From: Micrasema longulum
Lineage: Eukaryota > Arthropoda > Insecta > Trichoptera > Brachycentridae
Direction: 5' to 3'
Length of the DNA stretch: 64,000 nt
Assembly: GCA_022494885.1 (NCBI GenBank)
Contig: JAGVSM010004887.1
Span: 1 to 64,000 of the forward strand
Shown: piece after piece, positions 1 to 64,000 of the stretch
Position numbering within the stretch: the first letter of the stretch is position 1
How the letters are laid out: each line of letters starts with the position of its first letter
Position numbers and translations under genes: made by a program
The notes under the pieces: generated by a model
What the model was told of the DNA's origin: nothing
The model's input: only the letters and a program-made list of their open reading frames with translations
Database searches by the model: none

Positions 1-47
1 AATTCTGTGATAATATAAGTTAATAACCTTGTATCCCGTCCTCGCAG

Positions 48-161
48 GTCATGGGTCACCAGGCTGTGATGGCGGAGGGCCCTGCGCAGCTGCCCCCTCC
101 CGCGGGCCCCCTGCCCCCGCAGCCCCGCCACAGGGAGGCGCGCCGACAAGACGAAGTTCAG
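48..161 (+). CDS. Atx2: Atx2 exon (first in window)
   Basis: The acceptor ends CTCGCAG at 47 and the donor is GTAAAT at 162. It is 38 codons, phase 0 at both ends. The peptide is Pro/Ala/Gly-rich and ends RRQDEVQ, which runs straight into NLRKFG of the next exon. It is the linker before the PAM2 region. Confidence 0.85.
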
Positions 162-3100
162 GTAAATTAACTAATAACTCTGATTACTACTTTAATCCCG
201 CAGCAATGAGGAAGTTCAGTGGTTTTTTCAAATTTTTTATTTGTTAATAGACTGTTAAACTAAGTCAATTTTTTTTTTTTAAATTTTTACATATATTATC
301 GGTGCTACGATTTTTTAAAGTTTTGTATTTCTGAAATAACTCCGCGTGTGACGTCAGAGGTTCATTCCCGCTTATTCTCATTCAGTTCTTCCCATTGCTC
401 CAGAAGCGACAAGCAGACCGGAAATCTTCCATAGCTCTCAGATCATAGGTTGATTCACATGAACCAGTGACGTCATTTAAAGTAGTGCGTTTTTATCAAA
501 GTATTTTTTATTATTTTTCTGTACATTTTCAAGAAATTTTGTAGTACAATTTAATGCTCTAATTTTTACCCCGCGTAAGAAAACATTTTTTGTATCCAAT
601 TTCCCGTAGGGCTGAAGTTCCTCATTCAGCTTCATTGCATCTCTTGTCAACTTTGTCAAAATTCCATTTCAGTAGGCGTTTTTTAAAAGGCATTTTTTTT
701 ATGTGTTTGTTATTTTTTTTATATCAAAATTTATATTTCATGGAGATTTGTTTTATTCCTTTTCTTGGCAATGCGATACATGTGATTTTTTCTCATGATC
801 TAAAACAAGAGTAAAACAGCATTCAGTCAAAACTGTTCTATCATATTTTTCATTCTTCTTTTTTATTTTTATTTAGTCTTAAAATAGTACAAACATAATA
901 TATGAATGTCCTTACATTAACTTATATCTAATAATTATTAAATCATATACTTATTATTAACATTTCTAAACAATATGGGCCTTTACTTATAAATTGGGTA
1001 TAAAGTGCTTGAGAATAGTGGTAGAATAATGATGGTATAGCAAAAAGTATTACTTATTAATCTCGCATAGAGTTAAACTTGGTTTAAATCTGGGATAGCG
1101 ACCATAGAAACTTATACCTGCACATTATGCGGTATAACGCTGGAATAAGTACGCGATCTGTCAAAATTCATAGTTTTCGGTAATCAAAATGGATAGTTTA
1201 CCAGTTTTTTTTTCAATTTTAAACAATTTCGAAGTCCTGCGACCTTCTCAATGCGATTCAAGTGATTTATAATTATTTGTTTAAATAATATCTAAAATGT
1301 TATATGTTTGTATGTGTTTTAATTAATTGTGATAAAAAAGAAACACTAATAAACTATAAAATTCATTTTTAACTTCTCCTCTTCTTCTTAATTTTGATTT
1401 CTTTTTCGGTTTTCTCCGTGTTCTCGCTTACACTGACAGAAGTCTCGATTTGACTTTGACGTTTGTTTGTGTTGTTATAAAAGTTACTGCGCACGCGCAC
1501 ATATCAGTGTTGGCTGTTTAAAAAAATTAAGCATGAAATAAGAAAATCTATAAGGAAATCTAATACGTAAGGCCCATATGTACACCTTAAAAAAAAATAT
1601 TCTGCAAAGCTAACTCGAATAAGATTACTTTTTAAAAAATAACTTATCTACTAAATACATGTTTTTTTAACTTTCTTTTAAATGAAATAATATTTTTTGC
1701 TCTCATATTTCTAATGGTATTTCCTTATAATATAACTGTACAGCTCGGTGCATCAACGAGTTGATGTTTATTTATTTATTTATTAACGGACATTGTCCAT
1801 GTATACAATTTATAAGGTTTAAATATTAAAATAAAAGAATAGTTTAAAACATTTAAAGAAAAAAGAAAGAAGCATTGACAAACATAAGGGACATCGAGAC
1901 AAGATCTGGACTATTTATTTAGTGCTCGTTTAAATCGTTGTAAACTTAAACCAAAAAAAGTCCAGATCTTGTCTTGAGTTAACAATACGACAAAGGCGGG
2001 TCATTGGAGAATTTAGGCCATAGTTTGTTCTATGCTGATCGATGAACAGTACTTCATTGTTTCTCAAATGTTATGTCTTCTGGCAAAATGGTAGCCTTCT
2101 TAACTGCGCATCACAATTAATAACCTTAACTTCTCTAACTATGCAGAAAGTATGCAGTACCATGGAATAAACTCTCTTAAAAATCGAAGAATAACGTTAG
2201 ACCAGTTATTTTTATACAAATAAATAAATAATAAAATCGATTTCCCTAATTTATTTGAAATACTTCCATTCCGTGTGCCATCTAGACTGACGAGACAAAA
2301 TCTTCCGTTTTACGCAGACAACAAAATATTTTAAACAATCTGTAGATTGTTTAAAATATTTTGGTATTGTAATACCTAGAATATGCGAGCAATATAACAA
2401 TAGAATTACCGAGGCTGATATTTTTTATGCCAATGTATGTTGAGAGAAGCAGATGTTTAATTAATTTTATTATCACATACATATTTTTCATTTCTTATCT
2501 TTTACATTTGTTATATTTAACTTAATTTAAATTATTGTCTTAATTGTAAACAATTTTTTTGGTGTGTGCATGAGTGTCCTACACTAATATTTAAAAAATG
2601 ACAATATTTATGTACATACTGTTTGTTTACCCAATAAAATAAATAAATGAATAATAAACTTTGATTAAAACAAAAAAAAATCTGCTTCGGATTCTGTTTT
2701 TTTTTTTTTTTTTTTTTTTTCATTTTACCAAGATAAGAAAAGGTTAAGGGGTCCATTTGTTGCCATCAATAATTTTTTAGTAGTAAAAACATTTTTTATT
2801 TGTGTGAACTGTTTTGCATTTATTTATAATATTCTTGCAGTTGTTTCTCTTCATATGTCTGTAACATTTTCAGAACTTGCGTAAGTTCGGGCACGAGTTC
2901 AAGCTGGTACCGGAACCGAGCGAGGACAAGGTCACGGCCAAACCACCGCTGCAGCAGCTCCCCGACGGGCCGACACACGAGTCCGAGCCCAAGGGCCGCG
3001 AGCGTTCGCCGCAGGAAGCCAAGGACGCTGAGAAGGTGCGCGACTAATAAAGCCTTTTCATTATCGGCAATATGATTACTGCGATTGCCTCCTATCAACT

Positions 3101-6100
3101 AAATCCTGGCACCAATTTATATGGAATAACTGGAAGGTTTAATATGGACATGGGTAACTCGAGATTATTTTTTCTCGCAGCTCGAGTACTTGAGCTGGAG
3201 TTTTGAACTAGACGTGGGTAAGACCCTGTCACCGAGAGGATACGTGTCACTTGATCTGCATCACCAAAGTGACCGAATCTTTTAAGTAGTTCAATTGAAC
3301 GAATGTGTCTTTTGCTCATTCGGCTCATTTAGGTCATCATATCTCCGCATCTTTCGCATCATCGTATCATTTGTGTCTCCATATCTTTCGTGTCTTTCAT
3401 GTCTCTTTCTTTCGTTCGCTTGAGCCAAATGCGTACGAGCGGTGAATCAAACAAATCACTCTAAACCTTTGGCTGGTTTGTCAGCATGATTTTCTTTATA
3501 GATTTGATAATACTGTTCTTTAGATATTATAATACCACAAACCAGTAGAAAATAGAAAGTTATATTTCATGCTAGGTTTATTTATTTTTTATTTACAAAA
3601 GTAAAAACAATTATGTAAGGCTGAGCCAAGCATTATCGACAAAATCAAGAAAGGAGCTCTGCGCTGGTTTGGACATGCAAAACGAATGGACAGCGAAAAA
3701 ACGGCTAAGAATATTTACAATGCGAATGTTGATGGATGCAGAAATAGAGGAAGACCGAGAAAGACATGGCATGACCAAATTCAACAAATACTTAAAGATG
3801 GACTTGTCAAAAGTCTGAATAATTGGCGCGTGTGCATGAGAAGGCGGCTTCCGTGGTGCAGTGGTCAAGACGCTTGACTCACACACGGAAGGTTCCGGGT
3901 TCGATTCCCGGTGAGAGCTTAAAAATTAAAAAATGTGATTTTTCTCAAGCCTGGGTGTTCTGTGATGTAATTCACCACTGTAATTGGGCCTCCTGGCCTG
4001 TCGTGGTGCAAAAAAATAAGAAAGAATGAAAGAAAGAATAGAAAGAGAAGATGTATGAATGTAGAGGAAGCGAGATCTGTATGCAAAGATAGAGTGTTGT
4101 GGCGTTCTATCCTCTCTGCCTACCCTTACGGAGAAACGGCATGATGGTTTGTTTGTTTTGAATGTTAACGTGAGACGAGGACGACCAAGGAAGACGTGGC
4201 ATGATCAGATAAACTAAAATAAAAAACTAGATCATGTCAAAAGCAGACAGAATCGAAGGGCATGTATGACAAGATGTATGAATATGGAAGAAGCTAGGAA
4301 TATGTGCCAGGATAGACGTGTGTGGCGGTCCATTCTCTCTGCCTACCCCTACGGAAAAAGGGCGTGATGGTAGTAGTAGTAGTAGCAATACGTAGGTCTT
4401 GTATATTTTAAGAAATATATCTGGAGTAATATATTGGAATATCATTATGGGATTTAAATGGTTAAAAATGTTATTAATTTCTGTTGTGATGTCTTTAAAT
4501 GTATCTCTCCTCATCAGATTTCCCAGTCGGAGACCTGCAGCCCCCCTCCGGCCGTGCCTCCCGCGAGTTCGCCCCCCGGCGCCTCTCCCCCGGACGCGCC
4601 CTTGGACAAGGTGACGGCCGCCGTCAAGAAGTTCACCCTCAACCCCAACGCCAAGGAGTTCAATCCGGCGGCCAAGCCCTTCGTGCCCCGCAGCCCTAGC
4701 ACCCCCAACCCCTCCAGGTGAGACACCCGCAAATAGCTAATCGGTAAATCTGCCTATGCTTAAACATCCACATTTCCTCAACACATGGGCAGAATGGTGA
4801 ATGTTACACAGTGTCTAAAGTGGCCACGTAAACCAGCCAAAGACAGGTCATAAGCCCTTTAAATGTCTATACTTCCATATTCCCTTCTAAATTTTTTTTC
4901 CTCTGTTGCTACAAATTTAGATCTGAATAACTCCCTAGGGAGGAAATCCAGTCTGTGTGGAAACATTTGGACATACTCAAAACATTTTTAAATAAATAAT
5001 TACTTTTTTGTGACTTTTCAAACTATCGCCTCACTCTTATTTACTACTTGGAAATCCCACTAGCCACAAAGCTCTGTCTCGCCAGTCACAATTTTTACTT
5101 TTGAGCAGTGGTCAGCGCTTTTGCCTACCACGCAAGGGGTCTTAGGTTCTATTCCCGATACAGTTGACATAAAATATTTGTTTCGAAAGGTGTTTTTAAA
5201 AAATTTCATGGTCCCTGGACTGGCACCTGAAGCGTAAGACCGATCATCTTACCTTCATGTAACAAGAAAAATTGATCAATATACACTGCGATTGGTGTAC
5301 AGAACCATAAATCGGCATAATTGTGTTTTGTTTTGCAGGCCGCACACGCCTGCCACGCCTGTGGGACAGATGGGCCCCCCGCAGTACATGGGCGGCGGAC
5401 ACCACCACGGAGGACACCACGCGCCGCCGCATGCCGCGCCGCCGTCCGGGCCCCCGCCGCCTCCTCCCAGCGCCTACGCTCCCCTCGTGCACCACCACCA
5501 GCCGCCGCAGCCGCCCTACCACCCTCCGCCTCCCGCCCACCAGCATCTCACCAGGATGCGCAAGGGTGAATAACTTTCTTTCTTTTTCCACATCATCAGA
5601 CGCCTCCGGGAGACCTTAAAACCTCGTTTTTAAGTTCCTCAATTTTACGTTTTCCCATTTTTTACACTGAAATATTTTGGACTCATTTTTCTTCATAGAT
5701 TCTCATACAAATATTCCCCCCACCTATTTTTCATCACACCAGTTTTACGTTTAAAATTTTTCGGAATTCATTTGATGTGTCAAAATAGCCAAAATGACGT
5801 CATTATAATGAAGCAGCGGTCCTCGCGCCACCGTGTTGTGCCATGCGAATGAAGAATAAAAACAGGTAAAAAGGGATCTTACTGTATTTAGTTTAGCCAT
5901 TTTGATATTTAGATAGATCCTCATTTAATCTGTAAAAACTTCTGCATAATCGTCCCCCGCGAATAGTTGCCCCTTGCAGTTTTTGATGATGTTTGTGCCA
6001 TGTGACTAATTGCATATTGCTTTATTTCAGTGCCGATGCAGGTGGCGCAGGCGACGGGTCAGCCCCTCCTGGCTCCCGGACCCATCCCGCAGTACGCCGT

Positions 6101-9100
6101 GCCCTACGCCTCCCCCCACCAAGCCCCCCCGCAGTACCCACACATGGTGGGCATTAACCACTATGTAAGTCCACTGTTCGACCGTTCTGTTATGACGGCA
6201 AAAATTGCAATATCATGTTTCACTGTTGAATTTTTCAGTTGGCAAAACACTAAAATGCACAAGAAAATAGCTGATAATTCAACACACTGTTTTAAATGTC
6301 CACATATATGTGGCCACCATTCACCAGTCATAAATGCCAGTTTGAAAATGGCAGCAGGGATTTTAGAAATCTAAACGCAAGTTAAAATATATGATGTGAT
6401 ATCTGTAGAGGTCGTGTCAGTAAGTGCGTGTTCTGTCGCAGACGTACTGGACGGCGCCAAACATGCGCATGTACCACGGGCACGAGGGCAGCGTGCAGCA
6501 GCTGCAGTACGTGGGCGCGCCTCCGCCGTCCACGCCCTCGCCGCAGCAGCAGCAGCCGCCGCAGGGCTACCACCCGCCCTCGCCCGCCGTGGCGCCATAT
6601 CACGCCGCCGCCCGTCCCGCCCGCGCCTACCCGCCGCCGCCGCAGCAGTTCCAGGCCGTGCTGTGCCTGCCGCCGCCGCCGCAGCAGCAGCACCACCTGC
6701 ACTACCTGCCCCCGCAGCAGCAGCACCCGCAGCACCTGCCCGTGAGTACAGCCCGCCGTCCGCGCTAGTCAAGTCCCACCCCCCCTACTCTAGTCATGCA
6801 TTTACACTAGTCTGGTCATACAGTTACATCAGTCAGGTCATACGGTTACCGTTTCACTTGACGGGTTATACAGTCGCATCAGTCAGGTCTTACAGTTACA
6901 TCAGTCTGGTCATACAGTTACAACAGCTATGTCATACAGTGACACTAGCTAGGTCACACAGTAACACCAGTCAGGTCACACAGTAACACCAGTCAGGTCA
7001 CACAGGAACACCAGTCAGGTCACACAGTGACACCAGTCAGGTCACACAGTGACACCAGTCAGGTCACACAGTAACACCAGTCAGGTCACACTGTAACACC
7101 GGTAAGGTCATACGGTTGCACTAGCTAGATCATAGTCACTAGTCAATACATGGTTATACAAATAAGATTTGACAGTTGCAATTTAAAGTACACAGTAGTA
7201 CTTATTAGGCCATACGGTTGCTCGCAAACGGTTAAACTGAGTTTGCTGGGACATCACATTTCAAATTCTATTAGGTTACATTTGATTGAACAGTGCACTC
7301 TTTCAATTGTGGACAGAACGAGGCCATATTCCAGGACTTACATTAGTCGTACAGTAATAATACATATTCCAGGTTACACTAAACAGTAATATTGCATAGT
7401 CCAGGTCACATTAAACAGTAATAATACATAGGTTAGGTAACACTAAATAGTAATGTTACGCAGTTTGGGTCACACTAAACAGTAATATTACATAGGTCAG
7501 GTCACACTAAACATTATACTTGTCTGTGGTAGGATGTTTGTAGTGGATATGTCGACAGAAGCATTTATTGACCTAAAGGAGCAAAGTGTTCATGTACATT
7601 TGTATCTTATAACTAATCTAACTACCTTTAACATGAGACTTGACTACCAAAACTAAATTATTTACAAAATGCTATCTAATTAACTAACATCCCACTGTTA
7701 TAGTATAATATAATCACTCTGTAATTATTTCTTAATGTGCTTTATGCACCTTTTCCGCAAAATTATATCACTGCCTTTTTGCTGATAGGAGTTTGAAAAC
7801 AACTTTAGTCTAGGCATTCACAGAGTTTATGCCCTATAATTGACTGGTTTTAGTGATTGTTTTACACACCGTGTAATATTCATTCTGCCTATGTTTGGGC
7901 ATCCGTATTTCTTCAAATCATCCGTTAAACTTTTAACTCTAAAATAATATTTTTTGTTTACTATTGAAATGTATTTGATTGACAATAAAAAAAGAAAGTA
8001 AATTATAGAATTTATACACTTAAAATATACAAAAATACATGTATTTTTGGTGGTGGTTTTGCCTATTTTGGCATTATCAAACCAATTGTTTGAGAAGAAA
8101 TCGGTGCTTTCATATTACAGAGTGATTATATTGTGATGAGAATTGTCACAATATCAAAATTCTTTTATTTATTTATCGATTTTGTGTACAGTAAAATATG
8201 TGTACTAACAAAAAATGCTTAAAGAAATCTTTCCCACTCCATTACCATCGGTACAAGCGAAACTATTGTCTCCCCCGTTTTAGTAAAATACGTAATAAAC
8301 CATTATTATTATAAGTCATTGTAATTTACAGACTCGTATTACACTGAAATGGCAAGAGTAACTTATGTTTGTATCTAATTTTATATGTGAAAATTTAAAT
8401 ATTTGTGTGGAATTTGGTAGGCTGTTGAAAATTATAAATAAATTTTGGAATTTTAGTACAGAAAATTAGAGGACGTAATATAACTTACGTCTGTAATTCT
8501 CTTACAAATCGTAAAAATGTCTTTTTCTGTTTCTACATAAACGGTTTATTCATTTTCTTCAGATTTTCTTTCATATTGATGTAAAAAATTTATTAAAATT
8601 GCTCGGCCAGATAAATCTTAATAATCTAAATAAATAATCACTATGGCATCATTGTGGACGTTATTTCAATGGATTTCGTTTTAAAAATAAGGAGAAACTT
8701 TCTGTAACTTTATGAATTAACGTCATTTTCTTTTTATAAAACAAATAAAATCATTTGAAAGCTTTTATTTTTAACTTAAACTTTTAAATTTATTTTCAAA
8801 GTACAGTAAAACTCCAATTATTTGGATTAATGAGTGTCAGACGTTATCTGGATATGCGGAAATCCTAATAATTGGATTACCCATTCAAAAGATGTTCTGA
8901 AAGATCACCTTTTTATTGCTTTTGAAATAATTCAAAGAATTAGAATCACATTAAAAATTTACTTAAACACATCTAGCAAAGTTAATTGCTTTGACGAAGC
9001 AACAACATAACATCTTTAATTTTTATTTCCCGATAACGTTCCGGGTATTTGGCGATTCGGATGACTGTAATTCGGATAAACGGAGTTCTACTGTATTATT

Positions 9101-12100
9101 AATGTTGAATTGGAAAGTAAAGAAGACGGATAAAACATGACTGACCGTCTTAACGAAAGCTTAAATTTAAAAAACATAGCATAACATTAATTTCAGATAC
9201 ATCTAATAATACTGAGTGAAATTATGTAATTTTATAATCCTTCATTTCATTATTCCTTTCTGCATTTCAACTGATAATTGCGATGATAGACAATAGTTCG
9301 CGAGTGAGATGTGCCGATGGTAGGTGTCCCAATGTGTAATGTATAACATTTGTGTTCACCCAGTGGTCGGGCAACACGATACGCCTGCCAAACATGAACC
9401 ACCAGTCGCGACTGCTCAAAGTGCAGCAGTATTCCGACTAAAGGCACGTCCAACACTTGATTACTCATCGCTTGCCTTTACTGTTACCTATAACCCATAA
9501 CCCGTAACCTGTTACCTGTTACCTGTTACCCGATACCTCCGCAGCATGCCACCTACTTATATTATTATGCGCGGTGTTTCGAGGCGGGCTCGCCTATTTC
9601 AAACAATCATGGCCGTATTACGCAGTTCAGAAAATCAGCCAGATTTTGCACCTATAATAATATCTGTTAATCATTATTTTTTCAAGTTACAAAAAAACAT
9701 GCGTAACCCGAGGTTTATTGAAATTATCTTATGGTTAAATTCAAGTTGTTATTTTCCGATATTGTTAGATTTTGTTATTGTGAAAATGCCCGATAACTGA
9801 TTCATTGCAGTTAAGAAAAACCCTAAAAAAATAAGATATCGTCGTTGCGCTGGCAAAATCTGTTAAGTGATTTTAAAAAAAAAGTATTTTTACTTCTCAT
9901 TAAGATTAAACAATTTTTTTTCAACAAAATATACTTAAATATTTGGTCAAAATAAAATTACGTATTTTTCCATTTTGTCACCATTAAAAATGTATTTAAA
10001 AAAACATCCATCATTAAAAGATACATTGTTTAAAATATCTCCTTAAATGTCACTTAACAGATTTTGCCTTAACACTTAACGACGATATGGATAATTTATA
10101 TAGTGCCATTTTTGTGAAAACCACCTCAAGGGCGTGGACGGTTAGGATTGTAGTTCCTCATTTCTAATTATGATAGAATTTAATAACAGATTAACAACTA
10201 TGTAAAATTTGATGACAATTTTTTTTAATAATTGAGGTTTAACATGTTTTTGATATTATAAGAGAAATTATTGAACATTGCACCATATATATTTTTTCCT
10301 GATTTTGAAGCTGGTGTAATATTATTTCATAACTCAAATTCAAACTTTGAAAAATATTTTTTTTTTTTTACTAGAACTTAAATTATTTACAAAAAAAAAA
10401 TATTAGGATTTTCTGTTTATATTGTGATGAGGAGTAACTTTAGTGAATATTTGCAATCTCACCTTGAAACACCATGCATATAGCATAGCCAATGGACACG
10501 AACATATTAACTTCTTAGGTGTTCACGGATAACTTATTATTTCTATTGTATTATTTATTGTTAATAATCTGTAACATTATTTTACACTTTGATCTATTAT
10601 ATTTGTATTTATTTTTCATCTGCGGAAAAGAATTCCTATTTAAAAATTACGCTATTTATTCATTCTTTATTTCGCGCGACGTTCTTACGATCTTGTTTAA
10701 ATACAGTCAAACTTGGTTATAACGATCACGGAATTAGCGAGATCTCGGATATAATGAGGAAACATAGTTGAAATTTTAGTTTGTGGTTTTCTTCACTTTT
10801 ATAACGGGCTTCTTCTCCGACTAACCAAACAAAAATACTGTCAACAGTCGAGCAAAAACTCTTCAATTGATTAAAAACATCATTTTTGAAATGAGAATCC
10901 ATGTAAAAAAAACTTTTACCCACGCCGCTGGGCTCGGTTTACGTTTATGACACTATGTAAGTGTCCAAGTACCTAATTGGTGCTTTCGCTAAAAACATTG
11001 ACAAAGTATCACACATATGGTTGAAATTGCGTGTAAAAAATCCAAGTTTAGTGAACTCAGGACCTCATACAATTTACAACTTCTTTTGTAGTTTATGAAT
11101 GACATTCTTGTTTCGGGGTTTTTTTTACAATGTTTTTTTTTTGTGCTCCATAGAGCTTCATTATGAACATTACGAGTGAGTGATGTCAGATAAGTTAAAA
11201 CCTAACCCTTGAATTTATTATCAACATGACTACAAACAAGCGGTGTTTCAATTTGCGTAAAAGAGGCAATTATTTGTAAAATAGAATGTGGCGCGAAATA
11301 AGTTGAAGTGTGTAAAAAGTTTTCTCTATCCTTCTCACATTGTCAACATTGTGAAAAAATACTAATGTTTTTATTTATCTGAATTTGAAATTCAGCACCA
11401 TCATTATTCCCTTTCCGCACTTAATGGTGCATAGGGCACTGCATTGGTAAACCAATCGCAGCGTATCTTGATCATTTTTTGTTACATGAAGGAAAGGTGA
11501 TCAGTCTTACGCTTCGGGTACCAGTCCAGGGACTATGAAATATTCTAGTGTGAAAACACTCTTTTAAATGAATATTTCAAATCAACCGTGTCGGGAATCG
11601 AACCCGAGACCTCTTGCATGGTAGGCAAACGCGCTGACCATTACACCACGAGGCCGACAAAAATTTAAATTGAATCGAAATTTAGAAAGTGGTATGTTTG
11701 TAAGCATTTATTATAATGTTTAACAGTGACAATATGCATTGGGGATTGGATTTAAAATATCTTTCTCCTATATAACAAGCAAATTCAGGCAGTCTTGTCT
11801 TCCTCGTAATAACCAAGTTTGACTGTATTTTACAATTTATTTTTCCGTGTTATTGTAGATAAATGAAATCATTTTCTAATGCTAAACTACCTTTTCAGTA
11901 CAAATAAGTCGCACCGACAATATTGAATTTAAGATATTTATTTTATGGCTTTCTGCTAAGTGTGCCATCCTTTCCAACAGAACGTGTTCAAATTTGACGC
12001 TTCCATTAACAGTATGGCTTTCCATTATCTAACAAAGGTTGAATTATTCTCATTTATGTTGAGACCAATCGCTGACGCTGCTTATCAAAACAACTAACTG

Positions 12101-15082
12101 AACATCAAAGGGGGGAGAGGAAATCACCCATTCAATATATATTATGTATTTTCCACACGACTTATGTATCTCTAGTTTTATATTATTAATATTGTTTATG
12201 TATTTAAATTTTAACCATTAATGGGGCAGTTCATAGATATTACATGTCCAACAATATTTCATTTTAGTTTGCAGATGTAGTTTGTACAAAACCATATTGT
12301 GAGAACAAAAATACTCTGGACATACAATATCTAGTCCATAATCCCACAAAATGCATGTTTTTTTACACTTTCTAATTATTTAAATTTTATTTTAGTGTGT
12401 TGAATTTTGTTTTTTTTTAAAATTATTTTTTTTAAAAAGAGCATTAAAAATTAATAATCATTTTTGATAATTGAATTATTTGACATATTTTCATAATTCA
12501 AGGGTACCAACATTCTAGGAAAATCCTGTTACGTAAAAATATACTGATCACATTTTGTACATTTAGAATGTAACTTTTCAACTGACATTTTAAAAGTTAA
12601 TTTGTAATGATTTATTCAGCCTTTTATAATGAGTTAAATATTGTTGGTAACTTTGATCATATGATATAATAATATTAAATTTAACCTGTAAATATTACTT
12701 TTTAATATATTTTCTTGAAGTCAAAATAAAATAAAATTTTATCAATGATTTTTACATAAAATTTAATTTTGTTTTTTAAAAAAAAAATGATTGTCAATAG
12801 CATGGTTTGAAAGCTGCATTTATATAGTTTGAAAAATGAATTTGCCACAATCAAAACACACATGGAAGATGCCCTTTGCATTATGAATCAAACGCACTAA
12901 AAATAATTTTTCATGAGTTTAAATATTGAGTATGTTTCTTGCATGTGTTTTAGAAAAATAACATTTGAAATTAACAATTTGACATTTCGCATGCTTTCAA
13001 ATATGTTTTTAACTAATACATTTGCAATTATAATTGTTACTAACATGGTACTAACAGTTGAGCTAGGAAGGCAATGTTTGTTTGTGAATATTGCTGAACT
13101 TTTAGTTTTGGTAGTCAAATCAATCACTTGTAGATTTAGCTACTTACCAAAATGATTACTTAAAATAATAACTCTTATTTATTTATTTGTATACTTAATA
13201 TACCTAATTTGGTTATATTTACATACAAATTTGTTTTTAGTATAGCGAATATTTTACTGATTAAAAATGTTCAATAGTTCTATGCCAAAATTTCACTTCC
13301 GCAAAAACATGATCGTAATATATTGATCCTTTAAATTTTACTAAAACAATGTTATTGATCGTTTTAGCGGGTGAATACTCTGTTTAAAATTTGCAACTTT
13401 TATAGTTATTTAGAGGTTTTGCAGCAGGGTAGGATTTTATAACTAAAATAATATATTATTGAATAAACAAAGTTCTCGTATGTTCTAAAAAAGGTGTATT
13501 TTAAATACAGTTTTAGTCCAAAAACGTTGTGAAAACAATTTAACGCCATGTTTAAATTAATTTCTTAATTAAAATAGTGCGATAACACTAAAATATGTAA
13601 ATAAAATCCATCATCATTTCATTATTTTTTTCCCTTTCCGCACCTAATGGTGCATAGGACACTGCATTGGTACTCCAATCGCAGCGTATCTTGGATCATT
13701 TTTGTTACATGAAGGTAAGATGATCAGTCTTACGCTTCAGGTACCAATACAGGGACACATCTTTTTAAATAAACATTTCATATCAACCATGTCGGGAATC
13801 GAACCCGAGACCTCTTGCATGGCAGGCTAACGCGCCGACCATTACACCACGAGGCCGTAAATAAAATAGTGAATTGTAATTTTTTAAAACAATTAATGTG
13901 GGTTTTCACCAATCAACATTAATGTTGACCCATGTCATTTGTTTGACTCTGAAAATTACAAATTTAGCGCTTCAAATATTGATTCAAAGTTAAACTGAAT
14001 TTTCGTTTCGAGTCATATATGTCAATGCATTTTGGTTACTACGAGTCGACAAGAAGATATATAGCTTTCAGCCAAGAGCTTGATAATTTAGCTTAAAATA
14101 TAATCAAATATATTTTTTTACTCGCTTTCGTTTACGCTTAAGTATAAAATTGTAAATACATACAACCTAGTTTGAAATGAGCATCTTTACAACTGTTTTT
14201 ATTCATTTTTACTATAGAAATTATTATGGTATTGTAGAAATTGTGAAATTATTGTACTCACTAAGCTCCCGGAAAAATTGTGTTACTTTATTATTGATTT
14301 ATTAACTGTATTTTTTACAATTTGACCACAAAGTTAAAACAACATTGCAACAATAAATTATTGTGTATTTTTTTATAATGAAGAATTATCACTAGTTTTT
14401 GCAGAGTACTCTTCCGACAGATGGTTAGAATGCTATTCATAATTTGAAGATAAAATTATAATATTATTGTTGTAACTGGGAAAATTGGTCTATTTTCCCA
14501 AATATTCACTACTCGGTATGCTGAGCACCGCATATGCAGAGTTTATATTTTAGCTTTCATGGTACAATTTTTTGTATACGCAAGACAGATACGATTTATT
14601 TCAAACGTATTCACTATTTTTCCTAACACTTTGGACAACGATAATTTATTAATAATTAATAATTGAAGAATTTTGAATCAAATCAAAGGGTCTGAGGTTC
14701 AACCCCACTCTACCGCAACTTGATTCCCATTTTCTAATAGTGAGTCATTTACGACTCATTTAAAATGTCGCTTAAAATTGAAGTATTTGGGTTAGTCATA
14801 TTGAATGCAAATATTTCATTTAAAAATATTTTTCTAGGGTTTTTTTTAGATAAAGAGTTGTTTTATTTTTTGTCTTATGTCAAGGCATATTGACTGCAAT
14901 CGGTATGTTCCTCCCGACTGTTCTAACATTTGTGTGAGGATTCACTGCCGATGCGCCGATACTTGTATGTTGCGTCTTCTCCGAGCGTTGTTCAATAATG
15001 TCTCTTGTTTTTGCAGGTTCTGCTGCCACCGCAGGGGGCGGGCCAGGCCCCCGGGCCGCAGCACTCGGCGCAGCACCCCTAG
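48..15082 (+). CDS. Atx2: Ataxin-2 gene, 3' part (spliced; 5' end outside window)
   Basis: Seven coding exons (48-161, 2874-3035, 4518-4717, 5339-5565, 6031-6164, 6442-6741, 15017-15082) join without a phase error into 401 codons ending in TAG. Recognition rests on the [15 protein letters not shown] stretch of exon 2 and on the PAM2 motif ([10 protein letters not shown] then AAKPFVP, 4638-4688), followed by a Pro/Gln/His/Tyr-rich low-complexity tail, the usual ataxin-2 C-terminal layout. Ataxin-2 is a cytoplasmic RNA-binding protein; PAM2 docks the MLLE domain of poly(A)-binding protein, linking it to mRNA stability, translation and stress granules. The Lsm and LsmAD domains belong upstream and are not in the window. 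Exons are very GC-rich, introns AT-rich. The 8.3 kb last intron is full of repeats and holds a candidate alternative last exon at 9364-9441. Identity is seen from motifs; function is family knowledge. Confidence 0.93.
162..1764 (+). other. Atx2 intron, no recognised feature
   Basis: AT-rich sequence with homopolymer runs. Small GC-richer islands at 340-480 and 1430-1500 contain TGACGTCA-type palindromes, but I see no exon in them. Confidence 0.5.
1765..2130 (-). mobile_element. LINE 3' tail family C with conserved hairpin
   Basis: Reads on the minus strand into a (TAAA)n tail at 1770-1785 (ATGGACAATGTCCGTTAATA). Similar, in the opposite orientation, to 41900-42265. Both copies contain an inverted repeat of GACAAGATCTGGAC (here 1894-1978). 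Probably the 3' UTR of a non-LTR retrotransposon. Confidence 0.55.
2697..2722. repeat. Poly(T) tract
   Basis: Uninterrupted T run of about 25 bases, 150 bp before an Atx2 exon. The flanking 2131-2870 intron is AT-rich with nothing else recognised. Confidence 0.9.
2874..3035 (+). CDS. Atx2: Atx2 exon with [10 protein letters not shown] motif
   Basis: The acceptor TTTTCAG ends at 2873; the donor is AG|GTGCGC at 3036. It is 54 codons, phase 0 at both ends. It contains [18 protein letters not shown], a conserved ataxin-2 segment N-terminal to PAM2, then a charged stretch ([15 protein letters not shown]). Reading past the donor meets a stop within three codons, which supports the splice. Confidence 0.92.
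3036..3613 (+). other. Atx2 intron, low complexity
   Basis: A CATATCTTTCGTGTCTTTC-like degenerate run at 3335-3420; otherwise plain AT-rich intron up to the RTE piece. Confidence 0.4.
3614..4152 (+). mobile_element. RTE-like LINE 3' fragment, split by a SINE
   Basis: Encodes the C-terminus of an RTE-type reverse transcriptase ([21 protein letters not shown], then [18 protein letters not shown]), broken by a SINE at 3846-4030. It resumes with the family's terminal [19 protein letters not shown] segment and a GTTT-rich tail. 5'-truncated and dead. Confidence 0.8.
3846..4030 (+). mobile_element. tRNA-derived SINE (family 2)
   Basis: tRNA-like head with A box (GTGGTGCAGTGGTC) and B box (GGTTCGATTCC), a body AAGCCTGGGTGTTCTGTGATG, and an AAAGAA-rich tail. 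It interrupts the RTE fragment, so it is younger than that. A second, degraded copy is at 28175-28340. Confidence 0.75.
4155..4390 (+). mobile_element. RTE-like LINE 3' fragment, (TAG)n tail
   Basis: Begins at [15 protein letters not shown], runs to [11 protein letters not shown] and ends in GTAGTAGTAGTAGTAG, a trinucleotide tail typical of RTE elements. It abuts the previous fragment but belongs to the other subfamily, like 30276, 52713. Confidence 0.8.
4518..4717 (+). CDS. Atx2: Atx2 exon carrying the PAM2 motif
   Basis: The acceptor CTCATCAG ends at 4517; the donor is CCAG|GTGAGA at 4718. It has 66 codons plus two bases; the split codon AG|G is completed by the next exon. The PAM2 motif is at 4638-4688 ([10 protein letters not shown], then AAKPFVP). 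The Leu, Pro-rich turn and Phe positions that insert into the PABP MLLE domain are all present. Confidence 0.95.
4770..4995 (+). repeat. Dispersed repeat family A
   Basis: Blocks in order: CAGAATGGTGAATGTTACAC, AGTGGCCAC, CAGCCAAAGACAGGTCATAA, ATCCAGTCTGTGTGG and an edge ACATTTGGACATACTCAAAA. The same order recurs at 18660 (inverted), 24920, 34805 (inverted), 35161, 35538, 49430 and 62190. Confidence 0.7.
5095..5305 (+). mobile_element. tRNA-derived SINE (family 1)
   Basis: Degraded tRNA head (GTGGTCAGCGCTTTTGCCTA, then AGGTTCTATTCCCG) and the family body CTGAAGCGTAAGACCGATCA through ACTGCGATTGGTGTAC. It ends about 35 bp before an Atx2 exon. Confidence 0.75.
5339..5565 (+). CDS. Atx2: Atx2 exon, His/Pro-rich
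   Basis: The acceptor TTTTGCAG ends at 5338 and the donor GTGAAT starts at 5566. The first base finishes the split Arg codon; 75 codons follow, then one base of the next split codon (G|TG). The peptide is rich in His, Pro, Gly and Tyr ([20 protein letters not shown]), a low-complexity tail typical of RNA-granule proteins. Confidence 0.92.
6031..6164 (+). CDS. Atx2: Atx2 exon
   Basis: The acceptor TTATTTCAG ends at 6030; the donor CTAT|GTAAGT is consensus. Two bases complete Val, then 44 codons ([20 protein letters not shown] and onward to MVGINHY). Ends in phase 0. This Gln/Pro/Tyr-rich block is recognisable in insect ataxin-2 proteins. Confidence 0.93.
6442..6741 (+). CDS. Atx2: Atx2 exon, polyGln/polyPro
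   Basis: The acceptor CTGTCGCAG ends at 6441 and the donor CCC|GTGAGT starts at 6742. It is 100 codons, phase 0 both ends. Starts [20 protein letters not shown] and continues into short CAG and CCG codon runs (QQQQ, PPPPP, HPQHLP). Both reverse-strand frames are also open here because of the GC-rich composition; they are shadows. Confidence 0.92.
6790..7140. repeat. 22-bp minisatellite
   Basis: Roughly 15 units of CAGTCAGGTCACACAGTAACAC and variants, most regular at 6950-7100 with a 22-bp period, right after the 6742 splice donor. Units decay toward both ends. No spacers, so not CRISPR. Confidence 0.9.
7360..7520. repeat. Related longer-period tandem repeat
   Basis: About four units of roughly 37 bp (GGTCACACTAAACAGTAATA, then TTACATA), sharing GGTCACAC with the neighbouring minisatellite; probably a diverged extension of it. 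Confidence 0.75.
7521..8803 (+). other. Atx2 intron, AT-rich
   Basis: Nothing coding. A family A fragment at 7840-7925 (GACTGGTTTTAGTG, CATTCTGCCTATGTTTGGGC); the rest is unremarkable. Confidence 0.45.
8804..9093. mobile_element. pogo/Tigger-like MITE
   Basis: 290 bp flanked by TA, with inverted ends CAGTAAAACTCC and GGAGTTCTACTG. No transposase. A related copy is split by an RTE at 52629-53400. Confidence 0.7.
9364..9441 (+). CDS. Atx2: Candidate alternative last exon of Atx2
   Basis: An acceptor (TTCACCCAG, ending 9363) is followed by 25 codons in the phase left by the 6741 donor, ending in [17 protein letters not shown] then [11 protein letters not shown]. The short segment is more GC-rich than the AT-rich DNA around it, as the Atx2 exons are. 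Used as a terminal exon it would replace the 15017 exon. No good donor precedes the stop, so it could only be terminal. Whether it is transcribed cannot be seen. Confidence 0.45.
   Translation, partial: WSGNTIRLPNMNHQSRLLKVQQYSD
9442..10084 (+). other. Atx2 intron, no recognised feature
   Basis: Starts with a short degenerate TAACCTGTTACC repeat at 9480-9535, then AT-rich sequence with a short open frame (9546-9800) of no recognised family. Confidence 0.4.
10085..10135 (-). mobile_element. Detached CR1/L2-like 3' tail
   Basis: Minus-strand copy of the tail that ends the LINE at 59998 (GGCACTATATAAATTATCC preceded by CCTTGAGG). Similar tails lie at 46897, 58274 and 63855. Confidence 0.6.
10704..11825. 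mobile_element. pogo-like DNA transposon, non-autonomous, 1.1 kb
   Basis: TA-flanked inverted ends CAGTCAAACTTGGTTAT and ATAACCAAGTTTGACTG are a perfect match. No transposase ORF. A family 1 SINE lies inside at 11395-11660. Confidence 0.8.
11395..11660 (-). mobile_element. tRNA-derived SINE (family 1), near full length
   Basis: Minus strand: GGCCTCGTGGTGTAATGGTC (A box), GGTTCGATTCCCG (B box), body with AAGCGTAAGACTGATCACC and a 3' end at TGGTGCATTAAGTGCGGAAA-like sequence. Confidence 0.85.
11826..13612 (+). other. Atx2 intron, very AT-rich
   Basis: No recognisable gene. The two overlapping open frames near 12900-13150 are AT-rich chance ORFs. Confidence 0.5.
13613..13857 (-). mobile_element. 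tRNA-derived SINE (family 1)
   Basis: Same family and orientation as 11395; A and B boxes are intact (GGCCTCGTGGTGTAATGGTC, GGTTCGATTCCCG). Confidence 0.85.
14690..14825 (+). mobile_element. tRNA-related SINE (family 3)
   Basis: B-box-like GAGGTTCAACCCC, then CTACCGCAACTTGATTCCCA, TTTTCTAATAGTGAGTCATT and TGAAGTATTTGGGTTAG. Related copies at 17095-17230 (-) and 36510-36685 (+). The intron on either side (13858-15016) shows nothing else. Confidence 0.6.
15017..15082 (+). CDS. Atx2: Atx2 terminal coding exon
   Basis: The acceptor TTTTTGCAG ends at 15016. 21 codons and TAG in phase 0 ([21 protein letters not shown]), continuing the Pro/Gln/His composition of the previous exon. The 66 bp are far more GC-rich than the surrounding sequence. 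Confidence 0.88.
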   Translation, partial: VLLPPQGAGQAPGPQHSAQHP

Positions 15083-15734
15083 GCTATATCGTGTCCCGCG
15101 CGCCGATAAATATTACTCTCAAACCCCTCGCAAACCAAAAATCCCCGCCGTGGGCGAAACGCCACGTCGGTAGTTAAGATCAAACTAGGACACTGACCTT
15201 ACAGCGGCGTAACGCACTTGTAAATATCACCCGCCGCTCGTTCTCTGCGCTCCCGGTAACTGAAAACTAAAAAATAATGATCTTGTATATTTTGAAGATT
15301 GTAGGACAATCGACTGGCGGTATTTAATTCAGTTGTATGAACAAAAGTAATTTTTTTAAAGTGGAGAAGTAGCTGTTTTGTCATGTATGTTATGTAGAAG
15401 ACACTTCAAGACAGAAGTATGGTAGATTAGGAATCCTGTCCTTATCTGCAAGCATTTGGACGTGCTCAAAATATTGTTAAAGTGAGGTTTATTTCAGTCA
15501 TTTGAATTGCTAAACATCACTGTTTTACTAGTAGCGTTCAAATAGGACAATTAATGGTGAAAAAAAAACCTTTTTCCATCGAAATATCGAGTCTCAAGTT
15601 TACCCATTTGCAATTTTATCGTATTGTATAACTCTTAAAATATTCCGACATTGATTAATATCCATTTTGGTGGTTTTTTGATGCAGTTAAACAATTATAT
15701 ATATTTAATTAAATGCTGTATCGATCCAGGAAGC

Positions 15735-15812
15735 CGCGGTATTCTGTACGATCGTGGTCTCTGGCAGATTCCGGAACAGAAGTCCGGGATTCGATTCCAG
15801 TTCTACCACAAA
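15735..15812 (+). mobile_element. tRNA-like SINE remnant
   Basis: GATCGTGGTCTCTGGC and a B-box-like CCGGGATTCGATTCCAG at tRNA-like spacing. The acceptor stem does not pair, so it is not a tRNA gene. Confidence 0.4.
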
Positions 15813-17094
15813 TAGATTTTCTATCATGAGTTAGTTAGAAAAAGTTCGAAAATTTGTACAATTTCATCCATCGGCTTTCTGAATTGTGCAATATTTGTAT
15901 CGTGTAATTTATATTGTACTCATTTTTCATACATTTTGTTGTGTAATTTTGTAAAGTATTTACAATCGCAACGAACGTAAGGAATATCAGTTGAATATGT
16001 TAACTGAGGTATAATTTTTACCTCGTCGTAACATTTTTAAATTCGCCGAAAGTTGAGAATTTGCGGGACTCGGTGATGTGTTGAATTAGTCAAAATGCCA
16101 CTTGCGAAACTGTAAAAGAAACCCCTACTAAACTTATGTTTTCATTTAAAAGTTCTTCAACCAAGTGCCATTATATATTATGTAAGATGAATAGTTATTG
16201 TTTTTCTTTGTTGTTTTTATTTAATGTTTAAATATCAGGGCGGCAGAATGAGAAATGACGCTCGGGTGGGGATTTGATATTTACAAGTATCGACGCGCCT
16301 AAGGCCAGTTGTCTCGTATTATCGTAGCGAATATGGGCGTCGCTGTCGCCAGACACGCGGACACGTAGCCGCTCCGCTCTGCTGTCGACGCAGCAGTCGC
16401 GTCCGGAAACGCCAAAACGCGGAGTATTTATACATAAAATTAGATATTTTTAGATACCATATATCGATGTTTGAAGATGAACGCCTGTGTTATATTATAC
16501 TATGTACATAATAATATATATATTATTATTTTGTTGAATGTTTTTTCAAAAGAGAAAAGAATGTATTTATTAAAATTAATATTTGAAGCGCTAACTTTGT
16601 GATTTTTCATGTTGAATAATTTCACGGCGTATATATTTTGCCTAAAATCAGACGAATAGAATTAATGCGCTGACCAGTTTCGGATAAATTTAATTACATG
16701 CTATTTCATTTGAGATCTATGAATTTGTTACTTTTAAATACCCAAGCTATGGTTTCCTAAGAGAGCCGTGCCGTCATTAAGCAGCTTTATTGTAGCGGTG
16801 GATGACGTCATTTAAACGTCCATACAAATCAGATAGCGCGATTTTCCTACAGAGCGTTGATTGCGAGCAGAACGTCAAAACAGCGGTGTTGTCATTTGCA
16901 GGATGGCCGTCACAATGGTATGAACAGTTTGGGAATGTTTTTGTGTTTGAAAATGAGTGCTAACATAATTTAGACTATCAAAAATGACAAGGTTTTGATT
17001 GAGTTTGTAAGAAAATCAAGAAAAATTTTCAGTAAACCTTGAAATGCAAACTCTTTAGCATGACTTTTGAACATCTTTTTTTTTTTTAAAGAAA

Positions 17095-17230
17095 TATTTG
17101 CGTTCTCATAATTTACGCAAATATTTCATTTTGAGGGCCATTTTCAACGAGTTGTAAATAACTCACTATTAGAAAATGGGAACCAAGTTGGGGTAGAGTG
17201 GGATTCGAAATCTCACTCTCCGCCTTAATG
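17095..17230 (-). mobile_element. tRNA-related SINE (family 3)
   Basis: Minus-strand counterpart of 14690: GTAGAGTGGGATT-side head, AACTTGGTTCCCATTTTC and the CAACTCGTTGAAAATGGCC body. Confidence 0.6.
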
Positions 17231-17259
17231 ACGCCTCATCTTCCATATATACCTACTCA

Positions 17260-17560
17260 TAATGCTTAGTATGTCTCTTTCTGCCGCAGCACGTTCTAAT
17301 TTTAAAAAATGCGCATTCCGGTGCTATTCCGGTGGTCAATACACATACGAAAATGAGGGATTCAAAGGCTGAAAAATGGAACGTACATAAGCAATTGCTT
17401 CAATCAACTATATTTGACGTCAAAAGTTATAATATTTGAAATATAATCGCTAAAACACTAAGAAACCATTTACTAATGCTCACAGCGCGAGCAACGGCCC
17501 TCCCTTGGCAGGGCTCCGAGAGCAACTGAGCGTTTCGTGTCAGTGGTACAGGCTGGCCTG
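17260..17560. repeat. Dispersed repeat family E
   Basis: Inverted relative to 49150-49410. Shared blocks are GAAGCAATTGC, ACTTTTGAC and CGAGC-ATGAGC-TAATGG in the same order. Nature unknown; no coding potential. Confidence 0.5.
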
Positions 17561-17847
17561 TGTCACGCGTAAATTTGTCTTCCTTACTTGTCGCTGCGAC
17601 AATGCGACACTTTTGATTGTATAGGTGATTTTACAATCGAGGCTTTTACTGTGCCCGATAAATATTTATGGTCTAATAATAAAATATTTCAATCGATACG
17701 TAAATATATAACTAAGGAATACGGAAAATTGCCGCCGCTCAGGAAATCATAGCTTTACAAAAACTTTGTAATGGAGTAACCCATGTAATATATTTTTGTG
17801 TTCCTTTATGCTACATATTTATAGTATTTTAATATGCAGTATAAAGA

Positions 17848-17853
17848 AATAAA
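17848..17853 (+). terminator. Poly(A) signal AATAAA, probable end of Atx2 mRNA
   Basis: AATAAA is followed within 10-20 bases by a GT-rich stretch (TGTTTGTTTGTC), the classic downstream element. It is the best-looking poly(A) site after the Atx2 stop. A second AATAAA at 23842 could mark a longer isoform. Confidence 0.5.
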
Positions 17854-18149
17854 CACACTGTTTGTTTGTCAAGGCCTCATTTGTTTTAAGGTAATTTCAC
17901 GCCTCAGAACCGGTGGGTGTGTTAATTTTAATTTAGTGATTTTACGCAAAATAAATACAATATTATATTATTTAACGTATTTATTATCTAATAATGTTTT
18001 TATTACGTTAGTTGTCGAATCTTGCTATGAATCAGCGATGGAATCGCCAGAGTTAAATATGTTTTAGTCCGTATGGTTATTTTATATTTCATTCCTCGTC
18101 AGAACCTTCATCATCGAACAAACAGTTTGCCATAGAATCTTTTTGTATT

Positions 18150-18462
18150 TCATCATCACATCCTTAACCGCACCCGACGGTGCATTGGGGCGCCGCGCAG
18201 ATACGCGGTGATCGCTCGGATCCAATCCAAGGACGAAAAAATACAGCGTGAATCACATTTTAAAAAAAATTCATCACTCACTTTTTCCCTTTTCTTGGTG
18301 CATAGGGCTTTGCGCTGGTAAGCCAAATGCAGCATAGTTCGATCATCTGTTACACGAACAATGAAATATTGCCGCGAAACCTTAAAATTCGAATCGAAAC
18401 CCAGGACCTACGGAATGGTAGGCGAGTGCATCTACCGCTACACAACGAGGCGGACTCATCTC
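18150..18462 (-). mobile_element. tRNA-derived SINE (family 1), degraded
   Basis: 3' body GGTGCATAGGGCTTTGCGC and a mutated tRNA head (ACAACGAGGCGG side). A second partial 3' end precedes it at 18150-18250. Confidence 0.55.
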
Positions 18463-18659
18463 CACTCGATTTCCTCATTCAGGACTTCGAGTCGAAGACG
18501 CTCAGCCAAGGTTCTGGGTCCATTTCTCACACAGAACCGTAGACCCTACCACAGAATTGAATATAGTATTTGACTAATTTTAAAAATCTGAATAGCGTAT
18601 TGTAATTAATTAATACTTAATCCAAATTAAGCAATAAATGATAATATATAATAAATCAC

Positions 18660-18955
18660 GTTTTGAGTTTGTCCAAATTTTTGTAGACAAGGACTGGATT
18701 CAACCCCCCAGGGAGCTGTTAATATTAACAGATTACAACAGATATTTTAGAGAATGTAATATAGAAGTCTAGCATCTACAGGGCTTACGACCTGTCATTG
18801 GCCGGTTTAAGTGGCCACGTTAACGTTCACCATTCTGCCTATATTTAAACATCTATGTTCCTTAAATTTTTCCATTTGTTAACATTTGTAAAGTTACAGA
18901 CCTGAAACCTTTACTGTTGCCGGTGAGATTCATACGATTGAATTATTTTTCTGCC
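18660..18955 (-). repeat. Dispersed repeat family A
   Basis: Opposite orientation to 4770: TTTTGAGTTTGTCCAAATTT edge, then GGCTTACGACCTGTCATTGG, GCCACGTTAACG, ATTCACC-type blocks. Directly abuts a truncated ribozyme fold-back arm at 18955. Confidence 0.65.
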
Positions 18956-19565
18956 TTAACCCATCATCAGGTGTAAATATAAACTTTATATTTTTTAATT
19001 TATTTATTTAATCCGAAATATGATACAAATACATAGTTTACAAAAAAAATTGTTTGTACATTAGGTACATTCAATATAATTTCCTTTTTATTTATGGGTG
19101 TAGCCATTCCACTGGCCCCGCAGGCACGTTCCGGAGTGTCAGTGTATTATTGATTTCATATATAAAACTACATAATTTACACATCAATTGTTGTATAAAA
19201 ATTCAAAAGAAATAAAAAAAAAGATTTTAAAACATACCTACATATATAAAATGAGACTTTCAACAAATTAAAATTATATTCTGATATACGAAACATATTC
19301 CTCAGTCCTTTTAGTAATCCATTCATGGACTAGAGTTTGAAAACATTGTTTTTCATTTTTCTTACTGATCTATCCATACTTAAAAAGTTGTACAGCTTAG
19401 GGGCCATTTATATGTTTATATTTACACCTGATGGTCGGTAATTCAGAATACCTGAAGCTAGTTGCGTTATAATATATTAAACTCTTACGTGGTAAAATTA
19501 CAAAGCGTTTCATTTGAAATGAATGCTCAAAACATTTTTAAAATGAGTCATTTCAAGGTTTTAAA
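18955..19565. mobile_element. Degraded ribozyme fold-back element (type 3)
   Basis: Left arm reads on the minus strand ACAC-CTGATGA-T-GGGTTAA and is then cut off by the family A repeat. The right arm at 19424-19467 has ACAC-CTGATGG and a mutated GAA-AC. Right edge GTGGTAAAATTACAAA matches the type 3 element at 47469. The middle (about 19000-19180) holds a minus-strand LINE tail. Confidence 0.55.
19424..19467 (+). ncRNA. Decayed hammerhead-like motif (type 3)
   Basis: Stem I ACAC pairs imperfectly with GCGT; core CTGATGG (last base mutated from A), bulged T, weak hairpin, TGAAG in place of CGAAA. Unlikely to cleave. Confidence 0.4.
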
Positions 19566-19829
19566 AAATCTACAAAATAAGATCACTGAGCCATATCAAA
19601 ATAAATATTCAAGAGTTGCAAAATCCGCTCTGACTCTTATATTTATTGTAAAACAATAGTTTTTTTTCCCGATTTGTTTATTAACAGAAAAAGGTTCCAA
19701 AGCAGGTTTCGTAACTCTAACTCAAAATTTTTAAACATACGTACTCAGTAATTCGTAAATAATATAACGTTGATCTGAAATCACGAGTTCATAAACAAAA
19801 ATCAGTAATTTTTTTTTTTCAAATTGTTT

Positions 19830-19962
19830 GATACGAGAAGGCAAATGATTAGTCTTCTGCTACACATCCAGTCCAGAGACTGTAAATATGACAGTAAGAA
19901 TCAACCTTGCCGAGAATTTAACCCAGGACCTCATCCATGATAGACAAACTTGCCACAGTACA
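19830..19962 (-). mobile_element. tRNA-derived SINE (family 1), degraded
   Basis: Minus strand: GAGGTCCTGGGTTAAATTCT (mutated B box), then GTCTCTGGACTGGATGTG and AGAAGACTAATCATTTGCC. Confidence 0.5.
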
Positions 19963-22900
19963 TTTTTTTAATGTTTTTAAACAACACTCATTTTACTCAT
20001 CTTGTCTTATTACTTGATTAAGAAATTCACGGGGAATTTGATTTTTAAAATGTTTCCTGAAAATAAGATCATTTAATTGTATGGCAAAGTTTCTCAAAAA
20101 TGTATGAAAAAATTAATAAAAATGAGCTACTTTGAAAGCTCACAGGTTCAGGTGAACACGTGCTTAGAATAGCCAATGTGATAGATTTCTGGCTTCCGAG
20201 TAGCCATGTTTAGCGAGCTTTGAAGGTTCTCTATTTAAATGTGGGGAAAATCCACTGACTTGAACTTGTGACGTCACGGGCGGTGTATTTTCAAAATTAC
20301 GAAACCTAAAAAAAATATGATGAAAAAACGATGATAATACTATGCATAGAATTAATTTTTTTGGCTCAGATATGACTTCTTAGCTGGTCAGTTTGCAAAT
20401 TAGTGGACTCTGGCATCGGCCTCATTTCATATCGCGGTAAAATATTTTAAGACTTGTTTAATTAAAAAAAGTTTTACTTATAAAACTGTTTCTTTTTTGT
20501 ATATACATAAATTTAAAAACTTTTTTTTCTATTGACATTCTTTTCACTTAATGGATTTTTGTTACCAAACAAAAGAATCACCAAATTCACCGCGAATTAT
20601 ATAACTTACGAGAAAGAAAATGACTAATTAAAAAAAAGCTATTTCTCATTCATGAATTAGATTTTTTCTCTTTTTAAAAAAGAAAAATTAAATTATGACA
20701 AAAAAAAAAGATTTTTGTTTTCTGTTTTGAAATATTTCTGTATACAAATCAACAAATACCACCTTTTTTGAAGAATAGCTCTGCCCAAAGATAAACTATA
20801 TTAGTAATTTTGTTTAAAATTAGTTTAAGCCGTAAAGAATTTTGCGCGTTAAGTACGCAAAGCAAAATACCTTAGTAAATTTTTTTTCCAACTTTCAAGA
20901 TTTTATATTATTTTCTAAATTTCTCCGTATGACGAAGGTAGAATATGTTTAGAAATTATTTCAAAGAACGTTCTGCCCTTCTCTCGCTGAAAATTCCGGC
21001 AGCCGTTTCCATTTAAAGTAAAATGTATTTTAAGTAGATTTTATAAAATTAATTTTTACGTTTGCGGGTATAAAAAAATAAGTCATTCCGAATTGACTTG
21101 TTTAGTAAGTTTCGTGAGCAGACCTAATGACTATATTATTCATTTTTAAGGTCTGTTTGAAATCTAGAAACTAATTTTTTTAATTCGCCGAAAATTAACC
21201 TTAAGGTACTATACAAAATTTCGTTCACACATAGTTAGAATTTTTCAATGAAAACTGTTGTCGAGTTTGCCATTTGAAGACAGTGCATTCAAAATGAACT
21301 TGGCAAATTTAATTTAACATAATTTTATACCCTAATTAATTAGCAGGTTTTTAAATAATTATTAACGGGGCCCGAATTCATCTTGCGCGAGAACTCTTAT
21401 GTTTGAGATTTGCAAACATCAATCTACGTATGTACACACCTGCACCGTGGAACTATGAAATCAAAAATGATAATTCGCTGGCAATCAAAAAATATGAATG
21501 CACAGTGCATTTTGTGTGGCCTCCCTTTATTTATCTTGCGCAGACTCGTGTGTATGATGTACTCGGGTGATGGATTCGCACCGTCAACCTCTCTTTATTT
21601 GAGCCTCGGCGACATGATGGCCGGTCCCGTTGAGTCCGTATTGAAATATTGCGTCACATCCGTTCGAGGAATACTCGGGAAACAAACCTTTACACTGTAC
21701 TAAAGTTGAATTAGTATGTGCAAAGTAGAGTATGCAGCTGACATCATCCATAATGAAGACTTGTTATTCCTACGATTACCGTAGAAGTCGGCTCGACGAG
21801 GTGCTGTTTGTTTCCACATTGTTCCAGAGCGGTTGTGCCCCGCCGATAGTATACTTCAATGACCCTATTTTTGGTTTGCGAGCGCCGGTTTAGACCCTCG
21901 GTTCCGCCGAACATTTCCCAATTTATATGTAGATATTTATTATTCATGTAAATGAGTACTGTTGTTTGAATTTTTATTCTTTATGATTGTTTGTCTCGTC
22001 ACATTGTTTTTTAATTTAAATCAATTTTGTTTGTAATGTATAGATATTTTATTTGAAAAGGCTCGCCTTACTGAAACGGAGCCAAATGTAAGAGGGGCAC
22101 TTTCTCCACATTCGCTTCCTGTTTGAGATTATTTCAACTTTATAAAACAAAATAATTTGCAATCGGTTTGTACCCCCGCTTACATTTGGCTCGAGTATAG
22201 CAGTATTAAAAGGATAAATATTTAGATGTGTTTTAGCATTGTACAGGTGTTTATACGATAATTTGGCTAAATCTGGTAACACTTTGTCTAGTATTTTGAT
22301 AGTCGTAAATATGCACTTTGGTTTCTTTCCCACTATGAATTATAATATTTCGCCTCCAGTGTAAATATGTCCGCATATACTTTAGATTCGCCTTAAGAAA
22401 TTCTAAATGCGTGTTTGTACAGTTAATGGAAATACTTTCCTCTTACGTAAAACAATCATTCTGGTATTATTTTGTATATACCATTAGCATTTAATCAATT
22501 AATTTTTCTCCAAACTTTCACGATACAAAATTGAACATCGGATAATTTACACGTAATGATATTAAATTAACATTAGAAGATGCAATATTTGAATGTTGTA
22601 AAATTTAATTTACTCTTTTTTTTTTTTATAAAATGTCAATAGGCGTTAAATTGTTGCAAAACCCCTTTTCCGAAATCTCAAGGACTGGTTGATAATTTTT
22701 CAATATAAATTGTTTTGACAATGTTAGGTTTAACGTTAAATATTTGATTTAATCAGTAAAATCCGGACAAATAAGATTTTCAAATTGTTAAGTGTAAAAT
22801 AAGTACGCTCGGGCTCGTTTTCAATTGGGATTATTTATTTGGAGCGGCAATTTGTATAAAATATGTAATTTAGTGAAGCTAATATCTGAAGTACGTTTGT

Positions 22901-24900
22901 GTAATTCAAACTGATGAATTTGAAGCGGTCCCCCATGATCTTGTTTGAAAACGAATCCTTATTCCGGAACTGTGTTTAAGAAGTATATGGCGGAATGTTG
23001 ATTTTTACGATGAATGATTTTGTACACTGCCAGAATATAGAACAGCGAGCGCTGACAGACTTGCGCTTGAGAATGTTGCTCAAATGTGTCAGCGATGACT
23101 GACTTCGGTTGCAGCGCCAAATTATCACGCTTGGACTATCGTAGGCTTTACATTATGCTATTTAGTAACAACTGGGAACTGACCGTCCCCGGCGGCGGAG
23201 GTAGACACTGTGTTACCACTCTACAATTTCTCCCAAAATATTCAACTAGGATAAAAACTATTTATGTTTTATGCGCTGTACAATAGATTTTTGGTTTGAT
23301 TTGCATCTGTAGTATGTAAATTGTCACATTTGTACATATCATTACCCGCGTTCGTTGTTAACATTTACGGAATACTTCACAAAGCTTATTTTGCATCGAA
23401 AAATTATTTTTCTAAGATTACGGATAGTGTAAAATTGTTCATAGCTATTCATATTTCGGTTTGCGAGAGTTTAACAATATCCGTTTTGTCGAGTTAGTTC
23501 TGTACGATACTGTCAATACCTAATTAAGTTAGAAATGAAGTGCTTCATTCCAAAAATCTAAAAAATCGATTGTATGATAATTTTGTACAATAGAGTTAGG
23601 GCGGCCGAAGGGAGAGGACGGTCGGAGGACGTTCGGTGACAGTCGGCTCTCGGAAACGAAACAGCGCCGGGAGCGCGCGCACGAGTCACCGACCGACTTA
23701 GTGTATATTTTTATATTATTATTTGTTGTGGGCGGAGTTTCGAGATATAATTTTGCCGATTTGAATCGGAAATTTGATGCGAAGCATTAACTGCACTTGT
23801 TGATATACCATCATTTTGGACTGCTATTTAAGTAGGTTATTAATAAAGTGTTAGGAGTCGACGCTGGCTACGGGACAACGGGTCGTCGCATCGACCGTAA
23901 ACCAGTTTTTATACTCGCGGGGAACGTTACGGAGAAGGGGAATTTCTCCGCTCAGCAGCACATTGTACCAATATGTTAAATACGTGTGTGTAACATTGCC
24001 GGCTACAGATTGTATAGAGAACACCTCGAGATGGCTACAGCGGCCGCGGAGCCGCTTGTTACTGTTACTGTCTCTGTCACCCAGTAGACTTTACTTACCA
24101 TCCGTGGCCACTCTAGCGCCCGCTCCGTTACATAGAGATGTAATTACTGTCGGGAGGGTTACCATCATTAGATGGGAGGATGTCTTTTGCCAAATATGAC
24201 AAAATGGAAAAAAAATGCCTTTGAGGAAAGAAAGAAAATGGCCTCAACATCTAGGCCGACTTTTTTATAAAAACGAATAAAGAAACGTGTTTTTAACACA
24301 CAATTTACTGCATTTTTATTCAACCCATTAAAATGACCTCTATTTGATGACTTTCTGTCCACCATGTCCAACACTGTTCCTAATTCGAACTTCAATCAAT
24401 TGAGCCCTTTATTTTAAATGTGAAATTAGTCTAAATAAAAAAAAATATGTTCAAATAAAAATTATCCATGAAATCTCTCCAGTAAAGAATCAAATGCAAA
24501 ATTCATCTTACTTCTTACTAATATATCACTTAAAATAATGAAACAGCTTGTCTAGGGGTTTCAACACCCCAATATTGAATATTGTCTGTTGACAGACATC
24601 TGCAATTTTTTTCAGTATAGAGCAAGTCACTCCGAAGTTGTTATCTACTGAAATGCAAAAGTTGTTATCTACTGAAAAACGCATAACCATATTCCTTTCC
24701 CATTTCGAGCTTTGCTACAACATCAAAAAATCGGCAAAAAATTTAATAATTACTGCTTTTATAAAAATCGCTCAATTTTTTATGAAACTTCGAATACACA
24801 CTCACCATATTATGCTGCTTATGATAATCTAATAATACTACTCAAATATATTTATAACATGACGATCAAAATTATAGGCATCATATCAACAATTTACAAC
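19960..24900. other. Intergenic region without recognised gene
   Basis: Mostly AT-rich with scattered short ORFs that resemble no protein I know. 21360-24180 is less repetitive than its surroundings. A GC-rich patch lies at 23595-23700, and an AATAAA at 23842-23847 is followed by a second GC-richer stretch to about 24130. It may be a distal 3' UTR of Atx2 or a noncoding transcript. Confidence 0.35.
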
Positions 24901-24919
24901 AGGGATGCAGAATACCTAA

Positions 24920-25020
24920 AATAATGGAATATGGAAGTCTAGGCACTTTCCGGGTTTATGACATTGGCTGGGTAAAGTGGTAACTTTACATTTAGGCATT
25001 TGTATTCATATTTGCGGAAT
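24920..25020 (-). repeat. Family A fragment
   Basis: GAATATGGAAGTCTAGGCA, TTTATGACATTGGCTGG and AAAGTGGTAACTTTACA blocks, in the same order as at 62190. Confidence 0.55.
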
Positions 25021-25534
25021 GACAAACAAACAACAATCCATATTATATAAAATACAATCCGGAAATGTCGCCATTCTGCTCATCAATCATATAATAAAAT
25101 GAGTGAAAAAAAGACAGATACAATTTATCAACTCGACTAAACCAATCATCTTACGCACAAGCTCCCATGAGAGCTGTGCAAGAGTTTGTGTGTATATTAA
25201 TGAGACACAAACGTATCTTATTTTTTATAGATGTGTGTGTGTAATTTGGAGCAAATTAGAGCATTTACATAAAACACTGAATGAAATAATGGAGTAGATT
25301 TACTTTTCCCGCCTTATAAGTGGAGCCGGGGTATTTCTACCCTTTCCGCTGATAAGCACCAGTCAGGCGTGCGGATAGAACTACCTTTCCGCACCAAGTG
25401 TGATATAACAATGTTTTTGGAACATATGGAAAGTTGTAGTTTTGATTTATTTATATACATTACCAAAATATTTCAATCCATACATGACACAAAAAAAAAT
25501 AATACTAAAATTTAAATATACAAAGATGGTAAAA

Positions 25535-25885
25535 TGAAAATACCCAGCAATTATAGAAAAAGGATGCTATCCTCTCTGAACTTTTTTTCACTAATATGGA
25601 AGATGTTGATATCCGAAAAAATACGTTTGAGTAAAGACATTGCTCTTCCTACTGGCATTACCATCGGCAGGTTGGTTCTGCAAGCGGGAAGAAAAAACAG
25701 CTCAAGCTGCCTATCAGGAACATAAAGAAAAATACTCTCCATTACACCTATGTTGATCGTAATACCACGGATTAATCGGAAAAATACATAAGCGAGTATG
25801 CATGTCTTCTTTTCTTCAAACTATTGTAGCCAAGCATTCCCAGTATGAAGTCAGATGGGTACAACCACGTATAGTATCCGATAAC
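25535..25885. repeat. Dispersed repeat family D
   Basis: Shares GTAATACCAC, GAAAAATACATAAGC, CATTCCC-GTATGAA and TACAACCAC with 29085-29215, in the same order. No known family recognised. Confidence 0.5.
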
Positions 25886-25959
25886 CATTCATTTTGAAAT
25901 TCATCCATACTAATTTGGTAAGTAAATAAAAGAATAAGGTGTAGGAATAAGTAGTTAGG

Positions 25960-26377
25960 TGTTTGGTTGGAGTTTCTACTCCAGTTAGAGATTGACAGAA
26001 GACACGAGGTTGCTGTTTAATGTGTATTTATTACATGGCGAATAAGATACAGCACTTGGTTATGGAGCACGAGCGTAGCGGCGATGATGGGTTGAAGTAA
26101 CTGCACTTGAACTACATGCTGGAGCTGAGTGAACTGCACTGATCTTGTTGGGCTGACTGAGGTTGGCTGCGTCCTCAGGTCTCTTTATATACTATATTCC
26201 TTTGTAGTTCATTTCTTCATGGTAGGGACGATGTGAATGCAGGGCGACGATCCCGTCTTTATGTGCTATATTGCTAGAGTTGTAATATAAATTGTATTGG
26301 GTTTGATAGAAAATGATGACATTGCATCGTCGGTCATTAGTCTACTTCAGGTGAACTAATTTAACACGTGTGTGTCA
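25960..26377 (-). mobile_element. Probable solo LTR
   Basis: On the minus strand a TATA box (TATATAAAGAGACC) is followed about 150 bp later by AATAAA and a short 3' stretch, the U3-R-U5 order of an LTR. The unit can be bounded by TG...CA. I see no convincing target duplication, so the ends are approximate. Confidence 0.45.
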
Positions 26378-27270
26378 TCGACTATGGACTATGGACCCTA
26401 AAAAGGTATTTGAGTAAAAAATGAAAATGTAAGGTTTTAAATAATTATAATTGTCGTTAATATTAATGGAATTATATATAAATAATACAAGGTAGAACAT
26501 TTCATTATAATAGAGATCTTACATAATATTCAAATAGTATACATCGGATTGACATAATGTTGATATTCTGTGGAAAATCCATTGAAAATTTTGTAAAATT
26601 TATTTTCACGCAAATAAAAATTACATTATATTTGTGAACTGGCCATTTTTTATCGAAACAACCGGACAGCGTCACAACACACTACCGCATTCTTTCCTTG
26701 AATGTAGACCCTGTCCATAACTACCTTTCTATAACAATTCAATTGACATTTGTGTTTAATAAAGGTTTGAAAAATAAATAATACAGAACTGCTTGAAAAA
26801 TATTTTTGTGGTGGTTCTAAAACATCTCGATAGATTTTCACAAACACCAACATTATTAGAAAGTAATAATTAAAATTTCGCATGTGACTAGGGAGGGTAC
26901 ATAACATACTTTGCCAATTTAAACCATCTAGCTTTTTCATAAATTATTGATAGCTTACCTTGTCTAAAATTATAAAACTAAATTATGCTGTAGTAAATCT
27001 GTTGAAGAAGTAAAGCAGGTAATATTTATTATAATTACAAAGTAACAATAATAAAACGTAAAAGGAGTGCTATACAATAATTGAAATCGAACAGAATAAA
27101 TAACTCGTATGTTATAAAAAAATATTAAATAAGATTATTTGACAAAAAAGGATTTTAAGAATATTGTGAGTATCTCAAATTTTATGGAATTTTACACATT
27201 TTCTTTAAAATAAAGAAACTTTATATTTATTTTTAATTGGATCAGCATTCACTTCGTAACACTTCATTAT
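26378..27270. other. Intergenic, AT-rich, nothing recognised
   Basis: No gene, and no repeat that I can match elsewhere in the window. Confidence 0.4.
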
Positions 27271-27945
27271 AAATTATTATGAAAATTAAAACTTTGTTAT
27301 TAGTGTTACACAATTTATTATTTTACAAGAACACAACTATAGTTTCGGGAGAGCACTCATTTCATAATCACACCCTAAAACTCCTGCACCAAGTTATTAA
27401 CAAAGGCAGTAATATGAATGATTTAGAAATAATAGAAATCCAAAAAAATTTAAATTCTGAGAACAACCGAATTAATAATCACACATTTAACCACCTCTCG
27501 CCTTTATTGAATATGTTCCCTTTGCGACCCCCCTCACCCCACTCACCCCCGTAGACTCGCGTTTGTTAACACTCTCTTAGCCGAGCGATGTCTTCCCACA
27601 CATTAAATCTTACTTCCACTTATGTGCTAAATTTTAAGAAATACATTTGACTTAATGTCCTGTCCCTCATTGATCATATTTTCATATCTGTACTTTAGAT
27701 AACTATCCATTCATATGCTAACACCTTAGATAAGGGAGGAAAAAAACCCTCCTGCTCTAAGTTTCACTGATTAATTTGTTTATTTTTTGTTTAAATTCGA
27801 TGACATTGTGAACAATATTCTGTGTTTACTATATTAGTTTTATATCACCCGTCGATGGGAGGAGTGCTCTCCCGAAACTACAGTTGTGTTCTTGTAAAAT
27901 AATAAATTGTGTAACACCAATAACATTTTATTTTCATAATAATTT
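27271..27945. mobile_element. Ribozyme-like fold-back element (type 5)
   Basis: Inverted arms about 85 bp long (27271-27357 and 27864-27945) enclose about 500 bp. Each arm holds CTCTCCCGAAACTA-AGTTGTGTTC (one arm inverted). Only the right arm retains the 5' half of the ribozyme-like motif. The interior has no recognised gene. Confidence 0.65.
27846..27888 (+). ncRNA. Hammerhead-like motif, core mutated (type 5)
   Basis: Stem I CAC/GTG; core reads CCGTCGA where CTGACGA is expected; bulged T; stem II GGGAG/CTCCC; GAA; stem III AC-TACA-GT; cleavage-site nucleotide T. Architecture kept, two catalytic-core bases changed, so probably inactive. Confidence 0.45.
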
Positions 27946-28174
27946 AAAGAAACTTTATTTTATGTTTTGTTGACAATAGTTAATAACATACAGAAAATTA
28001 AACTCTAAGCGAGTATAACTGCACGGTGTACGTCTCAAATAATATATGCAAAAAGGAGTATGGACGTACGTTGTACGGCGTCGCTTGTCAAAAATCTTTC
28101 ATTGAATTTATTCATAAAAAGGACGTGGCAATGCCATCTATGGGTGATTGGTGTGAATATTTCCAAGAAAAAAT

Positions 28175-28340
28175 CCTACTTGGTACATTCGTAGCATAAT
28201 GGCTAAGACACCTCGCACATGATTCCATGCCATTCCCGATAAGATCGCAATAATTGAATCTGTCATTTTTAAGCCTGGGTGTTATGTGCTGTAATTATAT
28301 ATTCATTATTAATAACTGTAATATATCATCGGTGAAACTG
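28175..28340 (+). mobile_element. tRNA-derived SINE (family 2), degraded
   Basis: GTAGCATAATGGCTAAGAC head (A-box side) and AAGCCTGGGTGTTATGTGCT body, as in the SINE at 3846. Confidence 0.5.
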
Positions 28341-29877
28341 TAATACCGAGTAACTACCAATAGATTTTTCAGGCAGGGGATCTTAAAAAGCGTTTTGTTA
28401 ATATATTACGATTTTAACCAACCAAAAATACTGCTGAAGTATCAGAAAAACTATAATTATTTAGAGTAAAAACAGCAACAACGTAAAACTAATGACTCCT
28501 TAGTCCCTATAACAAATTTATTTCAGTAAAAAAATAACAGGTTACGCGGTATTGCAGTATCACTGATGATATATGGTGGAAGAAAAAAATTGTAACCCCA
28601 ATTTAAAAATAAAATAAAAGTCAGTCACAAAAAATTAGACCCAATGGTGAAATGTTGTATTGTTTGTCAAACTACACAATTATTATTACATAGTTTTAGA
28701 GTTAATCAATATTTTCAATGTTTTTAAAAAAAATATCTATATAGATGCAATAACAGATTATAAGCGATACTTTCACAAATATAAACATACAAAATAAAAT
28801 ATTAGCAGACCAATAATCTTCTATCTGACCACAGCATTTATTTACGGGCTCATTCAGTCCATTTACTTACAATAAAATACAATTATTGTTTTTATATACA
28901 GGTATGATTAAAATAAAATACATCTAGCACAAAAGTTTTACATACATGGGAACAAAATAAATGGATCAATGTACACGTGGATATGGTATTAAGGTATCTT
29001 AAGTATTAATAAATTATCAAATTAAATAATTTGACTAATTAAGATATTTTGGTGATGCACATTTTTGCTATAAAAGGAAGCTTCCTCTGAGCTTTCTTTC
29101 AGTAACATGAGTAGATTGCAATACCACATTCATAGAGGAAAAGAATACATAAGCAAATATGGATTTCTCCAAACATTCCCGGTATGAAATTTGAAAAGGT
29201 ACAACCACAGATTTTCGTAATCAGCAGCATTTGTAATCCGTTAAGTAAAGATATTTCAGAAATCTATTCCGAACCATCCAGCATAACAGAGTACTTCAAC
29301 TCGTGGGGCGCCCGGATCAGAGATCCACGCTCGAGTCTGCTTCGCACCAAAGAGTTATAAAGAAGCCGAAGGACACCATAGCTGTTCGGAGAACAAATCT
29401 TAACATTATGTGAGCATGAAATTTCAGTTCAGCTTCAAACAGACCTCCCTGGTCTTTGACAGCGATAGTTCACTTGGGTGAACACTCACACTTATAAAGT
29501 ATTGCAAATAACGTATGCGGGGAGGGTATGATGATAAGAAAAAAACAAGAATGGAATGTATTACACTGGGGACAAATTTTTAACACAATATCTTCGATTT
29601 TTCAGCAAAGTAAAAGAGGCACGCTGATTTAAAAACTGTATTTGGTTTTCTTCTATCACTTCAAGTTTTTTCTCTACAGGTTATCTTAATGTGAAAGTTT
29701 TAGCTAAAATATGTTCGGTAAAAAAACTTTACTATTTGTGTGAACACAATTTGACTTACAGTACAACTTATGTAATAATAATAATAATAATTATTAACCA
29801 TAATATATACTATGAAAAATAAATAGAAAAAAAATATTTATAATTATATTTAAAGCATTAACTTTGTGGTCAAACAT
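28341..29877. other. Intergenic; family D copy at 29085-29215
   Basis: AT-rich. The repeat D blocks (ATAGAGGAAAAGAATACATA, CATTCCCGGTATGAAA, TACAACCACAG) are the only recognised item. Confidence 0.4.
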
Positions 29878-29927
29878 TTTACTAAATGTTATTAAATATT
29901 TGTATATAACCACTTACCGACTTTTCT

Positions 29928-29971
29928 ATATCTACCGGTTTCGAGACGTACCCGTCTCTTCGTCAGGACAC
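29928..29971 (-). ncRNA. Hammerhead-like ribozyme motif, left arm (type 4)
   Basis: Minus strand, 44 nt: stem I GTGTC with GATAT (two wobbles); core CTGACGA; bulged A; stem II GAGACG-GGTA-CGTCTC; GAA; stem III AC-CG-GT; cleavage nucleotide A. All hammerhead core bases are present. Confidence 0.65.
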
Positions 29972-30272
29972 TAATTAAACCAACATGCAAAACCCACTAT
30001 ACACCTTCACCATAGTCGTTGCACAAAAATATAAAACCAACACGACATGCATTTTAATAAGCACATGCACTGATCAGGACGAAAATACACAGATTAGATT
30101 ATGAAAATATTTTATGTTGTTTGAGAAATAGTAAAATAAAAAAAGGAGAGGGGATGGAAAGAGGAGCTTGAGTTTAATAGGTTTAGGGTGACCATTACAA
30201 TGGGACATTATTTTTTAAAGCTTTCCTAATGTGAAATATTTCCATGTTATTTACTTTTAACCCTTTATCATT

Positions 30273-31410
30273 TGTACTACTACTACTACTACCATCACGC
30301 CATTTCCCCGTAGGGGTAGGCAGAGAGAATGGACCGCCACACACGTCTATCCTGGCATACAATCCTAGCCTCTTCCACATTCATACATCTTGTCATACAT
30401 GCCCTTCGGTTCTGTCTGCTTTTGACATGACCAGACTTAAGATTTTGGTTTATCTGATCATGCCACGTCTTCCTTGGTCGTCCTCGTCTCACGTTACCGT
30501 TCATTTTCGCCATATATACTTGTTTTTACCATTCTTTCGTCGTCCATTCGTTCTACGTGACCAAACCATCTCAGAGACCCTTTCTTAATCTTATCAATTA
30601 TACTTGACTCAGATTTACACTCTCGCCTGATTTCATCATTCGTAACCCTGTCATACATTGATTTCCCACACATTCGTCTAAGAGATCGCATTTCAACCGC
30701 GTTCACTCGGCTTTCATCCTTCCTCTGCCAGTTCCATGTTTCACTTCCATACATAAGTGTTGGGACTAAAACTCCGTTGTGCACTGCCAGTTTAGCTTCG
30801 ATTGACATATTTTTATTAGAAATTACTGCGCTTAGTGCTCCGTTCATTTTGTTGCCCGGATTCACTCTTCTTTCAACATCTTTTTCTACTCTTCCATCTC
30901 TTGAAAACATGCTTCCAGATACACAAATTCTTCTACTTGCTCGAGACATTAGTTGTTTACATTTATTACGCATTATTTACATTTGCGGTCGCAGGCCCTA
31001 CGGCACGGAATGCTCTCCGAGCAGAAATCTGAAACTGTGAGAGTGAAGTGATATTTCGGAAGAAACTTAAAACCCACTTATTCTCTAAATCATTTGAATA
31101 AATTCTTAGCATGTGGTGGAAAAGTAATATGAAAAAGTACATTATTTTTCTTAAATTAAAAAGTTAAAATTAAATTCATATCTTTATATAATCACTTTGT
31201 AAAGCGCTCTTGAGGTATTATATTACGAAAATGGCGCTATATAAATTATCCATAATTATTATTATTGTTTACGCAGTCAGCAACCTCACTATCCCTTTCA
31301 AATATCATCACTTTTGACTTACTTTCGTTCATCGCCAATTCGCTCTCCAGGCATACATCATACATTCTAGAGACTATTTGCTGCAAATCAGCGTAAGATT
31401 TTAACTCCTG
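30273..31410 (-). mobile_element. RTE-like LINE fragment, split by a CR1/L2 tail
   Basis: Minus strand: RT region LQQIVSRMYDVCLESELAMN and ESKSKVMIFERDSE (31400-31265), interrupted at 30974-31270. It resumes RICVSGSMFSRDGRVEKDVE, MYGSETWNWQRKDESRVNAV, SLRWFGHVERMDDERMV (one frameshift near 30500), [20 protein letters not shown], and ends in a GTAGTAGTAGT tail. The longest RTE piece here. Confidence 0.85.
30974..31270 (+). mobile_element. CR1/L2-like LINE 3' end nested in the RTE
   Basis: Encodes FAVAGPTARNAL-like RT C-terminus and the stop region, then the tail AAAGCGCTCTTGAGG and ATGGCGCTATATAAATTATC with an ATT repeat. Flanked by similar TTACGCA on both sides (probable target duplication). 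Confidence 0.8.
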
Positions 31411-31455
31411 TATTTTTAAGTAATTTGGTTGGTTTATTATCAGTTGGTTTAATTA

Positions 31456-31499
31456 GTGTCCTGACGAAGAGACGGGTACGTCTCGAAACCGGTAGACAT
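31456..31499 (+). ncRNA. Hammerhead-like ribozyme motif, right arm (type 4)
   Basis: Plus strand: stem I GTGTC (31456) with GACAT (31495); core CTGACGA 31461-31467; bulged A 31468; stem II GAGACG/CGTCTC; GAA 31485-31487; ACCGGT 31488-31493; cleavage predicted after A31494. Stem I differs from the left arm by one base, replacing a wobble with a Watson-Crick pair. Confidence 0.68.
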
Positions 31500-31796
31500 A
31501 GTCAAGTCGGTAAGTGGTTATTTACAAATATTTAATAACATTTAGTAAATAAATATTTATTCTTAAATAAAACAAAGGTATACACAGTTAAATGGAGGAA
31601 TTGTTGCCACTACCAATTTCTTATAGTCTGACCAAAAAACAAACAAAAAAAATACAGTGATGAAAAAAGTTTAAAAAAAAAAAGTAATATTGTAAATTAA
31701 TAAGTTAGGAAAATGATCAACTTTGAACGGTACATTAGATAATTTTTTCCTTTGTATGCACATTTTGGGATAAAGAGAGGATATACTGTAACTTGA

Positions 31797-32425
31797 AAGA
31801 CGTAAGGGATGTTAGACGTTTACTAGGGATGGAATGACTGAGAAAGATGTTGAAAGGAGGGTGAGTGTCGGGAACAGAGTGAACGGCGCACTTAAATCAA
31901 CCTTGGCAAATAAATGTTTGTCCCAATAGGCAAAATTAGCAGTTCACAACGGAGTCCTGGTCCCGATCCTGATGTATGGGAGCGAGGTATGGACTTGGAA
32001 AAACAGGGATGAAAGTAGGCTGAGTGCTGTCGAAATGCGATCTCTTAGGCGAATGTGTGGTAAAACTATGTACGATAGATGCACAGATGTTGAGATCCGT
32101 ACCTCATGTAAGGCCGAGATAAGCATTATCGACAAAATCAAGAAAGGAGCTCTGCGCTGGTTTGGACATGCGGAGCAAATAGACAGCGAAAGAACGGCTA
32201 AGAATATTGACAATGCGAATGTTGATGGATGCAGAAATAGAGAAAGACCAAGAAAGACACTTGAAGATGGACATGTCAAAAGTCGGAATAATCGGCGTGC
32301 GTGCATGAGAAGATGTATAAATGTAGAGGAAGCGAGATCTGTATGCAAAGATAATGTGATGTGGCGTTCTATTTTCTCTGCCTACCCTTACGGGTAAACG
32401 ACGTGATGGTTTGTTTGTTTTTGAA
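31797..32425 (+). mobile_element. RTE-like LINE 3' fragment, GTTT tail
   Basis: [59 protein letters not shown], then WRSIFSAYPYG and a GTTTGTTTG tail. Lies 110 bp beyond the Vps45 stop codon, so it may be transcribed in the Vps45 3' UTR. Confidence 0.85.
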
Positions 32426-32533
32426 AGACGTAGAAAAAAACTGGGGACATTTTTTAATTCAGATGCCAAAAGTTAGTCACAAACAAGTGTCAGATCTGAG
32501 TCAATGAAATTCGCGTCCCCCCAGTGTTATTTA

Positions 32534-32875
32534 TCAGACGTTTCTTATGTTCCTCGTGTGAGTGCGAGGGAGGCCTTGCGTGGCCGCGCCGATGTCTTCC
32601 AAGAAGGTCGCCGAGTTGTGCACCGTGGTGCCCCCGAGCACTACGCGGACCCCCGAGTTGGACTGGTTGATGTTGTGGACGCAGAGCGCCTCCTCGTATG
32701 TGGCGCCGCCGACCATGAACACGACGATGTCCTGGTAGCGACGGCTGGGGTAGGCGTCGTCGCTGCCCATGCACGGATACGCGGAGTCGCGGATCTTGCC
32801 CTTGATGATGTCGTCGAGGGTCTCCGCTATGAGCGGCTTGTGCTGCGTGTAGATGTTCTCCACTCCGCTGAGACC
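32534..32875 (-). CDS. Vps45: Vps45 exon 9 (stop codon)
   Basis: Acceptor CTCTCCAG. 113 codons and [61 protein letters not shown], ending THTRNIRNV. The extreme C-terminus is short and divergent, as is common in this family. Confidence 0.95.
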   Translation of the reverse strand, partial: GLSGVENIYTQHKPLIAETLDDIIKGKIRDSAYPCMGSDDAYPSRRYQDIVVFMVGGATYEEALCVHNINQSNSGVRVVLGGTTVHNSATFLEDIGAATQGLPRTHTRNIRNV

Positions 32876-35800
32876 CTGGAGAGAGATAAAGATTAACAAG
32901 TGTCCAGGACGCATATTGGTAAATACCCAACGCATTATCTATCCAGGATGTTTCAGAATCCAACCGAAGTGGCTGCGAAGAAAGCAGGCATGTCGGATGG
33001 AGGTAAAGACGCATTATTTAAAGCAGTTTAAAAAGACCGAAACACACTGAATTCTTTTATAAGACATTTTTGGCGTAGCCGAGATAATACAATATTTCGA
33101 ATAATTCCACTTTGCCTGTTTATCTGAGAGAGCTCTTCCAACCTCTATCTCAAAATGGACTCTTCATTTTAGTAACGAGAGAACGCTTTTAGTACCCATT
33201 CACCGCTCTATTTTTTTTGCCGCCTCTTTCACAGTAGTCGCTGCTTGTTTGTGCAATAATTTGGATTTTGTCTAAGGGAAGAGACCATTGCAGGAGACTG
33301 CTGCGAGATATTGCATAGATTTATATATATATACTATTAAGCGCGTTGTCCAGATGTTTATTGCAGTATATGTGTGTTTATGCAATTATTTTTATTTTTG
33401 CTATTATTTAATAATGTACATGCTTCCGCTTTCCATTATGTTGTATCCCAACTCAACACAGGGCTCTTGGCCTCGTAGAGTTAGGGATACGTTATTATGA
33501 TTTTTTTAGAATATATTTGTATTTGTATGAATAAATATCTACCCAATAGTGTCAGAGAGGGCCCTTAATTATGAACATTTAAATTAAGATTGAAATGTCA
33601 CTATATTAATATTTTAGTTTATCCTTTCTCCTTCTTCTTTCCCTCCCATCCCCCTTCTCTCGTCATAGTATAGTGTAAATTTGTTTTATATTTTTGTTTC
33701 AAATTTCGTATAAAATTATAAGATCCTGCATTGATATTATATCTAGAATATGTCTATTTACTTATTATTTTCTCAAATTAAATAGTTTAGGTAGGTAGGC
33801 AGAAATTGTCTTAAGGCGATATGCCCGCCCTATTAAGTAAATAAAATGTATACAAAGTGTTGAATAAATACAATTAAAATGAAGACGTTTTTGTTGAGTG
33901 ACGTTAGCAGACACTGCGCAGGGGCGATTTATTTTATTTTATTTATTTTATTTATAGATTTTGTGGCTATACGAAATTGAGCGAGGAAATACGAATGGAA
34001 CTACTTTCTTAACTAATGCAGAGTGCTCTCTCCTGGGACGAGTTGAGTATTGAGTTATTTAGTCTTACCTTGAACAATCTGAGTGTGATCTTGACGGCAT
34101 CCTGGGTACTGAACAGGTCCGACTGCCGCGCGTGCGAGCCCCCGTACTCGAGTATGGACACGACAGCCTTGAGCAGGCTGCGGTCCACACCGCGCCCTCG
34201 CAGCGCCTCCAGCAGCCCCACCGTGTCGTTGTTGGCGTGCCGCTCGTAGCGCAGGGCGTACAGCATAACCAGCTTCACGGCGTCGGTGTGGCGGACAGTT
34301 TCCATGGCCAGCACTTTGCGGATTTGCTGGAATTTAAAAAAAAATAATTTTTTTAAAAAGTTTTATTTATTTTAACAAATAAGTAACATACATAATTGTA
34401 TTTTTGCTCCCGCAAAGCCGAAGCTTGTCTGCGGGTTACATTACATTTTTGTTTTAAATTTATAAAAAGTAAGTACATAGTTTAATAATAAATGAAGAAT
34501 ACAATATATTTATGTGCACACTTAAGTTTTACATGCTGTTTTTAACTTATATTTTTTAGTGAATTTAGGTTTTTTTCCTCAAGATTTTCAGCTGGTATTA
34601 AATTAAACAGTTTTGGTACTACACTCCCCATTGTTCTATCTCCATAGTGGTTCTTCTGTCGTGGCACCGTCAGCTGCTGTGCCGATTATACCATTGTACA
34701 ATAATATTTTATTAGGATTTTAGGCAATACAAGAGTTTGTGATTGCCATTAAATCCATCAAAGGCTGTCAAATGTTGTATAGGTAAATAAAATAACAATA
34801 AAATTAACAATGTTTTGAGAACATTCAAATGTTTGTAGACAGGCTGGAAATTATTGCAACAGAGAGGGAAAACACTTTTGAGAAGGGAACATGGAAGTCT
34901 AACCGTTTACGGGGCTAATGACCTGTCATTGGCTGGTTTAAGAGGCCACTTTACACACTGTGTAACATTCACAATTCTACCTATGTATAAGCATCAACAT
35001 TTTCTCAACTTTTCCATCTGTTGACTTTTGTGGAGTAAAAGAGCCGAAACCTTTATTGATGTGGGTGAGATTCATTTGGCTGAATTATTTCACCTACTGA
35101 GCAATTGCTTGAATTATATGTCAACAATGTTTTGAGTTTGTCCAAATGTTCGTAGACAAAAATTGAAAAATTGTTTTCAGGCGTTGCCTAGTATGTGAAA
35201 TAATTCAGTCAGATGAATCTCTTCACAACAATAAAGGTTTCAGCTCTTTAGCTTCACTAAAATCAACAAATGGTAGAATTGAAGAAATATGGATGTTCAG
35301 GCAAAATGGTGAATGTTACACAGTGTGTAAAGTGGCCACTTAAACCAGCCAATGACACGTCATAAGCCCTGTAAATGCCTTGACTTCCATATTCCCTTAT
35401 TTAAGGTATTCTCCATTCCTGTTGTATTTGCTAATCTTAATGACCCCCGAGGGGGTGAAATCCAGTCTTTTGTCTACAAACATTTGGACAAACTCAAATA
35501 TTGTAATGAAACCAACTGGTCCAAGAAGAAGTTTAAAAATTGAAAAATTGTTTTCAGGCGTTGCCTAGAATGTGAAATAATTCAGTCAGATGAATCTCTT
35601 CACAACAATAAAGGTTTCAGCTCATTAGCTTCACTAAAATCAACAAATGGTAGAATTGAAGAAATATGGATGTTCAGGCAAAATGGTGAATGTTACACAG
35701 TGTGTAAAGTGGCCACTTAAACCAGCCAATGACACGTCATAAGCCCTGTAAATGCCTTGACTTCCATATTTCCTTATTTAAGGTATTCTCCATTCCTGTT

Positions 35801-38800
35801 GTAACTTGTTAATTTTAATAAATTTTATACCTGTAGTTGTTTGGCATGCTCGTTCTGGCAAGCCAGTTCCTGCTCCAACTCGGAGACTTGCAGTAGACTG
35901 TGGCGGCCCACCAATGCTGACATCTCTTCTACTACCGTCACATGCTTGGATACGGTACCCGACATTTTCTATTAAAAAAACATACATTAATGTTGTATAT
36001 TTGACATATTTATGTTTTTATTTATGAATATGATATGTACAGTAAAACCTCTGTTTTACGTTTTTCAAGGGAGCAACAAAAAAATGTGTAAAACTAAGGA
36101 AAACTCTAAAGTGAGGAAATTCAAAATGTATGAAAAAAATTAAATTACATAAAAATATAATTATTGTAATAGACTATACTAAATATACTGCGGAAAAATT
36201 GTAAGAACTGTCATAATTGGGGATTATTCATATTTACCAATGATTTAATTGCAAATATTTTGTATTTTTTCAAGCAATACTACAATGTGCTATTTTTTAT
36301 TGAATTAAAAAAAAAAACATGTTTGAATCATTTAATGTAGATACTTAACCTTAAAAACATAAGACTTTTTACCTAAATATTGGGAAATTTTATTTATATG
36401 GTATCACAGAATTTCAACTGTCATTTACATTGCGGCAAAACTGTTTCACACTTTTATAATAACTGCGTAAACTATCTTCTTTTCACATTGTGTTTAATTT
36501 TTAGTTTAAAAAAATCGGGTTGTGGTCTCGTGGCATGTGGACTCACGGATCATAGGTCCGAGGTTCGAACCCCACTCTACCCCAACTTGATTTCCATTTT
36601 CTAAAAGTGAGTTATTTACAACTCGTCGAAAATGGCCACCAAAATTGAAATATTTGGGTAAATTAGAAGAACGCTAATATTTCTTAAAAAAAAAAAAGTC
36701 TCATAACTTCAAATAATATTTCTATTGACAATTTATTTAACTCTCTGCATAATAATTTATTGATGTGACATTAAAAATGTGTCAGCTGCATGTCACTATT
36801 TAGTAAAATGTCAAAATTAGACACGTAAACAAAATGGTCAATTACACTGCACCTACTTTGAATTTAGTTTGAGACAATAATTTACACATTTCTTTATTTA
36901 CCTCAATTTTATTCTACATTCACGCGGCGGCGCGCGGCTCGTTGTCTTTTGACAGATCGAATGAGTTTTGAAAAATTTTCAACGTAAAACCGGGGTTATG
37001 AAAAATGTAAAAAACATTGATTTTAATGAGAATGTATGGAAAAAAATGGGACCTAAATATTTCGGTGTGAAAAGTGGGAAAACGCAAAATCAAGGAACGT
37101 AAAAACGAGGTTTTACTGTACAAGCTACAGATATGGAACCCCTATTATATATCAACTTGTTGGAAAGAGTTCAAAGACGAGGTACAAAGTTGTCGCCAGC
37201 CTGAAACGACTTCCTTATGTGGAGAGAGAGGGGTGACTTGATAGAGATACGAGATACTCAACAGTCACTATAGCTGCCCAAATTTGGATCCCAGTTCAAG
37301 CTTAAACAAGATGCTCGACTTCGAGGCCGCAGTCTCGGGCTGGAGAAAACCAGATCCAATCTAAAACACTATCATATTGAAAAAGCAAAGACAAACACAG
37401 GACAGTCAAAAATACTACATAATGGACTTAAACACTACAACGACCTACCTTACTACTTGAAAACTTTTAATGGAGACAAATTTAAAATCAATCTGAAAAA
37501 GCACACGATGACTGAACTAACTAGACTAGACGAGACATAAAATGACTTGACAGTATTAAATTTCTAATGTAACCCTAACGGGTTTTTTAAAATTGTAAAT
37601 AAATAAAAAAAAAATCCACGGAAACCTTTCTTGAGACATAAAGTTGTTGATATAATTGATTTATTTGGTGTTTATTTTGTAGAACTAGAAATATTTAAAC
37701 ATAGGAAATTTATTTAAACATAAATGTATTATTATCTGTTTATATAAATTTCCTCATAATATTTCAATCATGTTTTAAAATTAAATTGAACAGCAACCTA
37801 TTATAATATTATTGATATTTTTTCGACAGCAATTATCTAAATTTACAAAACTATAAAGTATTATTGTTATCAAAAACATTTTTCACTTTGTGGTATGACA
37901 TTTTACACTTCTTTGTTTATAAATTTGTATAAACCACTCTAATTTTTTTATTACACTTCGACCGGTTTAGAGGTCAGAAATTTCAGAAATCGTCAGAAAT
38001 TTAACTAACTTATAATTACACGCGTTGCTATTTATATAATAAAATATTGTATGAAAGAGACAGAAAATTGAAAGAAAGAGAGAGAAAGAAGATAAAATAA
38101 ATACCGTTAAGATTTATTTTATCTTCTTTCTCTCTCTTTCTTTCAATTTTCTGTCTCTTTCATACAATATTTTATAATATAAATAGCAACGCGTGTAATT
38201 ATAAGTTAGTTAAATTCCTGACCATGAGGTAGTAACCTCGAAACCGGTCGAAGTGTAGTAAAAAAATTAAAGTGGTTTATACAAATTTATAAACAAATAA
38301 GTGTAAAACTATAAAGCTTCATTAATTATCTCACAATACATACATGTACAATGTCAATAAATATTTACTTTGTTATATTTTTCCCGAAATTCAAATATAA
38401 ATACCTAAATTTCCCATTACCTATTAAACACTTAGCCTCGCCCTTAACCATTGGTTTTTCCCTCAATTATGATTAATGTACATGCTATGGTTCGTAAGAT
38501 TATTTTTATTTTCTGCTTAAGTACCTTGAATTATATAACTACATAAGGACATTCAATCCATTCGTTTGAAAATGCCCTAATAAGGCGAAACAGTTGTCAC
38601 AAAGTTTTTATTTTTATAAAAATAAAATAAAGTGTTCAGTAGACTCAAATCAGTGTTTGATTTCTAATATTATAAGTTGTTGATATAAGTTTAAAAATGG
38701 ACTAGATTTGGTTTTGGAAAGGTTAAAGTGTGTCAGCAACCTACTTTTGTTAAAAAGATTTAAGCATATCAGCTTTAAGCTGATTGCTAAAAATAAAAAT

Positions 38801-41800
38801 AATAATAATAATAATAAAATACATATTTTAAAAATATTTACAAAATATATTTCTTTTCGAAAACAAAACTGTAATGGGCCTGCCACACACTCGACGAGTG
38901 GCATGGGAAGTAGCGAGGAAAGGAGGCAGAGACGTATTGTGGCAACATTACTCGTCATGCCGCACGTCATGCTCCTCGTCGTGCCCACCGCTCCCTATTT
39001 TGTCGGTTTTTGAGCGCGAGTCAAAGGACCGGCAATATGAGTGCGAGTAAGCTGGCCACATAATTGCGCGGTCGCAGTACGCATCGAGCGCTCACACAAG
39101 ACGCACGCGTCATTTTTGAATGATGTATATTTCTTTGTATGACATTGATATAATTAGCTATACTTAAAATGCATAGCGCGTACGCTGTCACAGTTTCATC
39201 GTCCATTGTATAGAAAGACAAATGACAAGTGCGATTAACTGCGCGAGTAGAGTAGTGTGTGGGCGGAGAGGGCAACATCGGGCGAGAGGGCGGCAGCGCG
39301 AGGAGCATGAGCATGAGCAGCGCAAGGATCATAGTGTGGCGGGGCTATAAGGTTTTTGCTGCAGCAGTTCTTACGTTCAATTTATTATCTTTAAATCATT
39401 TGGACAAATTTTACCTTAATACTAAGTATTTATAGGAGAATTAATGTACCAAAGTTTTGTCTAAATTTTAAGAATTGTAATCTGCCGGTTTAGAAGTATT
39501 TTATATTTTAGTAATATAAAACTTTCAAGTATATACTATATTTTTAACAGAAAACAAATTTAATTTACATTGAATTAATTAAAAACTAGTAGGCAACAAG
39601 TGTGGGTATCGCAGACTGTTACAGGCCAGACAGACACAATCAATCATTATTAGAAAAATAATATATAAGATTTTTAAAAAAAACTGCATTTTAAAATGGC
39701 TAAATCGTATGATTTCGTTACTACAGCCTTAACAGACCAAAATAAATTTTCAGAGATGAAGGAAATAACTCTCTGATAGACATCTCAACTGATATGAATG
39801 AATTATTGGGGAATGTGAAGCGTTGACTTACTTTGAATTGAGGATATGCTTCCACAAAGTTCTTCAAATCAGCAATACTCTCCAGTTTCTGGTGACTTTT
39901 GGCTTTCTTCTGGAACTCATCCATCAGGTCCTTGATGGTTTTCCCAATCTCGCCAAAATTCAAATATAAACTCTGAAATGTTAGCACTTTGATTAATTAA
40001 GAAGTTTGGTATTTAAAATTCATTTAGTGAGGGGTGAACCATTGATTGTCATTCCAATGAATAAAAAATATTACAGCTAGTGATGGATCGCTTTTCTGTC
40101 GCTTCCTGCTGTGTTGTCTACGGGTGCGATACTCTACTTATACCCCACCACCATCAGCGGCTCCGAGCGACAAAATTTTGTATGAAGTGCCGTGCTGTGT
40201 GCGGTTTGTTTCGTCCAAAACAGTGAAATTGAGGCGTTTGAGGTATTTATTTGTCATTTGATCTTAGACCGTCTTTTATTAAATAATCATTGAAAAAAAC
40301 GCTATATGTCAGTAACTTATTCGTTTTTTCTTTCTAAAACAATGCACAAAAGGTCATGGATAGGACTGCCTACAAAGTCACCTATACACGCTTAATAACA
40401 ACTGAAAAAAAAACTCACACATACACATTTTGTTCATGTCAACAACAGCTGAAATATGAACAAAATAATCATTTGTAGTTTGCGCCGATCGGTACGATAC
40501 AGTACTTAACCGAATTATATCTGGCGCATTTTTCAAATTTTACAAACAGTTACTCGCAAATTTTATATTGTTTTAATGAAATTCTAGTAGGGTAGGCACT
40601 GCTTATGTGCCTATATGGAACGCACGCCACTGCCCACCACACACATCATACAACTTGCATCTATCTTGGTACATGCACACCTACTTAGATTAGATGCAAA
40701 AACAAATATAGGAAAACAAAGTGTATTATAAATTATTCAAAGTATTAGACATTTGAGGATGGTTTTTTCAAAACACGATATTCAACCAACGATATTCGTA
40801 GTTTGCTCATTTAAAAAATTAAAAAAACACTGTCATTTTCTATAGGTAGTTCTACTTTAACTTTTTTAAAGTATCCGCTAAAAGCTTTATAGAATTTTAA
40901 TATGATTTTTGTTGGTATTTATTGAAATATTTTGTACTTATTCCGATATTTCTAGTCATTTTATCTTCTTGCGGTGCCTTGTCAGGTCTTCCCGACGTTG
41001 GCGATCACTACGGCGAAAGTATCTCGGGCCTGCGCTCGTCTTATATTCCACAGCCAGGACAACAGCTTATTGGACCTACTGGCCATAGTGATCCCTGGGA
41101 AAATGTGACCAGAGTGGTTTCCCGTTACCTTTTCTGGTGGATTTTTCTGTCGGGGTTACCTTCCCTTAGCTGGTTGGTTCTGGTTTGGAGGCGCCAGAAA
41201 CTCGCCTTTCATCCTCTCATTATTTGCTGTGATCACACTGTTATGAGTGTGATCCCATTGCCCGGGGTTCGCGACGTGGACGCTAGCGAGTAGGACGAGT
41301 CAGTAGTGTTGCCGGCGGAATGCAACTGGGAGTTCGCAGCATTTTATAGAATCACATCCTCCAGCAAGATGTGACTCACTGCGATCCTACTGACAGTTTG
41401 AGTAATTTTATATTCATCATCATTCCCTTTCCGCACCTAATGGTGCATAGGGCACTGCATCGGTACACCAATCGCAGCGTATCTTGATAATTTTTGTTAC
41501 ATGAAGGAAAGATGATCAGTCTTACGCTTCAGGTACCAGTCTAGGGACTATGAAATATTCTAGAGTAAAAACACCCCTTTAAATAATATTTCATGTCAAC
41601 CATGTCGGGAATCTAACCAGAGACCTCTTGCATAGCAGGCAAACGCGCTGACCATTATACCACGAGGCCGACTTTATATTAATTATGGCTTCATTTATTT
41701 ATTTATTTATTTATTTATTTACATACATAAGGTTATTGTACATTATTTGAGACAATAAGTCCCAACTCCATGGGACTAAAAGTCCTGTGTTGAGATGGGA

Positions 41801-44800
41801 CGAGCAATTATCACCACAAATACAGGATTAGAAACATAAAAAATATTTAAAAAAACATATATATGGCACATCAATATGGTAAACAGTAAACTCAAGCATT
41901 TGGAAACTGATGTACCATCGTTACTGGAACAAGTGGCATTCAATGTTCCAATCCGCCGGTTGCAAAGTAATAATGTGCTGTTCATTGATCAACACAGCAC
42001 AAACTATGGCTTGCTAAACTAAACTATGTCTCGATTGTGTCGTATTGTAAACTCGAGACAAGATCTGGACTTTTTTGGTGTAAGTCTTTATAGATTTAAA
42101 AATCACTAATATAGACCGGATCTTGTCTTGAGGTAGCAATTTTTTTTGTCCTAACTTTAATTTTATTGAGTTGTATTTTATTTGATTAGTGCCTATATTT
42201 ATTATAAGAAATTGTATTTACCATTGTTAGAATGGACTGCATAAGTTCGTCAATAAATAAATAAATAAGTCGTAATTACTTTTAATTGTTTCATGCGTGG
42301 ATAAGCTTGGTCGGCCTCGAGGTGTAATGGTCAGCGCGTTTGCCTACCATGCAAGAGGTCTCGGGTTCGATTCCCGGCATGGTTGATATGAAATATATAT
42401 TTAAAAGGGTGTTATTACAATAGAATATTTCATAGTCCCCGAAGCGTAAGATCTGATCATCTTACCGTCTCATCTGATTGGTGTACCGATGCAGTGCCCT
42501 ATGAACTAGGTGCGGAAAAAGAATGATGGTGATGCTTGGATACGAAAGTAATAAATAAATAATGAAAACTGTAAAAACCTTGGCATAAAACTCGTCCTGT
42601 TCCGCAGATAGCACCACTTCTTTCAACTCCTTTGATATTCCCGGAACGTTGGACAGGTTAACTCTGTTGTTGTTGATTGTGAGCAGTTCATGCACCATCG
42701 CTTGATAAGTCCACTAGAAAATAAAAAATTTCAGATTAACATTTAAAAACATTACAACTAAACTTAATGCCCCTATTCTCCGAGTCAGTTGTCCTGGCCT
42801 CGGAGTAGCGCAGGACCGAGATGCTTTCACTGTAGAGATTGCCAACGTCGGGGGACCTGATAAGGCACCGCAAGAAGAAGATTCTCTGGGTAGAATAAAA
42901 AATACACTTCTTTATGTGAAAAAAAACTTGAACCCTAAATGTGTTTTCAACTTGATTGCTACTTTTAGGTAAAAATTCTGAAAGGGGGTTGTTCCGGACG
43001 CGCGGGCTAAAGAACAAGACTTATAAATGTTATTTAATTGAGTTTTTTATAAAGATTTAACTAATTATAGGGCCTCGGTATATGTAAGAAAGTCAAGTGC
43101 CGAATCCCCAATAAAGATGAGTTGTTTCACTTTCGGATTCGGCCTTGACAAATACCGAGGGCAAAATATAGCTTAAAAAAGGAAATTATTTGTATCAGGT
43201 AAAATGCAGATAAACAAACATTTGTATTTTTCCACAATGTTGAAACTGTGGATAAGGATGGAGAAAACACACACTTCAACTTTTTCGCGCCACGTTCTAT
43301 TTTACAAATAATTGTCACTTTTTCACAAATCGAAATACTTCACAGTCAGCAACAAAAATGTTCCAGTGTATATGTAAAATAAGATTTACTTTAAACCATC
43401 AGACCGTCTGATCGGAAGTGAAATATTACAAAAAATAAGAAAGTTATGATATGTGTCCTTATGAGAAAAAATGGCCGCAAACATGTTCAAAATAAATGAG
43501 ATAATGTAACTACATATTCAATTAGTGTAAAAATATTAAAATAAATTCAATTTGCGGAACGGTTTCAGAACATGACTGTTCCTTTGTCAGGACTTAAAAA
43601 TAAACTAACATTAGTTCTATATTTCCCGCTCACCCCTACGGTAAAAAAGTTATTTAACCTGATTCAGCAAAGGTGTGACGGGGTCATCTCTCCTGTCCAG
43701 CAGCAGCAGTAAGGGAGCCGAGTCTCCCTGGCGGAAGTTGAAGAGCTGCGACTCGCGGCACAAAACCTCCCTGACCTTCTCCCCGAGGCGCCGACAGAGA
43801 TCGGAGTTGGCCTGGTATCTCAGCACCGGTCTCTTCTTCAGCGACAGGAGGAGGCCCGTGAGGCCCTGTGTGCAGCGAAGAAGGTGTGCTGGATTCCACA
43901 CCAAGTCTACAACAATTATCACATTTCAGTGTAAAAAACATCAGGGGTTTTGAAGTATCGAAGGTATTTATTATTAAATATTATCATTATTCTTATTTTG
44001 AAATATGGAGGTCAGTGCTATAGAAGCTCCTGACTTCACTACAATCTGCGTAGTAGCGAGTGCTCTCATATTGCTAGCTTCCTTCTCCAAGTCCAAGGTA
44101 GGGAGTGAGCGCTTTAACATCAGGTTAAGCCAGTAGAGCCCCGAGGATGCAGCTTCTTTTGTGATTTAAAGCATCACATTCACATAGAATGTGAATAGGT
44201 GTTTCGAGGTTCATTCTAGCAAAGATAATACATTCCACGATGTCAAAATACTCTTATTCGCTGATGATCTCAAGATCTTCAAACTTATTCAAACTCCTTT
44301 TGACTGTTCGATTGTTCAAAGAAATTTGGATAATCTTGAGGCCTGGTGCACAAGAAATTCTCTTTTTCTTAACGTGGATAAGTGTCATGTAATGCGGTTT
44401 TCTCGAATAAAAAATCCATTGGTTTTTTAATATAGCATCAGTAATACGACATTAACTTTTGTAAAGAAAATAAATGATCTACGTGTCATCTTTGATGATA
44501 AATTAACTTTTGTTCCCCATAAGCATTGAGCATGTTAGGTTTCATAATTCGAATGAGTAAACACTTTGATAATCCAAAGGCCCTTATTTCATTATATTAT
44601 ACATTTGTCAGAAGCCATTTGGAATACGCCTCTCAGATATGGAATCCTCAGTATGCCATATATATAAGTAGAATAGAAAATATTCAAAACAAATTTATAA
44701 AGTACCTTAAATACAAAACCGGTATTTCTTATGTATCTACTCTCACTGCCTCCACCTTCCATGGAATCATTTCTCTACAATACCGCAGAGTGTGTGTGGA

Positions 44801-47800
44801 CCAACTACTGTTTCAAAATTATGACAGAAATGGTTGACTGTACAGAGCTGCTTGGTTTAATAACAATACATGAGCCAGCCAGGATTTGTAGACGGTACCA
44901 CCTGTTTCATGTACCAATAAGTAAAACATCGTATGTTAAAAATGCTTTTTTTCGTAGGACTTTTTCAATGTACAATACAAAATTTAAAAATATAGATTAC
45001 ACAAACATCACTCTGTCAGATTTAAAATTTACACTAAAAATGTATTATGTAACTTAGTAGACATTATAATAATAAATATGTACATCTCCCCTCCCCTCCT
45101 TATCCTCTCTTCAAGCATTTTTGTCCTTATCCCGCCCAATTTACAGTAACTTAATGTTCTTAAAATAAATATTCAAAAAATCTTTGATTATTGAGTACAT
45201 GAAAATAACATTTTTATATGTATAAATTGTATGTATTTATTTGATATGTATATATTTTCTTTGCTAACTTTGTATACTATGTGGAAATCTGTTATTAGTT
45301 CTGAGTTTATACACTATATCTGTTTGTTTACTAAAAATATGTATGTAGAACTGTTGATTTCCCTAATAAAATAAAATAAATATGAATGAGATGGTAAATA
45401 GAGCCACAAAAACCCTAGGCTTTGTTATCAGAACAACAAGAGAGTTTACGTCTGTTGATGCATTAAACATATTGTACATGACCCTAGTGAGAAGCCAGTT
45501 AGAATATGGGTCCTCATTATGTTACTCATATAAACAGTGTGGAGAAGGTCCAACGTACGTTTTTAAGATTTATAAATTTCAAATGAAACATTCGAATTGA
45601 AGAGCTTAACTATAAATGTTTAATGAAGCAGTTAAAATTAATATGTATTAGTGATAGAAGGGAAATTTCAGATGTAGTGCTGCTTTTCAAGTTATTAAAT
45701 AATGTTCTTGACAGTCCCGAACTTTTAAATTGTGTGAATTTTTGTGTGAGACAGCGTGGGACGAGACAAAATACTTCTTTCACTGTTGATTTGCATAGTT
45801 CAGACTATGCTAAATACTCACCTATTCCACGGTTCCACATGTTAGCAAACAAACATGGAAACATAGATTTATTTCATTTGTCTTTAAACCAACTAAAATC
45901 ATTACTTTTTAATCACTTCTTTTCGAAATTATAAAAATGTACTAAGTGTTATACTTGTTTTACTGTTTATGCTATGATACATCGCCTCTGTTACTTCAAT
46001 ACATTTTTATTTAAACCCTTTATTTATTGTTAATTTTCTGCATACCTATGTTATACATTCTTTTTTTTAATTTTTATTATTTCGTTATTTTCTGCTGATT
46101 TTATTTCATGTATCTATATTTTCTATACTGTGTTAAGGTGTTTTGTTTGATTATAATTGTTTGTCAATATTATTTTATACTTTGTCAAAGGCGTAAGCCG
46201 TCGAAATAAATAAATAAAATATATTTTTAAATCTGCAGTGCCCTGTAAGGGTTCTACTGATAATCATCACATGGTTTAAATTATTTTAACACTGTATGAT
46301 ATTAACCCGCATTCTCGGAGGACCACTGGTCAAACCCGAGGAAGTTGAAGAGCTCACCCCTTACCTAATAGCCCGATACTTTATGGATCTGGACTTGGAG
46401 GGAGAGACTTAACAAAGAGAGACCCCTTGTCCTCCACACAGTAGCTAGGTTCATTATATACCTGGGCTTGGAAGGTGAGAACTATTCACGGAGACCCGTC
46501 AAAATAGATCTTTACAGGTCGCAGAGATGTCAGAAGTTTGTATAGGACTGACATCTTTCAGAGAGAATGCGCTAATTGGTCAAAAAACTAAGTGGAAGTA
46601 AACCACACCTATATGAAAATGAATCTAATTACAAAATCACACGTTCAGTTTTACCTTTGTGGGGTGCAACAATATTGAAGGAGAATACGTGTGGACTAAC
46701 TGCCAGATAGTCTCCGTAGAACTCCTGAACCTCTCGAACTACTTCCTGCTCATCACACTCAGCCAGGGTCTTCACGTCCACTTTGGATATTATGTTACTA
46801 AAATCTAAAAACACAAAGCCTCAAATAAAATTTTAGACAAAAGTTTGGTTACAGGATAAATTTGCGAAAATATGGAGGAAGAATTACAAATGACTATTAT
46901 TATTATGGATAATTTATATAGCGTCATTTTTGTAATATAATACTTCAAGGGCCCTTTACAAAGTGATTCTATAGATAAATAAATTTAATTGAACTATTTG
47001 AATTTGTAATTAAAGTAAAACAATTTATTTTCTTATCACATGCTACGGGTCCTCAACAACCCTCCTACAAGGCGGTAGACAGGCGACTATAAAATACAGC
47101 GTTGTATGGGACTCATGGCCAGCGCAAAAGAGAGGTTAGGTTGCAAAAAAATAATCATATCAATGTGTCAAACAGTAAAAAATTACTTTTTCAATTTGTC
47201 AAATCTTGATCTAATGATTTTCTTCCTTATTGCTGCTCGATACAACTAACCGTAAATATTTTTTCCGTTTAATGATAATATTATCATTTCACTCTCTGAA
47301 TATTAACCTAGCCGGACCGAAGGGGGATTCGAATCCCCCATAGACGGATTTGGTCAATTTCACTTTATGCTAAAATGAACGCAAACTAACAAAAATGAAT
47401 AAAATACACGAATGAGTAAAATATGTGTATATTATTTATTGTTTCAGCATTTACTTTGTGGAAAAACATTTTGAATTTATTTAAAATAAAACACTTTGTA
47501 AATTTACCACACAAGAGTTTGATACATTAAAACACGACTAGTTTCGGGTAATCAGTATTACCCATCCTCAGGTGTAAATATAAACTAAACTAAAATACAT
47601 ACACAGATTAATACTTAGGTACTGATAGGGTCGGGTGGAAGGGTGAAGGGGGAAGGCACCTGTTATATTTACACCCGAGGATGGGTAATACTGATTACCC
47701 GAAACTAGTCGTGTTATAATGTATTAAACTCTTGTGTGGTAAATTTACAAACTGTTTTATTTGAAATAAATTCAAAATATGTGCGTGCGAAAACATGAAT

Positions 47801-49967
47801 AAATTATTGCACGTTCATAAACACTTCCAGCGTTTTATTCTCCTGATGCCATATACAAGTAGGCGCTGGGGTTGTTTGGTCCCCCCGTTCGGATCATGTG
47901 TAATTTTTGGATGTTTAGTGAGGGAAAGGTTAACAAGGATTCAATTTTAAGCCTTGATAAAGGAACAGTTGTGATTTGAAACCGGTCAGCATATTAAATT
48001 GAAGTATTGAACATGGGAAATCAAAAATCTAGTGCTTCAAATATTGATTTTTTCAATTTATGGACTGAAGTTTTTATATCCTTGTAAAAGCCATATAGGC
48101 ATTAATTCCGCCTTTCCAGTGATGCGTGGCTAGTACATATTGCATCTTATAACTTTAATATCTTTATAAATAAAATGAATTATGAGTTATGATTTTCGGT
48201 ATTCCTCTGTTATACATTTACTTATTGGTTGATTGATTTTTTTATTGAATAATTAATGCTTATTGGGAACAGAAAAAGCATTTTATCAAAAATCGGAGAT
48301 AAATCACCAATACAAATTTTGACCAATGTGTCGCATGTTGTAGAGTACGTAATAAAACAGTAATCCCAATATATAATTTAACGTAGTTATGCAGAAAGCA
48401 GCCAGCCATAGAAAAGTGAAACTGAGATAATAGCACTTTTGAGAAAAGAGTGACTAATCAAATCTGCAAAACAGTTTGAATGTTTTTGACTTTAACAAAT
48501 GATAAACAATGAATACATTAGGTTTTTTTTTAATATATTGATTTTTTCTACTGACATTTCTTGGTGGAACTGCATTTTAATTATAATAATAAAAATACTT
48601 TATAGTTTTATTCCACTTTTATTTATAATTATTTTATAAATTTTTTACCAGTGACCGGGTTTCGTCGTGACCGACATCTGACATCGACCAGTCTGACGAT
48701 GTCGGTCACGACGAAACCCGGTCACTGGTAAAAAATTTATAAAATAATTATAAATAAAAGTGGAATAAAACTATAAAGTATTTTTATTATTATAATTTTT
48801 TTTAAATATTACAAACAAGAATCTAATTATGTATTTGACCAGTTTTAATGATTTTTAAAGTACCGTAAGATTTTTCTTGTGCTGTAGGTGTTTTCTGCAA
48901 ATTGAGAATTGCAGTTTTTGTGATCGACACCATTTTTAGGAGGTGATTAATACAGTTTTTTGTATGAAAGCGGTCTGGCTGCTTTTAGCATAACATATAA
49001 TTGACCTAACTGCACTCGATAACATCAATATAATTTTTTTTCAAATTTGTGGACTGGCTGTTTTCTGCATAACTACATTCAATTGTCTCCCACACTCTTT
49101 GCTTCTTTTTTCAATACTATAGCTAAAATATTATATTTCACAAGTCACACGCGCGAACAGCAAAGTTTCTAGTACTTCTCCAAGACGCCAGTTAGTACCT
49201 CTTCGACTTTCGCCAGGGGTGGTTCTTTCGCCCACGCTGCGAGCATGAGCTAATGGTTTTTAAATGTTATCACTTTTGACTTCAACTATAAATAATTGAA
49301 GCAATTGCCTATGAATATTACATTTTTCCCATTTAAAATCTCTCATTTTTGGCATGATGAATATACAGCACAGTAATGCGCCGATGTTTTTGGGACAGTA
49401 AGGGAAAGGTTAATATTTTATTTTTAATATGTCCAAATATTTGTAGAAGAATACTGGATTTCACTTTCTAGGGAGTAAAAGATTGAAAGATATTACAATA
49501 GAGATGGGTAAATTTTTTAATATGTAAAAAAAATATGAATGAGTCAAAATAGAACTTACAAATGAAGTAAACGCCATATTTGGGGTACCTCAATTCCCTC
49601 GAGAGAAGCGCTATATTTTCAGCAGTGGGGCGAAGGAAAACAATGCACTTTAGATGTTTCAAGCCGTCTCCTTGATTCGCGGCGTCTATTCGTTCAAATA
49701 AATATACTTCTTTTTGTAAAATCTCCGATTGGCCGTACACCATACTGACAATACTAGTCTAAAAACATTAAAACTAATGTTAATAAAGCTTAGCAAATAA
49801 CACTATTTATTCATAAACCAATTTACAATTTTAATTCAAGTTAAATGGAACGGAAAATATGTTCGTAAAACTACCGTTTCTTTATCCATAAGTAATATTT
49901 TCATCCCAGGCCCACTTTCCTCTGCCATTTTTGTGATGTACATTTTTACCGCTTGTGTCACGTTCAT
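32534..49967 (-). CDS. Vps45: Vps45, complete nine-exon SM-family protein
   Basis: Exons in transcript order: 49967-49875, 49758-49560, 46804-46655, 43906-43659, 42713-42579, 39972-39832, 35968-35831, 34326-34069, 32875-32534. They sum to 1704 nt, 567 aa plus TGA, close to the roughly 570 aa usual for Vps45. All junctions keep frame with GT-AG ends. Landmarks include [14 protein letters not shown] near residue 20, [28 protein letters not shown] at 98, [30 protein letters not shown] near 215-234, [20 protein letters not shown] across 305-325, and [13 protein letters not shown] then [11 protein letters not shown] near the C-terminus. Vps45 is a Sec1/Munc18 protein that binds Tlg2/syntaxin-16-type SNAREs to drive endosome/TGN membrane fusion. 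Several introns carry LINEs, SINEs and ribozyme-like fold-backs. No internal stop or frameshift, so it should be functional. Confidence 0.97.
32876..34068 (-). other. Vps45 intron 8
   Basis: Contains a probable plus-strand LINE tail at 33420-33540 (CCCAACTCAACACAGGGCTC, similar to the inverted one at 41745-41805) and ATTTTATTT runs at 33925-33955. Nothing else recognised. Confidence 0.45.
34069..34326 (-). CDS. Vps45: Vps45 exon 8, GC-rich
   Basis: Acceptor AATTCCAG, donor AAG|GTAAGA. 86 codons, phase 0: [30 protein letters not shown], then [14 protein letters not shown]. This is the helical region of domain 3b. Confidence 0.95.
34805..35160 (-). repeat. Family A copy, inverted
   Basis: GGAACATGGAAGTCTAACCG, GACCTGTCATTGGCTGG and AACATTCACAATTCTACC; closes with TTTTGAGTTTGTCCAAATGT. 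Head-to-head with the copy that follows. Confidence 0.75.
35161..35500 (+). repeat. Family A copy 1 of a local direct duplication
   Basis: The 266 bp from 35161 to 35426 recur at 35538-35803, an offset of 377 bp, with about three differences. It continues to the family edge ACATTTGGACAAACTCAAAT. Confidence 0.85.
35538..35803 (+). repeat. Family A copy 2 of the duplication
   Basis: Near-identical to 35161-35426. Ends 26 bp from the splice donor side of Vps45 exon 7, so the duplication nearly reached coding sequence. Confidence 0.85.
35831..35968 (-). CDS. Vps45: Vps45 exon 7
   Basis: Acceptor TTAATAG, donor CAG|GTATAA. 46 codons, phase 0: [20 protein letters not shown], then [19 protein letters not shown] family A repeat copy stops 26 bp downstream of the donor, and a pogo-like element sits 71 bp upstream of the acceptor. 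Confidence 0.96.
36040..37118. mobile_element. pogo/Tigger-like DNA element, non-autonomous
   Basis: TA-flanked ends CAGTAAAACCTCTGTTTTACG-like and its complement CGTAAAAACGAGGTTTTACTG. No transposase; carries a family 3 SINE at 36510-36685 and a GC-rich patch near 36925. Confidence 0.8.
36510..36685 (+). mobile_element. tRNA-derived SINE (family 3)
   Basis: The best copy of this family: GTGGTCTCGTGGCATGTGG (A box), GAGGTTCGAACCCC (B box), then the CAACTTGATTTCCATTTTC body and a poly(A)-rich end. Confidence 0.75.
37121..37610 (+). mobile_element. Jockey/CR1-like LINE 3' end, decayed
   Basis: Frame-shifted RT C-terminus: LQIWNP-like start, [10 protein letters not shown], then a YNDLP-like stretch (CTACAACGACCTACCT). 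The tail ACCCTAACGGGTTTTTTAAA, then TGTAAATAAATAAA, is a small hairpin plus A-rich end typical of such LINEs. Confidence 0.65.
37901..38308. mobile_element. Ribozyme-like fold-back element, full palindrome (type 1)
   Basis: 408 bp that folds on itself: arms of about 200 bp meet near 38105 with almost no loop. The central part is a mirror of a GAAAGAGAGAGAAAGAAG purine run. The right arm retains a hammerhead-like motif; the left arm motif is scrambled. A deleted relative lies at 60380. Confidence 0.85.
38215..38252 (+). ncRNA. Hammerhead-like motif (type 1), one core change
   Basis: Stem I TTC/GAA; core CTGACCA (G8 changed to C); bulged T; stem II GAGG-TAGTAA-CCTC; GAA; AC-CG-GT; cleavage nucleotide C38249. 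G8 is catalytic, so this copy is probably dead. Confidence 0.5.
38876..39345. mobile_element. GC-rich non-autonomous DNA element, tentative
   Basis: Ends GGGCCTGCCACAC and GTGTGGCGGGGC form an imperfect inverted repeat around 470 bp that is far richer in GC and CpG than its flanks. Interior has direct and inverted ACTCGTC/GCGCGAG motifs. No ORF of known family. Confidence 0.45.
39832..39972 (-). CDS. Vps45: Vps45 exon 6
   Basis: Acceptor ACATTTCAG, donor AAA|GTAAGT. 47 codons, phase 0: [20 protein letters not shown] through [20 protein letters not shown], conserved in domain 3a. Confidence 0.96.
39973..40955 (-). other. Vps45 intron 5, upstream part
   Basis: AT-rich with no recognised gene; a GC-richer patch at 40085-40235 matches nothing else in the window. 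Confidence 0.4.
40960..41345 (+). repeat. Dispersed repeat family B
   Basis: TCTTCTTGCGGTGCCTTGTC, GACGTTGGCGATCACTACG and GAAAGTATCTCGGGCCTGCG recur inverted at 42770-42890. The copies also agree as peptide ([12 protein letters not shown] against [12 protein letters not shown]). Confidence 0.7.
41415..41672 (-). mobile_element. tRNA-derived SINE (family 1)
   Basis: Near-complete: GGCCTCGTGGTATAATGGTC, a mutated B box (GGTTAGATTCCCG) and a 3' end at the ATGGTGCATAGGGCACTGCA block on the plus strand. Confidence 0.85.
41690..41805 (-). mobile_element. LINE 3' tail with (TAAA)n
   Basis: Minus strand: CATCTCAACACAGGACTTTT, AGTTGGGACTTATTGTCTC, then an (AAAT)n run of seven units. Similar to 33420-33540. 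Confidence 0.6.
41900..42265 (+). mobile_element. LINE 3' tail family C with conserved hairpin
   Basis: Counterpart of 1765-2130: GTTCATTGATCAACACAG, ACAAACTATGGC, GTCGTATTGTAAACT, then the GACAAGATCTGGAC inverted repeat at 42052-42132 and a tail CGTCAATAAATAAATAAAT. Confidence 0.65.
42312..42535 (+). mobile_element. tRNA-derived SINE (family 1), well preserved
   Basis: GGCCTCGAGGTGTAATGGTC, GGTTCGATTCCCG, body to GTGCGGAAAAAGAATGATGG. Antisense to Vps45, just downstream of exon 5. Confidence 0.88.
42579..42713 (-). CDS. Vps45: Vps45 exon 5
   Basis: Acceptor TTTTCTAG, donor AAG|GTTTTT. Exactly 45 codons, phase 0: [11 protein letters not shown], then [18 protein letters not shown], a conserved Vps45 block. 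A tRNA-SINE ends about 44 bp past its donor. Confidence 0.96.
42770..42895 (-). repeat. Dispersed repeat family B
   Basis: Inverted copy of 40960: CTTCTTGCGGTGCCTTATCA, CGACGTTGGCAATCTCTACA, GCATCTCGGTCCTGCG. The remaining 42896-43550 intron shows no feature. Confidence 0.7.
43554..43595 (-). ncRNA. Hammerhead-like remnant
   Basis: Minus strand: CTGACAA (G8 changed), bulged A, GGAAC/GTTCT hairpin, GAA, ACCGTT, C. Stem I barely pairs. Similar to 47951; together they suggest another family (AAGGAACAG stem II). Confidence 0.35.
43659..43906 (-). CDS. Vps45: Vps45 exon 4, GC-rich
   Basis: Acceptor TTGTTGTAG, donor CAG|GTTAAA. It opens by completing Asp ([16 protein letters not shown]) and ends [18 protein letters not shown], the SM-family LDR-D-D--TPLL signature. 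Much higher GC than exons 1-3. Confidence 0.95.
44190..45375 (+). mobile_element. Jockey-like LINE 3' part, ORF broken
   Basis: Reverse transcriptase catalytic motif FADD in [18 protein letters not shown], then [17 protein letters not shown], a frameshift near 44430-44530, [17 protein letters not shown], and a tail ending CCTAATAAAATAAAATAAAT. 5'-truncated. Confidence 0.85.
45380..46222 (+). mobile_element. Second jockey-like LINE 3' part, tandem to the first
   Basis: [34 protein letters not shown], a break near 45600, then a C-terminal segment ending [13 protein letters not shown]. Tail GGCGTAAGCCGTCGAAATAA, then an AAATAAAT run. A different lineage from its neighbour. Confidence 0.8.
46223..46654 (-). 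other. Vps45 intron, nothing recognised
   Basis: GC moderately higher at 46310-46500, without exon or repeat that I can match. Confidence 0.35.
46655..46804 (-). CDS. Vps45: Vps45 exon 3
   Basis: Acceptor GTTTTTAG; its first two bases finish a split Tyr codon giving [16 protein letters not shown]. Donor CACAAAG|GTAAAA. Ends in a split codon after [14 protein letters not shown]. Confidence 0.95.
46897..47050 (-). mobile_element. CR1/L2-like 3' tail
   Basis: Minus strand: AGCATGTG side, AAAGGGCCCTTGAAG, then ATGACGCTATATAAATTATC and an AAT repeat; the same order as 59600-59998, shortened. Confidence 0.65.
47532..47575 (-). ncRNA. Hammerhead-like ribozyme motif, left arm (type 3)
   Basis: Minus strand, 44 nt: stem I ACAC/GTGT; core CTGAGGA (N7 = G); bulged T; stem II GGGTAA-TACTGA-TTACCC; GAA; stem III AC-TA-GT; cleavage nucleotide C. 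All core bases are consistent with the hammerhead consensus. Confidence 0.65.
47671..47714 (+). ncRNA. Hammerhead-like motif, right arm, U4 mutated (type 3)
   Basis: Same as the left arm except CCGAGGA in place of CTGAGGA. Stems I, II and III are intact, so it folds but probably does not cleave. Confidence 0.5.
47951..47990 (+). ncRNA. Hammerhead-like remnant
   Basis: CTTGATAA for the core, then AGGAACAG hairpin side, GAA, ACCGGT, C. The core is disrupted; kept because GAAACCGGTC and the AAGGAACAG side match 43554. Confidence 0.3.
48579..48797. mobile_element. Ribozyme-like fold-back element, near-perfect palindrome (type 2)
   Basis: 219 bp with arms of about 100 bp. Outer edge AATTATAATAATAAAAATAC and inner TTACCAGTGACCGGGTTTCG are mirrored. 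The right arm has a complete hammerhead-like motif; the left lacks the CTGACGA half. Confidence 0.85.
48688..48728 (+). ncRNA. Hammerhead-like ribozyme motif (type 2)
   Basis: Stem I CCAGT (48688) with ACTGG (48724), five Watson-Crick pairs; core CTGACGA 48693-48699; bulged T; stem II GTCG-GTCA-CGAC; GAA 48713-48715; stem III AC-CCG-GT; cleavage predicted after C48723. The cleanest single candidate. Confidence 0.7.
49150..49410. repeat. Dispersed repeat family E
   Basis: Inverted relative to 17260-17560: GCTGCGAGCATGAGCTAATG, ACTTTTGAC, TTGAAGCAATTGCC, TCTCATTTTTGG in the same order. Confidence 0.5.
49560..49758 (-). CDS. Vps45: Vps45 exon 2
   Basis: Acceptor TTTTTAG, donor ATTT|GTAAGT. 66 codons plus one base. 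[20 protein letters not shown], then [12 protein letters not shown] and [12 protein letters not shown] are conserved in domain 1 of Vps45. Confidence 0.96.
49875..49967 (-). CDS. Vps45: Vps45 exon 1 (start codon)
   Basis: 31 codons from ATG at 49967 ([20 protein letters not shown] onward), ending AAAGAAACG|GTAGTT. The start aligns with the conserved N-terminus of the family, and the context CAAAATGA has A at -3. Confidence 0.95.
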
Positions 49968-51705
49968 TTTGAAATATTATCTCAATAGGAATTTCTAAAT
50001 TGTTACACTGGAACAAATGGAAATAAACAAGATTATGTCAAGAAAATATAAACGTCAACTAGATTTTGACGTTTGAGAAATATTCATAGTAACAGGTTAC
50101 CATTAACAATAACCAATAATGAATGATTAGCTCACAGGAAGCTGGGGCGTATTGTACGTAAATGAATTTGATTGATAACGAGAAAAACATATTTGACCCT
50201 AAATGAAGTGTTACGACAATAGTGACTCATTTTTGATACAGATGTATCTGTAATTCAGATTTAGAATAAAGAGTTATTGTTTCATTATTTTTTTTAATGG
50301 GTAGGTATTTGTTTACTTTGCTCTACAATAGGCCAAGAAGTCGAATGACTACACAAAACACCTAGAAAATTAATGTATGAATTTGGGAGAAGCTAGGAAT
50401 GTTTGTCAGGATCATCTTCTCTGTTAAACTACCCCTGTAAGGGTAATGGCGTAATTACAGTAAAAATAGTGGTCAATATCGTGGTTACGCAAGGAAGTGA
50501 ATCCGAAATCCCCTTACGCGAAGTTTTCGTTTTAACACGCTGTGAGGCCTATAAGAGTCATCAGTTATCAACGTACTTGTAAAATTAATATATTCGGCCG
50601 CTTATAAAAGCCAACGCTAGAAATGAATGGCAAAATAAACTCGAAACAATCGCAACAACAATAATTATCTATCATAATCATAATCTACAAAAATATCAAG
50701 TAACCATTGAATTGACTTCATTACATTTATGAATAAAACCATCCCCCTACTGTCTTAGAAAAACGTCAATGTTAATCTTTCAGATTTACTCGAAGTAACT
50801 AAGGGACGCGGAATTGACGTGGGAGGGTGCGAGAGTGCTAGCTGGCAATAAGGTCTTTTGGAGGCTTCAGGTGATGTCCGCATGCTCCACTATTCATTTA
50901 TGACCAGATGTGGAAAAAAAAGAAGCACAGTGTATCACGGATAATTACAAAACACATTATGTTTTATAATTATCCGCAAAGTCCACTTCAATTTTTTATA
51001 TTCTTTATGTCAAATTTTAAAGTTTATTTTATCTGTTTACTCATATTGAAATTATACACTATTTTATCCCACTCAGATACTTTTTAGTATAATAATCCAA
51101 TTTATCAGTCTTCAACCATTATATATTTAACTGTATTCATTTAATAAAAATAGGAATTATTTGTTTACTTTTTACTTTATCTTACTGCCGTTTAGCCTTA
51201 CAAAACGCTGCCCAGGTTTTTGTTTATTCAATGTAGGTGTTGGTTCAAATACCATTTTGACAAAATTGAGTTATAAAATATTTTATTCATTTTCAAAGTC
51301 AAATAAATAAAATCAGTAAGTGGAGATTGGCAATAAAAAAATGCTGAAAATACTATTTAATAATGGAAAAAACAATAATTCTTTATCTACATGGACGCGT
51401 AATGAAATAATGAACATATTGGCATTCATAACTTAATTTTGCTAAAAATGGTCTATTGAACATACAAGAACTAGGGCAGTGAAAAGCAGTTTAAAATTTG
51501 TAATGTAAAATGGCCGTCATGAAAAGTAATAAAACAGGCTCAAAGCAGCAGGTCAAAAAATCTGGATGCTTTATTTTATGAATATGAAAACGAAACGTTG
51601 GGTACGTACTTTACACTCTTTGACATTTCAATCTTTTTTACTTTTTTCTTCTTCTTTGTGTCATAAAACAGGTTGTCTATGTTATCCGTCAATAAAAAAA
51701 TAAAA
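49968..51705. promoter_or_regulatory. Head-to-head spacer between Vps45 and the next gene
   Basis: 1.74 kb between two divergent start codons. I see no clear TATA box or CpG-rich core. It holds a degraded RTE tail at 50366-50470. Both promoters presumably lie here; that is inferred from gene orientation only. Confidence 0.4.
50366..50470 (+). mobile_element. RTE-like LINE tail, degraded
   Basis: ATGTATGAATTTGGGAGAAG, CTAGGAATG, TGTCAGGATC, then ACCCCTGTAAGGGTAATGGC; the last 100 bp of the (TAG)n-tailed subfamily with internal deletions. Confidence 0.55.
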
Positions 51706-51771
51706 ATGGATTCCTTGGCGAATTACGGCAGTGACGACGAATATGAATATGAAAATTCACACCAGGATTCC
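51706..51771 (+). CDS. Exon 1 of unidentified gene
   Basis: 22 codons, MDSLANYGSDDEYEYENSHQ then DS, donor TCC|GTAAGT (consensus), phase 0. The short YGSDDE acidic start is a pattern seen at the N-termini of several splicing-related proteins; that likeness is only suggestive. Confidence 0.65.
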
Positions 51772-54700
51772 GTAAGTTTCATGCAAATTCATAATTTTCG
51801 TATTCAATTGTGTGTTATGAACATTTGTACAAATTATTTAGCCTTCTTTCCGCCACGTTCCTCCGCACTACAGTTTTATTGCTACCAGCTCCAGTTCGGT
51901 TTACGCGGTTCATATTAGATAATTTCCTTAACGTGCGTCGATGTTTATCAATAAACTTAACTAACTGTTAATTGATTTATTTTTAAACATCAACGTCGTT
52001 ATAATAATCGAATGTCTTGCAAGTTGAAAAATATAACGTCTCTTGAAATAAATGGTAGATACATCAAATGTGCTACAAAACAATTGTATTGGAAATAACG
52101 AGTTATTGTTTATTATGTTTTACTATGCTCGATGGATGAATTTGAGCTCTATTCTATTTATGTATTTCCTTTATTTATTTATTTTAAAGAAACAAACAGT
52201 CGACAATGATATAATAACATTAAAAAAAAAATACGACAGACCAGCGAAGTTTCTAAATAAAAATCATACATATTATTAAATTGTGTTACAACAAAAGGAT
52301 GTGTTTATGTGTATTTGTATAAGAGTGAGTGTAGATGTGTGTTTATGTGTATTAGTGTGGGAGTAAGTGTTCAGGTGTGTGTAAGTGTGAGCATCATTAA
52401 ATAGTAAGTGGGATCGTATTGCAGCCAGAAATAATAAGTCTTAATTTATTTTTAAATAAATTATCTGGTGATAGTAAATATAAATTACTGTTACTTTTAC
52501 AATTTGTTGAAATTATATGTTTTACTACCACTAAATATCAATCAATTGGTTTTCCATTCGAGGTTTTCGGGTTTGATTCCATATGAGATGCGGCCTATTA
52601 ATACTTTTGATATGAATCCAATTAATTACAGTAAATCTCCAATTATTCAGATTAATGAGTGTCAGTGATTATCTGAATATGCAGAAATTGATTAACCCAT
52701 TGAATTAAGAGTGAATTGCGAGTGAATGCAGGCAACAAAATGAACGGCGCACTAAGCCCAGTAATTGCTAATAAAAATATGTAAATCGAAGCTAAACTGG
52801 TAGTGCACAATAGAGTTTTAATCCCAACACCTATGTATGGAAGTGAAACATGGAACTGGCAGAGGAAGGATGAAAGCCGAGTAAATGCGGTTGAAATGCG
52901 ATCTCTTCGACGAAGTGTGGGAAATCAATGGATGACAGAGTCACGAATGATGAAATCGGGCGAGATTGTAAATCTGAGTCAGGTATAATTGATAAGATTA
53001 AGAAAGGGTCTGTGAGATGGTTTGGTCATGTAGAACGAATGGACGATGAAAGAATGGTAACACAAGTATATATGGCGAAAATGAACAGTAACGTGAGACG
53101 AGGACGACCAAGGAAGACGCGGCATGATCAGATAAACCAAAATCTTAAGTCTGGTCATGTCAAAAGCAGACAGAACCGAAGGGCATGTATGACAAGATGT
53201 ATGAATGTATGCCAGGGTAGACATTTGTGGCGGTCCATTCTCTCTGCCTACACCTACGGGGAAATGGCGTGATGGTAGTAGTAGTAGTAGTAGTTTAATT
53301 GAGGCAATGTTTGGAAAGAAAATGCAAAATTTACTCTAAGATCACCTTTTTTATTGCTTTTGAAATAATACAGCAAATCGGAATAGGGTATTACTCTAAA
53401 GCTTTGCTGTATTTTTCATTCGTAACGGCTTTGATTGAAACCAAAAAAATATTTTTTTTGGGATTCTGAACAATTTCATTTATCAAAATATATTTTTTCA
53501 TTCTGCAAAGATGACGGTCAAAAACGATTTTAATTTTGCTTTTTTTTTGTAAATCATGTCAAGTTTCTACACTTGCAGTTATTTATGCTCATATTCGGAG
53601 ACAAAACTCAAGGGGGGGAAAGCACATTCTAATCTCATATGCGGAGAATAATTTGTAGGCGAGGACGACAGAATGTATTTTCCTTACCTATAGTTTTGGC
53701 TTTGAATACGGGCAGTAGAATTAAGAATATTTTTCTGCCCTAATTTGTATGAATGGTTACATTTTGTACTATTAACCAATTTGGTTGCACATTAATATTT
53801 TTTCCTCTCTGTCTGACCTTACAAAAAAATATTTGTGTTTTACATCAAAAGAAATTGATGGTATTCATAATTTGACTCATTTTGTCTCACTTTACTTTTT
53901 AAAAAAAAGTTTTAAATCTTTTTTCTCATCAACATACACAAAATTAGCATCTTCCCAAAACAAAATAAATCTTACAATACATCTGTCTAGTGGTTAGTGG
54001 TTAGCATGTACAAGCTCCCGGGCTTGATTCCTGATGAAGGCGATAATATAAAATAAATATTTTTAGAAATAATATTTCTCACTAGAGACACTTAAAGTGT
54101 AAGACTATTCTTCTCTTATGTAGCAATTTTTTATCTACGCCGCATTGATGTACATTTGCAGTGCCCTATACATCATCATGATGACGTAATACATAATATT
54201 GACAGTTTAGGTGTGTAAAAATTAAGACAGAATGTATCTGTAAATCTGCCATTTCGTTTTTATTAATCTTTTCTTTGCATTTTTGCATTACATTCCAAAT
54301 TCAAAAACAAAACCCCTAGTGTAAAGAAGAAGACTCTATGTGTCTATGGCACCACCAAAAATATCCGTGGTAACTCTGCAGGAGATGAGGCGATCCGACC
54401 ACGGAAGGACCAGAGACAACAATCGCAGTCCGATGCAGCACCAACTCCGCCGCGACGATGACACTAACTACGATGATGTCACCATGGACATGAGCGAGGT
54501 AATTTCATCTTATTGTCTATGGTAAAGAATGTAATGTTTTTTTTAGTTTAGTTTATTATTTTGTTTTTTTCCACACTCTTTTGATAAACATGCATACATT
54601 TTTCAATTTGGACTATTTAACTATCAGAGGATTAAAATTTTTATGTGTTTTTATCAAAAGATAGAAAAACTACTTATTATTTTAAAGTCTCTCAAAATAG

Positions 54701-57700
54701 ATTAGAAAAGAAAGAAAGGGGCTACTGTTATTTAAATGGTAATACTAAAATATAATACATATTTAGTGGGATTGTAAAGCTATGTAACCTCCAATTTTGT
54801 AAAAAAAACATTGTAACATTCATAGATACCTACTGATTTCGAAATTTTATACACTGGGGTTTCCCAAAGTTTGTCAGCAATGGAACACTTCGCATATCCG
54901 AAAGTTTAAAAAATTAAAAATGTTATTAAAACATTTATTATTTATTTTGTAATCATAACAATTCACCTAAAAATATGAGTGAATAAAACTCTCGGTGACT
55001 CAGATAATTTTGAGTTCTTGAATCAAATCTTTTTGATATTAGGCACTTGGTGATTTGAATTCTTACATATTAGGGTATTAGAAACAAACTTATAAATCCC
55101 CACTAAACAAACAAACAACAAAAAAAAACCATTAAGCCGTTTCTCCGTAGAGGTAGGCAGAGAGGATAGAATGCCATATCACTCTATCTTTGCATACAGA
55201 CCTCGCTTCCTCTACATTCATACATCTTCTCATGCACGCACACCGATTATTCCTACTCTTGACATTTCCATCTTCAAGTACTTGATGGACTTGATCGTGC
55301 CATGTCATTCTCGGTCTTCCTCGTTTTCTGCATCCATCATCATTCGCATCGTAGATCCTTATAGCTGTTCTTTCGCTGTCCATTCGCTCTACGTGTCCAA
55401 ACCAACGCAGCACCCCTTTCTTGGTTCTGTCGATAATGCGTGTCTCAGCCTTACACAGTTCACGGATCTTGACATTTGTGCACCTATCATGCATCGTTTT
55501 ATCAGACATTCGCCTGAGGGATCGCATTTCGACAGCATTTAACCTACTTTCATCATCATTTTTCCAATTCCAGACTTCGCTCCCATACGTTAGAGTTGGC
55601 ACTAGAACTCCATTGTGAACTGCATATAAATCTTGCAAAAACAGGTTTCAATTATACTACTTTACTAGTTGACACCGTGAACTTAGCATTCTCCATTCAG
55701 TTAGTGAAGCATAATTAGAAATCTCACAATTCTTTTTTCAAAGTTTTTCGCAAATATCTCAGTAACTCCTTTAATGGAGATTATTAAGTTTGTTCTAATA
55801 CCCCCATATATCTGTTGTGGCATCGAGCCTGTTCTGCATTTTTATTTTATTTTAACATAATTAGAAAACCCCATTTTGGATAAAATAGTTGTAGGAAACA
55901 TAAGTAAAATAATGATGGCTTGTTTTGACATATTGGTTTTGACACTCTTCTATCAAATTTGTCTTGATATAATTTTATTTTTGCTACAAATTAGTCACTT
56001 ATTAAATCAATCAGATTTTCATAATCATTTGTGCTTAAGCCCTTTTTTATCTGTCAAGGAAAATAGATTCTGAACCTGGGAAAATCATCCTTACTAGTTT
56101 TGGGAAAATATTGAAAAAGAGTTGTTTTCGTATAGAATTACTCCAATTCTTGCGGAACATCTATTCAGGCTCCGCGGAATACCGGCGATCCGCAGAAAAT
56201 AGTTTGGGAAACCCTGGCATATACCTTTGCGATCTTGTGTCCACACAATGATGAATAACAAAGTGTAGAAGTAATGCTAATTTAAATTCAGTGTCACTTA
56301 AAAATTTATGCGCCAACAAATGGCAGGTATGATCTCTTTTAAGATTGATGTATGCTTAAGAGACTAGAATATTGAGCCGTTGCCGAGGGTTCCAGGCCTG
56401 ATACATTGTGCTAATTCAACGCTTTAAACATTTTGTTTTATTTGTGATGTTATTTTGGTCCAATGAAAATAAATTTGAACGATTGACAAATTGGTGTTAC
56501 CAGCCTATAAATTTTGTAGTTCCACTTTTAATATTTTCTGCTCTATTTTGACACACTTTACTTCTGGTGAGTAAAAATTATTTTGATGAATTAAAATAAA
56601 AAATGCCATTATACATGTTTAGTCATAAGATGGCTGCAATGAAACACATTTTTATAATTATGGTACTTTTATTGTATTGTATTCATAAATTTATTTATTA
56701 TGATTGCTGTAAAAAACACTACATAAACATACTTTTAATTAAAATACTTAATTTTTTCACATTTTCCTTCACAAAAAATCTTATATTTAATTGTCTACTT
56801 TAAAAAAATTCAAAGATGCATATGTAATATATTTCTGACAGCTTTTTAAATCTTGTATTTAAACTAAAATAAATTTGGACCGATTATTATTAAGTAAGAA
56901 TAATGCAGTTTTAAATTCTATTTAATTTTACGAATTAAATTAGTCATAATAATATTAAAAACCATTGCTTAAAGGATAAATAAATTCCACATGTCAATAA
57001 ATTACAGTATTATTTTGGTTGGTAATTGGAATTTTCTCTCCTGAAAGAGTATACACTCACATCTGCATTCTTTTTATATACTCTGAACACTCTGCAAGCA
57101 TAAACAATTTTAGGGTCGTAAGATAAAAATGGAGTTTGTTTCAAATCTAGTATTTCTATTTGTTGTCTATGAATAAAAAAAATGAACATTCAACTGACGT
57201 AAAAGTGGCGTTCTGTGATATTAACACGTGTGTTATTGTGACGCATATATAAACCCCCCACGACACGCCAATCCGCGGGACATTTTGACTACCAAACCTG
57301 CGTTGGGAACACGCCACCGGATATTTTCTTTATTTGTGCACGTCGCAGACACGATTGTGACGTGTTTGTGACGCACCTCCGACATCACGTGAGTACACCA
57401 TAGAGAAATGTAAAAACAATACAACTTGTATGAATTAAATATAATATAAGAGTGTGATGCAATGTCTATAAATGTTATTTTTGTATCTCAAAAAAGACAA
57501 TCTTTATAGAGGGAATATGGAAAATTAACAATTTACTAAAGCTGGTATTAGATTGTGCAATAAATGGTACTGTAAACAAAAACCGTTTTATTTACAATTT
57601 CTTTTATTTTATTTTTGTTATTTCTCCACAAGGTGTGACATTTAAGACTCCTTTTGGTATTATTCATTGCATACTGTCCACTTCACGGTATATTGTATTT

Positions 57701-60700
57701 TTTTAGATGGAATTCGCATTCGTTCACCTTGCTTATTATGTACACGGTTTATATTTCTTAAAGCGGATTTATTTTGAAGATTTTAATGTGGTTTCCTTCA
57801 CAAGAGCAAATGCTGAAAAGTTCCTTATTGGTCCACTATAGAATTTCCCTCCCGATCCCAACACTAAAAGAGAAAATAGAAGCTTCTTAAAAGCAGAAAA
57901 ATGATATATTGGTCAGGGTATCAGACTAATATACATAAGATCTGGAGAGTATTTAAATCCCTTTGTGAAATGGCTAAGATATTTATCGTATTGGGGAAAA
58001 AACACGTCGAAGAAAATCTTCTTTTAGGTTGGCATTTGATTCAGGCAGAGGGAACCTTGTCGAACTCCGGCGCTGCCCAAACACTAGGTTCGGGAGCGGC
58101 CCCTCTGTTACCGATTGTCTTCGCCCTTGCGAATTAATGGTAATTATCGACACTCCCAGTCAATTCCTATCCTAAGTAAAATGCCACTTCTCTCGTTTAT
58201 CATACAATCAAATTTGAAATCAGAAAGTCTAATATTATGTTGTGTTAGCTTAGATAGAATGTAAGTTTAAATCTAGAATTGTAAAGCACACTTGAGGTGA
58301 TTTTTCACAACACGGTGCTATATAAATCGGCCAAATACTACTAATATTATATTATCTTGGGTTTGATTCCCCCACTCAGTAAAAAAAATGCTTTTTTTTT
58401 TTTATTATAGTAATAAAAATACGTATATAGTTTAATTCCACTTTTATTTTTTTATTTTTTTACCAGGGACCGGGTTTCGTCTTGACTGACATCGTCAGAC
58501 TGGTGGGAGACTAAAATTTCTATGTTATATACAAGTGCAAGCAGGGGTAGTTAATCTAGTTTATAGTTTTAATAAAATTTAAATACATGTAATTCAAATA
58601 CATTTTCATTATAAAACTTAATAAAATTAAATAATTTTCACCAGTTTTTATTATATACATTCAAACAAAACTTAAATTCATACAATTGTTATTACTTTGT
58701 ACTTAAATTATTTTAATTTAAACTCTTATTTTTATAATTATATAAAATCATGATTTACAACCCCCGCTTGCAGTTGTATATAACATAGAAATTTGTTTAG
58801 TCTCCCACCAGTCTGATGATGTCGGTCACGTCGAAACCCGGCCACTGGTAAAATAAATTATAAATATAAGTGGAATAAACTATATACATATTTTTATTAT
58901 TATAATTAAAATGCAGTTCCACCAAGAAATGTCAGTAGAAAAACCAAATATTTTATTTGAGTTTTTTTATTTTTACTTAACTAATTTCGGCAATATGTTG
59001 CCGTCTCCACTTTCTTGTGTTTTATATGTACAAATTAACATAATGTATGTAAAATGTACGCATTGAGGATATCTCATACGCAAAAATTTGCCGGTTGATG
59101 CCGCCCGTCAATTAATAAATGCGTTTGTAGTGTCTAGAGTCGATTATTGTAATGGTATCTATGCAGGTCTACCAATGAACAAAATGACTCGCCTACAATT
59201 TGTATTGAATGCCGCAGCGAGACTTATTTTCGGAATCTCTAAGTTCAGTCATATCACTCCACTACTTCGGGAACTACACTGGCTACGTTTTCCACAGAGG
59301 GTCGAATACATACTCTGTTGGCTTATGTATAAGTTACTGCACAACTCGGCTCCGGAATGTCTAAGGGAACTATGCATTCCAGATGAACTAGCTGACGGGC
59401 GTCTCACGCTTAGATCAGCTACGTCTACGGCGAGAGGAAAAGTTATTATACCTCTACGCAAACAGCGCACTAAATTTAGTGAACGCGCATTTGCGGTCGC
59501 AGGCCCCATGGCATGGAATGCTCTCCCAGCAGAGGTGCGAGGCTGTGAAAGTGAAGTGATGTTTCTGAAAAAACTTAAAACCCACTTGTTCTCTAAATCA
59601 TTTGAATAAATCCGTAGCACGTGACAACAAAATAAATTATTTTAATTAAATTACAAATTTAAAAGCTTCAATTAAATTAACTTCCTCCTTAAAAAAATAT
59701 CCTTACCCTATTAACATAGCATCACTCCTCTCCATCCTTGATCCTGAAATTATCCACCATATAGGAAGCTTCCTCTCAAAAAATATGATAAATTTTTAGT
59801 TTTAAAAAAAAATAATGTTTTTTGATTTTTATTCCTTTAAATAAATTTTACTCTTGGCAGAAATCATCCTTCTTAGGATGGATTGCCTTATTATGAAAAA
59901 AAAAAAAAATTAACTTAACAATAGAATCACCATGTAAAGCGCCCTTGAGGTATTTTATTACGAAAATGGCGCTGTATAAGTTATCCATAATAAATAAATA
60001 TCTGAGTAGATGTGACATTTCTGTGTTTGAACCTTGTGCAATTTATTGTACTATTTATTGCACCACATTATACCAGCATTAATGAATTATTTCAATGTAA
60101 CGAAATTATTTAATGTGTCTATATTTAAATCCCTGTTATATTTGTTCAACATCGATATAAAAATATTTTAAATATTGAAAATGCCTACGTGAAATTCTGC
60201 GTACCTAAATGTTTCCTATGAAAAGTGGATTTGCGGAACTAAAGCTGACATTTTGTGGATTCAACTTGGGCGTCAGTACGCCCCCGAGTAGAACGGCCAG
60301 GGCCCCGATTATGATAGAACAAAGTTAACAAATTTATCTTTATTGTTATCAAAAACATTTTTCACTTTGTGGTGTGACATTTTACACTTATTTGTTTATA
60401 AATTTGTATAAACCACTGAATTTTTTTAATTACACTTCGAGTTAAATTCCTGACGATGAGGTAGTAACCTCGAAACCGGTCTAAGTGTAATTAAAAAAAT
60501 TAAGTGGTTTATACAAATTTTTAAACAAATAAGTGTAAATTTATCTTTAATTGTCTATATAGTAAGTGAATTTTCTGTAAAATTAAATATTTATATAATT
60601 TTTTTGATACATCTTCAATTATTGGTTACTGATTTTATTTTATGGACAGTTTTAGATAACTCTGTTAATTTGCCTTTGTAATAGGGGCCTCCGGGTGACC

Positions 60701-63684
60701 GGTGGAAAAATCATACTGCAGTCCGAAAGCTTTGTAAAAATGAAAATTGTGTTTTATTGGTTTGCGAAAATCAGAAAAAAAAGTTAACATATTTCGTCTC
60801 AATTACTTCTGTGGTGAAAATCGAGAATAACTCTTATCTACTCGCTTGCAATATTTTATTTTAATCGAATAGTCATAAAACAAATTCCAGCTGATGGGAG
60901 AAAATGCGTTGAGTGTATTTATTTATTCATACTTTTACAATTTTGTATTATTGGGCTGAATCGAGGGAAACATTTTACAATAAGTACAATGAAACATGCC
61001 TAAATTAGTTATTTACCATAGTTAACATAATAAGAAAATAAAAATGTAATTATTCTAATTGCCCTAATTATCATCGTAAACATAATAAGCAAAATAAACT
61101 AAAATAATCATAAAAAACATAACAAATTCATATTGACAAAATTTCATAACCAGGAAACAATTTTTTACCTATTTGGCTTCATCCACACATTGATCCGTGC
61201 GCAACCCACCTCCACTATCCATTTCTTAATAGCAATTTTATATTGACAGTACTTACTAATTAACCTTATGGACAATGGAAGTAGATTGTACACTTTAACC
61301 GAGTAGTAGGCCAATCCTCTTTGACCGAAAGTTGTATTAATTTCAAGTTATTTTTGCAGCATCAGGGCGGAGTATCTAGTAACTCTAGTTTATGTGGAAT
61401 ATGATTTTGATCGATCAGCCTTTCTGTGTGAGAAATAAAATCAGAATCCAGAAATTCCCAAAAAATGTATTTGAGTGGAGATAATTCCATCGTCAGTGGC
61501 TGGCGTTTTCGACATGAAATATCGGTTTGAAAGGTGGTTTTAAACTGTAATATTGCTCTGTTCCTGGAATGGAATTTAAAGCGTAAGCCTGATTACTACT
61601 TTCATGTAATAGATGGTCGAAATATACTGCATTTGGTGTGCCGATGCAGGGTAGAGAAATTGCCATGACGATCTACAGCATTTTTTCTCGTCTTTCAGAA
61701 TTACTGGAATAAACTAAAATATTGTTAGCGGGTGATAAGTTTATTTTTTATTATCGCCAACTTCCATACTGTGTTTCCCCTAAAGTATATGTAGGGACTA
61801 TCGCGAGTCTACTGTATCAACTAATTTATGAACGCAAATGGTAAACTATCAATATTTCGCAGGTATAATTATTTGTAATAAGTAATAACTTAATAAAATT
61901 GTAAAAAGGTTGTTCATTTAAACACATTTGCGTACACTTTTTCTCATAGGACACATATCATTACTTTCTTATTTTGAAAAAATATTTCACTTCTGATTAG
62001 ACCGTAGTTGGTTTGAAGTAAGTCTTATTTGAGTAACACATTGGGACATTTTCGTTGTTTGGACTGACAGCTATATAGCTGTCATTATCTGAATGAGAGA
62101 CACAATTTTGACAGCTAAAGCCGGCATAACCTGGCATAACCCCGAAAGTATCAATTAAAAAAAATTGTCTGAATTTGTTGCAACACATAGAGAAAACATT
62201 TTTGAGAATGGAATATGGAAGTCTAGGCATTTACATGGCCTGTCATTGGCTGGTTTATTTATTTTATTTGCAATTTTTTTGTTTACATTTTGGGTTTAAG
62301 TGCCCACTTTACACCCTGTAACATTCACCATTCTGCCTATGTTTAAACATCGCATTTCCTCAACTCCTCTATCTGTTGACTTTTGTAAAGTGAAAGAGCC
62401 GAAGCCTTTATCATGTGCGTGAGATTCATCCGGCTGAACTGATACTAGGCAAAGCCTGAAAACAATTTTTATACTTCTTATACCGGTTATTTATTTATTC
62501 ATATTTTTTCTCTTACAAACTATAATTGAGAATAAAAATAATGTGACCTTACCGGGGTTACCCGTGCCGAGGACACTAAACAATGTAATTAAAAAAAATA
62601 TTGTTTACATTTGAGAATAAACATAGAAGACTAACTTAATAAACGGAGATAATTAACAAAATGTTTAGACAGTTTTAAACACTACGTATTTATGTTTATA
62701 ATTAATTTATGCACATCTATATTATTTATATTACAAAACGCACAATGAAAGAACAAAACATAACATAAGCTATACACTTGTGGAGCAGTTGATTCAATAT
62801 TGGTTTGGGCGAATGAGACGATCCATTTTACTTCTACCTAGCTCCACTATCCATTTTTTATAGCCTTTTTGAACATTTTCTGGTTATTAGATATTATTAT
62901 TTTTATTACCAGTTTTAAACACTACGTATTTATGTTTATAATTAATTTATATTACAAAACGCACAATGAAAGAACAAAACATAACATAAGCTATACACTT
63001 GTGGAGCAGTTGATTCAATATTGGTTTGGGCAAATGAGACAATCCATTTTACTTCTACCCAGCTCCACTATCCATTTTTTATAGCCCTTTTGAACATTTT
63101 CTGGTTACTAGATATTATTATTTTTATTACCAGTTTTAAACACTACATATTTATGTTTATAATTAATTTATGTACATCTATATTAATCAACAATGTTTTG
63201 AGTATGTCCAAATGTTTGTAGACAGGCATCGTTTTTTTTTATGCATCTTGTGTCCACATTATAATCGACAAACAAAAAATTTGATCTTGTACCAATGTCC
63301 TGCTGTCTATTTTTCAATGTTCATGAACCACAATAAATAAAATAAAACAAATATTATTCAAAAAGTCATAATGCTATAACTCGTAAAATGAAAATCTAGG
63401 ACTTGATTCCACTCTCATGCAGTCGGGGAAACACGGTACACACACGCCCAACCACGTCTGATACATTTTTTTGTTTTTTCCCTCTCGAACGTTTGTTCAT
63501 GCATTTGTTTGGTGGCGGTTCAGGAGTCCTACGCGGGGAACGAGTCCCCGCGCAACGACGCGTCGCACCGGCCCTCCCCTCCCCGCGCGCACGACCCCTA
63601 CCAGTACGGCGGGGGGAAGTCCCCCGGGAGAGAGGACCACCACAGGCCGGACAGGGAGAGGAGAGACTACAGGGAGGAACGGAG
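51706..63684 (+). CDS. Unidentified gene, 5' part; acidic then Arg/Glu/Asp-rich protein
   Basis: Three exons in one phase: 51706-51771 (MDSLANYGSDDEYEYENSHQ, then DS), 54382-54498 (EMRRSDHGRTRDNNR, ending DDDTNYDDVTMDMSE) and 63524-63684 (ESYAGNESPRND, then DPYQYGGGKSPGREDHHRPD and an RERRDYREERR run). Total 114 codons plus two bases; it continues past the window. The acidic N-terminus followed by charged RE/RD-type low complexity suggests a nuclear RNA-processing protein, but I cannot name the family. The start at 51706 has good context (AAAAATGG); an in-frame upstream ATG at 51679 is possible. Exon 2's acceptor is modest. The introns (2.6 and 9.0 kb) are filled with repeats. Confidence 0.6.
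51772..52628 (+). other. Intron 1 of the unidentified gene, part
   Basis: A degenerate GTGTG/TATGTGTA-rich stretch at 52295-52395 (simple-repeat-like) and otherwise plain AT-rich sequence. Confidence 0.4.
52629..53400. mobile_element. pogo-like MITE split by an RTE fragment
   Basis: CAGTAAATCTCCAATTATTC, TTAATGAGTGTCAG and GATTAACCCATT match 8804-8900; GATCACCTTTTTTATTGCTT after the RTE matches 8905-8930. The far end is lost. Confidence 0.55.
52713..53296 (+). mobile_element. RTE-like LINE 3' fragment, (TAG)n tail
   Basis: MYGSETWNWQRKDESRVNAV, a frameshift near 52920, GSVRWFGHVERMDDERMV, GRPRKTRHDQINQNLKSGHV, then [15 protein letters not shown] and a GTAGTAGTAGTAG tail. Related to 30273. 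Confidence 0.85.
53975..54178 (+). mobile_element. tRNA-derived SINE (family 1), degraded
   Basis: TCTAGTGGTTAGTGGTTAGC head, CGGGCTTGATTCCTGA (B-box relic), CACTTAAAGTGTAAGAC body and CAGTGCCCTATACATCATC end. Confidence 0.6.
54382..54498 (+). CDS. Candidate exon 2 of unidentified gene
   Basis: Acceptor AACTCTGCAG ends at 54381, donor GAG|GTAATT. 39 codons in phase 0 at both ends, linking exon 1 to the 63524 exon. Rich in Arg, Asp and Met. The open frame extends a little upstream to 54325, but no AG there gives the right phase. Confidence 0.55.
54499..55127 (+). other. Intron 2 of the unidentified gene, AT-rich
   Basis: Nothing recognised. Confidence 0.4.
55128..55638 (-). mobile_element. 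RTE-like LINE 3' fragment, intact frame
   Basis: An uninterrupted 168-codon C-terminal RT frame: VLVPTLTYGSEVWNWKNDDE, MSDKTMHDRCTNVKIRELCK, KKGVLRWFGHVERMDSERTA, GRPRMTWHDQVHQVLEDGNV, ending ILSAYLYGETA with a GTTTGTTTG tail. It is the least decayed RTE copy. Confidence 0.88.
55639..57220 (+). other. Intron 2 of the unidentified gene, AT-rich
   Basis: No recognised element. Reaches the candidate internal promoter at 57225. Confidence 0.4.
57225..57388 (+). promoter_or_regulatory. Candidate TATA promoter with first exon and splice donor
   Basis: In an AT-rich desert lies a GC-richer block with an E-box-like ACACGTGT (about 57225), a TATA box TATATAAA at 57246-57253, then about 110 bp ending CATCAC|GTGAGT (donor at 57389). 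The order matches an internal promoter with a noncoding first exon inside intron 2 of the unidentified gene. It could equally be part of an old LTR. Confidence 0.35.
57390..58270 (+). other. Intron 2, continued
   Basis: AT-rich; a short open frame (57901-58137) ends in a GC-richer patch but matches nothing I recognise. Confidence 0.35.
58274..58345 (+). mobile_element. CR1/L2-like 3' tail
   Basis: GTAAAGCACACTTGAGG, then CGGTGCTATATAAATCGGCC; plus-strand relative of 59940-59998. Confidence 0.6.
58463..58503 (-). ncRNA. Hammerhead-like ribozyme motif, left arm (type 2)
   Basis: Minus strand: stem I CCAGT/CCTGG (one mismatch beside the core); CTGACGA; bulged T; stem II GTC-AGTCAA-GAC; GAA; AC-CCG-GT; C. 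All core bases present; stem II is shortened. Confidence 0.58.
58808..58848 (+). ncRNA. Hammerhead-like motif, right arm (type 2)
   Basis: Stem I CCAGT/ACTGG perfect; core is the textbook CTGATGA; bulged T; stem II GTCG/CGTC with one mismatch; GAA; AC-CCG-GC, so the base before the cleavage nucleotide is C not T. Cleavage is probably impaired. Confidence 0.55.
59070..59998 (+). mobile_element. CR1/L2-like LINE 3' end with intact RT C-terminus
   Basis: 173-codon frame: INAFVVSRVDYCNGIYAGLP, QFVLNAAARLIFG, LLRELHWLRFPQRVEYILCW, then FAVAGPMAWNALPAEV and LKTHLFSKSFE with stop. These are hallmarks of CR1/L2-clade RTs. The tail AAAGCGCCCTTGAGG, ATGGCGCTGTATAAGTTATC and an AATA end is shared by four detached tails in the window. 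5' end missing. Confidence 0.88.
60380..60539. mobile_element. Ribozyme-like fold-back element, internally deleted (type 1)
   Basis: 160 bp with the same edges (TTTTACACTTATTTGTTTAT and its mirror) and the same left flank as the element at 37901, but only the right arm motif remains; the left arm stops at TACACTTCGA. Confidence 0.8.
60446..60485 (+). ncRNA. Hammerhead-like ribozyme motif (type 1)
   Basis: Core CTGACGA 60450-60456 intact; bulged T; stem II GAGG-TAGTAA-CCTC; GAA; AC-CG-GT; C60481. Stem I is weakened because the GAAG strand of its relative is TAAG here. Confidence 0.55.
60930..61260 (-). mobile_element. Probable LINE tail related to the 62490-63184 repeats
   Basis: Minus strand ends in AAATAAATA at 60925-60935. 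Shares CCACTATCCATTT and an AACATAACATAA-like run with 62670-63070. Confidence 0.4.
61490..61682 (+). mobile_element. tRNA-derived SINE (family 1), degraded
   Basis: CGACATGAAATATCGG, TTTAAAGCGTAAGCCTGATT, TTTCATGTAAT and TTTGGTGTGCCGATGCAG blocks; the tRNA head is lost. Confidence 0.55.
62190..62470 (-). repeat. Family A copy with a small insertion
   Basis: GAATATGGAAGTCTAGGCAT, GGCCTGTCATTGGCTGGTTT, an AT-rich insertion (62255-62295), CATTCACCATTCTGCCTATG and GCCGAAGCCTTTATCATG. Confidence 0.7.
62670..63184. repeat. Tandem duplication, about 2.2 units
   Basis: CAGTTTTAAACACTACGTAT begins units at 62670, 62910 and (with one change) 63131. Units 1 and 2 share AAGCTATACACTTGTGGAGC and GATTCAATATTGGTTTGGGC; unit 2 is 19 bp shorter; unit 3 is partial. 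Confidence 0.85.
63187..63232 (-). repeat. Family A edge fragment
   Basis: CAACAATGTTTTGAGTATGT then CCAAATGTTTGTAGACAGG, the outer edge of family A, cut off at both sides. Confidence 0.5.
63524..63684 (+). CDS. Third exon of unidentified gene
   Basis: Acceptor GGCGGTTCAG ends at 63523; donor GGAG|GTAAGC. 53 codons plus two bases. Strikingly GC-rich against flanks that are nearly all AT. Peptide contains PSPPRAHDPYQYGGGKSPGR and a run of Arg/Glu/Asp. The reverse frame is open only as a shadow. Confidence 0.75.
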
Positions 63685-63854
63685 GTAAGCCAGAGACAGT
63701 TTTCCATTCTCCTTTTCAGCCTTACTCGGAAAAGAACTCCCCCAGACATTCAACATCAAAATCTGCAAAACATTATTTTTTGCATTTATAAAATATAAAA
63801 TATTTACTTTTTAAACAAAGATTATTTGTTGCCAGTTATAAATATATATATTTT

Positions 63855-63905
63855 TAGATAATTTATATAGTGCCATTTTTGTGAAAATCACCTCAAGGGC
63901 CCTGT
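63855..63905 (-). mobile_element. CR1/L2-like 3' tail
   Basis: Minus strand GGGCCCTTGAGGTGATTTTC then GGCACTATATAAATTATC; nearly identical to 10085-10135, and the flank downstream (TTAGTTCCTC-TTATGATA) is shared too. Confidence 0.6.
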
Positions 63906-64000
63906 ACAATAAATAAATATCCCAGCACACCTTGCAGCTACAGTGCGCATGGACGTTTGGGATTTTAGTTCCTCGTCTTCAATTATGATATAAAGGAGCT

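Follow-up and report, generated by a model that had tools for sequence, protein, structure and literature searches.

The window analysed here is a stretch of 64,000 nt from Micrasema longulum (Trichoptera; contig JAGVSM010004887.1, positions 1 to 64,000), and it contains seven fold-back elements, which we interpret as insertions of the pseudo-LTR (pLTR) ends of Penelope-like elements (PLEs). These elements are named after the family (A–E) of the motif that they carry and are listed below; no strand is assigned to any of them.

27225..27944, element E: pseudo-LTR fold-back; target-site duplication (TSD) TAAAGAAACTTTAT, 14 bp
29842..31550, element A: Penelope-like pseudo-LTR fold-back with head-to-head arms, placed by its arms and by the TSD AAATATTTAT at 29832-29841 / 31551-31560, 10 bp
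37859..38304, element D1: pseudo-LTR fold-back; TSD AAAACTATAAAG, 12 bp
47428..47773, element C: pseudo-LTR fold-back; TSD AAAATATGTG, 10 bp
48534..48795, element B1: pseudo-LTR fold-back, a near-perfect hairpin, placed by its arm boundaries and fold; a 10 bp poly-T repeat is ambiguous as TSD
58407..58961, element B2: pseudo-LTR fold-back with both motif copies damaged; the poly-T TSD is ambiguous
60343..60536, element D2: the shortest pseudo-LTR fold-back; TSD AAATTTATCTTTA, 13 bp

Clear TSDs of 10–14 bp thus flank five of the seven elements (A, C, D1, D2 and E). For comparison, random pairs of such stretches, which were positioned by eye at the arm ends, share at least 10 bases in 0.8% of trials. 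Elsewhere in the genome, exact duplications of 10–13 bp lie at the arm ends of 4 out of 11 pairs (those of loci L031, L032, L022 and L018), and the other 7 have no clear exact TSD at their arm ends. The interior of element A holds an endonuclease (EN) remnant and LINE-like debris.

A whole or partial hammerhead ribozyme-like motif was recognized by eye on 13 of the 14 arms of these elements. The motifs named in the first-pass annotation are all present where it had placed them:

27846..27888, plus strand: family E, degenerate core CCGTCGA
29928..29971, minus strand: family A, left arm, intact (passes the descriptor below)
31456..31499, plus strand: family A, right arm, intact (passes the descriptor; dimer fold)
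38215..38252, plus strand: family D, CTGACCA (G8 lost)
47532..47575, minus strand: family C, left arm, intact (passes the descriptor)
47671..47714, plus strand: family C, right arm, core CCGAGGA (U4 lost)
48688..48728, plus strand: family B (element B1), intact (passes the descriptor)
58463-58503, minus strand: copy in element B2, stem I and stem II pairs broken
58808-58848, plus strand: copy in element B2, U16.1 and one stem II pair lost
60447..60484, plus strand: family D, core intact, first stem I pair broken

In addition, the left arms near 48663, 37974 and 27343 end inside the motif. The left arm of element D2 has no motif and ends 2 nt short of the cleavage point. Judged by eye, 9 of the 13 motif-bearing arms are damaged, either in the core, in the stems or by being cut short.

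Both strands were scanned with a strict hammerhead descriptor that tolerates an extra base, a check proposed in the first-pass annotation. It demands CTGANGA, 0–2 extra bases, a stem II of at least 4 bp and GAAA, together with a paired C15.2, U16.1, H17 and a stem I of at least 3 bp. Four window sites pass (+ 31461, + 48693, - 47571 and - 29966), compared with 0 sites in 60 first-order Markov windows, and the core that had been described (C3 U4 G5 A6 N7 G8 A9 ... G12 A13 A14), with A15.1-U16.1 and H17, is complete in these four arms. The tiny stem III that had also been pointed out is indeed small, being 2–3 bp or a palindrome (ACCGGT, ACTAGT); palindromes occur in families A, C and D, and in family B the palindrome is broken by one C. 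All four arms have exactly one extra base after A9, and stem II does not start directly after A9, unlike in the usual hammerhead definition. In a looser scan of loci, one extra base was found in 62 of 82 hits, the remainder being mostly hits with a lost outer pair or chance matches.

Exact patterns were then counted in 584 Mb of genome sequence against reversed-pattern controls. The core pattern of families A and D (CTGANGA-N12..30-CGAAACCGGT, with H17 left free) has 3423 exact matches (1717+1706 on the two strands) versus 2 (0+2) for its control, and that of family B has 827 (429+398) versus 0 (0+0). A core this short could in principle match by chance in a repeat-rich, AT-rich region, but given these counts and the empty shuffled windows the probability of such an origin is negligible. 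The covariance-model search that had been suggested alongside the descriptor came back empty: at gathering level Rfam reports no hammerhead anywhere in the window, at E<=10 there is none in its 27–61 kb part, and a genome search with RF00008 gave 0 matches, a zero that the tool itself rates as uninformative. The Rfam models, in other words, miss this hammerhead form. Rfam microRNA matches on the fold-backs stay under the gathering score and reflect hairpins.

Within the five families, the strands of stems I and II pair 45/45, a figure flattered by stems that were delimited by eye, whereas strands swapped between families (1936 swaps) pair at 50% on average and at 66% at most. With 9 of 13 arms damaged, the set of motifs with covarying stems described in the first-pass annotation is correct at the level of families. 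The test within a family covered 71 of the 100 family A copies listed. These 71 copies have 52 single stem changes, of which 38 break a pair. Double changes number 2, one that keeps the pairing and one that breaks it, versus 2.4 expected; the stem strands of inserted family A copies change independently. Stems mutating independently had been named beforehand as an observation that would speak against self-cleavage. It is seen in these copies, yet dead copies of any retroelement would look alike, and pairing kept between families combined with free decay of the copies is as expected for dead retroelement copies.

The arrangement of the arms points to the kind of element involved. At 30 motif loci (23 of family A or its kin, 7 of family D), the arms are alike for ~60–110 nt beyond the motif and finish as either a short or a long form, both assessed by eye. 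Among 100 A/D places listed, close motif pairs (<3 kb) are head-to-head in 9 of 10 cases, with 1 pair in the same orientation and 0 tail-to-tail; by eye, all 7 close pairs among 100 family B places listed are head-to-head. One locus (L037) has two same-strand motifs 2.7 kb apart, with no open frame longer than 106 aa in 1000-5200. In all seven window elements, the long arm extends 36–51 nt past an ATG and the short arm ends 0–7 nt ahead of that ATG (both by eye; the TSDs overlap an A-run, which makes a few bases of the arm-end positions ambiguous). This one-sided extension, the tail, lies as follows:

27225-27267, minus strand: tail of element E, MKCYEVNADPIKN (MKCYEVNADPI)
29842..29877, minus strand: tail of element A, ORF-start-like, MFDHKVNALNI
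37859-37901, minus strand: tail of element D1
47428..47469, minus strand: tail of element C, ORF-start-like
48534..48575, minus strand: tail of element B1, ORF-start-like
58911-58961, plus strand: tail of element B2
60343-60380, minus strand: tail of element D2

Family D tails read MSYHKVKN or MSHHKVKN. We infer from these readings that the tail is the start of an ORF. The cleavage site predicted from the motif keeps a near-constant place relative to this putative start, namely 55 (A), 66 (C), 77 (B1), 67 (B2), 67 (E) and 58 (D1) nt before the ATG. The combination typical of Penelope insertions (inverted pLTRs, a tail at one end and a TSD) is thus present. The tail and the short arm also agree with the published PLE layout as given in the excerpted text of PMC3846280, where the pLTR includes the first 12 aa, a 31-bp tail may extend one end and the inverted copy falls short by 37 bp.

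Protein remains tie two of the families to PLEs directly. PLE endonuclease or reverse transcriptase (RT) remains (E 1e-4 or better) occur in 16 of 57 motif-derived loci plus the window, and in L031, L032 and L034 the interior codes for the C-terminal end of a PLE-like protein. The window contributes one such piece:

30198..30281, minus strand: a 28-residue stretch close to the C-terminal end of the PLE endonuclease ORF (positions 189-216 in the 233-residue query), lying upstream of the family A left-arm motif; 89% identical to the L034 protein by tblastn (E 3e-10)

Against the Pfam GIY-YIG cut-off of 22.6 bits, one family A piece scores 23.2, a longer family A piece 20.8 and one family D piece 22.4; two other family D pieces have no GIY-YIG match in Pfam. 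A public homologue (P0001) joins RT-like motifs, an RKPT region and GIY-YIG in one protein. Two family D copies likewise carry an RT end and the endonuclease, in an open frame that stops 108 nt before the motif core. A further locus, found with the endonuclease protein, has an open frame of 645 aa, the upper end of the 544–645 aa range of long open frames in that search, and an open piece in the 2 kb upstream of it is presumably the start of a PLE RT, judging by its motifs. Those 2 kb hold no family D arm or motif ahead of this piece, which has one weak public homologue (E 7.8e-5), and Pfam returns nothing above its cut-offs for the RT pieces, which were recognized by their motifs and by way of homologue P0001.

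The linkage was also examined from the protein side. A genome search with the endonuclease piece gave 7960 candidates, of which 150 were scored and the best 30 loci examined; all were picked by protein, except L060, which is the query's own locus. The strict motif lies on the same strand in 12 of these best 30 loci (11/29 without L060). When up to 6 mismatches are allowed, a same-strand motif is found within ~500 nt 3' of the gene in 24 of the 30 (24/29 without L060), compared with an other-strand motif in 1 of 30. In families A and D, the motif therefore lies in the pseudo-LTRs of a PLE that encodes an RT followed by a C-terminal GIY-YIG endonuclease. Families B, C and E are probably PLEs as well, as suggested by their layout. 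The lead to Penelope-like pseudo-LTRs in the first-pass annotation is thus supported by the GIY-YIG linkage (A and D), by tails in 7/7 elements and by clear TSDs in 5/7.

These data also bear on two other types of mobile element. MITEs with terminal inverted repeats that carry the motif by accident would likewise have inverted arms, short internal parts and TSDs. Such an origin is highly improbable because the TSDs vary in length (10–14 bp), the arms are asymmetric at the ATG (one ending 0–7 nt before it and the other 36–51 nt past it), the inner junctions vary from copy to copy and endonuclease and RT remains lie in or beside A and D copies. Metazoan retrozymes, which the earlier annotation had named as another setting of such hammerheads, are small tandem hammerhead repeats that spread as circular RNA; according to the available portion of PMC7229834, they have canonical hammerheads, and their tandem, non-autonomous units are expressed as RNAs of ~170–400 nt. 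A high copy number of type I-like hammerheads would suit them, but a retrozyme origin is very improbable and does not fit a head-to-head arrangement of arms with linkage to a PLE ORF, in which same-orientation close pairs make up 1 of 10. Tandem ORF-less units of 170–400 nt are not what these loci hold.

Whether the motif cuts is a separate matter from what it is. The minimum-energy fold of a family A dimer is a double hammerhead; in the family D dimer only stems II and III form, and the dimers of families B and C fold into something other than a double hammerhead. In the single-copy minimum-energy folds of A and B, core bases are paired instead of free. The region 48620-48760 folds into a hairpin of -96.9 kcal/mol and, as the arms are head-to-head, a read-through transcript can bury the motif in such a long hairpin. 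The palindromes in stem III permit the dimer form reported for PLE hammerheads (in the accessible parts of PMC6466107 and PMC7761336). Dimers in cis need tandem copies, and 1 of the 10 close pairs has the same orientation. A core with an additional base behind A9 might also be weaker. If insertion used cut RNA as its template, an accumulation of arm ends at the cleavage site would be expected, and only 1 of 81 arm rows ends within 2 nt of it, with no clustering. The resolution of this fossil test is low: overlapping loci show certain arms more than once among the rows, and 18 of the 81 end 5–17 nt downstream, several of them plainly through changes in A-run length while the motif continues. 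The window copies are mostly damaged relics. Their description as "self-cleaving or recently so" is not supported, in view of the 9/13 damaged arms, the stable fold-back hairpins, the independent decay and the arm ends that ignore the cut site. For working elements of these families, cleavage is somewhat more likely than not.

The motif might instead be a structural RNA signal, such as a binding site for a PLE protein or a start site for reverse transcription, that is not cleaved in vivo. Many arms pass through the cleavage site without ending there, the core contains an extra base, and three F-type motifs with A at position 8 retain the hairpin and GAAACCG. Excerpts of PMC11167929 further report that the hammerhead of the PAc PLE is uncut without protein and that catalytic mutants left insertion in vitro unchanged. 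Such a role is nevertheless rather unlikely, as the stems differ but the catalytic positions (C3, U4, G5, A6, G8, A9, G12, A13, A14 and A15.1-U16.1) are retained, both among the genomic matches of families A, B and D and in a single window copy of family C. Since the search patterns themselves require the catalytic bases, this conservation argument rests on the counts versus controls.

Our preferred explanation is that the pseudo-LTRs of several Penelope-like families carry small hammerhead-like motifs of a minimal type I form. We give this a probability of about 0.93, for identity and anatomy and not for cleavage. Each window insertion would consist of a reverse-transcribed end piece and an inverted copy of it, slightly shorter, to which it is fused head-to-head. 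The end piece would contain, in order, a bit of the ORF end or less, the motif, a short leader and the apparent first codons of the next ORF. In working tandem units, the motif, most likely acting as a dimer via the palindromic stem III, would then cut the RNA 55–77 nt upstream of the start codon, and the cut may either set the 5' end of the ORF-bearing RNA or separate the units. A more far-reaching version treats the motifs as a hammerhead sub-class of their own, in which the extra base after A9 is obligatory. It would be present in at least five PLE families of one genome and missed by Rfam, and its cut in tandem PLE transcripts, invariably 55–77 nt before the ORF start, would make the 5' end of the translated RNA; this is tentative, and we regard it as unlikely at present. 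Two features are worth following: the extra base, which all five families share, and the nearly constant position of the cut before the start codon. The role of the motif is testable in this genome, where at least five families supply thousands of copies, the cut is nearly fixed relative to the start codon and the junctions record the templates.

An extra hammerhead nucleotide, located next to A9, is reportedly present in the viroid CChMVd; as a viroid this is an unrelated element, and the common point is the extra core nucleotide. A title among the references of PMC6155905 also refers to an extra nucleotide in a viroid's hammerhead core. The closest relatives are the small PLE hammerheads (Cervera and de la Pena 2014; Lunse et al. 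2017), which, as summarized in parts of PMC7761336, PMC6466107 and PMC6155905, are likewise minimal type I motifs in pseudo-LTRs, with almost no stem III and thousands of copies; they act as dimers. Both PLE hammerheads and their action as dimers have already been described (PMC7761336, in the part available), and the motifs reported here are a new set of members of this known group. A possible difference from the small PLE hammerheads is that a single unpaired base separates A9 from stem II in each of the five families here. In their anatomy, the window elements resemble the Penelope elements of Adineta vaga (Pen2a and others), which, in the text available from PMC3846280, have inverted pLTRs, a one-arm tail, a shorter second arm, a pLTR that runs into the ORF start and head-to-head junctions. 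The TSDs described there are 8-10 bp compared with 10-14 bp here, and the M. longulum elements differ in their high copy number and in being mostly end-only fold-backs. A high copy number is in itself known for PLEs, one family having 9901 copies in the monarch butterfly (excerpt of PMC8848866). The PAc Poseidon element of Anolis is also a PLE with a GIY-YIG endonuclease and a hammerhead at the pLTR-ORF junction, and its reverse transcription begins inside the template RNA (PMC11167929, in part). Its cut site, in the same excerpts, lies 26 nt after the start codon, whereas the cut predicted here falls 55–77 nt before the ATG.

Five tRNA matches lie in the window:

3847-3919, plus strand, tRNA match
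11583-11655, minus strand, tRNA match
13784-13856, minus strand, tRNA match
41597-41669, minus strand, tRNA match
42313-42385, plus strand, tRNA match

Because the sequence flanking these matches is repeated at other genome loci, they suggest a tRNA-derived SINE, not tRNA genes. Four open frames resemble what is left of the C-terminal part of ORFs from LINE retroelements, and one of them is nested within the Penelope-like fold-back element A; a Pfam search of the four returned no match:

59067-59609, plus strand, LINE-ORF-like
30494-30976, minus strand, LINE-ORF-like
31930-32397, plus strand, LINE-ORF-like
55132-55647, minus strand, LINE-ORF-like

A long, alanine-proline-rich open frame (6375-6986) sits inside a stretch of 45% G+C (4001-8000; background 31-40%).

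Within the pseudo-LTR fold-back D1, a near-perfect inverted repeat (38046-38168, arms about 60 bp) gave sub-threshold microRNA matches in Rfam at E<=10. Elsewhere in the genome, a hammerhead-like motif variant at locus L043 (around 1516, minus strand) possibly represents a sixth family, its stem II (GGGGT/ACTCC) differing from that of the other motifs. Two F-type motifs occur in the window and one at locus L024:

47952-47988, plus strand, F-type motif
43556-43590, minus strand, F-type motif
L024, around 2082, minus strand, F-type motif

In these, core position 8 is A, not G, and CTTGAYAAAG is followed by a hairpin and then TGAAACCGGTC, the layout of the hammerhead-like motifs. They are possibly a related structure without cleavage.
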